Positions 1 through 64,000 of a stretch of DNA of 64,000 nucleotides are shown one piece after another; positions within the stretch are counted from its first letter, which is position 1, and each line of letters begins with the position of its first letter. Below the pieces are notes generated by a model, which ran no database searches, was not told the DNA's origin, and saw only the letters and a program-made list of their open reading frames with translations. Both the position numbers and the translations under genes were made by a program. The stretch comes from Undaria pinnatifida (Eukaryota; Sar; Phaeophyceae; Laminariales; Alariaceae). Where the stretch lies: NCBI GenBank assembly GCA_012845835.1, contig JABAKD010000002.1:11940120-12004119 (forward strand), given 5' to 3'.

Positions 1-179
1 CTGATATACTCACTCGTATACCCCCGGTGGGACTGGGTTGGGGCTCGTAAGTGTGTGTTCGTGTGTGTTTGTATGTTGTCTTTCACAACAGTCGGTCGCA
101 AATTGTTACTCCACTGAAAACTCTCTTCCGTGTACATGCACTGCTGTAAAATTATCGGTAACGGGTTTTCAGGCGGACT

Positions 180-350
180 CAGGCGGGGCGATATTGCAAT
201 ACATTTGACGGTATTTTTCTGGCGGTAAACGGTTTTCGGTTTTTGGCGGTAGCGACTTTGGTGGTAAGCGGTAAATGCAAAACAAGGCGATCTTTTTTCG
301 GCGGTACCTGTTTTGGCGGTAGACGTTTTTTCGTTTTTCGGCGGTAACGT
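180..350. repeat. GGCGGTA-motif cluster, left block
   Basis: Short heptamers of the form GGCGGTA, GCGGTAA and TCGGCGGTA recur every 10-30 bases on the + strand. A matching block lies at about 1595-1890, so the two enclose roughly 1.25 kb that contains a transposase-like fragment. Clustered subterminal motifs are known from hAT-type DNA transposons; assigning these blocks as element ends is inference. Confidence 0.6.
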
Positions 351-574
351 GAACAAACGTAATAATCCCAAAAGTTGGGGGGGGTATTGCGCATCCTCAT
401 GCGAAACGCACGAACAGAGAGGGTTTAAAAGCTTTGTTTTACCACCCTATAACCACGATAATAACATAATGTTCGAATGCCTTCATGTATTATACTATGC
501 ATTATCAACAACAAATCTTCTGCGGTATATATAGCGCCATCCTCGTCTAAATCCCCCTTTCCACCTTCTCCCTG

Positions 575-1065
575 CACTAATAATAGTACGAAGTCTCCCC
601 GGCTCGCCCACAAGAAGAACTTCCGCCTACTAGACGCCAATAACTACTAATACTCTACTGCTTATTATTGTCGATATCCGAAGGACCCCTCCTAAGAGAC
701 ATCCCACCGTAGGGGTACAGCAGCAGATTCGAAGAATTTTCTAAGCTCCCAACATGAGGGGCTAGCTCAATTTCTCACCCGATACTACATGACTTGGAAG
801 GCATTCGAGTTCGCACAACCCGTATTAAGCATATATTATGCCTTGGCTTTAAAACAAAATGTACTGGTGAGACTATTTGACTGACAATGACTAACCGGTA
901 ATTCCCCGCTTGAGGAGCTCAATCGGACAGGTACATTATTAGCTGATCCAACAACTGCAACCCCTACCATGGGAATACTCTAAATTGTACTAGTAAACAG
1001 CACTATTACGAGGTCTCCCCGCCTCACCCACGAGAGCTGCTCGTCTGCAAGACGCCAGCAAGTGA
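575..1065. repeat. Degenerate direct repeat, two copies about 415 bp apart
   Basis: The stretch at about 585-640 (TAGTACGAAGTCTCCCC through TAGACGCCA) recurs at about 1003-1055 (TATTACGAGGTCTCCCC through AAGACGCCA) with scattered mismatches. The copies flank a stretch with no coding signal. They look like an old local duplication inside the decayed transposon. Confidence 0.55.
690..940 (-). repeat. Dispersed MITE-like repeat, copy 1
   Basis: About 250 bp matches, in inverted orientation, the segment at 50390-50670; a more diverged copy lies at 28855-29130. Shared landmarks are CATCCCACSGTAG, the AGCTCCTCATGTTGGGAGCTCAG block and GTCATGTAGTATYGGGTGAG. There is no ORF. A non-autonomous DNA element is the likeliest explanation. 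Confidence 0.55.
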
Positions 1066-1447
1066 TGATTGTGAATAGCCCAAAGATAGTTATCACGCCT
1101 TGACACATCAACAAGTCGTAACATCTGTAAGGCAAGGTCAACCACCATGCTGACCTCTCCTTCTGCGCCGCCGCCGATTTTTGCGCACTCTTGGCTACCC
1201 TAGCTCGCGCCAGTTCGTTCGCGGCGTCCAACTCGCGGACCTCGTCAACCATGTTCCTGTTCAGCCGAATGAACATCATGCGCTCGACCTCACTTGCAAG
1301 CATGTTGCTGCGCAGATCACCAATGAGGTGGGCGAGCGCTGAAAAATTGTTTATTGCTCTGCTGGACCACGCTGAGCGTGGTGTGGGCACGTGTGTGGGC
1401 AGAGGAGTGTGACCAGGTGGGGGCTCTCTCTGTCCACACGTCCACAC
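980..1447 (-). pseudogene. hAT-like transposase C-terminal fragment (decayed)
   Basis: A 155-codon frame on the minus strand contains a helical stretch with FSALAHLIGDLRS, then VERMMFIRLNRNMVDEVREL. Order and spacing resemble the C-terminal dimerisation region of hAT transposases, where an FS-rich segment precedes (V/I)E-x-(L/M)-x-FL-x-x-N. The upstream catalytic part is missing and the N-terminal third of this frame reads as noise, so this is a remnant. The GGCGGTA-rich blocks on either side would fit subterminal repeats of the same element. A profile search with the hAT dimerisation domain would settle it. Confidence 0.45.
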
Positions 1448-1594
1448 ACGTCCACAGAAAGGTTACTAAAGCTATACCAAAAAGGAACCCGCAGAACCAA
1501 AAGAAGAGCAAAAAACACAGATGAACACGGACAAACAAAAATTATACTCCGGAGTAAAAAATTTGTAAAAGAACATGGATCGTATCCAGTGCAG

Positions 1595-1890
1595 GCGGTA
1601 ACTTTTGGGCGGTATCTAGTCAGTGTTGCCGGTATGTTTTAGGCGGTATCGAGAGTTGGTGGTACTTTCTGGGCGGTACCAAGAGTTGGCGGTATCAATT
1701 CAGCGGTAAGCGGTAATTACAAATATGGTGGTACTTGCTCGGCACGGCGGTACTTTCTCGGCGGTATGATATGTGGTATTTCGGGTTTAGGCGGTGACGA
1801 CTTCGGCGGTAGGCGGTACTAACGTACACAATATGGCGCGGTAAACCGCGGAGCAAACGGGATCGCCCACCAGGGCGGTAATTTCACGGC
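1595..1890. repeat. GGCGGTA-motif cluster, right block
   Basis: About 15 copies of GGCGGTA-type heptamers occur in 300 bp, in the same orientation as the left block at 180-350. The block ends about 120 bp before the first possible ATG of the PLP-enzyme gene, so it also occupies that gene's upstream region. Whether it is a transposon end, a factor-binding array or both cannot be told from sequence alone. Confidence 0.6.
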
Positions 1891-2013
1891 GGGAAAATTA
1901 TCGACCTTACCCCTGAAAATCATCATATCCCTCGCGTGAACCTTACCGTTGCACCCGTCGATGTTCCCTTTTTTTCGCGTGTCTTGTTCTGGCTACTCGC
2001 TTTGCTTGATGAT

Positions 2014-5000
2014 ATGTTGTACCTTAGCATGTGCGTGGTGGACTTGACGTCACAACTCAAGTCGGCCGCACCGGAGCTGCTGCCTCTTTGGCTTCGGTAC
2101 GGCCGGCAGGTGCCGGAGGAGCTCGTTCGTGATGTCTACTTGGGAGGGGTGAGGAACCACAGACGTACTGCTAATTGCACGCCTGGTATAAAACACACAG
2201 GTATACTTGGTACAGGTAGCATACATTGTTCATCGCCATTGCATTGCGGTATATGTCTCCCGGCCCTCAACCTAGCCCCGACCGCCTGGAAAAATGTGGG
2301 TGCTCACATTGCTCCTACTACCGCTCATTCTGCACATACTGCGCATACACTTTGAACCCTTGCCACTCAAACCGCGCATACAACCGTTACCGTCCAGACC
2401 CTGGCGCGTGTGAGGTTGAGTGAAGAGCTGGACCGTGCGTCGCTGAACGAAGCATGCAAGGAGGTGCGTTCGGTACGCTTCCTTTCGTTTGTGTGTTGTC
2501 TAGCATCTGTTTGCTGCGTTGGCCAGGATTCGTGAAAACGTGCAAACTCGATTCAGAATGCCACCACTGTGCTCCCCCCCCCCTCCCTCCTTCCCCCTCA
2601 GTCCGCTTCACAAGCAGTTCTTAGTAGGACGAAGCTCACCCACCATGCAACTCGCCGAACGCCTCACGGCGTTTCACGGGTGGCACAACCAATGCCTCCC
2701 TGGTCGGTGGAAACCCGACGTGTTCCGTTCCGGAATTGTAGTGGTGCGAGGGTCTATGGTCTGACAGACTACGGCCATTCATGATAATGACTGCACCCCA
2801 TTCCCCCGCCCCTCCCTGCCACGTTGCACTTTAGGCGATGTCGGACCTTCCGGAAGCAGCGGCGACAGCTCTGGAGTCCCTCCTGTGTCTTCAGCTGAAG
2901 CTGTCCTACCTTTCCACTAAGACACCTACCGCGCTGAAGGAGTACACACACTCAATGGTGAGGGGTTGCTGAGGCATTGAGTTAGAGCCCGGGAGGGAGG
3001 GTGTTGTTGAACCCCCCCCCCCCCCTCTCCCCACCCCTACCCCTTCCGCCCTCTATTCCTCTAACACCCCACCCCACCAGCCGAAGCTAACGGAACTTTG
3101 CACCAAGACTCCCAACGCGCAGAAGGGGTGCACACACTCAGCGTTGAGGGGTTGCGGGGACATGGCTTACACTTGAGGCCAATCTGCGACCTAGGGGTGG
3201 CGAAGTTAATGTGTGACGTAAAATGATCGACGTTTTTCGTAGGTAATGCACATGCCACAAGTTGTTGGGGGCAAAGCAGACGTGATAAAATATTAACACA
3301 CAATTTTCATAGAAGATTGACAGCACCCAGACCATGCGGGTTGTCTTGCAATATAGTTGACTCTGCTTGGAATCTCGCAATGGCCAGAACATCGGTGGCA
3401 TCGTTCGGGGAGTGGAGGCAGCTCTGCTGATCCGTCTTATTAGATTATCGACATTCTTTAGATCAGTTCCTGTAAAGCTAAACTTGTACCTGGTGCAGAT
3501 TAGGCAGATACATTAAAATGATCTGTGCGACCTGTGCAGTGATCTGACCTGTTTGACATGTGCAATTGGTTGACGCTTTTTGCAATGGTTGCATGTTGTG
3601 CAGATCACTCGGATCCTGTAGATGGCCAGCCCCTGCGGAACTTGTACAGACGACGATGCGGATCATCCGCGAAAATGATCCGTGTTATATGTAGAGTGCT
3701 CTGTCAAAATGATCGGTGTGATATGAACAGTGACCCGTGAAAACAACCTGTGTGGTTTCTTTGATCTGGTGAGTTATCTGATACGTCCGACGTGTGCCAC
3801 GGTGGGCTCTGTTTGCAATGGTTTGGCAGGACGCCGGCGGCATCGCTAGGCGGGTGGAAGCAGCTCTACTGGTCCGTCTTTCTTCGGAGGAATCCTTTCC
3901 GTGCAAGGATAATGCGGCCTGCGTGCTGCCCATCTTAGCGGAGCACCTAAATCTAACTTTGCAAAAGGAAGACCCGCAGACTTGGAATGCGGTCACCACG
4001 GTCTTCAAGCGGGCGCACCCGTGGGCGGTGAGCGACGTTCTTCTTGGCGGTGGTCGGGGGTGTTGGTGGTGATGGGGGTTTTGGTGGTAGTGGTGGTGGT
4101 GGTGGTGGTGGTGGTGGTGGTGGTGGTGGTGGTCACACACGACGTGAGGCCTGACGTGCTGCAATGACTTGACAAAAATCACCAACGCTCTCAAACCCCT
4201 CTTATCCCCTCTTTCCTTCCCTCCCTCCTCCCCTCCCTCCCTCCCCACCTTCATCCCCCCCCCCCCCCCCCCCAATGGTGCTCCTACTGCGATGATGTTA
4301 ATGTTGCTGCCTGCCACAGGTTCGAACAGAGTGTCTGTTGGCGGAAGGATGCGATGACCGCGTCACCGTGCCCTACAGTTCCGGAAAAACGACGAACAAG
4401 TACTACTGCTCGCCCGTGCCAACCCCCGAGGTGGTGAGCCGTTCTTCGTGCACAAGCAGCTCCTCCAGCTGGTGAGTGAACCATGCCATATCACGGTGGA
4501 GGGTATGGGGGTGTCGTGTTTAAACACCCTTGGCAGGTGGTAGGATAGGCTTCCACTAAATGGTACCTGGTAGTCGCTAAGTTACCTGATAGGTGCTTGG
4601 AAAGTGAAGCAGTAAGTGTCGCGTTGAAAAGTGTAGCATGTCTCAACCGAAGGAGCATCCGTTCCCCAGCAACAACACATTTGTCAGATTTTCCCTATGT
4701 CACATGGCGAGTTTTGCATCGATGTAATGAGACTGCATGGGAGGCGGCGGCTGCAACCCTGACTCTACGCCAACTCTATCCTTTGCTGCTGCGTGTTTGT
4801 AAGTGCTTGCGTGGCAATCGTACAGCGACCTTACGTCTGTGTGTGCTTGCGTTGCACCCTAACACGTGTGCTTGTTTGCCTGTACCACACCCTAATCCTA
4901 AAAACGTTGCAACAGGCGAGTTTTCGACAGCGCCGACTCTGCGCGGCGAGAGCTTCTCCAACACTGGGCGCTTAAGCCAAAGGCCTGGAACGAGCAGACG

Positions 5001-8000
5001 TCAGCCGACCCGAGGGAGGGGGCAGGGGAGGGAGAAGAGAAGGAGAAGGGCGGGGTGAGGGGGGAGGATGACAACGGCTCGTTCTCGAGCCGCATGGGTG
5101 ACATCCGAAGTCGACTGCTGGGCGTCCTGGGTATGGACCACAGCACAGCGGAGGTACGGTTATGCTCACGTGCACGCGTGTGCGTGTTTCTATCTCAACC
5201 GAGAGTGGCTGTAGCTACCTATCTTTGGGCTTAACATTGATTTACTCCGCCTACGGCGCTATCGTGCGAGAGGGAAACCGCTGTTGATGCGGTAGACAAG
5301 CTTGTCAGAGCTGTCGACACAGAAATGAGCATAATGCCGCGGTGGACATAGCCAACATGCGCGAGCGTCGCTGACGGGCTTGCTTGCGTCGTTTTTTCGC
5401 TTGGTTGCAGGTGTTTCTCACTCCATCGGGATCGGACGCTGAATTTCTGCCAATGGCGCTTGCACGCATCAGGGCACGACGGCTGGGCCACAAGGTACAC
5501 AGAAAGGGTGATTGTTGCATGTGATAAGGTACACAGGACACAGGATATGGTACACAGCACAGGATGAGGTACACAGGACAGGATAAGGTACACAGACAGG
5601 TTGATTATTGCTAATCATAAGGTGCGCAGCCGGGGTAATTGGCGCATAGGTAGTCAGCCGTATCACAACGCCTGTGTCGCAGAGCCTACCCTCGTACCAC
5701 GTCGTGCGAAAAGCCCGATCGTAGGCAGCCTGTTCCCTGATCACGACCGTGTTCTCACTTTTATACTTCGCATCGTGTTTATCATCTCTCCGAACTTCCG
5801 AAAAATATTCAGCTTTTTTTTTTCTTTTTTTTTCATCCTCCGGCGGATGGGAAAAATAAGGCTCATTATTTTGTTTGTTTGCCCTCCGACGATGTGTGTG
5901 TGTTCTTCACATTAAACCGTTCTTCTACTCGTCGACATCCAGCACACCCAGTGTCCGTACTGATTCTTCACCCTAGAAAGATCAGCTCTGTGGTCACAAG
6001 CTACGACACAGAGATAATGCATCGTAATGCATTCGACAACGCAATGTCATGCCCTAGTACTGGGTACGACAGGCACAACATACATGCGTCAGCAACAGAA
6101 ATACATTGGAAGAGAGAATACGAAATAAACAAAAACAAAAACAAAAACAAAATAATAATAAGAAAACATATAAAAACAAAGATAAAAATAAAACAAAAAT
6201 GAAACAAACAAAATGAAGGGAAAATCGAAGAAACAACCCAACCGGAAAGGAGAGCCAAAGCTCGGAAAAGAAACATAATAAAAATAAAATAAAATAAAGT
6301 AAGGTAAAACCAAAATAAGATAATCCGAACACGAGCCAAAAACCTGGACACGCAAGGAGGGAACAAAGGGGAAAGAAATACCCCAGAAAAAGAAGAAAAG
6401 TGCTACGTACCTACTAGTCGGCCTGGTACCTTGCTACCCTGTCTGCCATCTCCTTCCTGCCTTCGTCCACCGCGGTCTCCCTTCTATTCCTCCTGTTGCC
6501 CCCCCTGCCCCCACTCCCTTGGACGGCTTTCCTTCTACTCCTCCTGTTTCCCCCCCGCCCCCCTTTGTGTTCTTCTCATTAAACCAAAATACCTTGTAAA
6601 AGAGAGAAACAACGAAAGAAACCAAGACAAAACAAATAAATAAATAAAAAGGGGAGCCAAAGCTCGGGAGATAGAAACATACCCCGAGCATGAGCCAAAA
6701 TGGACATGCAAGGGGGAAAGAAAGGGAAAGAGAAAAAATACCCCGGAAAAAAGGAAACAAGTAAAAGAAGGAAAACTGGGAGGGCCAAATAAAACAGGCT
6801 CGTCACCTACCCACCATGCAAGACTCCCTTCATAAGGATAAGAAGGGGAGAGAAAAAAAGAAAGAAAATAAATAAATTCACGGAAAAATCAAAGTACCAA
6901 GACATCACATTCCGAGCAGCCGTAGCAGTTGGCGGTACGAGTGGCATAGATAGAAAGGTTCCACCTACTAGTCGGCCTGGTACCTTGCTACCCTGTCTGC
7001 GGTCTCCTTCCTACTTTCATCTACCGCGGTTTCCCTTCTACTCCTCCTGTCCCCCCCCCTGCCCCCATACCCTTGTGCGGTGTTCCTTCTACCCCTCCTG
7101 CTGCCCCCCCTCCCCCCGTTCCCTTCGACACCACCCACGGCGGATGCGCGGCGCTGTCTACTCAGCTTTGCCTCATCCTCGTGCCACCTGCCCATGAACC
7201 GTTCAGCTGCTTCGAGGACCCCCCGGTACCACTTGCCCGCCTTTTTTGCTGCAGTGGGCCACAGCGCGGTCCCAACTCCAAAAACTAAGGGGGAGTGTTC
7301 CGTTGATCCCTCGTTGGCTTTGAACACCCTAAGGTCCTCAGCTATGGCTCTAGGCCAAGTCTTGAGTTGTCCGCCTGGTTTCGGGTTCTCCCCACCAGCG
7401 ATCGTCCCGAACATCAACCGACGGGGCAATCGCCCCTTGTGTTGTCGCACCAGGGCCCCGGCAAAGAAGAGCCGCCGTTTACGGATGGTCGTTTCGATGC
7501 TCTCGCATCGTGTCAAGCGTAGATGCATTCCGATAAACCAGGTAACAGGTAAGCATCAACCAACCCTCACAAAAACGCCATAATAATGATGATTTATGAA
7601 TTTGCCCGAATTACCCCCTGTTATGCTATTGTGTAGACTATACTGCAAATGCTCAAATGAATTTTTTAAGGGCAGACGACAGAAAGTGGTTTACCGCTGC
7701 CAGTCAGCGCCACCGTGCGGTACAGCGGAATGCACCTAGGTTTTTGACTCCGATCCGCGACGCTGATTGGTCAACTCAGCCTTATACCGGTTTTTGGCAC
7801 CAACTCCTTGCGGTACATCGTACCGCGGCTTATCAGCTCGGCCACGGTCTTCTGACGTGATCCATACCGCTTTCTGTCGCAACGTATACCATGCGGACCG
7901 ACTTTGCCCGAGGCTCTTCACGCCCAGCACACTTTCAAATTCCGACCGAATCTCAACCATGGGCGCCACGAGACATAGCATGCATAGAACTACGCGCTGT

Positions 8001-11000
8001 CATGTTTCGGATCCCTTCAGAGCAATCATTGCAACACCCCTTCGGCACACAGCAGTAGTACGAACGAACCGCTGCTCAACCATAGATAGCTCGCCTACCC
8101 CACGTGCACGTACGTATGTTGTTGTTTTCTCACATTAACTCTTGTCAAAAATCTAGAGTCCGTGGTCACACAAAGGTGCTGGAGCCCTAGGAAGATCCGA
8201 AAAACCAAGTGAAATCAAAATTCGTCAGGGAAATACTACGCTTTCCCGCCTAAAAACGCACGATACGGAAAAAGGCGCACAACAAGTGAAAAGGTCAAAT
8301 GTGCAAACTGAACTCACATGGCCGCGGGTATCCACTCAACTACAACATAGAGTTCACCCGTCCCCACAACTGAGTAGACAGCGCCGCGCATCCGCCGTGG
8401 GTGGTGTCGAAGGGAACGGGGGGAGGGGGGGCAGCAGGAGGGGTAGAAGGAACACCGCACAAGGGTATGGGGGCAGGGGGGGGGACAGGAGGAGTAGAAG
8501 GGAAACCGCGGTAGATGAAAGTAGGAAGGAGACCGCAGACAGGGTAGCAAGGTACCAGGCCGACTAGTAGGTGGAACCTTTCTATCTATGCCACTCGTAC
8601 CGCCAACTGCTGCGGCTGCTCGGAATGTGATGTCTTGGTACTTTGATTTTTCCGTGAATTTATTTATTTCCTTTCTTTTTTTCTTTCCCCTTCTTATCCT
8701 TATGAAGGGAGTCTTGCATGGTGGGTAGGTGACGAGCTTGTTTTATTTGGCCCTCCCAGTTTTCCTTCTTTTACTTGTTTCCTTTTTTCCGGGGTATTTT
8801 TTTCCCTTTCTTTCCCCCTTGCATGTCCATTTTGGCTCATGCTCGGGGTATGTTTCTATCTCCCGAGCTTTGGCTCCCCTTTTATTTATTTATTTGTTTG
8901 TTTTGTCTTGGTTTCTTTCGTTGTTTCTCTCTTTTACAAGGTATTTTGGTTTAATGAGAAGAACACAAAGGGGGGAGGGGGGGAAACAGGAGGAGTAGAA
9001 GGAAAGCCGTCCAAGGGAGTGGGGGCAGGGGGGGCAACAGGAGGAATAGAAGGGAGACCGCGGTGGACGAAGGCAGGAAGGAGATGGCAGACAGGGTAGC
9101 AAGGTACCAGGCCGACTAGTAGGTACGTAGCACTTTTCTTCTTTTTCTGGGGTATTTTTTTCCCCTTTGTTCCCTCCTTGCGTGTCCAGGTTTTTGGCTC
9201 TTGTTCGGATTATCTTATTTTGGTTTTACTTTACTTCATTTTATTTTATTTTATTATGTTTCTTTTCCGAGCTTTGGCTCTCCTTTCCGGTTGGGTTGTT
9301 TCTTCGATTTCCCCTTCATTTTGTTTGTTTCATTTATGTTTTATTTTTATCTTTGTTTTTTCATTTGTTTTCTTATTATTATTTTGTTTTTGTTTTTGTT
9401 TTTGTTTTTGTTCATTTCGTATTCTCTCTTCCAATGTATTTCTGTCGCTGACGTATGTATGTTGTGCCTGTCGTACCCAGTACTAGGGCATGACATTGCG
9501 TTGTCGAATGCATTACGATGCATTATCTCTGTGTCGTAGCTTGTGACCACAGAGCTGATCTTTCTAGGGTGAAGAATCAGTACGGACACTGGGTGTGCTG
9601 GATGTCGACGAGTAGAAGAATGGTTTAATGTGAAGAACACACACACACACACAACTAACCAACTCGCGGCTACAAACTACAGCGGTTGGGCTGCCTGCAT
9701 CGTACGAACCGCACGGTAATCGTGAGTATAGACGAACGCGCCTGCTGTCTGGAGTGCTGTCAGAGTGACGACCCGCGGGCATGCAGTGAAACAAGAGCAA
9801 TGGAACCAAAAACCACAGTACAGATATCAATGATCGCCCCTCCTTCCCGAGCTATTTGACAGGTTGCAGCGCAGCTACGACGCCCGTCCCTGAAAATTGA
9901 AATTTGCGGCGGGTCGTTCCCCGTGAAGGGTATACAACTCTTCTACAAACTCTACAAAAATCAGTGCCGGAAGTAACAAGTTGTACTACTGCCTCGTAAA
10001 AATAACCCTAAAAAAAAAGACGATCGCTGCTCTCATGATGATGATGTGCGTGCCGGTCGTGGGTCTCCGTGTGCCATCCTCCTGCTGTGGTTCTCCGTGG
10101 CCGCCTCATCGCCTTAGCTCACTCGGCCAGCTCCTTCGCACTTGCTCTCGTTCACACTCATTTCCAGTCGGTTCCCCTTCTCCCCCGTCCAAAAAAAAAA
10201 AAAAAATGCTCCACGCAGTTTGCGGTGCTGATCTGAAAAACAAAAATTCTCGTTCAGGGAGAGTTCAATCCGTCTCTTCCCCGCCCGTCGACGGCCAGTC
10301 GCCCTCCTCCTTCGTCGTCGAATCCAGCCTCCTGCCGGCGCAGTTCCCTCCACGCAAACCGAGACTGCGCCGTAGCGTGGCTCGTGGTGGCGCCTGCCTC
10401 CGCGCACGAGCATCCCGATTAAGCATTGCTGCTCCGCCGCTGCTGCCTAAAAAGACGCGCGAATCGTAGGTGACCATGCCTAACGCACCACGTACGACCC
10501 AACTCTACCGCCACGCCTAAGCCTCGTGGCCACACGCAGCAGCAAGAAGGTATCACTCCTTGAGGGTGAGTCCGGCCTTACACCCGCCAGAAAGACCCCC
10601 CCACTCTCGCTACAAGCCTGCTAGGGCATGCTTCGCAGCATGCCTTACCGAGGCGGCAAGGGGGAACGAAGACAGTATGTATGTATGTATGAATGGCGGA
10701 GAAAGGGGTGGGACGAAGGACAAAGGGGGGGTGACAGTCCTGCTACACGCGTACGACCCTCATGGCCCACACATGCACCACCTCGCGTCCGCCTTGCGCG
10801 TTCGTACACCGCATTCTGTTGAAATCCACGCAGGGAGAGGACGCCACCACTTAAACTTGGTATTTAAGAACTGGGGCTCACTTGAGATGCCCGGCCTTGA
10901 CCTATAATACACTACCCATACAACAAAACCAATAAAAGATGCCCCATTGGAAAATAAGAAAAATAAGAACCGAGCCTCGGCAAAAATAAATATCCTCAAG

Positions 11001-14000
11001 TGATGGTGCCATTTGTAGTCGTACACTACACTGCTGGTTATGTACGAAACAACGGCTTTTTCGATTGTTCAAATGTGGACCTTGATTTAACGGGAGCATA
11101 TTGTTTCATGTAGTCTTCTACATGGCCTTCTATATGTAGTCTTGTAGCCATGCTGTCTGCATGATGTGGCGCCGATGGTTGAGAGTCGGTCGGAATTTGA
11201 TAGGGTGCGGGGCGTGAAGAGCCTCGGGCAAAGGCGGTCCGCATGCGACAGCAAGCGATATGGGTCACGTCAGAAAGCGGCGACGGCGAGCTAAAAAGCC
11301 GCGGTACGATGTACCGCAAGGGGTTGGTGTCAAAAACTAGTCCGAGGCTGAGTTGACCAATCAGCGTCGCGAATCGGGACTAAGAAGTTAGGTGTATTCT
11401 GCTGTACCGCACGGTCGCCCGGAATGGTTGCGGTATACCGCTTTCTGTCGTCTGCCCAACTTTAGTTTTGGGAGGGCGATGGGCGTGCTATGACATCGGT
11501 CGTCGTACTTTGCACCGCCTCGGCTCTACATTTATCCCTTCCCTCCTACCGTATTATCGTGTTCTCACTGCAAATATCACCTCGTTTACACCTCAAGTAA
11601 ACATTTTGGGGGGAGGGCGATGGGCCTGCTGTGACCTCCATCGTCGGGCGTTTCACCCTTTCACTCTGTCAATGCCTTCACCACATGATCGTGTTCTCCA
11701 CCGTATACGGTATCCTACCCTTCATTTGAAGGAGGCCGATGGGCCTGCTTTGATTTCCATCGTCGTGCTTTGCACCGCTTAACCCCTGCAACTCCACCAC
11801 TACCTTTCTCGTGTTGTCCCTGTACTGCATGCCTCGCCCCCTCAGGAGGGCGATGGTCCTGCTGTGACCTCCATCGTGGTCGCAGCTGGAGAAGTGGGCA
11901 GCGGGACGGCGGGAGCGGCGGGGGGGCAACACTTCAGCGAGCTTACACCGAGGGGCGTCCCGGGCTACCCTGAGCGCAATGTAAGAGAAACGCTTGGACG
12001 CAGCGTAGTCCGCTCTATCCTAAGATGTCAGGAGATAGCACTTTCACCCTTTGCCAGGCACCAAATGTGCCTTCATTTTATTTGGCTAACGCCAGGGTAC
12101 TAGGTTTTATTGTGGAACGCTCGGTCCTACGCCCTTGGCTGAGCACGTTTTTATTCCCTTGCTCCGACATGCCTCCTATTGCACCTATTCTGAGTAGCGA
12201 CATGTTTCGTGTTTCATTGGAACACAGCAAATCAACGTGTCATGTCATGCACTATTTTAAGACCCGCTCTCGATAAAATGCTAGACTCTCGATCTGGATA
12301 AAAGACAGTTGCTTACCGTAGCACCGACTCTCTATTAAGAAAGCGGGACACTGGCTACCTATAGATATACGTATTTTAGGAAAGGGTGGGGTTCACATTG
12401 GCTTTGGTAGAGCCCCTCCGGAAATTATCAATTTTCTGCAAAACTTTCGTCTGAGTTTTTGTAAGTTCGTTTTTATTGTATTGAGAGGGTCGGTGGTGTG
12501 TAGTTTGGTGTTTTCGCGCGGTTGAGTCTTTTTTTTGCTGATGATGACGATGATGGTGAAGATGATGATGATGCTAATGATTGCGATGCCAACGGTGATG
12601 ATGATGACGATGGTGGTGATGGTGATGACGATAGTCATAACGATGGTGTTGGTGATGATGATGATGATGATGATGATGACGACGCTAATGGTTGCGATGC
12701 CGATGATGATGATGAATTTGGTACAGGTGAAAGGCATGCCTGCAGGCGACGTGGTTGTGGTACAGATGAAGACCCGTTCCAAGAGCGGCGCCTTCCTGTC
12801 TTGCGAAACCCAAGTCACCAGGTATATATAATATGTACATGCACACGCGTGCTGCCATGCATCGGACAGGTCGTTTTTTTTCTTTTTTTCATCCTCCGGC
12901 GGACGGGGAAAAATAAAGCTTTAGCTCACCACACTTCCACGTATTTTCATACGCGTCATGTGTCGATTTAACTCAGTAGCCCAACGCTAGCTGGCGCACC
13001 CTTCGGATCCCATTGTAGGTATAGCGCAAGCTGTCCCTATCAGTGGTCTTCGTTACAACCCCGGCAGCGCAAGCGGACAGATCATGGTGTAGGTGGCGAT
13101 TTCGACCACGATACAGATCGCGATACAGATCACGATATGGATCAAAACGTAATACACGATGTGGATCCTACATTTGGCGATATGAGATGTTGTGCGAGAG
13201 CGTTGCTCCGAAAGCGGCGCTTTCCTGCTTTTCGAAGACCTCGTCGCCAGGTGTATACATATTATTATTGTTCTGTTTGCCATCTCCCAATGTGTAGCGC
13301 TTGTTCAGTCACACCGTCAACATACAACGGAACTGCTTATACACGTTTCTACGAGATTTAACGCATTAGACAGAGGACGATCTAGATCATCTGTATAAGT
13401 TTACCGTTATGAAATGTTGTTCATGAGCGCTTCTCCAAAAGCGGAGCCTTTCCTGCCTTGCGAAGAACTCGTTACCAAGTACGTACGGCATTCGTGCGTA
13501 TACGCGGTCTTGAAGCTTTTTCAGCCGATCTGCGTTGATGGTGGTGCTTCATTGGAAGTACTACCTGCAGGAGCAGATACGGAACACAGGTTGAACCCAG
13601 CACTTTAGGTCGTGCAGTCCCGAAGGAGTTGGGGCGGGGGGGGGCTCATTCCATGAATAGCGTTAACCCTCGCATCTCAGCCCGGACGGAGCACGTGGGT
13701 TTTTCACGGACCAGGTAGACATGACGTGTACCAGGCGCGAAGTGTCTTGATGTCTTGAAGCAAATCTCATTCAGGGTGAGTGGGGGGGGGCGTGGTCGTT
13801 ATTTTGATAAATGAGATGCATGGAGGGTACCTTGCCATGACTCAGTCTCTCTCTCCCCCCCCCCCCCCCCCAATCGTGCCATTCCCTCCATTGCCAGCCT
13901 CGTGCACAAGACTATGGCTTCCAGTCCGACGAGCGTGGTGGTGGTTCACTTTGTGGCTGGGTCTAAAACAGGGATACGCTTTCCCTCGGTAAACACCTTG

Positions 14001-17000
14001 ACAAACCTGCAAGGCCAGTACGGGGAGCGGCTCGTGGTGAGTCACCCATGGCACTGGCTGGGCAAAGTTACCGTTTCTTTTGACAAGTTTTTTTCTTGTC
14101 TCGATTTTATTTTCCATCTTCTGGACGTGGTCACAGGTGTCGCCCCTTCTCCTCCCCCCCGGTACGTATACACGTGCCTTTATTTTTATCGTGCAGAGGG
14201 TACAGTTGTTCCACTGCTTGTCGATTTTCATCGAATTACCACGACTTATTGGACACGTGACTGATGGCGTTTGCACGATTAGCTTCTGAACAAAGGCAAG
14301 ATATCGATACCGCTACGTGCAGCGGTCGCGTACAGAACGCGCCACCGTACCCGCCGCCAACCTGCAAAACGAACGATATATATCGCTAGGCACCCGCACT
14401 GCAGAATACCTGCAACTCTCGTCAAATTGTGTGCGTTTTCTTCGGTCGGCGGCGGTGGCGGCGGACGCATCGTCCGGCTCTCATCCTCGGCCTCGAAAAA
14501 AGTCCCAGATTTTTTTTAGTAATTATTCTAACCACGTCAGCGGTGAGTTCGACGAATTTAGGCGGCGTGAAATGGAGAAAGTCGCGACGAATTTAGGCGG
14601 CGTGAAATGGAGAAAGTCGCGTCCGCTGGTAACATTATGACAAGACTGCAAGGACTCGTGACTGGCCGAGCTCTGCCGCCGCGTTTCTGCCCTGACGCTG
14701 TACCCGGGCCCCAACAGGGCTAAAACCCACCCCCCCACTCCGTCTTCCCCAGCAACACTTGGATGCATGCTGGTAAAATTAGTCTCCTCCCCACCCCCTT
14801 AATGCCCCCCTATTCCTCAAACACCCCCCACAAGTCCCAATACCGCCCACAACCCCAATACCGCCCTTTGACCCCAATACTGCCCATGACCCTAATAACA
14901 CCATATCCCCAATACCGCCCATAACCTCAAAATACCGCCCACAACTCCAATACCGCCCATAACCTCAATACCGCCCATAACTCCAAAACCTCCCATAACC
15001 TCAATACCTCCCATAACCCCAATACCGCCCATAACCCCAATACCTCCCATGACCTCAATATACCCTCCGTAGCTCCAATGCCCGCCATAAGGCCTATATC
15101 GCCACAGCCCTAAAAAAATCCGTAACCGCAGCACCCCCCATAAATTCACTATGCCCAAACCCATAACCCCAACAACCCCTATAACCTCAATACCTCCTCC
15201 GCAACCCCGCGACAGGTGGTTGTCGATGCGTGTCAGCTACGCTCGGAGGCCGGGAACATTCGCAACTACGCGTCTCTTGGGTTTTTGACGCTCGTCACGG
15301 GCTCGAAGTTCTTCTGCGGCCCGCCGTTCTGTGGAGCTGTTGTGTTTTCTCCGGCGGCGATGGCTGAGCTAGAGGAGGGGCACGAGCACCTCCCGTACGG
15401 CCTTCAGGACTATTTTACCCGACACGAGGTACGCATAGACCTATCCTGACAGGGCTGCGAGTTGCCAGACGGAACCCTTCGGGTCGGGCTGCAAGTTGCC
15501 TGGTATTGCTTGTAGTCGTCGACTATAATACCTTGGTAGTTATTTCCTGGCGAGGTATTATTAAAGCTTGAGGCGGGGCACGAGCACCTCCCGCACGGCT
15601 TTCAGGGCTACTTCACTCGCCACGGGGGTGCGTGAAATTGTTGTATTTTGCCTGAGAGCTATTCTTCAAGGCTTTTCACGGATCGGGTCGATTTTCGCGG
15701 GTCTGACCCGACCCGAACCTTGATATTTGAAGACCTCTTGATCCGACCCGACCCAACCCGCGAGCTTTCCAACATCTCCTGCCCCGACCCGTGAGGTTAT
15801 ATATACTGCAGTCTAGTCTTTGTTTTCCGGGTCGATTCACGACCCGTGAAAATCGCTGGTTTTGTTCGACTCCAGAGTGGAGTGTGTCCGGTGACCACGG
15901 TCGGATTTATTGCGATGAGATAATGTGACAACAGCAGTAACATGTCGCACTATGAGACCCCTTCGGGTCTTCAGAGGAAAACCAAGTCAAAAACAAATGA
16001 CGATTGCGTCATCGGTGACACTAGGCAGCCCCAGCGGCCGCGGTAGGGTGTATGTCCAAACTGAAATCCTATAATCAATAGAAATGAATTTTTATAGTGC
16101 GGGGGGGGGGGTGTACTCGATGTTCATGCATGGCCGCAGTCGTATGACTGTATGGTATAGAGCTTCGCATCCCTACGATGCCGGGACGAAGCATGTCGGG
16201 TTTTGGCCGACCAGGCAGACATTGCTTGCACCAAGCGCGGAGCGCCGTGAGGTGTTCGGCGAGTCGCATGAAGGGTGAGCCGCATCCTACTAAGAACCGC
16301 GTGCGACTTGAATGTGGATGGCAGCTTCAACGAGTAAATTTATTTTCCGGTATGGCCACTTGCAGAGACCGCAATGGGGGTACTATGTAACTGCTTCGTG
16401 GAAAACCTTGCAGGGGGGGCCGTGAAATTGAGTTTACCGCCGCGGCAGGGTGTGTGTCAAGCTGAAATGTTGTTGTCAATAGTAATGGAAGCTTTGTAAG
16501 GGGGTGAGGTTTAATTTGCCGGTGTTCACACTATTAATCTGTCAAGACATCCATGTTTCTTTATGTTCGAAGGAAACGGTAAGAAGCTGTATGTACCACC
16601 CGCGTATCATCGCATATGGTGCTAAAGTCTGGTGCTACAGGCTCTGCCTACAGCGCTCATTTGAAGGTCGCACCCACCTTTTTTTTTTCAAGCTACATTT
16701 AGGTCCCAAAAAGCGATCTAGTGCCATCTATGGCGCCAAAAACGTGAGTCCCTCGATGGGCTTCCTCTGTCTGAAAACGTTTTTCGAGTTATCGACGTTG
16801 GAGCTCGTGCCGCACATATTGTCGGATGGCCAACAGAAAAATGAAAAAAATAAAATAGCGGTGTTGTCGTTCTCTGCCCTCCGATGATGCAGGTGGACTC
16901 CCGGTACCCCACACTTCGCTCCAGCCTCGCTGGCTGGGAAAACCGAGGTCTTCTGCTGCGCTGGTCGAGCGCCCTGCACAATATGGAAGCGGTGAAAAGC

Positions 17001-20000
17001 ATCCCCAAGGATAGGCTGGACAATTTTGTTAGCAGGCAAGGGGTGGCTGTATCGTTTTGAGGGTGTATCTGATTGAATTATTATCTCGCATGGAAAGCCT
17101 GTCTGTTGACAACGAAAGTATGCCCCCTTTACCCTCAAAGATGTCAGGAGACGGTCAGTCAAGGGAAAACGTCCAGCCGTCAAGGGTGTCAAGCCGATTT
17201 TTCCACACTAATACCTAGTAGTTTGCCGTCAGTCAGGGTAAATTATTGGAAAATTGCCGCCCGTCAAGAGGTCAAAGTACCGTCTCCTCACATGTTTGCT
17301 TACCATAGCTCAGGCCCCACGTTCCCTCTTTCCCATGCGCCCCCTCGCCCTTGCCGCCCATCAGGTGGGTATCGGAGGTGCGTGACAGCGTGCAAGACAA
17401 GTGGCCTTACCTGAGCTTGCTGCCGGAGCAGAGGGGTGTCCAGCCGTTCAAGCCGGTGGGGGACGTTAACACGGTGGTGCCTCTTGTGGTTCGCGTTCCG
17501 AGAGCGTCCGAAGGGCCCGATGGAAACCCAGAAGTTGCTCTGGGCTACGACGTGAGTATCCTCGGTTTCAATATATAAACTAACCTCGAATAGACAAGCA
17601 GGCGCTTTGTATGATATCGTGATCAGTGGTATTGTAACTCATCTTGTGGTTCGCGATCCGACAACGTCCGAAGCACCCGGTGGAAACCCGGAAGTGTCTA
17701 GGATAAATTAATCTCGAATAGTCAACGGGTGCTTTGCATTATGCGTATCATGATGTGGTCTCGTAAGTCATCTTGTGGTTTGCGCTCCGACGACGTCCGA
17801 AGGGACCGATGGACACTCCGAAGTGGCTCTAGGCTACGACATGAGTAGCCTCGGTTTCAGTCAGCCCCTTCCACCCATAGGAAACATTCGGCATGGCCCT
17901 CCCACCAGCAGAAAAGCTCGGTTGGACCCCTCCGCTAATAGAAAAGCTCGGTTGAACCCCTCCACCAATAGAAAAGCTCGGTTGGACCCCTCCACCAATA
18001 GAAAAGCTCGGTTTAAAGTCGGACAAGAGCTACGATAGGGGCAGGTAGCACTCTTCGGCCAAAAGCACTTGTGACTGCCGGTATGATACCAATCAATTAC
18101 ATCAATTACAGTGGGTACCTAGAGCAAGAACATTGGGGACTTGAGAGCGGTCAAATAGGCATGTCCCGCCTATGCTAAGAGCTGTATATTTCTAACTTCC
18201 GATAAGAACAATGTGTAGGTAAGAGCGCTTGTTTCGGTTTGTCACGGGAAGCTCTTAAATTTGGGGCACCCACTGTACCTTTATCAATTGCATAATAAGA
18301 CTACGAAACTACGCAAAACTATTGAAATGCCGTTCAAGGGAACGGTTGAGTGAAAAACGGAAGGAGATATGTCGAAGGCACTTGAGGTATTGTACCCGAG
18401 GCATACCCGGTGCGAACCTGTTGCGCCGCGAAAACCCGAGGCACCATCCGATTATACCACCATTCAATCCTAGTGGTGTGCGAGCATGCCCACGCTCCTC
18501 CTTACCTCGCCCCCAGAGTAGCCGGCTGGGGGGGGGGGTGGGGGGTGACAGCGGAGGGAGGGTGTTGTCGCCTGATCTCGAGGTGTTTTTTCTCCTGTGT
18601 AGGCGGTACCAGTATGGTATGCTATACCCAGTTATTGGAGCCTGTCCTGTGACCGCCGACTAGATTGCGGAGGTGGGTTAATGTGAGAACAATAGCTGTA
18701 ACAATGAGGACGAAGCGATGCGAGATCCAATTCTAACATTTCTAACGGTGGGAAATATTGCCGACGCTCTATCTTTGTCTATCCCCCACACCAGGACCTT
18801 CGGCTGTTTCACCGTCTCCTGTCGGAGGATATCAGCAAACTTCTGCCAGAAGGTGCGTGCGCACATGCGTATGCGTGTATGTGTTTTGCTCACATTAGAT
18901 CGTTGTTTTTACCCAACGACACCATTATCAGCACACCCAGTGTTCGCCGGGGTTCTTCATCCTGGAGATACTGAGAACAAATAATGTCAATCAGCCTGGT
19001 GGAAACTTCTGCAAGATAACGTAGATCCATCATACAACGACCTGTGCGATCTGTGAAGTGATTTGATAAGTCTGGCAGATCCGCGACAACGATCGGTGTG
19101 ATCCGCAGTACAATGGATCTGATATTTCCGGGAGCTCTGTGGCAACGATCTGATATGTGATCCGTAGTACAGTAATCTGATGTGTCCGTCGTGTGCAACG
19201 CTGACCCTCTCTCCTCCCCCTCACTTCTCGCTCCCCATCTAGACTTAGCGGTGGGAGATAAATCGATCTCTGCAATCTTTACAATCTGGCATATCCATGT
19301 TAACGATATGTGTGATCTGTACAGTGATCTGATCTGTCTGTCCGGAGTGTGCAACCCTAACCCTTCTTCCGCCCCCCCTCCGCTCTCGTGCTGTCTAGAC
19401 TTACCTCCTGTAGATCAGCACGGTGGAAACGTGTCGTACAGATGATAGCCAATCTGCGCCATCTATCTGTACACAGATGAAGTGATCTGATCTGCCCGAC
19501 GTGTGCAGCCCTAACACTTGCTGCGCCCCACCCACGATCCTCGCGCTGTCCGTGCAGACTTGGATGTGGCAGACCGAGCGTCGGCTCGTCTTCGCGTGCT
19601 GTTTGGCCAGCCGGTCAAGCTCGGTGGGGCGAGCTTTGGGGTGGTGCGCATCGCCCTTGGCGCTGACATGCTCATCGACACCTTCTGCACCGGAAACCCT
19701 CCCACCGCGGCTGCGAGTGGTGACGACGACGCCGTTAGGCATAACGGAGGCATAGATCGCCTCCTTGCGCAGGTGAACGGTTTTCCGACAGATTCATGCA
19801 AAGAATGGCCCCGCATAAATTGCAAGTAGATTGTCTCCAATATCATGGGTGCAATCCTAAAGGGCCAACATGGTCCTGAAATGACGGGGATGTCTCAATT
19901 GAGGCGGTGCCGAACATCGTCGGCACCCCATTCGGATTTCTGTCTACCGTTTCAATGACTTGGCTCTGTTTGGCCTGGCAGGACCCCCATGGCTCGTCAT

Positions 20001-21412
20001 TGGCACACGCTTATACCGTTTCGATGCCTTGGCTCTGTTTGGCCTGGCAGGACCCCCATGGCTCGTCATTGGCACACGCTTAACCTCTTTTAGTACCGCA
20101 AGACTGATCCCACTCTAATTCCACGCAGGGCGTCGCCAAGCACTTGATTGAGTGCAGTTTTAAAGGCATTGTGGCCGCCTCAAAAACTTGTCGTTGATAT
20201 TCGTGGCTCTTGGAAAAAATCACCATATTTCTACCAGGTATGTCTTACGTGTTTTCTTTTTGCTGGCTCGGTTGTGTTTGCCGGCGCGCGGCTCCATCTG
20301 TTCAGCCACTGGCACCTCAAACCTCTCCTCCTCCTCTCCCTCTCCTCTTTTTTAATTTCGTTTCTCTTTCTTGTTCTGATTTTTTTCTTCCTCTCTCCTC
20401 TTCTGGTTGTTGTTCCTCTCTGATATTCTGCTGCTTTCTTCTTTTTTGCTTTGGCAGGACCGTCTTGCGGTGAGCAAATGCACCCTAATGGCTCGTCACT
20501 GGCACTCGCTCAAGGCCGCCGCGACTGGCACTCCACCACCCCCACCGGCAGGTACGCACGGGAGATACCGTAGCCTTTCTGAAAATACAGAGAGAAGAAC
20601 GTCGAAAATGGGCATGAACCCTTTTGAGACTTGAGAACAAAATATGTTGGAGAAGTCAACATTACAGCGGTGTCTGACCATTGCTTTAACGGTCTGTGGC
20701 ATTGGGAGCCACCACCCAGGACCCCGTCATGGGTTTCTTCCTGATATGCAGGCGTGTATGTTTGTACTCGAACTGTGCAGGCATCCGACGTACAGTGGAG
20801 GGCTCACAGAAGTACCGATATGTGCCAGCCCAATATACCGGCACTATCCAAGGCACCGGCACTATCGGAAATAGGATTACTTACAGAGTTCCAGTCGTGC
20901 CAAGCTAGTTCACCGGCACTCTCTAGGGCGGATGCATTAATCAACCGGCACTATGGGAAGTCCCCCACTATACTGTAGATAGGCGTGGAGGTGTGGGTAT
21001 CCGCTTCTTCGCCTGCCGTTGATGTCTCTCTGTTACTAAATAGGTGCAGCGAGTACCCTATGTGCCCACTCCGTTTTGTCTTCTTTCTTTTCTCTTTTTG
21101 CCTTTCTTTCCTACAAGCCGCACACTTTCGACGTCAAACCTCTTGGTGCATTTCCAAGGACCAACTAGGTAGCTTAACAGCTACCATGGGCAAACCTGTG
21201 CCACCATCTGCTGAAGGTGCACCTGTAAAGTTTCCTTCATCTCCCCTATTTTTTTGCCGCGTGCGTGTTCTGCAGCAGAAGTCAATCCCACGACGGAGCA
21301 TTTGATCGAGACGCTAACCTCCACGATCAAGAGTATGGGCAAGGATGAGCTCCTTCTCCTCGAAAGCCTCGTCACGGAACGCCAGCAAGAGCTGCTCTTG
21401 CCGAGAGGGTAA
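2014..21412 (+). CDS. PLP-dependent enzyme (fold type I, aminotransferase-like), 17 exons
   Basis: Exons: 2014-2148, 2398-2463, 2835-2957, 3830-4027, 4320-4471, 4916-5153, 5411-5494, 11846-11980, 12727-12821, 13898-14036, 15216-15428, 16893-17035, 17365-17551, 18795-18852, 19558-19772, 20458-20551, 21276(or 21279)-21412. All junctions keep phase; all introns are GT-AG except intron 12 (GC-AG). The product is about 800 residues. Motifs: LAEGCDDR and SPVPTPE (exon 5), TPSGSDAE (exon 7), AAGEVGSGTA (exon 8), AGSKTGI (exon 10), VVDACQLR then TGSKFF (exon 11). The Asp of VVDACQ (about residue 459) would contact the PLP ring nitrogen and the Lys of TGSKF (about 486) would form the Schiff base. These roles are inferred from fold-type-I enzymes; the substrate is unknown. 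The start is uncertain: ATG at 2014 or 2029 in a frame open from 1936, or an unrecognised upstream exon. The last acceptor is a CAGCAG tandem site, so one Ala may vary. Confidence 0.85.
2612..2790 (+). repeat. Dispersed 200-bp repeat (family M), copy in intron 2
   Basis: This is one member of a non-coding family. Landmarks in order: a CTTAGTAGG-like start, GCTCACCC, ATGCAACTCGCCGAACGCCT, CCTGGTCGG, AAACCCGACGTG, GCGAGGGTCTATG and a CATTCATGA end. Other copies: 35305-35515 (+), 16085-16300 (-), 37545-37735 (-), a diverged one at 13670-13770 (-), and partial ones at 55315-55500 (+). Several sit in introns of all orientations. No ORF or tRNA-like head is visible. Confidence 0.75.
3078..3165 (+). 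pseudogene. Decayed copy of exon 3 3' end plus donor
   Basis: This intron segment matches the last 65 bases of exon 3 (2892-2957) and the following intron start, including CACCAAGACTCCCAACGCG against CACTAAGACACCTACCGCG and a shared CACACACTCA. The exon's GGTGAGGGG donor has become CGTTGAGGGG, so the copy cannot splice. It lies downstream of the functional exon, inside intron 3. Confidence 0.75.
3376..3447 (+). pseudogene. Decayed copy of acceptor and exon 4 5' end
   Basis: GCAATGGCCAGAACATCGG here parallels GCAATGGTTTGGCAGGACG at the real acceptor (3816-3834), and the following GGAGGCAGCTCTGCTGATCC parallels exon 4. The match stops within about 70 bp. The copy lies upstream of the exon. With the exon 3 copy it gives the order E3, E3', E4', E4 inside one intron. 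Confidence 0.75.
4075..4131 (+). repeat. (GGT)n microsatellite in intron 4
   Basis: Near-perfect GGT/TGG triplets run just downstream of the exon 4 donor. The His- and Val-rich reading frames across them are artefacts. A C-homopolymer follows at about 4256-4273, close to the exon 5 acceptor. Confidence 0.9.
5488..5600 (+). repeat. Donor-site microrepeat after exon 7
   Basis: The exon 7 donor AAGGTACACAG is followed by four further copies with a similar core (GATAAGGTACACAG, GATATGGTACACAG, GATGAGGTACACAG, GATAAGGTACACAG) spaced 20-35 bp apart. Each retains GTACA in donor context, so five potential 5' splice sites lie in about 110 bp. The first, joined to exon 7, keeps the reading frame to exon 8. 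Confidence 0.8.
5891..7165 (-). mobile_element. LINE 3' region, left arm of 1.28 kb inverted repeat
   Basis: The segment is almost identical in inverted orientation to 8370-9651. Read on the minus strand it continues from the coding frame ending near 7166 into a 3' region of G-rich, then T-rich sequence, and ends in an (AC)n tail at 5891. The T-rich hydrophobic frames here are not genes. Together with 7166-7545 it is a 5'-truncated LINE insertion. Confidence 0.75.
6968..7528 (-). pseudogene. LINE reverse-transcriptase C-terminal fragment
   Basis: This 186-codon frame contains ESIETTIRKRRLFFAGALVR, GRLPRRLMFGT and KKAGKWYRGVLEAAERFM. The same layout (ESIEAIVRKRRILFAGFVAR, then [21 protein letters not shown]) is seen in the C-terminus of the larger LINE at 60.4-60.9 kb. 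Only the region after the polymerase domain is present. The 5' end is truncated at about 7545, as is common for LINE insertions. It lies in intron 7 of the PLP gene, antisense to it. Confidence 0.75.
7667..8200 (-). mobile_element. TIR element, right half, reverse orientation (split copy)
   Basis: It starts with GGGCAGACGACAGAAAG and continues through the CGACGCTGATTGGTCAACT and GCGGTACATCGTACCGCGG landmarks to a TGGTCACA motif near 8170. It is the reverse complement of 58150-58690 in the more compact copy. The rest of the element lies at 10690-11460, so this copy was probably split by about 2.5 kb of later insertions, including the right LINE arm. Confidence 0.7.
8370..9651 (+). mobile_element. 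LINE 3' region, right arm of 1.28 kb inverted repeat
   Basis: It mirrors 5891-7165 with very few differences. It starts exactly where the last LINE codons begin (the CTGAGTAGACAGCGCCGC landmark) and ends in an (AC)n tail at 9651. It reads as a more strongly 5'-truncated insertion of the same LINE in the opposite orientation. A transcript of this intron could fold into a hairpin of about 1.28 kb with a 1.2 kb loop. Confidence 0.8.
9652..10689. other. Intron 7 spacer without recognisable gene
   Basis: This is anonymous intron sequence between the right LINE arm and the resumed TIR element. It contains a 16-bp A run at about 10191-10206 and a short ATGT microrepeat at 10676-10691. The frames here (for example 9981-10469) lack splice context or recognisable domains. 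Confidence 0.5.
10690..11460 (-). mobile_element. TIR element, middle and left half, reverse orientation
   Basis: It is the reverse complement of about 57168-58140. It shares GAAATCCACGCAGGGAGA, GACGCCACCACTTAAACTTGG, the TACATG-rich segment at 11100-11150 and the outer end GCGGTATACCGCTTTCTGTC followed by GTCTGCCC at 11460. It completes the copy begun at 7667-8200. Confidence 0.7.
11467..11785 (+). pseudogene. Three decayed copies of acceptor and exon 8 5' end
   Basis: GGAGGGCGATGG(G)CCTGCTGTGACCTCCATCGT, the first 30-odd bases of exon 8 (11846 on), recurs at about 11470, 11610 and 11729. Spacing is 115-145 bp. Between copies the intron part (CCGTATTATCGTGTTCTC...) is repeated too, so whole acceptor-region units were duplicated. 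All copies lie upstream of the exon. Only the last unit, joined to the exon body, has a CCCCTCAG acceptor in phase. Confidence 0.8.
11846..11980 (+). CDS. PLP-enzyme exon 8 (AAGEVGSGTA motif)
   Basis: This 45-codon, phase-0 exon lies between a CCCCTCAG acceptor and a GTAAGAG donor. It encodes a hydrophobic strand, the Gly-rich EVGSGTAGAAGG turn and a basic HFSELTPRG segment. It is the first exon after the 6.35 kb transposon-filled intron. Its frame continues directly from exon 7 and into exon 9, which supports splicing across the whole repeat cluster. Confidence 0.8.
12530..12720 (+). repeat. (GAT/GAC)n triplet array at intron 8 acceptor
   Basis: About 190 bp of imperfect GAT triplets run up to the exon 9 acceptor (TTTGGTACAG). 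The poly-Asp and poly-Met frames across it are repeat artefacts; the poly-Ile frame is the antisense one. The array replaces a usual polypyrimidine tract, which is odd for a 3' splice site. Confidence 0.85.
12875..12992 (-). repeat. SINE A 3' segment with poly(A), intron 9
   Basis: On the minus strand it runs GCTAGCGTTGGGCT, GAGTTAAATCGACAC, AAAATACGTGGAAGTG, AGCTTTATTTTTCCCC, GTCCGCCGGAGGAT and then an A-rich tail. A copy about 95% similar by eye lies at 39440-39572 (-), a diverged one at 43437-43560 (+) and a fragment at 5808-5870 (-). The oligo(A) end indicates a retroposed SINE. Confidence 0.75.
13182..13490 (+). pseudogene. Two decayed copies of exon 9 3' end plus donor
   Basis: The segments at 13182-13262 and 13405-13490 align with the exon 9 end (12770-12835). 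They read ESGAFLLFEDLVAR and PKAEPFLPCEELVTK against KSGAFLSCETQVTR, each followed by a donor-like GTGTAT or GTACGT. Both lie downstream of exon 9. Period-12 GATACAGATCRC repeats precede the first copy. They are not obvious functional exons because neither has an acceptor in phase. Confidence 0.75.
14820..15195 (+). repeat. Minisatellite in intron 10 (AATACCGCCCATAACCCC)
   Basis: About 18 imperfect units of 17-20 bp run up to just before the exon 11 acceptor at 15211-15215. On the minus strand they translate as repeated MGGIGV, which is an artefact. Confidence 0.9.
15216..15428 (+). CDS. PLP-enzyme exon 11, probable PLP-lysine exon
   Basis: This 71-codon phase-0 exon carries VVVDACQLR at its start and TGSKFFCGPPFCGA in the middle. 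In fold-type-I enzymes an Asp at the end of a strand and a Lys about 27 residues later hold the cofactor; the spacing here agrees. Acceptor CGCGACAG and donor GTACGC are both good. A degraded copy of its last 60 bases follows at 15565-15635. Confidence 0.85.
15565..15635 (+). pseudogene. Decayed copy of exon 11 3' end
   Basis: GGGGCACGAGCACCTCCCGC and the following CTTTCAGGGCTACTTCAC match the end of exon 11. They end at GGGGGTGCGTG, where the exon has GAGGTACGC. The copy is preceded by an in-phase TGA and lies 140 bp downstream of the functional donor. Confidence 0.8.
15660..15860 (+). repeat. ACCCG-rich dispersed repeat, copy 1
   Basis: Many GACCCG/ACCCGA units surround a TGATATTTGAAGACCT core. 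The same arrangement is at 25190-25415 with the same core and CCGACCCG spacing, ending in AAAGCCTTGG-like sequence. It is non-coding and of unknown type. Confidence 0.7.
16085..16300 (-). repeat. Dispersed 200-bp repeat (family M), inverted copy in intron 11
   Basis: It carries the family landmarks in reverse order: GTCGTATGAC, GGACGAAGCATGTCGGG, GACCAGGCAGACATTGCTTG, GAGTCGCATGAAGGGTGAGC. It is close to the copy at 37545-37735 and preceded by a G run. Confidence 0.8.
17036..17364 (+). promoter_or_regulatory. Intron 12 with GC-AG splice sites
   Basis: Exon 12 ends FVSR and exon 13 begins WVSEVRDSV only if the donor is AGCAG|GCAAGG at 17035/17036 and the acceptor is CATCAG at 17364. That choice keeps phase 2 and avoids the in-frame TGA at about 17058. 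No GT donor downstream of the conserved exon 12 sequence gives the needed phase with that acceptor. AG|GCAAG is the known strong context for GC donors. Confidence 0.65.
17625..17870 (+). pseudogene. Two decayed copies of exon 13 3' end plus donor
   Basis: The segments at 17630-17705 and 17765-17870 repeat the exon 13 end (CTTGTGGTTCGCG, CCGAAG, GAAACCC, GGCTACGAC). In the second, GTGAGTATCCTCGG has become ATGAGTAGCCTCGG, which destroys the donor. The intron part between them (CTCGAATAG, GGGTGCTTTG) is also repeated, giving a unit of about 130-150 bp in three copies. Confidence 0.85.
17895..18015 (+). repeat. Minisatellite, 29-bp unit x4, intron 13
   Basis: The unit GAAAAGCTCGGTTGGACCCC plus TCCACCAATA is repeated four times with few changes. 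It begins 30 bp after the last exon 13 copy. Confidence 0.9.
18990..19510 (+). repeat. GATC-rich repeats and two decayed copies of the exon 15 acceptor region
   Basis: The unit with GATCTGATNTGTC, GTGTGCAACCCTAACCC, a C/T-rich tract and AGACTTNG occurs at about 19170-19270 and 19320-19425, then a third time as the real acceptor (19465-19580). Both decayed copies keep CTAGACTTA plus 10-20 bases resembling exon 15, then diverge. Both lie upstream of the exon, as for exons 4, 8 and 16. Confidence 0.75.
19945..20081 (+). pseudogene. Two recent tandem copies of the exon 16 acceptor and 5' end
   Basis: Two adjacent 67-bp units, almost identical, contain GGCCTGGCAGGACCCCCATG and GGCTCGTCATTGGCACACGC. 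They match the exon 16 acceptor (TTTGGCAG|GAC at 20450-20460) and its GGCTCGTCACTGGCACTCGC segment, but lack 14 bases in between. The near identity of the two units makes them the youngest duplication in the gene. Confidence 0.8.
20800..20965 (+). repeat. ACCGGCACTA-motif repeat, intron 16
   Basis: ACCGGCACT(A/C)T recurs four times in 130 bp. A similar block with five such motifs lies at 29590-29755. It is short and without coding potential. Confidence 0.7.
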
Positions 21413-21664
21413 CTTAAACCCCTCGGAACCGCATCCATGTTTTGGGGGGGGGATCCCACAAGAAATTAGTATGAGAAATTATTTATTACAGTTTTAAACT
21501 GGGTGTTTTTGGAGGAAGAACACCCAGCCGAGTCCCCAGCGCACCTTGCTTTGTCAGGAAAGCTGGCCTTCTGTGGCGAGAGAGCACTCAGATCAGTCTA
21601 CAGCGTGCCTTGTGGTTGTTGTTCACGGTCTGATTACCTTGGTAAGCCTTGTGACAGCGCGCTA

Positions 21665-21790
21665 TTAATAGCAAGAGCTGCTGTTGCCGAGAGGGCGGCC
21701 TATGGTTGGGTGTTTTTGGCGTAGGAGCACTCAGATTAGTCAGTCGACAGCGGGCCTTGTTGCTGCCAGGAGAGCTACCGACCGTGTAGT
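21665..21790 (+). pseudogene. Decayed copy of terminal exon 3' end and downstream flank
   Basis: AGCAAGAGCTGCTGTTGCCG followed by AGAGGG repeats the last codons of the PLP gene (21380-21409), but the TAA is lost. The flank GGGTGTTTTTGG, GAGCACTCAGAT and CGACAGCGGGCCTTG repeats sequence at 21497-21615. It lies in the 3' UTR or downstream region. Confidence 0.7.
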
Positions 21791-21799
21791 ACAGCAAAT

Positions 21800-24560
21800 A
21801 ACACACCCTGCACGATGGGATTTTGAGCCGATTTTCTCCTGAACCAGAGAGACACACACAACGGAAATGGAGGCTTTCGGGAGTTCCCGCCGAGGATTTT
21901 CCATAGATACGTTGCTCGGTGTTTGCACTCTACCAGAAGTCGAGAAACTCGGCGTTGTTGTTCGTCCTACATGGTGGCCTGTTTTGGCGGAAGCACGCTC
22001 GGGTCCGCCACATGGCGCCTTGTTGCTGTTCGGGAGACTCACCCTAGTCTTTGAATTGCGACACGTACATATACGAAAGTTAACTGTTTTCTAGCGCAAA
22101 GAGTTGCTGGGTCTGCTTTTGGTTGATCAGGAAGAGCTGGCTTATGATAGACTGCGGATTGCGTGAAAGGGAATGTTCTATGCTGTGGGCGCAAGAGTTT
22201 TGAAGGCCATAACATGTTGGGATGGCTTTCGGGAGAATTTGTCGATTGCGACTCATGTTCAAACTGTTCTCTTTACAGTATGTGAGTGAGAGAGAGCGCC
22301 GACGTGGAGAGTCTAAAAAGCGCGCCACCCGCGGAGGAAAATGTGGACGCTCTCCTTGTCCTACGCACTAGTGTAGTTGTGTTTTTTATTATAGACACGG
22401 TTCTGGCGGCCACTCCTATGTGCCACCATCCTTGCATCTACGGGTGACGCGTGCCGGCTACGAAAACTGCTGCTTTTCTTAGGAGTTACGCATTTGTTTA
22501 TTTACACCAGCGCCAGACACAACAGTGACGCGTGTCATGCGCTGTTTTCCAACTCTTCGCACATCGGACAGATTGGATAGATGCCCCATCCATGATATAG
22601 ATATTTCGGGGAAGATATACCCCTAATACAGTATAGATGATCGGTATGATCTAGATCATGTTGCCGGGTGGGAGCGGTATGACGCATGATCTGCATAATC
22701 TAGAGCGTGCTTCCTGGGTTGGATACGTACGATTCTCCTGCACAACACCCCTTATGGGAAGACGTAAGATCTAGATGATCTAACAGATCATGCGAAACTT
22801 TTGCGGTCAGTGCTTTTGCCATGTACCTTTAATGGTATAATCGTACCCATAAAAAAAATCTGAGATGTTTCACATCAAACTCGATGTACTGTATTCGTAG
22901 CCACGATAAGTTTCTGAGAATTCTCGCACACTACTCGCGATTCGCGTTTTTCGTCAGTCTAGGAATAAGAAGATGGTAACGAGGTGTACGTGCAGTATTC
23001 TGTATTCTGTTTTGTTTTCTACTAGTCCCTGCCGAGAGGTCGCACTCAGCCAGGTGGGCCAATGTTGCAAATCCAACGTGGAATGAAAGTCATTTTCACG
23101 ATGTCGTTTTCACTAAAGATGGCGGATACGTATCACGAAAATTTACCCTCCAAAGCTTCAGGATGAACGTCAACAAGTGCGTACAACTCCTTTGGCGATG
23201 TTGCCCGACTGCTAGTAGTGCGCTGACAGTCGAAAGATAGGCGCTTAGATTGCTGTTGGGGAAGGTTGGTTGTGAGCGTCAGCCCGGAGGGTTTTTGGGG
23301 TTGAAAAAGCATGTTTTGGCCCAAAAGGGGGAGGCAACATGAGAGTGAGAGGACGGGCAGGGCATCTTCTCTAAGCGGTAAACGGCGTACTAGGGTCGTC
23401 GTTTTTATCCCTCATCATGTCTGTGGGGGTGGGCGGGTGGATGGATGGATGAGAGGGGGGGGGGTAGTGGCCATCAACGATTCGTTGATTTTAAGGCTCT
23501 GTGGAGCACGACGCTCGGTAGATAACAAACTTGTTTTCATAGGTAAACAAGCTCCGGAGCGAGCCCAACAATTTCGCTGGACGTCCATTTGGGTATTATT
23601 AATGTCAAAAGAGGTGTGTGGTAGCCTGCGCCACTAGCTTTTCCTTTGTGGGAAAAGGACAAGGTCATGCTTATCCCATGCCATGTCTGAGGATAAGTGT
23701 AGTGTGAGTAGTGAGCATTATTGATTCGCCGGTTTTAAAGGCTCTGAAGAGCGCGACTTAAGCAAGCCTAGGAGAGAGCCAAAATACTGTGTCGGGACGT
23801 CTTTTTGCTCAATGGATAGAAGTAGAGGTGTATGATAGCCTGCACGCCACTATTTTTTTCTTGTGGAAAAAGGAGGGAGGGGGGGAGAAGGACAATGGCG
23901 GAAGGAGGAGTCAGTGTCAGAGTCAGTTACCTCTCTCGTGCAGGGGTACAACGTTCGAACATTTAGCAGAAAATAAATATTACAGTATCGGCAGGGACGC
24001 GCTCGTGCGTATGTGTTTTTTACCGAGGTGTCTGCGAGCTGATCTTTACAGAGACGTCTCGAATGCCGAGAGCGTGGCATGTTGCCGTTGTATGCGGGTC
24101 GGGGGGGGGGGGGCAAGCGCAAGAAAGGCAATAACAATGGTTGTCGTTCTTTATGTTTTTATCGTATACCAATAGCTACATTAATAAATACTCCGGAGTA
24201 TGTCGGTGCTTGCACGAGAGCAGTCGAACGCTCCGATTTAGACCAGGTTTTTAGCCGTCTTCGAAATAAGTCGAGCTGAGGTCCACTTCTTCTGGGCGCG
24301 CAGTTTCCTGGATGTGCGTCACCTTACTCGATTCGCCCGACCCTGCCGGGGTCGGCGTCGGTCGTGCTCGCGTTGTCTCTCTTCGGGGGGTGCTCTTTTT
24401 GTTTTTTGTTGGTCAAAATATCATTTTTTATATTCGTACGTATAGATACAATATTGTATCGATCTGATAAATTTTTATATCATTCTCTGCTTCTTCGTTG
24501 TTTTGTGGTGGTCACCACTCATGCTGCACAAGATTGTCAGATGGAAATGGGAAACATGTT
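21800..24560. other. Spacer downstream of the PLP gene
   Basis: No gene was recognised. The stretch holds a GATC-rich block (22560-22830, with GATCTAGATCAT-type motifs) and short G runs at 23456 and 24102. Frames such as 23789-24175 lack domains and convincing splice context. Confidence 0.5.
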
Positions 24561-24576
24561 ATTGCAGCGGTAGTTA

Positions 24577-24813
24577 ATGATCACGCAAGGCATTTGTTCC
24601 TTCAAAGGGAAACGAGCTGTCGAAGTATGGTGGTATGACGAGTACAACATCGGCCACACGGGGCAGCCCGGCCTGCTGAGGCACGATGTGTGTCCGGACC
24701 GCAACATCAGGAGCTGCATGACACGCGCGAAGCAAACAATACTCAGTACACTACTGGATGCTCTTCGTGAGCGGTTGATAAATGTTTTGGTATCCCCCAT
24801 TCCCCTCTATTGA
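24577..24813 (+). CDS. Unrecognised ORF or exon
   Basis: This 78-codon frame follows a CACGCAAG acceptor-like site. Its composition is more protein-like than its surroundings: VEVWWYDEYNIGHTG, LLRHDVCPDRN and MTRAKQTILSTLLDALRERL, with a helical, basic C-terminus. I do not recognise the family. It could be an exon of an unmapped gene or a fragment of a transposon protein. There is no neighbouring exon in phase that I can defend. Confidence 0.35.
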   Translation: MITQGICSFKGKRAVEVWWYDEYNIGHTGQPGLLRHDVCPDRNIRSCMTRAKQTILSTLLDALRERLINVLVSPIPLY

Positions 24814-25189
24814 TTGGAGGCATTACTATTAATTGTTCTATCCGCGGTTGGAACCGACATATCCGCTCTCGGAACGGACGAGCGGATTGTTTCTGCCCGT
24901 CTGTTTCGAATTCCCTCTCCAGGAAAAAATCAAGACCTGCGAACGAACCAATGGCAACTGTGAGCGGTTTGGAGCCTAATACGAGTGATTCGAGCGTAGT
25001 GCTGTAGTAGCAAATTAACCCTAAACCGAGGTTCCCCCGTTGTAGGGGCCCAAAAACGCCACCAAAACGATCAAAACGATCAAGTTGTGCGGTTTTATCA
25101 ACGGCTAGCGTGAGCGCAAAGCAACATGATGAGGAGTGTCACGCTGCGCGCGTGCCATACAGCTTCTCCTTGGGTGGTGATTCACGGCA

Positions 25190-25415
25190 GGGCTTTTCAC
25201 GCGTCGAACCCCTTTTCGCGGCGGGTCGGATCGTGTCAGGGTGACCCGGCCCGACCCCGTGATATTTGAAGACCTTGTGATCCGACCCGACGACTCGACC
25301 CGGGAGATTTTCCAACACGTCCTGACCCGACCCGGTTCGACCCGTGGGTTTTTGAAATACCTCCTGACCCGACCCGTGAGCCCGGCCACGACCCGTGGAA
25401 AGCCTTGGTAATTTT
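25190..25415 (+). repeat. ACCCG-rich dispersed repeat, copy 2
   Basis: It shares the TGATATTTGAAGACCT core and dense GACCCG motifs with 15660-15860, followed by a TCCAACA block in both. The 207-codon minus frame across it (25139-25762) is repeat-derived. Confidence 0.7.
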
Positions 25416-26099
25416 TCGGAACGTCCACCAACCAACCCCAATGTCGGCAATCCGCTTTGTTTCGTGTGATCGACACGCTGTAATCGTGAATGTATTTCGT
25501 CGATTTTTCCCTCGGCTGAAGTCACGGAGAGATTAAGGCCACTATACCTGGGTCCCAAAACGGTCAAGACATGACTAAAGACCCCAAAAAAAGTAACTAC
25601 AAGTAAACAGTTCCTGAACGCTTGAAACCGGTTTTTGTTTGTTATTGCTGGTGTGCGCTGATAAAGATAAACCGTAACTGCTGAGCTATCGGTAGCAGTC
25701 AGCGCTGTCTGCTGCCATAGCTCAGGAGTTACGGTGCACATCTCGCAAAAAAAGCACAACATGCGATTGCTTCTGTAGCTTGAGCAGCGGGCTTAACGGT
25801 GAATCTAATCACAAAAAGATCACAACGATCTGGGGTCTTTCTGGCTTTCAGAACTGCACTCCACGCACCGGCTAGAAGACAAACAAAAAAAAATAGTATC
25901 GGAGCACTGAAGTAGCAATAAAACAGTCGAACCCGGACCTCACATTTACCCAAGAAAGGGCGGTAGTCTTTAACTACCTGGCTGCCCTGATCTTGGGCGG
26001 GGGGGGGGGGGGGTCTGTCTCATCGGCCGAGGACTATTTAGCGGTGCGCAGATCAGACTAGCGAAGACAGTCGAAAAACAGCGCAGGCGCGTTTCTCGC

Positions 26100-26150
26100 C
26101 CGTTTTGGGTCCCCGGGTTGGGGTCAGGGTTGGGGTTAGGGGTGGGCGTC
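26100..26150 (+). repeat. Telomere-like interstitial tract
   Basis: Degenerate TTAGGG/TCAGGG/TTGGGG hexamers occur. Similar tracts lie at 41700-41745 and 42285-42375. They suggest interstitial telomeric sequence, or repeats derived from it, rather than a chromosome end. Confidence 0.5.
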
Positions 26151-27239
26151 GGTCTACGCCCGTGCCTTGATCTCACCAGGAAGTGTTTTTTCCTAGTCCT
26201 GAAGCGCGAACAGCCAACAACACCACCAAAGATCCGCGTGACCAGATCTACTAAAGGCCAGATCAGAAAATGTTGAAATATCTGTAAACAGCACTGCACC
26301 AAAGCCGGTGATGGGAGCCTTCGCTCACAGGAAGAAGACCGAGCCCGTGGTGGACTTGCGGGGGTCAGGGTTTGCGGCGATTGGTGCGTCTGCATGCAGG
26401 ACACGTGCTACGGTAAAGATGCCCTCTGGGACTTGAGAGGGGAAACTTGCCGGGAAAAAAAATGATAACAGCATTGACCAAACGAAGCAATCCGGGCAGG
26501 GGATGTGTCGAAAACGCAACAAAGAGACGTACGACATGCGCTCAGCACAATGCGACTCGTCCTGCTGCTGCACGCTTCCTAAACGGTCGATAAATTCGCA
26601 GCCTTTTTGCTTTTCAGGCCGTTAGACTTGGGGTCCCAACAGAGTTAATAAAAATATCAGTCATCGACATGCGGCTAATCAACCAAATGAACTTTTTTTT
26701 TTGCAATCGACGATATTTGGCGCGCCATAAAGTGTGCTGTCAATCACATGAAGCAGTTTATCTCGACCCATCGAAACCTCTCCAGCAACCCCCGGGCCCA
26801 TACGAAGCAGTACTGAATATTCGTTCTACACAACTTCATTCTCTAAGAAAATTCTCTCTACACACCTTCTTCTCTTCAGATGAATGTTTACTTCTTTGCA
26901 CAACTTTCCCGAGAATTTCCACTCCGCACCCCCTGGTTCCACAGCAAGGGCGTGTTTACCTACCCGGGTATGACCCTAACAATAATACCCGGGTACCTAC
27001 CCGAGTACGACCTCAACCAAGTTTGGTACCCGGGTACCACGGAGTGTATACGCCCTACCAGGTACAAAACACGCCCTTGGTCTATATAGTACTGATTCTT
27101 CGTCTTAAAGAGCTTTCTTCTTTGAGTGTAGATATGTATTTCTAGAGAGGTACAACTTCCGTAGTCACAATGGCATGTGGACGACATCCAAATAAGAAAA
27201 CGATTCATAGCCTTCATAGCCCGAGAAATGTGAAGTGTT

Positions 27240-27450
27240 TGGCGTGGCCCACCCACCCATCCATCCATCCACCCACCCGCTCACCCACCCACCCAACCCA
27301 CCCACCCACTCGCCCACCCACTCGTGCCACCGCACCCCTACTCAGCCCAACGCAACCCAACCTAGCCCAACGCAACCCAACCCAACCTAACGCAAGCCAA
27401 GCCAAGCCGAGCCGAGCCGAGCCGAGCCGAGCCGAGCCGAGCCGAGCCAC
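27240..27450 (+). repeat. (CCCAC)n / (GCCGA)n low-complexity tract
   Basis: CCACCCACC, then CAACCCAA, then perfect AGCCG pentamers at about 27406-27448. Three arrays grade into each other. Translation gives no meaningful protein. Confidence 0.9.
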
Positions 27451-27754
27451 CTAAATCGCTGTACTGCTATCTGGCGTTGGTGTGTGTGCGTCCCAAAGTG
27501 GTTGGATCTAACAAATACCAGAATGTGGCATGATTTAACTAAGTCAACCAAATCCCAAAGGAGAACCTTGAAATATAGAACGAGTCCTACGTGTGTCCCT
27601 TCTCGGCGGTATCTAATGCGAAAGCGGTGGCAAAATAAGATATCCAGGGTTAGCGAATACCATCTACCGAGTTTCTCTGTACAATTACGACCCTTCAGCA
27701 GTCACGCGTGAGAGTATACGGCATCCCCCAGGGGACGGTCCTCAGAAAACTGCC

Positions 27755-27985
27755 CGAAAATTGTTGAACAACCGATGCCATCAACCAATCTATCAAACAC
27801 AACGAAAGCTCGAAAACGCGAGAGATGCCACGCATCGACCGGTCTTTACAAAAGTCTCCGAACATTCTTGATTCAACGGTACCAATCAAATCGAACACGA
27901 CGGAAACATCGAAAATATCTCACAACCATCTTCGGTCGCCAGAGAGCGCGATGCCACGCACCGACCGGCCGTTACAGCCTCTTCT
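27755..27985 (+). repeat. Tandem duplication, about 120-bp unit x2
   Basis: The unit runs from CAATCNATCNAACACNACG through CGAGAGATGCCACGCATCG to CCGGTCTTTACA and recurs at 27885-27975 with substitutions. It is non-coding on both strands. Confidence 0.65.
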
Positions 27986-28854
27986 TCATGTAGCGCAAAG
28001 CTGGGGCCTGCAGGCAGAGACGACAATGGCAAAAACAGCAAACACATCGGGACACTTAAGATAGTGTATATGTCGTTCGGTACCCTTTGGGGGCAATGTA
28101 TCAAAAACATCACGAAAACCTAACCAAAGTGTGCAAAACATATCATAATGTGAATGTATGCAGCGTACGAATGTGTAGCAATGCTCCTGGCAACGGGGTC
28201 CGACACAAAAACTACCATCTCCTAACAGCGCAGTCCGCGTTGCTTCGTGTGGGCCATGCTGTAATCGTCGTTTTCATTTATTTATTATTTATTTTTCCAT
28301 CGCAAGTCCCAAAGGAGTCAGACTAATGCGATAACAATAACAGAAGCGAGCCAGCCAGCCGCTTGCGCCCACATGCCCCCCCCCCTCGCTCCTCACCATT
28401 TGCGTCATCCCCTATTTTTATGTATACACCTTCGAAGGGCATGGAATTTTTCGCCTTACCATTTTGTCATTTAAATCCATTATTTGTTGCACGCCCAACA
28501 ATAGTCGGCCACTAGAGTGGGCCATGGGGTTGTCTATTATCGGATTACACTTTTCCGTTTTCCTAACCCCTTCAGAGTCCCAAGACCCCTCCCTGTACTA
28601 ATTCCAAGTAATCTGTCGCCAAAAAAGAGTTCCCAGTTGTAAAGCAACGGCTTTAGTGAGTTTTTGGGTGTAGTGTGGAGATGTTTCAAATCGAGGAACA
28701 AAGCTTAGGCAGTTGAGGTGCTAGTTAGGTGCTACCATCGCCACTATCGCAGCATGCGTTCGACCTCTCACAGGCAGTGTTTGGCTGGAGTAGGAGAGCT
28801 GTCAAGAGTGCGGAAGCAACCTCATCAACTATAAAATAGGCAATAGATGTGTTT

Positions 28855-29130
28855 TTTTAGAGACATCCCACGGTAGCGGTTGAAATTTCTTGGCCCAACC
28901 ATTTCTGACCGGTTCGAGCTCTTCAAGGGTGGAAACTATCGGCTAGCATGATCATTTTACGAGTATCTTTGTTCTAGGACTTGCGCAGAAAAAGTAGGCC
29001 GGGTCGCGAAACGTCTTGGAAATCATGTTCAGGGTGATATAGTAGGCTCTTCATGTTACATAGGAGCTCAGAAACTTCTTAGAATCTGCTGCACCCCTAG
29101 GGGGGGGGTGACTCCCCTGTCGAAACATGC
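28855..29130 (+). repeat. Dispersed MITE-like repeat, copy 2 (diverged)
   Basis: It shares with 50390-50670 the order CATCCCACGGTAG, a GAGCTCYTCAAG block, a GGAAATCATGTT-like middle, GGAGCTCAGAAA and CTGCTGCACCC. There is no ORF. Confidence 0.5.
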
Positions 29131-29589
29131 TACTATTTCATAGTGCTACTAGCACGGTAGGGGCCGTGCACCTACTTTTCGTGAGGCCAAGTTCGCGTAG
29201 AGTTAGGCCTCTGGAACAATAATACCTTCACCACTACGACTAATAGCGTTATTCATCATTTTCTGTCAAGGCAATTATCAGTAACCAACAATAAGCGGCG
29301 TTTGTAGAGAGAAAGACTTTTCGTGCCCGCAGTTTTCTGCTCCATTTTCTGCTCCATTTTCTGCTCCATCTATACCAAAATTACTACCAGGTAGAAAACA
29401 CTGCGCTATTAAAGTGGTATTTGTAGGTGCTTTAAGGTGATGTCAAGATATTTTATACTTACGGCCTATGTATTTAACGAATACTATTGCAAAACATACG
29501 CAGGATCCCAACGATATCGGGCAGTCGCTTCAGCCGAGGAGCCCTCGAGGTCAAAAATGTTTTCGGGCGAAAAAAAACTGTAGTCAAGT

Positions 29590-29755
29590 GTTCCTTCTGT
29601 AGCGCCGGAATGTGCACTATAGAGGGAAACACCGGTATTATATCGGCAACCGGCACTACTCCGCATACTGCCACAACTGGCTGTTCCCATATGCGCCAAG
29701 CGATTTCACAGGCACTGTAGCGGGAACCGGCACTACTCAACCGGCACTACAGAGG
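29590..29755 (+). repeat. ACCGGCACTAC-motif repeat
   Basis: Five ACCGG(C/T)A motifs lie immediately downstream of the last located acetyltransferase exon. It is related to the block at 20800-20965. Confidence 0.65.
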
Positions 29756-29792
29756 GACCATTACTGTGCCTCTATCGTAGTATTCCCCTCAC

Positions 29793-32700
29793 CTCCCACG
29801 TCACCTCCAGCATGCTCACAACCTCGTATCCCATCGACTCGTAGAGTTTCACGGCCGGCCAGTAGGAAATATCAACGTGCAAGTACACCTGCAAACATCG
29901 CAATGAGTTAAAAACGAAAGATCAAAATGAGGGGCGGGGGGGGGGGGGGGGGGGGGTACGAGGGGCGGGGGGCGGGGGCGGGGGCGGGACGTACTCATTT
30001 GTTGCTTGCCTTAATCATGTAACCATTAACTACGCATCCTTTCGAGACGGAGCGCCGTTCCTACTCCTTATAGACACCTCCAACATTGGGACGCTCTTTA
30101 CGTTTCTTCCATATAAATACATGCTCAAAATTGCAGTTGCAGCTCGGAGAAAGCTCCTCAGCTTCTGTTAGACGTACTTTTGAGCTTTTGCCGTACTAGC
30201 TTGCGATGAGGATCACCCCTCGGCCCGAAACTCCCTCATCTTGCTCCCCGACCCCGACTTTGTCGGAGGAGGCCTCGGGCGTGCTTGCACCGTGCCCGGG
30301 CGGTCTCTGCTGTTCTCGTTTTTCGCTAAGTTATTTCAAATACGTCCGTTGTGAGTTCGACCAGTTGAGCGATCGATACTGAAGTTGAGCGGTCTAGATT
30401 CAATGCGTGATTCATGAGTCTCGTGGCCAATAAATACATAGGAGTACTCGCGTACAGAGGAGAAGAGAGGAGATAGGTCCAGGTACATATGGTTGGACTG
30501 CTACAAATGATGATACAGCAGCAGTACGTTCGAGGAATACGAGGTGGTTTGGCGACTACTGCTGCTGATGTTGTGGTGGTCCCGCTATACTACCCACCGG
30601 AAATCGTATATACCTGGCATATGATACGATAATCGCCATGGATTTCTCGTCCTCCCGACCGTTCCATTGCTTTCTCCCTTCAAAAATTTACAAACCCTCT
30701 CCACACTCGCTCCACCTCATACTTGCAACACTATTTTTTTTTTCATCCTATTTATTTTCCTCGCACTACTCTCGCGCTCCCTCCCAGTAGTAACTCAGAT
30801 CCGGGGTCACATAGCTGGCCCTCGTCTCCCTTCCCCGCTACGGTACGTGCGTTCATTTTATCGCGAGAAGAATTCAGCATTTTCTTCCCTCGTCGACTCG
30901 CGTCGAATGGGACCTACCAACGCTGCTAGGCGCTCTCAGCAGTAATTAATTGGTCCTTTTTTTAGCATTTTTGCAAGTAATCAAAACCTCGCCACGGTGG
31001 GAATCGAACTCAAGGACCAACGCTAGTAACATTCAAGGGTAACCACTAGACCACCGGGGCGACCGGCTTTTGACTGGTTTAATACCACGCCGTACCTCTT
31101 GACCGTAATTTGTCGCTTCTACGGTCCCTCTCCGCTTCGTTTGCTAGCTGTCTTACGGGCAGGCGCGGAGCCGCAGGCGGGCATCAGCCCGCCGCGGCGA
31201 AGCCCCCCTGGTATTACATGACAAATAATGGCTTATGTTATATATTTCCTCTTTGGCCGTCTGTGGCCATCTGCCTCCTAGATAGCGATCGTTTTCTCGC
31301 TACCATCCAATGTACCAAACTTCTCCATGCCACACCCCTCTATTTTCCTCAACGCTTCCCCTGACACGTTCCGATCCTCCTTGTACAGTTCACATTCTCC
31401 CACGATGTGGGTTCTACTATCGTCTGCGTTGCCGCAAGGGCAGCTCTGTACGCCTTCTTCCTCCTCCCCCTGACTACTGGTGTACCTCTTTCTTCTTCCT
31501 GGCAGGTCCAGATCCCCTACGCGAAAACGCAGTTTCAGCGTTTTGGCGTGGTCCATTGGGCCGTGCAAAAACGTTTTTATTATTATGTCTTCTGTTAACC
31601 CCCCATATAGTCTCTACATGTTTTCCTTCATTCACCTTCTTTCTTAGCGCTAGCCTTTCCCTTACTTCTATCCTTTCTTTTCCTTCTGTCTTTCATCCCC
31701 CAAACTTCTCTATGGACAGCATGTCTTCTTGGTTTCCTCCTAGGTCCTTCCACGCTTTCCTTGTCGATTACGCTATCCCACCTTACTTCAGCTAGCCCGT
31801 ATATTACAAGCTCGCATACAGCCCTGTCAGATATTGCTGGCCTTTTTTTTTCTTCATTTTTCATGCTTAGTACTGTATTGCCGTTGAAATAGTCGCATGC
31901 TACGCTAGAGGTACCACTTTTTTGCTTTTTTGTTTTTCTGCAAGACGGAGCTCCTTAACCCAAAATCGTCGCAAATACCACATCATTTTTTTGCTTGATT
32001 CTCGTGGTATGTACTTAGCTAGGCCATGGGATTTTTCATCCGCGATAAAGCAGGTTTACTTTGATCCAAATCAGTTTTTGGGTTAAGAAGGGGATGTCTT
32101 GACCTCCTCCTAAAGTGAGGAACCCCAGAAAAAAAGTGGCCAGCGCACCTCTATCGTAGTACGCGACTATTTCAACTTCTCATATATCTTCTCTGTTTGA
32201 GGTGAGGGGCGGGGGGGAGGAGAGAAGAGGATTTCCATACTTGACACTGAGAGGGGGGGGGTGGGGAGGGGGGAGACAAGATAATTTCCATATTCAAAAA
32301 TAAGAGAGCAACCCTATTGAAAACACGTAGTCCAGTGTATATATATACCTGGTTCAAGCTTTGTATAACTTTATAATCACACCTCTTCACGCATCGGACA
32401 GGTAGATCACGATTTAGATAATCTAAATCCCATTTCTGTCGTTGTGGTGTGCTGTGCAAGATCTGTATAGTACAGATCCAATATAGGAAACACGTGCTAG
32501 AATATACAGATCATACGGGTCTCACCCAGCAACATGATATATCTATAGGCCATGTAGATCATATTGATCGGGGATCTATCTTACCTGAAAGACACAGGTC
32601 ATCTATAAATCATCAATAGGGGTTTCATCCGTCTCGTGTGCCCTAGTTCTTCCGCTCTCCAAGAGGCCGGACGCCGCACGCTCTGCGTCAAGTCAGCTAC

Positions 32701-35700
32701 CTGACGGTCGTACGCCGTATTATCGGAGGCAGCGGCGGCCTAGGGGTCTGCCGAAGAATAAACTGCTGGTGGGGTCTCGCCCTTGTCGCTTCAAGCGCCG
32801 CGGAGCGATCACAGCCAGATAGATGCCTGTCTGGTCGCAATTGCAAGCAATACTCCTTCGGATTATTTATCCTCGAGCTTCCGCCGAAAAACAAGTGCAG
32901 CGACGAAGCAAGCTGCTGGCGGAGTTTCGCCCGTGTCGCTTCACGCGCCGCAGAGCGATCACGACCAGACGCCTGTGTGGTCGTGGCTGCAAGCAGCACC
33001 CCTGCGGGTTCTTGATCCTCTTACTTGCCGCTGCATGACAAGTACAGTGGTGTCCAGCGCGTGGATGCGTTGCGCCGATTCAAGCTGCTGGCGGGGTCTC
33101 GCCCTTGTCTCTTCAAGCGCCGCGAAGCACTCATGGTCAAGAAGGTTGTCTGGTCGCGGCTGCCAGTCGCACTTCTTCGGTTTGCTGATCCTTTAGCTTC
33201 CACTTCATTCTTCATGCAGCGGGAGCTAAAAACGGCTGGCGGAGTCTCGTTCGCCCTTGTCGCTTCAAAAACCGCGGAGCGAGCTCGGCCGGATGCCTGT
33301 CCGGTTGTGGCTGCACTTCTGCGGGTTCTTGATCCTCGGGCTGCCGCGGCATAACAAGTGCGGCACTCTTCATGCCGCGGCAGAAAAATGAGCAAGCGCA
33401 CGAACAAGTGCTGCTTGCGGCGACCAGACAGCGCTCTTGGCGTTGATCACTCCAAGGCGCTTGAAGCGACAAGGGTGAGACTCCGCCAGCAGCTTGAATC
33501 GGCGGTGCACTCCATATGCAGCAGCAGCTAGAGGATCAGGAACCCGAAGAAATGCTGATCGCGGCCGCGACCAGACAGGTATCCGGCCGAGATCGCTCCG
33601 TGGCGCTTGCAGCGACAAGGGCGAGCGAGACCCCGCCGGCAGTCTTTAGCTGCCTCTGCATGAAGAATGCAGCAGCAGCTAGAGGATCAGCAATCCGAAG
33701 AACTACGGCTTGCAGCCACGAGCAGACAACCATATTGCCCGATATTGCTCCGCGGCTCTTGAAGCGACAACGGCGAGACGCCGCCAGCAACTATATCATC
33801 GGCGCAACGCATCCACGCGCTGGACGCCACCGTACTCGGTATGCCGTGACAACCAGCGGATCAAGAACCCGAAGAAGTACTGCTTGCAGGCACAACCAGA
33901 GAAACATCTAGCCGTGTGATCGCTCGGCGGCGCTTGAAGCGACAAGGGCGAGACATCGTCAGCAGCTTTCGAGCCGGCGGACCGCAAGGCCTCCGCCATT
34001 GCCTCCAACGACGAGGCGTACGACCATCAGACAGATTAAACGATCCGAGCTACAGCAGGGGATATCATCATCCTGCCTGGTACGGGGCAACGCTGATTAA
34101 AGAGATGTAACCCATGGGTGAGCTCTGAGGTCCGGGCCTAGCAGCCAAACAGACCCCAGATTGTGATTTTGTTACATGAACACCACAACAAGGGAGCTGC
34201 TTACTGTAACAGATTTACGTTAGATTACAGAATAAACCACTGAGGGAATAGTGAGTCAGACTGCCTGATAGCTCGGTGATTTATGGTGTAACGTACGCCT
34301 TATCCAATAGGGGGTATCTCTACTTTCACTGCTAGATTTAGGGCATTAGCGCGAACAGCCCCTGGACTTCACTTTCACAACAACAAAAAAAAACGCTAGC
34401 GTAACATATGCTTCCATAACGGTGCATGCCGCGAAGCACAAAGAAAGGCACACCATGCTACAATAGAGAGTAGCACATTGGGGCTGAAACGTTTTCAGGA
34501 CGACGGAGCTCCTTAGCCCAAATCGTCGGGTGTTTCAATTTGTCTTGAAACAAATTTCGTTGCATACTTTTAAGCGTAGTACGCCTTGGGATTATCCATG
34601 GGGTACGTAGCACTATTTCCCCCCCCCAAAAGCTGTCTTTGGGAGAGGTCTTTGGGAGAGGTACACACCGAGGATACGATAGAGGGGCGCCACTTTTTCT
34701 CATAGGTTCCTCGTTTTGGGAGCTTAACGCCTTTACAGCTGGAAACACGTTTTTGGGACAAAATTACTTGGAATTAGTATATGAAGAGCTTTTAGGGCTC
34801 TAAAGGGGTCAAGAGCCTCTCCCAAAAACCGACATGGAGAAAAACCAACCTGCGGCCGGATGAACAATCCCATACATGGCCTACGTGCACAACGAGAATC
34901 GTGGCAAAAAAAAAAAACGACCCATTATTTTTTTTTTTTCCGACGATTTTGGGTTAGGGAGGCCCGGTCATTCAAAAAACATTTCACACGGAAAATTATA
35001 CCTCTAGCGTAGCACGCGTGCATAGACCTCCTCAAGTCCCCCTCAAGTCAGTAGGAGCCCCAGAAGTAAAACACTAACGCTGCACCTCTACTACTGCAGC
35101 AGCGTCAGCGCGCGGCTTGCCATAAATAGCGTAGACACTCACGTGAGAGGCAGCCGCGAGTCGATTAAACAAAACACCCTAAACATTCCCCGCTATGCAT
35201 GAAACGAGCTATGAAACGAGTATACCCCTCCCAATGCCGCAGACAGGCTATTTGACGCTGTCCTGTCACCTATGTAAGAGGAAGTATCGTACGCACAAGG
35301 CGCCGAAGTGTGCCTCACAAGCGGTTCTTAGAAGGGTGCAGCTCACCCTTCCTGCGACTCGCTGAACGCCTCACGGCGCTTCGTGCCTGGTGCGGGCACT
35401 GTCTACCTGGTCGGTGCAAACCCGCCGTGCTCCATTCGGGCATTGCAGGGATGCGAGGGTCTATGATCATCAGATTACGGGCATACATGATATATGCGCA
35501 CCCTCCCTGCAGTAGCCGCGGGCTGGACGCAGAGCGTGCGGCGGCCGAACCCTTGGCGAGCCGTGGGCCGACTACAAAATCTTGAAAGTCTCCGTCCAAT
35601 TGAGCGAGAGCCTTGCTTTGAGGACCTTTGCATCACTGCCAGCTTTGGCACCTGGCTGAATGGTACGGTACGTAGCCGCGGTGTGTTACATCCACACCCA

Positions 35701-38700
35701 GCTACCGACAGATAAAACGCGGACGTATTTTGAGTCCGTCGGAAGAGCAGAATTGCGGTCGTGGACAACACTTTTTCGGGAATCGGGCAGACGATAAGGA
35801 ACAACTTTCTGGATTCAGGGAGACACGCTATATTCAGCGCGTGCCGTTTGCGCACCAGTGTGTACGAGCGTTGCTGGCGGCCTGGCCTGCAGCCAGGTCG
35901 GAGTACAGCCGGGGTTCCCTTGTTAGTGCGGTAGTCTCTAGTGCGGGCCCCCCGTATAGTGCGGTAAAAAACGCTTGTCATGACCCCGTCCTACAGGGTA
36001 GTACTGTAACGCACCATCCCAGGACATTGCGGGGTCCCAAATTAGTGCAAGTAATGCCATTTGGCAAAGCACCGCACCAACGAGGGCCTACGATTGTAAT
36101 CCATGTGGACGCGATCAAAACTTTGATGCCCAAGAGCGCAAGCATACTCCAAGACGGCGAAGGGGAGACGGGGGTGGGGGGGGGGGTGACTCATTTCATG
36201 CATAGCCGTAGTCTAAAAAGACCCTTGGCGGGGGTACTCATTTGTTACTTGCCTCAAGTCGTTTGACCATTGAGCACGCATCCCTTTCGAGACGGAGCAC
36301 CGTTCCCACTCCTAACAGAAACAGAGACACCTCCAGCATTATTTTTTTTGTCTTTTTTTCTTTTTTTTTTAGCTTCCACTACATTTTTGCCATATATTGC
36401 ACACTAGGTAGAACTTTTTGCTGATCTTATCCCCTCCCTGTTCCGATTTTCGTGCCCCCCATCTACCTCCTAGGATATCGATCGTTCTGTCGATATGGGG
36501 AGGTGGGGGAGGCGGTTCACGTGGACCTCGTCATGCGCCGAAAACCGTTGCAGCACTGACGGAATTGTTGTAGGCGCATAACCACGCGCGGGCAAGTGGG
36601 TGAGACCCATCTATCCTGCCACTCGCTCACGAACACATACAGCGGGTTGTGACGCTCGGCATCTTCGATCCATTTATCCGAACTTTCCCGAATAATTCAG
36701 ATGACTTTTTGAACCCTCCTGATTTTCTACGCATCTGCATATAGTCTATATACCTTCCGTTGGGGTGGGCTAGGGGCATGGTATCCCCGTTTCTCCTCCA
36801 TCTTCCTATTGTGGAGATCCATTGTAAAATCGCACCCAAAAAAGGAAAGCGTCGCTACATTTCAGGCGTTCTTCTTCTACGCCACGACTTTTGTTCGATT
36901 GAGGCTCTGTGTACCTCGATAGACCAGCTAACCAAATAAAACTGAGTCAAACGCTATTGAGCAAAGAATGGTGGGTTTATTTTGCGCCCTTTTTTGTTTT
37001 ATACTCCATCCTGCTAACGGTGGAACCCCGTAAATATAAAAGTGTTACGGTGACGCTCCTCTTAATGAGTGAGGGGAGCCTAAAAAGAAACTTCGCGCAC
37101 CCGCACCTTAGTATGCGTCAGCAAGGCCAACGACAAATCCAGTGCCCGAGTGAGCCCCCAAATCTCGTGCCTACCGTCGCACCGCAGCATGGGCTTCTTC
37201 CACCAATCCCTGGCGGTGCAAGCCGGGGTTTTGACCAGACCAACACGTTGCTTACGTAGGCTCGACACCGGTATGCTCGAACCCCCCCCCCCCCATAATG
37301 TTACTTGTACGCTCTTAAAACCGCAAAAACTTCCAAGCATAACCTTGGACCCAATAAATACCTGAGTGTGTCCCCAATCTCGCGCCTGCTGCTCGCACCG
37401 CAACATCAACTTCTTCGCCAATCCCTGGCGACGCACGCTGGGATTGACCAGCACATTGCTTATGTAGGGCATCACAGGCCCTGGCCAGGCCATGGCCTGT
37501 CGAAGCAGTGCGACAAGGCGAGAAATCGAGCGAGCCGGGGGGGTTGGTGTACTCAGCTTGTGCTTGGCCGTAGTCGTATGACCATAGATCCTCGCATCCC
37601 TACTATGCCGGGACGGAGCACGTCGGGTTTTCACCAACCAGGCGGACATTGCTTGAACCACGCGCGAAGCGTCGTGAGGTATTCGACAAGTCGCATGAAG
37701 GGTGAACTGCATCCTTCCAAGAGCCGCTCGTAAGACGGACTTCGGCACCTTGTGCCTACTTGCTTGCTTACGGATGGCAGCGCCAATGATTTATGCTTTG
37801 TTTTCCGGTGTGGCCACTCCAGCGAGCGGATGGGGGTGTGGGAGGACGGATGCTGGAAAACGGGGTCTGAACGAAGTCCACATATGTCTAGATAACGTCA
37901 GTCACTGGGCACGAGTACAGGTATATTAGTTAGGACGTTTGACCGAAAGCAATACATCTCCGACGGGTAAAGGCGCGCGCTCTAGACTCCCACCCTTTCG
38001 AACATCAGCGGTAATGGAAACGGGGGGAGGCAGCTTTTCTGTTCGGAACCTGGAGGCTAACCTCGGGGAACACAAGAACACACCTTGCTATACATTGGCA
38101 TTAATTAGTGCGCGAAAAAACCTGCCTCATGTAGGAGTTTGGGTCTCGGGCGTATACGATACATAGGGGCAGCGTTTTTTTTTCAAATAGTTCCTGACAG
38201 ACGGGGCTCCTTAACCTATTAATAACCTATTAATAACCTATTAATAACCTATTGATAGCCTATTGATAACCTGTTAATAACCTATTAACAGCCTATTAAT
38301 ACCTACTAATTAATAATAATAATAATAATCTATTGATAACCTATCAATACGTTAATGATAATCGATTAATAACCTGTTAATAACCTGCTAATAACCTATT
38401 AATAACCTATTAACAACCTATGTATATATCCCATTTTTCAATAATATTGTCGTATCGTGGGATTGCTAATCGGGCCGCACTTTTCAGTTTTTAGCTCAAC
38501 TTTTCGGTTCGGCTGAGGTATACAGTAAAGTTGATGAAGAGATCACCGTCAGAAAAACTACCAGGTACATGCATCAAGCTCTACCGTAGCGCGCTTCCTC
38601 GCACAAAATGGGTTTATTAACCCCTTTAGAACTGGACTCACATTTTGGTGACAAAATACTCAGAATTAGAGTGGCATCACTTTTTAAACAAGCCACAGCA

Positions 38701-41700
38701 GTGTTAAGCGGGGTTACGTACTGTAATCGTTAACTTGTGCCCGTGCTTTCCCCCTCAATACTATTATACAATCATGTTCCAAATGGTTGTATATAACCTA
38801 TTCCTCACTGTTTTCCCTCTATATCCGACTACGTAATTTGCGTCCCAAAACGATCACTGGTAACGTTCAGTCCTTTAGAGTCACTCACCCTTTTGATGAA
38901 CAATGGTACGGGGAAGGGGGGAGCAGTCTTTCCGTTCGGAACCTGGAGGCTAACCTCGGCCACAGCCACCAAATCCGGAGCGGAATCCGCCCCCTGTTTC
39001 CCCTTGTCGTCCGACACACAGAAAACCCTGCAGGCCAAAGTGACCAAAACGCATATAGGTAGTAGAATGGGGGTCACACAACAAACTATTAACTCATACA
39101 TATTCAAGGCATCGATTAATATCCACCTTCGATGGAGACCATATGGAAGACTGACCAATTGAAATCTGAAGTTTGTGGATCATCATTTATAATCTAAACA
39201 GAGGAGGCGTGATTTCGTTGGTAGAGGAGAAATATAGATAATTCAGGCTACTGTAATTGAAGACACTAACTAATTTCCACCTCCAAGGGAGACGACATCA
39301 ACGTGTTTGCGTGATATGATATCAACTTTGGTTCGGTGGGAGATGGGTAGGAAAACACATTATACTATTAACAGTATTGAAACCGTCGAACGCCACAATC
39401 TAAGGCCAACCCACCCCACGAAAAATCAGCCAAAACTTACTTCTTCTTTTTTTTTTTTTTTATCCTCCGGCGGATGGGGAAAAATAAAGCTTTAGCTCAC
39501 CACACTTCCACGTATTTTCATACGCGTCGTGTGTCGATTTAACTCAGTTGCTTTCGCAGCCCAACGCTAGCCTTACTTAAGAAATGTGTTTTCCTTTCGT
39601 TGTTTTTGGATTTCTAACCAACATTTTTCGTGGGTTGGTTGGCCTTGGGTGATGATGTTCTTCGGCTTCAACGCGATTCTTATATATTTCCAACCCAACA
39701 TAATTCGCAAATCGCAAATGCCCTATTGAGATTGAGTGCAGGAGGTTATTGAAAAGTGTACAAGACCGAGGTTGAGTATACTATAAACACTTGAAACGCA
39801 ATACAGCTGTGAGATCGGAGATTTTGTCGAACCTCATTTTTGCAAGCTGTGTGATACTCCGATCGCGCGTATTACGGGTTGTGTGTCCTCAGTAAGGACA
39901 TTGGTCGGCGACTCCCCTTGGAACTACAGTGTAGCTTGTACCACGGTAAACAAGGTGCTCATAATCAATCTGTGCAAGGAAAGTATAAAACCCCTTTTTA
40001 AAGGGGACAAATCTGATGGCTGTGGAATGCACCAGTTTTTATCACGTATATACTGTAGTCGTATGACCGGTGAGGGAGGGCGGGGTTTCAAGTGACGGGG
40101 GGGTAGGGGCGGGTAAAGGGGGATATACTTTTTCATGTTTTTGGGGTCGCATAAATGAACAGGAGCTTACTGCACGAGTGGTGCTACATCTAGGCGATGG
40201 TGGGGGTAGCGGGGAACGGGGGGTAAACTGGAACTCGAAGGCCATATAAATGAATTGGAATTACTGTATAGATGGCTCGAAAGGTAAAGAGGTGATATCA
40301 CCTGTCGGGTAGTGTTTATAACTCTGGCCAGTTTTGTTTTTTTTGGCGGGGCGGCGGGGGAGGGAGGGGGAAAAGTGTGTGTGTTGGGGGGCGGGTGGGG
40401 GGGGGGGAGGTGGATGGGAGCAAAACATACGTGTTGTTTTTACGTTGCGAAACGTTGGTGGTTTCTTATTTCCGTATAATATTAGTACTACCAATGGTGT
40501 TCATGGTACATATGTTGTTGAGTTTGTGTTTCTGTATATACCCTGGTGTAAATTAAAGGTTACCGTCTATAAACATATATATTAATATACGATGGTGTCA
40601 CCTGAGCTATAGACGACCATTGGGGACCTTAAGCCATTTGGGCACACCTGCCTGGAATATGTATACACACCCCTAGGGGTGTATTCAAGTCACATGTAGT
40701 CCGGTCGCCCCGGTGGCGTATCAGGTTATCCTCGAGCCTGTACAGGTCAGTTTCGTGAGTTCGAGTCCCGCCGAGTGGATACTCGTATATATTCGTAGGG
40801 ACTTTTTCTCGCGCACAAATTGACTTGCGGAAAGTGCGAGAGCACGAGTCAGCAACAAATCGACGAGCAGTGGGATTGCTGAACCCTATGCGTGATAAAA
40901 ATTGAAGGCAAGAACCGGGGGGGAAAAGGGACGACACCTGCGACCATGGCTTGTCCAGAAGCTGGAAAGCAGAAGTGGTTTAAAAATAAAATAATTAAAT
41001 AAAATAAGCAATGCACCCCTACCCAAAAAAGATTGTATTTTTGTGTACACCCTCTGATCCCACCGTGTATGATTTTGGGCTAGGTTAGTTAGGCCTTAGG
41101 TTGCTGGTCGGGTTGGCACCTGGTACCAGGTATATCGGTATATTACTAGTAGTAGTATACCAGGTATTAAATAGGCTATTACACGCCGCTAACAGGGGTG
41201 CATGTTTTTTTTTTACACCTGCCGCATAATCGAACAACCAAGTCTGGTTGTGTGTGCTAGAACAACCATGTCTGGCTATCTATGTGACGAGCAGATTTAA
41301 TAGAAGATAATCTTTGAAACGGTCAGGTTGGGCTTATAAAGCCAATGGCCAACGCTCAAAAAACAATTCCGGATTCATGAACAGCAACGGAGGAACAAAA
41401 TATAAACCAAAGCGCCTGCGAGCCATCTACAGCCGTTTTAGTATTGTAGAGGGGGAAAAAACGAACGCCAAAATTGAACAAAATACGTCAAAACAGAATT
41501 AATCGAAGGAATAAATTGACGAACAAAATCGATGATATCGCAGCATCTACCAGCGCAACTCATCTTCACGAACCCTTGTGTATTTGCAGAAGCAGTAAAA
41601 GTACTACTGTATACGGCTTGACCCAGCTTCGACCAAAAGGTTGATAGTTGGTAACGCTCACGAACTCCTTACTGCACTATCGTTTCCCAGCATTTTCCAA

Positions 41701-44655
41701 CCGACCGGTTCGGGTCACGGTTAGGATTAGGGTCAGGAGGCATTCTACAGTAGGGGTTTGCCCTTTGTTCCCTACAAGGTTCTCGACTTGAAGCGTTCGA
41801 TACCCCACCCATAAACCGATTTTGGGAAAACGAAAGCAGTGCAACCCGATGCAGAATTCCATAACCCCAGGTGTTCCAACAAAAAAAATCGCCAAAAATC
41901 GCCAAAAATAAGAAAATGCCCGTTCCGACGATTTCTGGGTTAAGGAAGGAGCCCCGTCATTTAGAAAATATTTTAGCCAAAAAAATGTATACCCTATCGT
42001 AGCACGCGTCGATGCATGCTACTAACAGTACTAATAGGTCCGGTAGAGGTGCACCGATGTATTGATGAGTCTCCTCGCCTGAAGGGCTCCACACACTAAC
42101 TGCCAATGACTGAGAAAAACGAAATCGCACCCCGACGAATAATCCCATGGCCTAGGCATACAAAACCAATTACGCCGCGAAACAAGAATGCCATTCCGAC
42201 CATGTTGGGTTAAGGAGCCCCCTCATTCACAATATATTTGTAGACAAAAAGTGGTATACGTTAATTCCTCTATCCTACCACGCGTCTCAAGGTTATGGTG
42301 AACGTTAGGGTAAGGATTGGGTGGGGGTAAGGGTGGGCGTCAGGGTTAGGGTCAGGGTTGGGGTCAGGGATATAGGGTTTATAATCACGTACATTTAAAC
42401 TGCCAGTATTTTGTCCGTGCTGGGCCAAGTCGTCTACACGGTTCTGCAGCTGCAAAAGCGCAACTCATCTACGAAGCTTGCTGTCATATCGCAGGATTGG
42501 CGCAAGGCGTACCACCATGAGATTGCGCCGTCGCCGCTGTCTACGAATCCTAGATGCACAGGACGACACGGGTGCTGTACAACCTATGAATAAAACATTT
42601 GGGACTGACGGGGCTCCTCGATTAGATCAATTAGATCAAATTGATCAATTAGATCAATTAGATCAATTAGATCAATTAACTGAATTAAATCAATAATATC
42701 AATTATATCAGTTAGACTAACTAACCACCTGGGACCCAATACACCAGTTGTGTTTTACAGTATTTTATAAAACCATTCTAAAGACGTCAGCTGTGACAGC
42801 ATTGTTCGTTGAGAAACTACAGCATACAGGACATGGAGTTATTCATCAGGTTGCACTATAACTTTTGGCGAGAGTCAGCTGTTGTGTGGGGTATGGAGTC
42901 TAGTATAGACCTTCTCAACTCAGGAGCCTCAGAATTTCCAGGTCCACCCCCAGCGTACAACTAATCCAATAGTAGAATGCGTCCGACGCGTACGATACTT
43001 ACCTGTGATCTTGGCCGCGCTTTCCTATGCGAGCCCGCATGCTAAACCCCCAACGTATGACAGCCCGCAGCCAGATCATCTCGAACCTGATGGCATTTGG
43101 GGAGGGCGAAAAGGCGTGCCGTATGTAATGTGGATGATTGTGACTGCAGAGTATAATAACGTACTGTACCTGGCACATGATACCTGGTGCGTATCTGCTC
43201 GTCAGTTATAACTTCGCGTTAACCCTACGCAAGTCTGACGTTGGTTCAGCGGTAGGCTGTTATCCTTGCTAGTGGTTGTTCTGGAGATAAAATCCCGGGT
43301 GGTGCATATAATAATATTATTTGCCTACTTCGAATAGGCATCCGTGTACAACGGCAGCTTGTGCTGCCGGAGTAGTAACGGGGACCGCCGGTAGGGACAG
43401 CTCGCGCTATTGTTATCGCGGGAACCGAAGGACACGCCTGTTAGCGCTGGATTGCGAACGCAATTGAGTTAAATCGACTCCCGACGCGTATAAAAATACG
43501 TGTAAGTGTGATGAGCTTGAGCTTTATTTTTCCCGTCCGCCTAGAGGATATTAAAAAAAAAATCTTCGAGTACTCGTAGGATCTTTTTGTGAGCCTCCTT
43601 CCGTCGCCAACAGCGCGAGAGCGTGAGTTAGCAATATCCGATGAAATCGACTGTTGTATGTAGTGGGAATGTCGAACCCTCTGCGCCATAAAAAAAAATG
43701 CACGTATCGGGGCGGAAAAGGGACGACTCCCGTGACGACGACGGCTGTCCAGAGTCCAGAGTCCAGAAAATGTAAAAGCGAGATAACACACACAAACAAA
43801 CAAACAAACAAACGCTGTACTCATGCAAATTCGAAAAAATGTTGTCTCGATCGCTGCAGTGGGCGATGGACCATGTTTGATACAATTTTTTACACTCGTA
43901 CATTTTTGTAAGACACTCATCGATAGGCGCACCAGTACCTTTTTCGACTGAAAAAAATATCCCACTCTAAATTCCAGTAGTTTTTGCTCCAGAACGACTC
44001 CCATGCACTCTCTCGACTGTCGGACATTAGACTTGGCATCACATCGGTACACCAGCAGCAACAGCTGCAGCACTACAGCAGTAGTACGCTCATGACACGA
44101 TTCTCACCCTCACACTTACCAGTCAGTCAGCACCTCCACATCATCAGAGGCCTGAACGCTGCCGCTCAGCCGAGCCCTTCACCACCCTGTCATAAATCAA
44201 TTTGATCTCCAAAACCATTCTTTACTCTCATTACCGGTATCAGATACCTCCTAATCTAACAGCAGTACCGGCACTGCTGTATCGCAATTAGTTGCAGCAG
44301 TAAACCACCACCACAAGTATACCAGTACACCTGTGATATGATGCATACCCTTACCCTTACCAGTCAGTCAGCTCCTCCACATCAGAGTCCTGAAAGCTGC
44401 CGTTCAGTCGAGCCCTGCGCCACGTCGCCTGCCAAATATCGAGGCCGGACACACCCTCCACAATGGTCGGCCCTTCGTAAAACTCCTCAAATGCCAAGCC
44501 CACGACACTGTCAATATCCGTCTCCTGCATTGCTCGCAGCGTGGTCCCCTCAGGCAACGGATTTGGTGCGAATGTAAACATTTCTTCGTTGCCTCCTTTT
44601 GAATCAACCTCCCCATCCCCTGCTGCTGTTGTTGTTGCTGCTGCTGCTGTTGCTG

Positions 44656-44703
<48 letters not shown>

Positions 44704-45160
44704 AGATCATAGAATGCGAAAAAAACGGCGCCGAATTTTCGCCTTCAGCAATGTCCCCTGAAACGGCGGCGATACTGTCACCCATCCACGGGTCTTCTTC
44801 CCGGGCAGCATCCGGAGACGCTGCAGCAGGCAGAGAGCAACATGGTGTGTCCTGCGTGCGTCCCCAGCTGGCCGGCCGCTTGCGACGGGACAGGACCTTG
44901 GACGGCTGCTTGAAAGCACATGAGGCTGAAATGCGGTGTAACCTGCTGTCAACTACGCCAAGCACATGCTGCGGGGAGGGGGTGCCTACGTAGAGAGCCG
45001 TGGCGAAGGTTGAGGTGCTAGGCATTGCCTCTAGTACCATGGAACTTAGCGTCATAGTTTGTAGCAGGCCGATTCCATCCATGGCCACCAGCTCGTGAGC
45101 TTCGCTCGTAGGAAAGGACAGGGACTGCACCAACAGCAAGGTCGAGGGTGAGGCACACAT
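29793..45160 (-). CDS. GNAT-family N-acetyltransferase, 4 exons located, 3' end missing
   Basis: Exons in transcription order: 45160-44361, 39027-38889, 37496-37362, 29888-29793; phases join exactly (2, 0, 0). GNAT proteins transfer acetyl from acetyl-CoA to amines. Exon A (about 266 residues) has a low-complexity poly-Ala stretch encoded by a (CTG)n array at 44625-44705, then LPEGTTLRAMQETDIDSVVGL, a typical GNAT first strand and helix. Exon B gives LVAVAEVSLQ. Exon C gives NVLVNPSVRRQGLAKKLM, with the R-x-x-G-x-A acetyl-CoA loop. Exon D gives YLHVDISYWPAVKLYESMGY, the last GNAT strands. The poly-Ala and N-terminal extension could hold a targeting peptide; ATG 45160 is the first in frame and the start is uncertain. 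Exon D ends at a GTGAGG donor, so a terminal exon remains unlocated below 29793. Substrate unknown. Confidence 0.85.
30735..31068 (-). mobile_element. SINE B, full-length copy with tRNA-like head
   Basis: On the minus strand the head GTCGCCCCGGTGGTCTAGTGG carries an A box and GAGTTCGATTCC a B box, as in tRNA promoters. A body with CTCGCGATAAAATG and GGGGAAGGGAGACGAGG follows, and it ends in about 10 A at 30735. Weakly similar copies are at 40702-40985 (+) and 43545-43775 (+). The cloverleaf is imperfect, so it is a SINE rather than a tRNA gene. It lies in an acetyltransferase intron. Confidence 0.7.
31260..31870 (-). pseudogene. LINE C-terminal remnant with CCHC-like motif (second family)
   Basis: The 31278-31568 frame has LKLRFRVGDLDLP, then CPCG...SRTHIVGECELYKEDR, a cysteine/histidine module found after the reverse-transcriptase domain of some LINEs. 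A second frame upstream (31628-31864) continues the protein after a frameshift. It differs from the 60-64 kb LINE and is too decayed to function. Confidence 0.65.
31950..32165 (-). repeat. MITE-like repeat with ACGGAGCTCCTTAACCCA motif
   Basis: ACGG(A/G)GCTCCTTAACCCA...ATCGTCG is shared with 34500-34530, 41925-41960 (inverted), 42190-42220 (inverted) and 38195. Several copies end in CTATCGTAG(C/T)ACGCG. The family is short, AT-rich and non-coding, with members concentrated in 31-42 kb. Boundaries are uncertain. Confidence 0.45.
32390..32635 (+). repeat. GATC-rich dispersed repeat
   Basis: Repeated ACAGATC, TAGATCAT and CATCGGACAGGTAGATC words occur, as at 3440-3780, 18990-19500, 22560-22830 and 53680-54420. 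No coding sequence. Confidence 0.6.
32680..34030. mobile_element. Foldback-like inverted repeat built from 4 + 4 tandem units
   Basis: Four units of about 155 bp (core CGCTTCAAGCGCCGCGGAGC at 32788, 32938, 33108, 33260) are followed by four inverted units (core GCGCTTGAAGCGACAAGG at 33462, 33602, 33757, 33935). Symmetry is around 33360. The outer ends also mirror each other: CTGACGGTCGTACGCC at 32700 and GGCGTACGACCATCAG at 34016. Reading frames repeat DRSAALEATRAR, but none is continuous. The architecture resembles foldback DNA elements; divergence between units shows it is old. Confidence 0.75.
34480..35050. repeat. MITE-like repeat region between acetyltransferase exons C and D
   Basis: An ACGGAGCTCCTTAGCCCA motif near 34502 and an inverted ATTTTGGGTTAGGGAGGCCC motif near 34967 frame AT-rich sequence with a TAGCACGCGTGCATAG end at about 35018. 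It belongs to the family described at 31950-32165. No gene seen. Confidence 0.45.
35305..35515 (+). repeat. Dispersed 200-bp repeat (family M), + copy
   Basis: It holds all family landmarks in order: CACAAGCGGTTCTTAG, GCAGCTCACCC, CTGAACGCCTCACGGCG, CTACCTGGTCGG, GCGAGGGTCTATG. The closest copies are at 2612-2790 and, inverted, at 37545-37735. Confidence 0.8.
35516..36240. other. Intron spacer with AGTGCGGTA motifs
   Basis: AGTGCGGTA-like words recur five times at 35915-36050. The plus frame 35730-36266 and minus frame 35475-35981 have no domain or splice support. A G run and a partial family M end (GACTCATTTCATGCATAGCC) lie at 36172-36215. Confidence 0.4.
37140..37262 (-). pseudogene. Decayed copy of acetyltransferase exon C
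   Basis: On the minus strand it parallels exon C base by base over about 110 bp: GTAAGCAACGTGTTGGTC against ATAAGCAATGTGCTGGTC, then CGCCAGGGATTGGTGGAAGA against CGCCAGGGATTGGCGAAGAA, then ATGCTGCGGTGCGA. A one-base shift and the loss of the donor CAGGTATTT disable it. It lies 100 bp downstream of the functional exon. Confidence 0.85.
37545..37735 (-). repeat. Dispersed 200-bp repeat (family M), inverted copy
   Basis: GTCGTATGACCATAGATCCT, GACGGAGCACGTCGGG, CGGACATTGCTTGAACCACG and GTCGCATGAAGGGTGAACTG follow in order. It lies just upstream (transcriptionally) of acetyltransferase exon C. Confidence 0.8.
37981..38070 (-). pseudogene. Decayed copy of acetyltransferase exon B 3' end plus donor
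   Basis: TTCGGAACCTGGAGGCTAAC and CTCGG, plus GGGGGGAG and CACCCTTT, match 38885-38962 on the + strand. The functional donor GGGTGAGTGAC corresponds to GGGTGGGAGTC here. It lies about 0.9 kb downstream of exon B. Confidence 0.85.
38205..38412 (+). repeat. AACCTATTAAT tandem repeat
   Basis: About 15 imperfect units of AACCTATTAAT (11 bp), with ATTGATAG variants and a short (AAT)n, run through an acetyltransferase intron. Confidence 0.9.
39440..39572 (-). repeat. SINE A 3' segment with poly(A), second copy
   Basis: It matches 12875-12992 almost throughout and adds a TTGCTTTCGCAG segment missing there. On the minus strand it ends in about 17 A. Confidence 0.75.
40702..40985 (+). mobile_element. 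SINE B copy with tRNA-like head
   Basis: GTCGCCCCGGTGGCGTATCAGG (A box) and GAGTTCGAGTCCCGCC (B box) head a body with AAAGTGCGAGAGCACGAGTC, GTGGGATTGCTGAACCCT and AAAAGGGACGACACC. The element ends in an A-rich tail (AAAAATAAAATAATTAAAT). It lies between exons A and B of the acetyltransferase, antisense to it. Confidence 0.7.
42285..42375 (+). repeat. Telomere-like interstitial tract
   Basis: GTTAGGGTAAGG, GGGTCAGGGTTGGGGTCAGG and similar hexamer variants run for about 85 bp. A shorter tract lies at 41700-41745. The degenerate hexamers suggest an old insertion. Confidence 0.6.
42615..42712 (+). repeat. GATCAATTA tandem repeat
   Basis: About ten 9-bp units (TTAGATCAA) occur, decaying towards the 3' side. 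Confidence 0.9.
43225..43775 (+). mobile_element. SINE A (tRNA-like head plus poly(A)) followed by SINE B body
   Basis: A tRNA-like head (GGTTCAGCGGTAGG and GGAGATAAAATCCC) near 43240-43300 leads to the SINE A 3' end at 43437-43560, which stops in A(10). A SINE B body follows directly (GCGCGAGAGCGTGAGTTAGC, GGGAATGTCGAACCCT, GGAAAAGGGACGAC) up to 43775, then an (AAAC)n tail. The two families are nested or adjacent insertions. Confidence 0.6.
44105..44180 (-). pseudogene. Copy of acetyltransferase exon A 3' end with intact donor
   Basis: The last 60 bases of exon A recur here in the same frame: RARLSGSVQASDDVEVLTDW against RARLNGSFQDSDVEELTDW. One in-frame codon was added, and the donor (GTAAGT) fits the consensus better than the functional one (GTAAGG). 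A possible acceptor (TATGACAG) lies just upstream, but joining it in phase is not obvious. It is recent, and might be an alternative splice target. Confidence 0.8.
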
Positions 45161-45890
45161 CCCCGGGTTCTCATCCAAAGATAGCCGACATGTTTATCTG
45201 GAAACCCATATTTGCGATTCAGCCGCATTTTGCATCGTCTGTGGTGTATCATGATCACAGGCTACGACGAAACTATGCTGTGGCCTCGTAGCCACCTGGT
45301 ATGCTGTACAAACACTATCTGCACTAGCTACTGTACGAGCAGAGTTAGTCGCTACTGGGGTGGTGCTGAAGGGGACATCTGTGTCATTGACGCAGTTTTC
45401 TATGCGGAACAAAAAGCGTTTGCCAAACGGTTTACGCGTGGTATCTTTCTTGTCCCGGAAGATATGATACGGTCATGAGTCCCAGGTGGCACCAGGTGTC
45501 ATACAATAGCCTACGAGTAAGCTTTGCGTAGTACAAACGCAGTCACTCGTGGCTCGTGGCTATCGCCGTGTGTACACGATAGGCTTGTTGCAATACGCTA
45601 CCTGGTATCCCCATCGGGTTGTGGTGTTATTGTACCGGTGATCAGGGAGGAGGGTAGACTATAGACTCTCAAGTTACTTGACTCATGTACAGGAGGAGTC
45701 GTCGACACAAACTCCACAACAAACAACAATCACTTCCCCAAAAGGAAATCACCACACATATCATACCGTAGGGCAGCTCACGAGCTACAGTTCGCACATA
45801 TCGCATGTAGCTAACGCCCTGCGAAGTTTCTCCAAACACGTGGTAATCCGTGCAATTCATTTAGACCCCATCCTCTCGTACGCCGACACG

Positions 45891-46265
45891 TGTAAATAAC
45901 GCTTAGTTTGGGTTAACCTTTTGCAAGTGGTCAAACGGACTAATACCCCACTATTAATAATACCTTAGCAAATGGCGTCGTCGGCAAACCGCGGGTATTT
46001 TGGGCGTGGGTTCGAGTCCCACGTCCACCATAATACACTTTTTCAGACTTTCCCGGGGCCATGTCGAACTTGAAAAATACTCTCCCCGGTATAGACTACC
46101 CAGGAAATGAAACCGCTTGGATATTGACAGGTCCGCCCGTATATCCGGCCGACCTGCTATCCCGCCGTTTCAGGGGGGAGTGTAAATAAGGCTTAGTTTG
46201 GGTAAGCTATTGGCTAACCTTTTGCAAGTGGTCAAACGGACTACTATCCCACTAATACCTTAACA
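45891..46265 (+). mobile_element. TRIM (miniature LTR retroelement), apparently intact
   Basis: Two direct repeats of about 80-85 bp (45891-45970 and 46181-46265) begin TGTAAATAA and end in CA. CACG flanks both outer ends as a possible 4-bp target duplication. Two bases after the left repeat is TGGCGTCGTCGG, a plausible primer-binding site. Directly before the right repeat is a purine tract, AGGGGGGAG. The 210-bp interior codes for nothing but contains GTGGGTTCGAGTCCCAC, a tRNA T-arm with a CCACCA end. This is the standard non-autonomous TRIM layout. Confidence 0.75.
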
Positions 46266-46379
46266 CACGCTTGCCAAGACAGACTCCGAGAGCATTAGGC
46301 GACGGTGCGGAGAAGAAGGGTATTAAATAAAAATATTATTCGGATACGTCAGCTGTGAGTTCGATCATTTCAAGGGTCG

Positions 46380-46745
46380 ATTATGTTCGCGGGGTTCGTG
46401 GCACGTATTGAGGTGGAGCGTCTGCCGCGGGGGGTGGCATCTGGGGAGCTGGTTGGGGGTAAGGGCTACTCCGGGGGGCAAGAGAAGGATGGGATGGTGC
46501 GCCCCGAGGAAGATATGACGGAATTTGGCATGAAGTTCGAGTGGCAAAAGGCCGCACAAAAGGCCGGTAAAGGGTTTCGACGGGTCGAGGAGGGGACGGA
46601 GGCATTTCGGAGGGGAATCGCAAGACGCTGAGAGTTGTAGAGCGATAGAGCGACACGCGAAGGCCATGGCCACGCCGCCCACCGTCGACACTATATTCGG
46701 CGGGGAGGGGCGGAGGGGGGCGGAGGGGAGGGAACGGGGGGGGGC
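46380..46745 (+). pseudogene. LINE C-terminal fragment with G-rich 3' tail
   Basis: The frame 46383-46631 has FAGFVARIEVERLPRGV, GELVGGKGYSGGQEKD and KAAQKAGKGFRRVEEG, matching the C-terminus of the 60-64 kb LINE on the opposite strand. After the stop, the 3' region becomes GGGGAGGGGCGGAGGGG up to about 46743. It is a 5'-truncated insertion of the same family. Confidence 0.8.
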
Positions 46746-46749
46746 TAAA

Positions 46750-48590
46750 GTCTGGGTCTGAGGGCCCCATCTCATCGTCCTGACGTATTGTGCCTTGACA
46801 GGCCGTAAGTAGCTAGTGTAAGGCCGCCCGGACTTCTTCTCCTTGATTGTGTTCTCCTCTTGAAGCCCTTCATGCCTTTGATACACTCTATGCACCTAAC
46901 GTATTTTCTGTCAGTTTCTAGGATCATCTGCTCTTGCTGTGGTGTTTTCCCGTCCTTTCTCTTTGCTTTGCTAGTACGGTATTTCAACAACAACAACAAC
47001 AACAACAGATGTCGAATGATTGACCCCATAATGAGCTATTACCTCCGAGCCAGGATGAGCTGGTGATTGTCCTACTATATGCCACACGTGAAAAGTTGTA
47101 AACAACAAGCACTTTGCGTACATACAGCACATAGTTGACATCACAACACAGTACAACTCCTCGATCTCACAGCTGCAGTGTATTTATAAATTTTAATTAA
47201 AAATGCGGTACAACAAATACGAGTAGAACAAAAGTCGAGAACAACAAGCAGTTCATACACGAGGCAATGGCATCGAGGGTAAGGTATCGAGGGTGTGTGT
47301 GTCTATACATGTCGTAGAGATTTTCGATCGCTCTCGATCAGCGGCAGGCTTGGGTGTTAGCACAGCAAGTGCCAGCATCATGTTGACCCTTATGGGACCT
47401 GGGCGAAGCGGTCGAAACACTGACTTCTAGTACGAGCTCACCAATTGTCTATATAAAAGTGCATCGCCTAACTACATAAAGTACGCATTATGGCGAATGT
47501 GTGCATACCCGGGGTGAAACTGCTGGCTGCGCCCATCGTCCATACAACCTTGGCGCTCCTTCTGAACGATTAGATTTTCCTGCGAAGACTGTGTGTTGTC
47601 TTCCCGTTGACCCCTTTTGGACCCAGGTACGGCGACATAATAATTGACAAGTTTCAGACGTGTGCTACGATATAGAGGTCCCTATTTCTGCCCAAAACCT
47701 GTCTGATTGACGAGGCCTCTCGACTACTATGTAGAATGAAGACACCAAAACACGAAAACACAGAGATCTCATTGGAATGCGGTGACCAGTGTTTTAAGTT
47801 TTAGGTGTACCTAGAAAGGACGTTCGTTCGGTCATCGGGTTGCCCAAACGCTTAAAAACGTTTTTCTTCCAAGTTATTGCCTGGGTGCGGGATGGAGAGC
47901 TCTCCACACTGAGCTGCGGCAGAAATATTAGGTGCTATCTCTACCGTGTAGCCTCCGTGTTCCCCCTCACAACGATTTGCGCTTTCCAAAGGGGGGTTGA
48001 ACTGTTATTTCTGCCCAACGGCATTCAGTGCATCCAGTCTCCGCACTGATTCCTCGTCGTTCCGGACAGATGCGAGTTGTGCGTGGTCACAGCTCCTACG
48101 CAACAGAGAAAGAACAAACTCATCTCAAAATAAATACTTAGTCGACGATGGAGTTGACGCAAACGACGCTTTTGCCGAATCTATGCCAAATACGAAGAAG
48201 AGCACACAGCGCGCCTGTACGTCTTCACCTGTCGTTTTCGCATCAAACCTGTCTTGCTTCTGCCCAACCAACGACATCAGCACACCCCCGCTGTCCGCGC
48301 TGACTGTTTATTCTATTAAAATAGTGCGCAACCTACTGCCCGGACGGGACGTGTTTCTCTAGCCGCATGTTGTGGTAGGCGGTAGGCGCTACGCCTGACC
48401 AAGGCTTACGGTAGAGGAACACCCCCGTTTTTCGCTACCGGACTTGAGCCACTTGCACGAGTGACTCTGTACCTCACTGAGGAAACGACTTCACACAATA
48501 TGCTCGGCGCAGCGTGGCTTAACTATTGCATTGCGGATTCCTGTCGCCAGATTAGTATAATAGCACAGCCAACCTTACGAACGCAAAGAA
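46750..48590. other. Spacer without recognisable gene
   Basis: It holds an (AAC)n microsatellite at 46986-47007. A partial copy of a motif ending CCGNACTGATTC...GTGGTCACA, shared with 5945-5998, 9540-9590 and 49600-49670, lies near 48040-48090. The frames at 47840-48362 show no domain or splice support. Confidence 0.4.
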
Positions 48591-48619
48591 ACAGGGGGTA
48601 TGTCACTCGAGCAAGTGAC

Positions 48620-48850
48620 TCCGGGCCACTCCAAAAAAAAGCCCTTAAAAAGGGACACCCGCCCCCTATCGTAGCATTGGTCACTCCAAAAAAAGTCCCT
48701 TAAAAAGGGACACACGCCCCCTATCGTAGCATTGATCATTCCAAAAAAAAGGGCCTTGAAAAGGGACACACGCCCCCTATCGTAGCATGGGTCACTCCAA
48801 AAAAGAGGCCCTTAAAACGAGACACACGCCCCCTATCGTAGCATTGGTCA
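48620..48850 (+). repeat. Tandem repeat, about 58-bp unit x4
   Basis: Units read CACTCCAAAAAAA, CCCTTAAAAAGGGACAC, CGCCCCCTATCGTAGCATTG. Each contains a small palindrome (CCCTTAAAAAGGG) and the CTATCGTAG word that ends the MITE-like elements at 31-42 kb, so the array may have expanded from such an element. Confidence 0.9.
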
Positions 48851-49494
48851 CCTAAGTGTTACGTGTTACGCCCCCCCCCCCCGCTTGAGGAGTGCAATAC
48901 GACGAAGGCTGTGGTGGGGGGGGGTACCCCGAATCTCACTACCGGCTTTGAGCTGTCACATCATACTTAGTATCATACTCGCACGAGCGACTCAGCTGTA
49001 CCTCACGAAAAAAAAATGACGCTTAATTTTGTCGCGCAGCGTGTAGCTTACCTCATTTCCATATTGCGGATTCATATCGCCAAACTACAACTCAGCAGCA
49101 CGAAATATGAAGACCGCAGAGGAGCGCAGGGGGGTCAAACCCGCGCGAATCCCGAGCCACTCACCGCGAAAAAAAGCCAAAAGTTAGCCCCCTGGGCTAC
49201 CGCAGCTTTTGGACCTGCCGTACCCTAAAAGTGACTTTTGAGAAAAAACGAAACCGCGCAACGCGATGAACAATCCCATATCCATGGCCTATTTCAATAT
49301 TAGTAATAGGCATATATTGAACAATGTAGAAAAAACACCGACTGGTATTCCATCGATATTGGGTGCGTAGTGTGTGAGTTGTGTGAGTTGTGTGAGTTGT
49401 GTGAGATGAGGGGGCTCGTAGTCAGTCAGTCAGAAACATTTTGTTTGGCCAAAAAATACCACCCCTCTGCCGTATAGCACGCACCAATACACAA

Positions 49495-49600
49495 CTTTGC
49501 CCTCGGTTCTCTCGAGACGCACGCCAAGTCTGTCTGCGGGTCGCGGGAGTTGCAGTCGGTGTGTGCTGTCTCAACCTTAAAAAGCCGTCATTTTCACCGG
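49495..49600 (-). pseudogene. Decayed copy of the RAB28 last exon 3' end
   Basis: CCTCGGTTCTC, ACGCACGCCAAGTCT, GGGAGTTGCAGTCGG and the following bases parallel 49835-49900, which encode the C-terminus and stop. The copy lies about 340 bp downstream of the functional stop. Confidence 0.65.
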
Positions 49601-49845
49601 GCGACATCATCAGCCCACCCACTGTCCGTCCTGATTCTTGTTGGCAGAGATACCCCAATTACGTGGTCACAGACTGAGACTGCGATGACAGAGCAAAAAA
49701 CGTGACCATCGTAAATGAATCAAGGTACGAAAGCAGAATGAAATGTCACCGTATCGGGTGCGAAAAACGTATTCAACAAAAAAAAAGCCGAACAAGAAAA
49801 CCAAAAGGACTCCTGAATAGTGTACACAAATGTCCCCCTCGGTTC

Positions 49846-52800
49846 TCAGGACAACACGCAGGTCTTGGGGCTACGGGAGGTATAGTCGGGGACCTCGCCA
49901 CCGTTTACTCTCTCGTCGTGCCGTCTGTGGTTGACGATGCTCGCCTTCACCACTCCCCCCACAGCGTCCAGCTGCGACCTTGAGTGGGCTATGCCCGAAA
50001 GATGCCCCGCTATTCGATGGAAGCACGCGTCCACCTGCATTGGGAAAATATAGGGTGAGGCCGCCCTCGTCATGAAACGCGGTTGATGTGTGCAGTATAC
50101 TACGCTGAAGTATTTTTCTTATTGACCATGGCTACCCGACAACTTGCAGCACGACGATGATGAGTTTCAAAGTCGATCGCTCATACACATTCCCATAAAA
50201 CTGAGAAAAAATAAACAAGACAAAATCAAAAAGAAAGGAAAACCTATATGCACAAACCGTAGATCCCTTCTGTGACTACTTCCGGGTTGGCATCGAGCTA
50301 CTCCTATCGTGTTTTTGGTTGCTATCTCAAAGGGCCTTTGAAGGGGTCCGTTAAACCCTTTGGTTGCGGCGTTTTCTTTTTCGACGAATCATCCCACGGT
50401 AGGGGCTTGCATTTTTTGCGCCCAAAAAAAGAAGGCGTTTCTGTCCGGTTGAGCTCCTCAAGTGAGGAACTTCCGGTTTTGGTCTAATAATTTTACGAGT
50501 GTACTCGGATTTACGAGTGTGTTCGGATTATGACTAGTGCATGGAAGAGTTGGTCGGATTGTGCGATCGAATGCCTTCGAAGTCATGTAGTATTGGGTGA
50601 GATATTGAGCTAGCTCCTCATGTTGGGAGCTCAGAAAAATACTCGAGTCTGCTGCAACCCTGCTAGCGTGGGATAGCTCCCAGGAATACCGAGAACGTAA
50701 ACGACATGGTACGGCTCTGATAACAATATAGGGTAAGCGTGCACCCGTGCGATAATCAACATGCGGGTGCGCGTGTCAAATAGCCCCCATCGCCGCGCTT
50801 TGGACAACATCCCCCATCCCCTGCCCCCGCAAACCGGGCTACTCCGCGTGGCGGGCGCCAAAAACCGTCACGTTTTTTCGACAGTTTTTTTGTCGCCTTT
50901 TAAGTCCCCAAAGAGTTTAACCCACGTCTTCTCGTACCTCATCTTCGGACTTGGCGGGCATGAAGAAGGTGTGCATTGTACAACATTTTACATTCTGTTG
51001 CACTGTTACTGGATCTTAGTAAAGAGGGTTGAGAATAGCAAGCCCGCACTTCCCGCTTTTTAGGCCGCTATTCTTAGGTTTCAACACAAGGCCGCTGAGG
51101 GTAAATATGTACGGAGGCGTACTAACACCCATTATACATCAGAGCGCTACCGACGGACGGATAGACGCGCGCGTGCATCGGGGGGGGGGGGGGGTCACCA
51201 CCCATGCTTCGCGATGGAAACGAAAGCAGGTATCGACCGGGAGAAGGAAAGTATACTAGCGACCACGGCTTGTCCAGAAGGTCGCTGAGCGTAAAACCCC
51301 CTACGATTCGAACTGGTAAGTAACAGCGATGATCCAAAAAATAAAAAACATTCAAACAGGTTAAACCTGCGCCTTCCCGTACCTGATCTCCGGGCTTGAC
51401 TGGCATGCAGAAGGTGTACGCACAACGTTGCATATTCGGTTGGGTTGTGTGGTTAATTGCTCTTCCTAAAAGTTTAAAGTTCACATAACCAAACCGTGTT
51501 TATGTCTTTAGAAGGTGGCCATGGTTGAGTTACATCAGAAGGGACGGCACCTGCGACTCCGGTTTTATCCACAAGGCCACCATGGGTAAAACCCTGTACA
51601 ACTTGAGCTAGCAAGTAAACGTGACTATTCAAAAACAAAGCAAACCCTTGCCCCCCCCCCCCCCCGTACCTGATCTCCGGATTTGGCCGACATGAAGAAG
51701 GTGTACATTCCGTTGTCGTCCGCAAATTGATGGGCGCTTACTGTTCGCACGGCTCTTAGGTGGCTCAGGTCACCTGAAACGGCCGGGGGGGGGTGATTCA
51801 GCGCCATGTACGGGGCACATTGACTCGGAAATCGCATTAAATAACATATTCCAGGTACAGTACAGGACACCAATGTGAAGGAGCATGGCAATAAGAGAGG
51901 CAGGCTGACATTTACAATTGAACAGAAGAAATCCTGGATCCATTTTGCTGAAGTGTGTCTAAAACATACCCTCGCTCAATAAGAAAGCCAAGCAGGGTCT
52001 GTGTTTCTCTTTCTTACGGAGCTGTTGTTGTGCTTGCCATCCGACAACGCGTGGCGTTAGTGTCAATCGCAAATCGTGACAAAACAAACAGATATTGAAG
52101 ACCACTAGGACTGCAAAAGGTCCAGGGTGTGTTATTACCATGCTTCTGTACCGGGAGCTTCAGCGCCAACCACTCACACTCAGCCGCAGACAGAAGATGA
52201 AAACCAAGGGAAACAACCAAATACCTCGGCCTTACCCTCGGCCTTGAATAAAGCATGAGAGCTAACATTATTGAGCAATTATATTTGCAGCTAAACTAAG
52301 CTAAACTCATTGAGAGTTTTCGATTGGACGCTAAATTTGCCAAACACTTCTTATTGGCGGGTGCCTCTTGTTCTCCCACACCGACATGGACGTGGAGCAG
52401 CATACGGGTGAAATCAGCTACCCGTTACCCGCTATTTTTTAGTGAATTGCTTCGAAATACCGTCGGATTATGTGACGATTCGTGGCGTCATTGTTTGATA
52501 CCAGTGTGCTGGTGCATAAAAAACGGTTGATTGTCGCGAGGATCGACGATCGTGATCATCAAGTTCGCCTTTTTTTCATCAAAGATCGCCGAAAACATCG
52601 AGATGGGAGATTGTTTTCTGCCGCTCTTGTTATAAATATTCCACCGCCCTAGGCTTCGTGCACCCGATCTCTAACATGACGACGTACGGCATGGTGTCTC
52701 TGGTGTCTCACAGTGCTGTCTCCCACTCGTTCCCGGCGATGGCGACGTACGGGTTGGTTTTGATTGGCGAAGGTCTTCACACGGCGACATCAACCGTCCA

Positions 52801-54894
52801 AGCCATAGCCCAAACCTTGAACTTGAATACGTTAAGAGAGGAACCTAAGCTCTCAATAATGCACGTTTTTGTATTGGAATTGTAAACTTTTTTTATTGGA
52901 CGAGAAGCACGTGTATGCAGTATACTTTTCATTTTTATTGGAAGCCATACTTACTAAACGCCACTGATTGGACGCCGAAGTTTTCTTCACACTGTTCGTT
53001 GGCGGATGTCCCGCACTGGTCTCTCACATTTGTTCCCGACCATGGCGACGTACGGCATGGTTCCATTGGCGAAGGTCTTCACCACCAAGCGATACCAATC
53101 ATCTAGGTTCTGAAAACTGTCGTAGTTCGTGATGTCGTAGCACATAACCACCGCCTGTTTATAGGTTGAATCACAACGCGGAATCGAAAAGCAAGCGTTG
53201 GGGTTATTTTGTTTGCAGTGTGTATAATTTTTTATATGTCAGGTCTAAAACGTGGAGTATGAGCTTCAGCGTCCATCATCCCCGGTTTTTATTTTTATTT
53301 CGTTTAAAAATTGCCCGATGTTTATTACCGCACTCGTGCATTCGCTTTTTCGCGTTGTTTTTTGTGCTGGCTTCTGTATCCCCACCGGAGATTCTGGTGG
53401 TGATTTTATTGCGGGTGATCGGTGGTGCAACGTTCAGTTAGTTGGCTATACGACGGTAGCTGCCAGGCCTTTTCACAATAAATACCGGAGTAGTCCCAGA
53501 AAAAAAAAACACTTTTCGTTCTCTCTCATTCTCGAATCTCACATGTGCCCCGCCGATGTACTTGGACATCATCTTGCTCCCAATGCTCTGCCCTCCGATA
53601 TCCCATATTTGTAACGCCACATGGACTTCCCCTAAGAACGACAAAGATTAAGATTAAGATCGATAGATCGCGCACATCGGACAGATCAGGTCCACATTTC
53701 ATTATCCAGTTCACATGATAAAGGGTGCACACGTCAGGCGCATCAGATAGATCCCCATTTTTATCATCTAGGCTTTCCGGGGTGGATGCACACATTTGAC
53801 AGCTCAGATCCCCATTTCACGATATAGTTAGTTCGAACGAAAAATATTGCACACATCGACAGATCAGATCCTCATTTAATTATATAGTTGCACAAGTTGC
53901 AGACATCGACAGATCAGATTTCAATTTCATTACGTTATACAGTTGGAACGACAAAAGCTGCACACATCCGATAGATCACGTATATCCTCGATATGATCTA
54001 GAGCTTTCGGGGCAGCTTTCTCACATCGAACAGATCAGATAGATCCCAGACAGATCCCCATTTCATTTTCTAGCCATTTTGGGGCAGATCGATCTCTATA
54101 TATTACCTGCACGCTATGACACAGTTCCCATGCACATGTCTGCCAGGGGTGATCTGAATGATACAGCTCTCCTTGCACAACGTACATCACACGAAAAATA
54201 CAAGATTTACATAAAAAATGTTGCAGATGTTGCGTATGTCGGACGTTTCAGATCCCCGTGACATGTAATAGATTTTTTGGGGCAGATACGCCCCTCATGG
54301 TTATACGATCTGCACGGTGTATACGCCATGCGATCCGGGTGGGGTCTGCATTTCACGACTCGAGCGCAAATGTGCACCGGTTGAAATCTGCGTGATGCTG
54401 CTCTTGAACAACCTCTCACAACGGCACGTACAGAATCTAGATGATATGCAAGATCGTGAAATGTCCGCTTTGTAAAAGATTCGCGTTAAAAGCGGAGATT
54501 CTCCCCCTTCTTCCTCAAGAAGCCGGTGCTACGTGAGTGCTGGTGCTGGTGGGGGAGTACTACGTACGCCGTGCAAATACTACCCCCGCCCCCGGCATCA
54601 TCGGGCGAGTGTTTGATCGGAGGCAAGGGAGGACACCTCTAGAACACGCCACCTAACCTGAATTCGGCTTCCTCAAAACGCAAACATCCTTGCCCGCTCG
54701 TATACCTGGTAAAAAGAGGCTTTCAAAATGGAAGAATCCGAGCACGTTCTCACCCAAGCCTCACCTGGTAAAACGATTCGTTTCACGAAAAAGTCCAAGC
54801 CGATGGTTTGCTTGTAAGATTGCGAGAAATCGTCTTGGGCGAACCTAGTCGCGATTGACGTCTTTCCTACTGTGCCATCACCCAGCAGAATCAC
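49846..54894 (-). CDS. RAB28: RAB28-family small GTPase (5 exons located, first short exon missing)
   Basis: Exons in order: 54894-54765, 53631-53543, 53154-53028, 51773-51670, 50034-49846. Phases 1, 0, 1, 0 join exactly. Motifs: P-loop GDGTVGKT, switch [13 protein letters not shown] (RAB28 has this in place of the usual DTAG), NKCD for guanine binding, SAK, and C-terminal CVLS, a CaaX-like prenylation signal. [16 protein letters not shown] and YDITNY are diagnostic of RAB28, a membrane-trafficking GTPase linked to cilia/flagella and the BBSome/IFT in other eukaryotes. The located part codes for about 212 residues; family proteins have about 220, so only some 8-15 N-terminal codons are missing. 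A possible first exon is 56575-56552 (MKEETTQA, phase 0, GTACGG donor); support is weak. Confidence 0.93.
50390..50670 (+). repeat. Dispersed MITE-like repeat, copy 3
   Basis: It runs ATCCCACGGTAGGGG, CTCCTCAAGTGAGGAACTTC, CGAATGCCTTCGAAGTCATG, GAGCTAGCTCCTCATGTTGG, GGAGCTCAG and ends CTGCTGCAACCC. It is the inverted match of 690-940. It lies just downstream of the third RAB28 exon 4 donor copy. Confidence 0.6.
50890..51430 (-). pseudogene. Two decayed copies of RAB28 exon 4 3' end plus donor
   Basis: The copies near 51366-51430 and 50930-50985 read ACACCTTCTGCATGCCAG...GGAGATCAG|GTACGGG and ACACCTTCTTCATGCCCG...GAAGATGAG|GTACGAG. The exon has ACACCTTCTTCATGTCGG...GGAGATCAG|GTACGGG. The intron flank 51250-51360 also repeats 51545-51655, giving a unit of about 295 bp. 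Both donors still look usable; an acceptor in phase is not evident. Confidence 0.85.
52320..52795 (-). pseudogene. Two decayed copies of RAB28 exon 3 3' end plus donor
   Basis: 52705-52790 repeats GTGAAGACCTTCGCCAAT, GTACGTCGCCAT, GGGAACGAGTG(T)GAGA from the exon 3 end. 52322-52394 repeats a shorter part plus the intron segment CCGCCAATAAGAAGTG. Both are downstream of exon 3. The donor region differs from GTGAGAG in each. Confidence 0.8.
53680..54420. repeat. GATC-rich repeat array, RAB28 intron
   Basis: A unit of about 60-70 bp (GCACACATCGGACAGATCAGATCCCCATTTCATNATCTAG) is repeated seven to eight times with drift towards 54420. It lies between the first located RAB28 exon and the next. Related blocks are at 3440, 18990, 22560 and 32390. 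Confidence 0.8.
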
Positions 54895-54979
54895 CTGGAC
54901 AAAAAAGTAGGAGCAGAAGGAAGTTAGGCCTCGTTTATATGTCTTCCTCCTTCGGTTTTCCTTTCTTTTCTTTTTTTAG

Positions 54980-55042
54980 GGATTTTTTTTATGAGTGATT
55001 GACGTTTTTCCTACTGCACTATCGCCAAGCAGAATCACCTGA
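54980..55042 (-). pseudogene. Decayed copy of the RAB28 P-loop exon acceptor and 5' end
   Basis: GTGATTCTGCTTGGCGATAG (minus) then TGCAGTAGGAAAAACGTCAA copies the first 45 bases of the exon starting at 54894. A TATTCAG acceptor-like site stands in front. It lies upstream of the functional exon, as for every other acceptor-side copy. Confidence 0.85.
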
Positions 55043-55314
55043 ATATATAACTGAGATTGGTGGTGTTCGGTGTATTGTGTCAGCTTTTTGCGTTTCGTGT
55101 CACCGAAAAGGGACACGAGCATTGGCCCTATATTGGAACGGGTTTGCGCTGCACGTTGTCGGAAGGCAAATTAAACCATTCCGGTATCAAACGACATCAA
55201 CCAATCCAAGCTGCCATAATCCCTTCCCCCCCGCGACGTGCTGCGTGATCAATGGCCAAATGACTAAGGCAAGCAACAACTGAGTACGCCCCCCCGTACC
55301 CCCCCCCCCCGCTC

Positions 55315-55500
55315 GCGACGTGCTGGTTGGTGGAAACCCGACGTGCTCCGCCCCGGCATTGCAGAGATGCGAGGGTACATGGCATGGTCATACGACTATC
55401 GCTATGCATGAAACGAGTACACCCTCCCAACCCCCTCCCCCACGACGTGCTCCGTCTCGGCATTGTAAGGATGCGACTATGGTTATGCATGAAATGAGCC
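55315..55500 (+). repeat. Two partial family M copies
   Basis: GGAAACCCGACGTGCTCCG, GGCATTGCAGAGATGCGAGG and CATACGACTATCGCTATGCA are the second half of the family M repeat. A shorter second copy follows at 55440-55500 (CGACGTGCTCCGTCTCGG). Confidence 0.7.
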
Positions 55501-55514
55501 CCCCCCCCCCCTAA

Positions 55515-55915
55515 CGCGCGGGAACCTCTGGCGAGAGAAGGTCAGCTCACGGCGGACGCAGCAGCTTGGCGTATACTCACTCGAGAAGTATTATCTCTCG
55601 TGAGCCGCAGCCCTTCATTGGTGTGCTTACGTTTATCGAGGCTCACAACCTATGGGTGGAATCTCTGCTTAAGTACCACATATCGCTATGAACACTGTGT
55701 TAGCATCTCTGCCGAGAGAAGCTCAGGTCACTGCGGACGCAGAAGCTGGGATACAGTCTCACTCGAGGCGTACTTCGTGAACAGCACCTCCGAGTTAGTG
55801 TGTTCACGTAAAATGAGGCTCATAACCTATGGGCGGGATCTCCGCTAGAGGCGTGTGATGCGAGGCTTCTTCGTGCTTACAAAAATCGAGGCTCATAACC
55901 TGCCGTTGAGAGCTT
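55515..55915 (+). repeat. Tandem repeat, about 190-bp unit x2.3
   Basis: Landmarks CGGACGCAG(C/A)AGCT, ACTCACTCGAG, GAGGCTCACAACCTATGGG and ATCTCTGC recur at about 190-bp spacing; a third, partial unit ends near 55915. It lies upstream of the RAB28 exons and could contain its missing start exon, but no frame supports that. Confidence 0.75.
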
Positions 55916-56079
55916 TGCATGAGGCATATATGTACGGTGCGCGGCTTCCGAGTTACGCCAGGCAGCCCGCAAGAGAAGCAAGCACTATAAGTCGGGGTCA
56001 GTCAATTGCTTGCTGCGTGAGCTTCAGCTCTGGAGAGCTTTTCAAAGTAAAAGATTAGTTGTGTGAATTATCGATCTTG

Positions 56080-57165
56080 TTCAGGAGGGCAGGATGAGGA
56101 GGAGAAGAAGAGGAGTGACAGGGTGTGAGGGTGGCACCCTTGTCGCCTCTCGAACGAAATGAATCAAAGCAAGACCCTACGACAAAAGAAGAAACGACCC
56201 CGAGCACCCCGGATGCTTGCTTGTTCGTTGATACGGTTATATGGTGTTCGATGTTTGCGAGTTCTGAACCCCTCATGCTTCATCCACGAAACGACATTTG
56301 AGTGTGCTGCATATCTACTATAGATACGTGACATACCACACTGCTTGTACTGCCGTATAACTTTGTACTGCTTTTGCGTTCTCGCTTCAGGCGAAAATGT
56401 TACCAATCAGCGACTCGGTAGGCTGCTCTACTGCTGGGCAGCAAGGTAGCGTCGTAGTAGCACAGCAGTATACTGCATGCTGCACCAGTATAATTATACT
56501 GCTGTACCATTATTAAATATGCTGTGCCAGTATCAAGCACGCAAGCCGTACTGCCTGCGTGGTTTCTTCCTTCATGGCCCGAACAGCCCGAATTCGATAA
56601 GATGTATATCGGAACTACATAACCGTATATTGTCGGAGGACAATCATAAAATAAGGGCTGTTCCTAACGAACAAAAAAAAGTGCTAGGAATCGTGACATT
56701 TGAGGGTGACAAAATGTCACGAATCCTGACGTTGAATTTCTAACGATAAAAAACGATATGTTACGTTTCGTGACATTTACTCTCAAAACGCCACAGACTT
56801 TCCGGCGTTTCCTGTGGGCAGTCGCTCATCGCCCGCAGTACCTCGTCTTTCCTCGCAGTCGGCATGCTTAGCAGGGTCTGCCATGCCTCATATGTGCCCC
56901 CACCGGCCTTGGATATCCTCTCTCGGTGGCCATGGGGTGCCGAGTGGTTTTGTGTGTCTTGATCAGGCGTGTTTTCGTGTTTTCAAGAGGAGTGTCATTT
57001 GTCAGGAATCGTGATTATGAATCGTATTGACCAAATAAACCTAGAAAAAAAATGTCATGATTCAAGCATGATTCGTGATACTTTTGTCACACACATCATG
57101 ACATGAAAAATCAGGAAAAAATCAGGATTCCTGACAAAAATGTCACGATCCCTGACATATTTTGT
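56080..57165. other. Spacer with TGACATTT-type motifs
   Basis: CCTGACAAAAATGTCACGAT-like words and their inverts recur at 56690-56780 and 57000-57165 (TGTCACGAATCCTGAC, CAGGAATCGTGA). No gene seen apart from the doubtful 8-codon RAB28 start at 56575-56552. Confidence 0.4.
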
Positions 57166-57167
57166 TG

Positions 57168-58214
57168 AGCAGACGCCAGAAAGCGGTATACCGCCACCAT
57201 TCCGCGCCACCGCGCGGCACAGCAGAATACACCTGGGCTTTTGGCCCCGACCCGCGACGCTGATTGGTCAACTCAGCCTCGTACCGGTTTTTGACTCCTT
57301 GCGGTATATTGTACCGCAGCTTTTCAGCTCGGCCGTCACCGTTTCCTGACGCGACCCATAACGCTTTCTGTCGCAAAATACACCCATGCGGACCGACTTC
57401 GCCCCAGGTTCTTCACAGCCCATACCTGTAGCCTTCCAATTTCCGACCGAATCTACTACCATGGGCACAACGCCATGTAGCATCCATAGAACGACGCGCT
57501 TTATATATTCCTTCATATTTCGGATTCCCCCAGAGATATGGATATACCTACCCCCAACGAATCTCACATTTTCGACCCTCAACAACCCATCTTCCCCGCG
57601 TCGGCAAAACGTTTCTAAGCCGGAGCATACATCCATACTTCTTGTGCCTCCGGCTTAAACAAACCTACCCGATCATGTCTGTGTCGGTAGACTGACTGCA
57701 TGGCTACAAGATTACATGTAGAAGGCTATGTACGAGACTACATGCAATATACTCCACCGATATTTTCAATGTCCACATTTCAATGGTCGAAAGCCGTTGA
57801 TTCGTACATAACCCGCAGTGTACGACTACAAAGATGGCGCCACCACTCAAAAACCTCTTTTTTGTTTAATACCAGGTTTTGGGGTATGGGTAGTTAGTGC
57901 ATTACAGGTTATTTTCCGGGCACCTCAAGGGTGCCCAAGTTCTTGACTACCAAGTTTAAGTGGTGGCGTCTTCTCCTTGCGTGGATTTCAACATAACAAT
58001 GCGGTGTACGAACTCGCAAGGCGGACGGCCGACGTCATCGGGTGTATGTGTGGGCCAATAGGGCCGTGCACGTGTAGCGGGACTGTCACTCCCTCTCTGT
58101 CCCTTTGCCCCAGCCTTTTCCCCGCCATCCATACATACCTAACCCAATACTGAAGCCTGTCCTGTGACCACGGACTTGATTATGCGACTGATAATGTGAG
58201 AACAACAACAACAA

Positions 58215-58252
<38 letters not shown>

Positions 58253-58690
58253 ACAACTATAATACGTGTCCGTGGGGTGTGCGAGCTACGTATGGTACGA
58301 GCTATAGGTGGTTGAGCAGCGGTTCGTGCTGTGTGCGGAAGGGGTGTTGGAATGATTGCTCTGAAGGTATCCGAAATATGAAGGAATATGAAAGTGCGTC
58401 GTTCTATGGATGCTACATGACGTTGTGCTTGTGGTTGAGATTCGGTCGGAAGTTGAAAGACTATGGACCGTGAAGAGCCTGGGGCAAAGTCGGTCCGCAT
58501 GGTGCATTTTGCGACAGAAAGCGTTATGGGTCGCGTCAGGAAACGGTGACGGCCGAGCTGAGAAGCCGCGGTACGATGTACCGCAAATAGTTGGTGTCAA
58601 AAACCGGTACGAGGCTCAGTTGACCAATCAGCTTCGCGGGTTGGGGTCAAAACCCCAGGTGTATTCTGCTGCTGTTGTTGTTGTTGTTGC
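57168..58690 (+). mobile_element. Non-autonomous TIR element, most compact copy
   Basis: The left arm (57168-57650) and right arm (58190-58690) are inverted repeats of roughly 80-85% similarity by eye. Both carry CGACGCTGATTGGTCAACT-like, GCGGTACATYGTACCGC, TTTCTGTCGCAAAATNCACC and CCGACCGAATCT landmarks. They surround about 500 bp of unique interior that encodes nothing. The left end starts GCAGACGCCAGAAAGCGG. The right end is cut short by a (TGT)n tract at 58670. An (AAC/AGC)n microsatellite lies at 58199-58256. Other copies: 7667-11460 (split) and 63942-64000. Confidence 0.75.
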
Positions 58691-59019
58691 TCTTACATTA
58701 ACTCGCATAGTCAAGTCCGTAGTCACAGGACAGGCTCCAGTCACTCTGGAGCTGAGGAATACCCCAGGGAAAACACACGAACAAACCAAAGGTGGTAGAC
58801 GCATATATCACAGCTGACGCAATTCATGCCTCCACTAGAAAAATTAAAAAAGTGAAATCGGGAGTCAGCCTACGATGTGCCAGGTCCATACTGGTGCATA
58901 CGTCTCACTAATCGCGCCTGGAAAAACCGACTATACCGCTTGCCACCCAAGAAAGACTACCACGTATATATGGCACGTAGTACCTATCACTACGCACACG
59001 CACGAAGACGCCAGTCAAT

Positions 59020-59175
59020 TGGAAAAAAGGAAAAGAAAATAAGAGAACACAAAGGAAAGGAAATAAAAGACAAGGAAACAAAAAAAACGAAAAAGGAAAG
59101 GAAAGAAAAGAAAAGGCAAGAAAAGCAAGAAAAGACAAGACAAGAAGAGGAAGCGAGGAAAGGAAAAGAGAAAAA
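59020..59175 (+). repeat. Purine-rich (AAAGG)n-like tract
   Basis: About 150 bp of nearly pure A/G on the + strand (GGAAAAGAAAA, AAAGGAAAGG) gives Lys/Glu-rich frames that are artefacts. Confidence 0.8.
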
Positions 59176-59395
59176 AATGTCATGCTAGCAGACCCTACGA
59201 ACTGACTAAAGACGGCATTGGGCTCCTAGAGGATATCAAGTGCATAATCAATGGCACTGGGGAGAGAACGCAACATGGCGAAGAAGTCAGGGCGGTCTTA
59301 CCCTATCTTGTGACGGCCATTGGAAGGCCCACAAATTTCAAGACGATGATGGCCAGACCCAGACTTCAGTCTCTTGGGCAGGACGCCCCGCCTTC

Positions 59396-60275
59396 TCCCC
59401 CACTCCCTCCCCCCTCCCCCCCTCCCCCCCCCGCCCCTCCCTCCCTCCCCCCTCCCCCCCTCCCCCCTCCTCCCCTCCCCCCCTCCCCCCCTCCCCCGTC
59501 CCCCGTCCCCCCCCCCCCCCCTCCCCCCTCTCCCCCCCCCCCCGCACCCCCTCCTCCCGCCCCCTCTCCTCCCTCCCCCCCTCCCCCCTCCCCCCTCCCC
59601 CCTCCCCCCCTCCCCCCTCCCCCCCTCCCCCCTCCCCCCTGCCCCCCTCCCCCCTCCCCCCCTCCCCCCCTCCCCCCTTCCCCTCTCCCCCCTCCCCCCC
59701 TCCCCCCTCCCCCCCTCCCCCCTGCCCCCCTCCCCTCTGCCTCCCTCCCTCCCTCCCCCCCTCCCCCCTCCCCCCCTCCCCCCTCCCTCCCTCCCCCCTC
59801 CCCCCCTCCCCCCACCCCCCCTTCCCCCTCCCCCCCTCCCCCCTCCCCCCCTCCCCCCTCCCCCCCTCCCCTCTCCCCCCCTTCCCCCTCCCCCCCTCCC
59901 CCCTCCCCCCTCCCCCCCTCCCTCCTCCCCCCTCCCCCCTCCCCCCTCCCCCCCTCCCCCCTCCCCCCCTCCCCCCTGCCCCCCTCCCCTCTCCCCCCCT
60001 CCCCCCTTCCCCCCTCCCCTCTCCCCCCCTCCCCCCCCTCCCCCCCTCCCCCCCTCCCCCCCTCCCCCCCTCCCCCCTCCCCCCTCCACCCCTCCCCCCT
60101 CTCCCCCTCCCCCCCTCCCCCCTACCCCCCTCCCCCCTACCCCCCTCCCCCCTCTCCCCCTCCCCCCTCCCCCCTGCCCCCCACCCCCCCTCCCCCCTCC
60201 CCCCCTCCCCCCTCCCCCCTTCCCCCCTCCCCCCCTCCCCCCCTCCCCCCTCACCCCCTCCCCCCTCCCCCCGGC
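59396..60275 (-). repeat. 0.9 kb pyrimidine-only array (CCCCCCT/CCCCCT)n
   Basis: About 880 bp consists almost wholly of C runs of 4-8 separated by single T (G on the other strand), with a few isolated G or A. It abuts the 3' end of the LINE on the minus strand, so in LINE orientation it is a G-rich tail. The long Pro/Ser/Leu and Gly/Arg/Glu frames in it are artefacts of repeat period. Confidence 0.95.
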
Positions 60276-61032
60276 CGCTTAGAGATGCCGACGGTGGATG
60301 GCACTGCCGCAGCCTTTGTGCGTCGTTGTGCAGCTTTGCGTCTCTCCGTTTCATGCCAATTCCGCATGAAGAACTCGGCTCCCTCCTCTACTCGCCGAAA
60401 CCATCTGCCGGCCTTCTGAGCAGCCTTTCGCCACCCTTCCTATTTCATTCCAAAGGCTGTGCAGCTTTGCGTCTCTTCGTCTCATGCGAATTCCGCATGA
60501 ACAACTCGGCTCCCTCCTCTACTCGTCGAAACCATCTGCCGGCCTTCTGAGCAGCCTTTCGCCACCCTTCGAATTTCATTCCAAAGACCGACATATCCTC
60601 CTTCAGATTAGCCTCCAGTCCTTCTCTTGCCCCCATGAGTAGCCCTTACCCCCAACAAGCTCCCCAAGCATCACCCTCTGTGACAGACGCTCTTCCCCCA
60701 TACGTGCTACGAATCCCGCAAACAATATCCTCCGTTTGCGCACTATCGCCTCTATGCTCTCGGAAGCAAGCGCGTCGGCGTACGATAGGGTGTGGTCGTC
60801 GCGCTTCCGTTTCCGCCATCCGAGGCATCGGAGGAGCATGGAGTGGTGAATCTGTCGTAGCCTGTCATAGTCAGGCTTCTTCGGGCTCCACGTCATGCAA
60901 CCGTAAAGTAGTGTCTCGACCACCTCGGTTTTCAGCAACTCCGCACCTTCAACCGTAAGCGCACACCCGGGCGATCATAGATTTCCATCTTGTACCGCTG
61001 GAAGCACGCCCAGGCCCTCCGAAGACGCCGCG

Positions 61033-62187
61033 TTATTTCAATGCTAAGGTATCTGTCTGCGGTGATAGCCCCGCCCAAGTACACAAACTCGATTGTTTGT
61101 TTGTATACCTGGCCGGCTGCAGTGATTGTGAAAGACACCTTCCCCCGCCTTTGGTTTGCAGGCACATTATCTCCGTTTTCGCCTCGGACACCGTAAGCCC
61201 GAACGACGAGCACGCAGTCACGATCACCGTCATCATCCTTTCCAGCCCTTCTGATGATCGCGATACGATGCCCGCATCGTCTGCGTACAGCATACCCCAT
61301 AATCTCTGCACCTCATCCCCCTCCTTCCCCCTCCGCCCGTCGACTTTGCCTGTGCGTGAAGTGCCCTTCTTCTCGCCTTTCTCATTTCGTTGGAGCTGCA
61401 CTATGTTGTCCGTGATGGCTGCATCAGCGAGGAAGCGTTTCTCGGCCACACGCAGTACCGCCGTGAAAAACATGTTGAACAGCAGTGGCGCGAGCACGCA
61501 TCCTTGCCTGAGACCTTGCCCCACGTCGAACTTATCCCAGCACTCTCCATCATCCAAGCGCACGCATGCTTGCATGCCGTCGTGGAATTGGCGGATGACG
61601 GCGAGCATTCTCGGTAGCACACCAAAACGAGCAAGGACATCCCACAGAGGGGTTCGGTCGACGGAGTCATATGCTTTGGTGAGGTCGATAAAGCACAAGT
61701 GCAAGGGAGTATCCTTCTTCCGCGCCAGTTTCTGCAGTCGTCGTACTACGAACATCATGTCAACCGTCGAGCGTTGGGGTCTGAACCCACACTGTTCCTC
61801 CGGCAGAATGTTCTCGCGTTCGCGATAGTCACTCAGGCGACCCGCGATGACTTTGAGGAGTACTTTGCCGGCGTGAGCCACGAGGGAGATGCCGCGATAA
61901 TTGCCACACACAATCCGATCTTTCTTCTTGTGAAGCACCTTAATCGTCGCATCTTTCCATTGTTGCAGCACGCCACCTCCCCTCTACACAGCGACGATGA
62001 TGTCGTGGAACTTTCCGAGAGTGTTCAATTCTCCTTCGTCGACCAAAACCTTTGAGAGCTCGGCCGGGAGACCATCGGGCTCTACCGTCTTTCGGTTCGC
62101 CAACTCACGGATCGCCGCCTCTACTTCGTAGCTAGACGGGACATCGCTCAGTGGTCTGCACAAGGGCCACTGCTTAAGCTCGTCCAC
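61033..62187 (-). pseudogene. LINE reverse transcriptase domain with one internal stop
   Basis: A single frame interrupted by one TAG near 61984 carries the RT fingers and palm: [10 protein letters not shown], the catalytic Asp in [24 protein letters not shown] and [14 protein letters not shown] with the paired Asp. The conserved polymerase core is otherwise uninterrupted, so this copy is moderately young. A second TAG lies near 62235 in the linker after the endonuclease. Confidence 0.9.
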
Positions 62188-62605
62188 AATGCTCGAGTAA
62201 AGGGTCGGCTTGGTGTTAAACAGTTTGTGAAACTACCTCACCCACCGCTCGCGGATGAGGGCATTATCCCGCAGCAATCGACCTTCCTCGTCCTTGATGT
62301 ACTGCGACTTAAGCGTCCTCCTCCCTTCCACATCCATCCCGTTGAGGTGTTTGTAGAAGCCAAATTGATCGCCTTCTCGGATACGCCCTCCGAGTTTGAC
62401 TAACGTAATCTTCGAATAGCCTCTGTACAGTTTCCGGCATTAGTACCGGGTATCGGGGAGGCAAGCTTGCCTGCTATCGCGTTTTGGAAATTCACTCGGA
62501 GATGCGGGTCCGTCATTAATCTTGGTAGATCAATAGCTCGCCGGCTTTTGATGACTTCCTTTGGACGATTTGGTGCGATGCGGCCCAACAGGCGAATATT
62601 TCCGA

Positions 62606-63649
62606 TTACGAGTTTGTGGTCCGACTCAGCGTTCTCCCTGGGTGGGGTCCGCACAGTGACATTACGTACCAATCGTCTATCCACTTGCCGTGTGAGTATG
62701 TATTAATAGTCAAGCCTGTGCTGGGCCTTCCTCGGTTAGGACTCTGAAACGTGTATGATATACCACGAGCAGGTGTAGCATAGCACGTGTTGAGGAGGGC
62801 GAGCTTGTTGCCAGTTGCGTGAATTAATAGTCGCTTTCCATTGTCGTTCAGCTCGTCACGTCCGTATGCACCCAATACCTTGCTGTCGGTCCACCCGATC
62901 CCTCTCATGTCTGAACGGGCATTTGCGTCCATCAGGACAAGGAGGTGGTCCCTACTGGGTACCCCCTTGACCACCTCGTCAAGTGAACTCCAAAAGTAAT
63001 CATTTTCGCTGGTGCTCTTGTCGAGAGTGGGAGCATAGCCTACAATGAAAGACACACTGTTAAATTTCCCTTCGATTTGGATGCGAACCTTCATCAATCT
63101 AGCACTGATGCGCTCAACCGCGACTTCGCCCTTATCCATCTCTGTCACGATAGACTCTCTAACAGCTAAGCCTACCCCGTGGTTCCCCTTCTTTTCGTGC
63201 TTTCCTCCGTCCGCTCCAGAGCAAAACGCAACATACTCCGCCACCAAAAAAGCACTTTGTCCATTGCGCTTCATCTCCTGCAACCCTATGGTATCACAAC
63301 TTGCGTCCTCGCAAGTCTTCAGTATCACCTCGGCGTGGTCTATGCCGTTCGTGCCTTTAAAAACAAGTGTGCGAACGTTGTACGTACCCACGACGAGTTC
63401 CTCGTTTCTCGACCTAGCCCTTGCAGCTGTGCAAATTTTCTGAGCAGCCCTTCGAATCCTCCTGCGTCTCATCCTCTTCTTCCAAGCATCCGATTTCGTC
63501 CCTTCCACCCTCCGTTTTGCCCAGACAGAGTATTTCCCCCTCTCCGTCTCCCTTCGCCCAGCCCGGTTCTTGCCTAACAGCCAACGTGAAGGGGGCAGCA
63601 GTCCCGACACGCCACTTCCATCTCCTTTCCGACTTTGGTGCTTACTCAC
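62606..63649 (-). pseudogene. LINE AP-like endonuclease domain
   Basis: After about 80 basic residues the frame shows the apurinic-endonuclease fold motifs in order: GTYNVRTL (Asn), DTIGLQEMKR (catalytic Glu), GVGLAVRES, VGYAPT and VLMDANARSD (Asp-x-Asn). The closing SDH motif follows in another frame at about 62620. The frameshift at 62606-62684 breaks the protein. Confidence 0.9.
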
Positions 63650-63941
63650 GTGGGTTCGATCCTCTCTTCTCTATTCGATACGAGACCCACGCTTTCCGCG
63701 GCGGCGATGCGACACTGCGTCCGCAGGCAAGGCTGCTGCGTTAAAAAGTTATGCGAGGAACTTTTTGCCTTATCGCTGGCTATCACCGCCGACCCGGCCA
63801 TACCCGAGCGCTAGTTCAGCGCACGAGTACGGTCGACGCCACACACCCCCTCAGGGGCTCTGGCACGTTTTGGGGAAGCCTCAGGCCCGAGCACCACCCC
63901 GGCCGGGAAGCAGCCGAAGGGAGGTGTCTTATAGTCTTCAT

Positions 63942-64000
63942 CTGCTGTACCGCACGGTGGCGCGGAATGATGGCGGTATACCGCTTTCTGTCGTCTGCCC
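63942..64000 (-). mobile_element. TIR element end (GGGCAGACGACAG), cut by window edge
   Basis: It reads CTGTACCGCACGGTGGCGCG, GCGGTATACCGCTTTCTG, TCGTCTGCCC, the same outer end as at 7667 (inverted) and 11460 (same sense). It starts next to the LINE 5' leader. Confidence 0.75.

What the first reader, a model, noticed from the sequence alone, without database searches (positions are those of the whole stretch)
2014..54894. Splice-junction segments are tandemly duplicated into introns in all three genes
I count about 17 of 26 located exons whose 3' end plus donor, or acceptor plus 5' end, has one to three degraded copies nearby. All donor-side copies lie downstream (PLP exons 3, 7, 9, 11, 13, 17; GNAT A, B, C; RAB28 exons 3, 4, 5). 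All acceptor-side copies lie upstream (PLP exons 4, 8, 15, 16; RAB28 P-loop exon). Copies include intron flanks, so the unit straddles the junction. The pattern implies that introns lengthen by repeated local duplication across exon-intron borders, with the copy joined to the exon body kept under selection. It occurs in unrelated genes, so it looks like a genome-wide process.
Basis: partly seen in the sequence, partly recalled or inferred. Interest (0 to 1): 0.92.

Follow-up and report, generated by a model that had tools for sequence, protein, structure and literature searches.

The report
Exon-edge copies scattered through kelp introns
In the kelp Undaria, pieces of exon ends have been copied into the neighbouring introns and are slowly decaying there; the copies are real, but they look mostly like the visible part of a general local-duplication habit of this genome, similar to the 'mirages' known from amphioxus, rather than a process aimed at splice sites.

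Summary
The window is from Undaria pinnatifida; homologue-based gene models give 26 exons. Fifteen of 26 have a decayed same-strand copy of an edge nearby, not 17. The direction rule holds in independent genes too: of 181 splice edges, donor copies lie downstream in 21 of 92, upstream in 0; acceptor copies upstream in 7 of 89, downstream in 0. Any duplication spanning a junction must give this rule, since the copy joined to the exon body stays the edge. Strong junction targeting is not supported: in independent genes, edges (12 of 134) and intron windows (110 of 1255) match alike, and exons are hit as often as under rotation (26 of 116 against 23.2); a two- to three-fold excess per source remains possible. 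The window is richer than the rest. Copies decay neutrally; 12 of 22 cases show further degenerate units. The nearest known kind is the amphioxus 'mirage', a minisatellite-like tandem duplication across exon-intron borders. Unexplained: homology stops within about 27 bp of the junction on the intron side, sharper than simple tandem duplication predicts.

The parts
2014..21409 (+). PLP-type gene, 17 coding exons: about 2028-2148, 2398-2463, 2835-2957, 3830-4027, 4320-4471, 4916-5153, 5411-5494, 11846-11980, 12727-12821, 13898-14036, 15216-15428, 16893-17035, 17365-17551, 18795-18852, 19558-19772, 20458-20551, 21282-21409 (stop follows)
   Evidence: spliced alignment to Pylaiella, Ectocarpus and Laminaria proteins
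37362..44530 (-). GNAT acetyltransferase gene; exons A 44361-44530, B 43003-43086, C 38889-39027, D 37362-37496
   Evidence: spliced alignment to the annotated Undaria protein P0242; the five-exon model (with 37174-37209) translates to it exactly; PF00583
49849..54894 (-). RAB28 gene; exons 54765-54894 (P-loop), 53543-53631, 53028-53154, 51670-51773, 49849-50034 (first coding exon not placed securely)
   Evidence: spliced alignment to human RAB28 and to Laminaria P0121; PF00071
2892..2977 (+). source block, PLP exon 3 end plus donor
3078..3163 (+). copy of PLP exon 3 donor edge, downstream (77% over 86 bp; GT now TT)
3385..3438 (+). copy of PLP exon 4 acceptor edge (source 3827-3880), upstream
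5585..5611 (+). weak copy of PLP exon 7 donor edge
   Evidence: score 39; score 43
11470..11778 (+). three upstream copies of PLP exon 8 acceptor edge (source 11845-11877): 11470-11518, 11611-11657, 11730-11778; array spaced 114-141 bp
   Evidence: two of the three also
13207..13480 (+). copies of PLP exon 9 donor edge (source 12778-12828): 13207-13257 (score 42) and, weak, 13434-13464 (score 39) within the repeat 13178-13252/13405-13480
15565..15627 (+). copy of PLP exon 11 donor edge (source 15367-15429); keeps two outgroup residues that the present exon has lost
17642..17859 (+). copies of PLP exon 13 donor edge (source 17482-17570): 17642-17695 and 17771-17859 (GT now AT)
21670..21695 (+). 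copy of the end of the PLP coding sequence (source 21384-21409); not a splice junction
44093..44185 (-). copy of GNAT exon A donor edge (source 44334-44423); donor GT kept; weak residual homology beyond the block
37991..38066 (-). copy of GNAT exon C donor edge (source 38886-38959)
37145..37260 (-). copy of GNAT exon D donor edge (source 37361-37468); the annotated Undaria model takes its last 12 residues from 37174-37209, inside this copy
54997..55041 (-). upstream copy of RAB28 P-loop exon acceptor edge (source 54853-54897); reads VILLGDSAVGKTSI against [14 protein letters not shown]
52704..52780 (-). copy of RAB28 exon 53028-53154 donor edge (source 53007-53082); GT now GG; a further degenerate copy lies just beyond
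50915..51442 (-). two copies of RAB28 exon 51670-51773 donor edge (source 51665-51709): 51360-51442 and 50915-51000

Best explanation
The copies are decaying relics of local, same-strand (tandem, minisatellite-like) DNA duplications that happened to span a splice junction, of the kind called 'mirages' in amphioxus. A unit of some tens of bp of exon end plus a few bp of intron is duplicated, and in about half the cases duplicated again into a short array. The copy still joined to the exon body remains the functional edge; the others become neutral intron sequence and decay. Undaria gene regions carry local direct repeats throughout, so junctions receive roughly their share, with at most a modest excess. 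Shown here: the copies, their orientation and position rule, further units in 12 of 22 cases, neutral decay, and no plain excess at junctions in independent genes. Inferred: that the molecular step is tandem duplication (slippage, unequal exchange or microhomology-mediated repair), and that it lengthens introns.
For: Direction: 28 of 28 copies at score >=40 lie where a junction-spanning tandem duplication must put them (sign test p 7e-9). Local pairs within 1 kb: 296 direct against 21 inverted. Clear arrays: CCT exon C29:12914769-12914948 followed by seven matches spaced 78-87 bp; PLP exon 8 with three upstream units and flank homology. Extra degenerate units in the spacer or just beyond in 12 of 22 cases, against 1 of 22 for the reverse-complement control, which was run on the spacer only. 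Copies are neutral: mismatches 42/346, 43/350 and 69/347 at codon positions 1, 2, 3; in the 8 window hits that could be compared with homologues, 21 amino-acid differences are derived in the copy, 2 in the exon, 8 other. Weak residual homology of the intron flank at group level: mean z 0.94 over 23 hits, one repeat-rich hit (z 5.9) included. No plain junction preference outside the window: rotation test 26 of 116 against 23.2, sd 4.1 (which includes the window's exons); core edges 12 of 134 against intron windows 110 of 1255. Three spacers searched genome-wide are single-copy.
Against: Under a simple tandem model with units reaching 80-300 bp into the intron and steady-rate decay, simulation expects homology past +30 in 54-73% of detected donor cases and detectable flank homology in 91-96%. 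Observed: 1 of 17 donor hits reaches past +30 and flanks are detectable in 4 of 23; the group-level excess is small (about 0.3-1.1 matches per 24-bp window). Short units explain the close boundary, but then the spacer should be more units, and in 10 of 22 cases none is seen in spacer or beyond. In this window alone edges are enriched (12 of 52 against 11 of 195). The intron-window background also holds 35 inverted matches, so part of its 110 direct ones are dispersed repeats rather than duplications, and the true excess at edges may be 2-3-fold.
Confidence: 0.67

Rival explanations
1. A junction-bounded copying process: short stretches of exon end (about 40-110 bp) with at most about 27 bp of intron are copied into the adjacent intron at a distance, as templated inserts during break repair, leaving unrelated spacer between source and copy.
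For: Blocks stop close to the junction on the intron side, contrary to simulation of ordinary tandem duplication; the three spacers searched are unique in the genome; among 36 local pairs at >=88% identity and >=35 bp, 14 have matches shorter than half their spacing (several belong to one array).
Against: Templated inserts should land on either side of the exon and in either orientation; 0 of 28 do the first and 1 of 181 edges shows the second. Further units in 12 of 22 cases point to arrays. One spaced 90% pair shows flank homology after an indel when read by eye (C13:3476000, 12941-13316).
Confidence: 0.15
2. An ancient burst of junction-spanning duplications: most are past recognition and only the least decayed exon parts are still seen.
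For: Simulated old duplications (0.25-0.3 substitutions per lineage, indels 0.03-0.05) give block ends near the junction and 17-76% flank detection; few local pairs exceed 95% identity (4 of 296).
Against: Over the six settings at 0.25-0.3 it predicts 0.78-0.81 block identity and 3-39% detection; the observed mean is 0.84. Young intronic tandem duplications exist.
Confidence: 0.13
3. Old tandem duplications whose exon-derived part is kept similar by gene conversion from the exon, while the intron-derived flanks diverge freely.
For: Would give exon blocks at about 84% with unrecognisable flanks.
Against: The PLP exon 11 copy keeps two ancestral residues, so it was not recently overwritten; the mismatch pattern is that of plain neutral decay. 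No conversion tract was sought.
Confidence: 0.06
4. The copies are functional decoy or alternative splice sites kept by selection.
For: 8 of 13 aligned donor copies keep GT and 3 of 4 aligned acceptor copies keep AG (4 donor and 2 acceptor hits whose site falls outside the alignment are left out and keep neither by extrapolation); one annotated gene model uses sequence inside a copy as an exon.
Against: 8 of 13 is about what 85% per-site identity gives; mismatch rates at codon positions 1 and 2 are equal.
Confidence: 0.03

Closest known systems
[quoted passage not shown] PMC3087553, passages read)
   Same: Direct repeats spanning exon-intron boundaries, at 5' and 3' boundaries, unit sizes of tens to about 160 bp, AG/GT often kept in copies, real exon at one end of the array.
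   Different: Brown alga, not a cephalochordate; copies look older (mean block identity 84% against 81-100% between BflGb6 units) and mostly irregularly spaced; seen here in many genes, with a count against intron background; no RNA or polymorphism data.
Intron gain by tandem genomic duplication of AGGT-bearing exon segments (PMC3443670, passages read)
   Same: Local duplication involving a splice-site-like sequence creates a second site.
   Different: There the two copies become the donor and acceptor of one new intron; here the window's copies lie inside existing introns, away from the opposite splice site.
Internal tandem repeats altering gene structure in human segmental duplications (PMC2812944, passages read)
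   Same: Minisatellites at exon-intron boundaries change gene structure.
   Different: Recent and primate-specific, half of them in coding sequence; here intronic relics in conserved genes.

Membership tests
Mirages (boundary minisatellites) | repeat unit spans an exon-intron boundary | tested here: met
   23 edge hits at >=45 over 181 edges; most blocks carry exon plus up to 26 bp of intron, several stop at the junction itself; one acceptor hit is intron-only and one donor hit lies in repeat-rich sequence
Mirages (boundary minisatellites) | both 5' and 3' exon boundaries affected | tested here: met
   21 of 92 donor edges and 7 of 89 acceptor edges at >=40
Mirages (boundary minisatellites) | head-to-tail array of several units | tested here: inconclusive
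   further units in 12 of 22; CCT array and PLP exon 8 clear; in the rest no further unit is seen
Mirages (boundary minisatellites) | does not disturb splicing; length polymorphism | not testable with these tools
   no RNA-seq or population data
Intron gain by tandem duplication | copies sit at the two ends of the same intron (donor and acceptor) | tested here: not met
   copies in PLP, GNAT and RAB28 introns lie inside the intron, not at the opposite splice site (coordinates compared by eye; window genes only, and only where both neighbouring exons are known)
Transposon (introner-like) insertion with target duplication | the sequence between the duplicated ends is a multi-copy element | tested here: inconclusive
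   3 of 23 spacers searched genome-wide, each single-copy; several other spacers hold stretches that recur elsewhere in the 317 kb examined

The most novel reading that the evidence does not exclude
Exon ends themselves are the preferred source: a repair or replication process copies junction-bounded exon edges into adjacent introns over and over, so that kelp introns are in part built from, and record the past states of, their flanking exons.
Probability: 0.15. Interest if true: 0.8.

Novelty: new member of a known kind. Interest (0 to 1): 0.5.

Why it matters
If it holds genome-wide, brown algae join cephalochordates as a second distant lineage in which local duplication across exon borders is common. 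That bears on why brown algal introns are long, it supplies decoy splice sites and gene-model errors (the annotated GNAT model ends inside such a copy), and it offers neutral fossils of conserved exons with which duplication ages can be dated. Several brown algal genomes are published, so the shorter-ancestor test can be run directly.

Tried and rejected
Chance or low-complexity matches: rejected, because inverted and wrong-side matches at score >=40 number 1 and 0 over 181 edges, with simple repeats of period <=12 masked. Junction hot-spot: looked convincing in the window but not in independent genes. The rotation test uses HMM-located exons outside the window, and some 'non-exon' pairs in those loci are unlisted exons (seen by eye), so the count was repeated with an ab initio predictor (24 of 26 known exons overlapped, 15 of them exact, with 22 false positives). 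There 25 of 171 exons have copies; 42 of 44 copies obey the rule, and the two exceptions appear to be a low-complexity array and a predicted exon that is itself a copy. The same call found 35 inverted matches in 1255 intron windows. The 134 edges include some from 3 kb loci with short flanks, while the 1255 windows come only from the 17 larger loci.

Donor-over-acceptor asymmetry as a sign of first-come splicing: 21 of 92 against 7 of 89 at >=40 (p 0.007), but 21 of 92 against 16 of 89 at >=32 (p 0.46), so copy strength differs more than number; not pursued. Transposon insertion with long target duplications: the three spacers searched are single-copy. Whole-unit tandem duplication tested by spacer and flank homology: only partly fits. 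Pfam scans of plus-strand ORFs did not name the PLP gene, nor did PF00155. After checking, I lowered the main explanation from 0.70 to 0.67 and raised the junction-bounded reading from 0.13 to 0.15, because the inverted matches make a mild junction excess more likely than I first wrote; the smaller rivals were trimmed to fit.
Full report
Source and gene models. The window is part of a 511.1 Mb assembly. The GNAT gene model reproduces, over all 188 residues, an annotated Undaria pinnatifida protein, and one contig's length (16,510,065) equals the published scaffold N50 of the Undaria assembly (passages of PMC7058681 read). I wrote a spliced aligner and used brown algal homologues found to place 17 PLP-type, 4 GNAT and 5 RAB28 exons. 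The first RAB28 coding exon is uncertain and not used.

Noticed in passing
window 5893-9647: Near-perfect inverted repeat inside PLP intron 7: arms 5893-7165 and 8370-9647, 97.4% identical over about 1.28 kb, loop about 1.2 kb. The arms also contain internal direct repeats.
   Followed up: no
window 61036-63670, minus strand: Reverse transcriptase ORF (RVT_1, E 6e-35) beside an Exo_endo_phos-like ORF (E 0.004, below the family's cut-off): probably a non-LTR (LINE-type) element, described only.
   Followed up: no
window 59397-60272: 876 bp tract of C and CCCT-like repeats, next to a 131 bp tandem duplication at 60327-60586.
   Followed up: no
window 37174-37209, minus strand: The annotated Undaria GNAT protein ends with 12 residues encoded inside a decayed copy of exon D's edge, so the public gene model is probably wrong there or uses a relic as last exon.
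   Followed up: partly
G000:C50 (200,775 bp) and G000:C45: Long uninterrupted ORFs matching aminotransferase and protein kinase families nearly full length, unlike the intron-rich genes elsewhere; possibly bacterial contigs left in the assembly.
   Followed up: no
window 7670-8105, 11157-11460, 57164-58671, 63941-64000: A family of related interspersed elements in both orientations, 77-93% identical.
   Followed up: no
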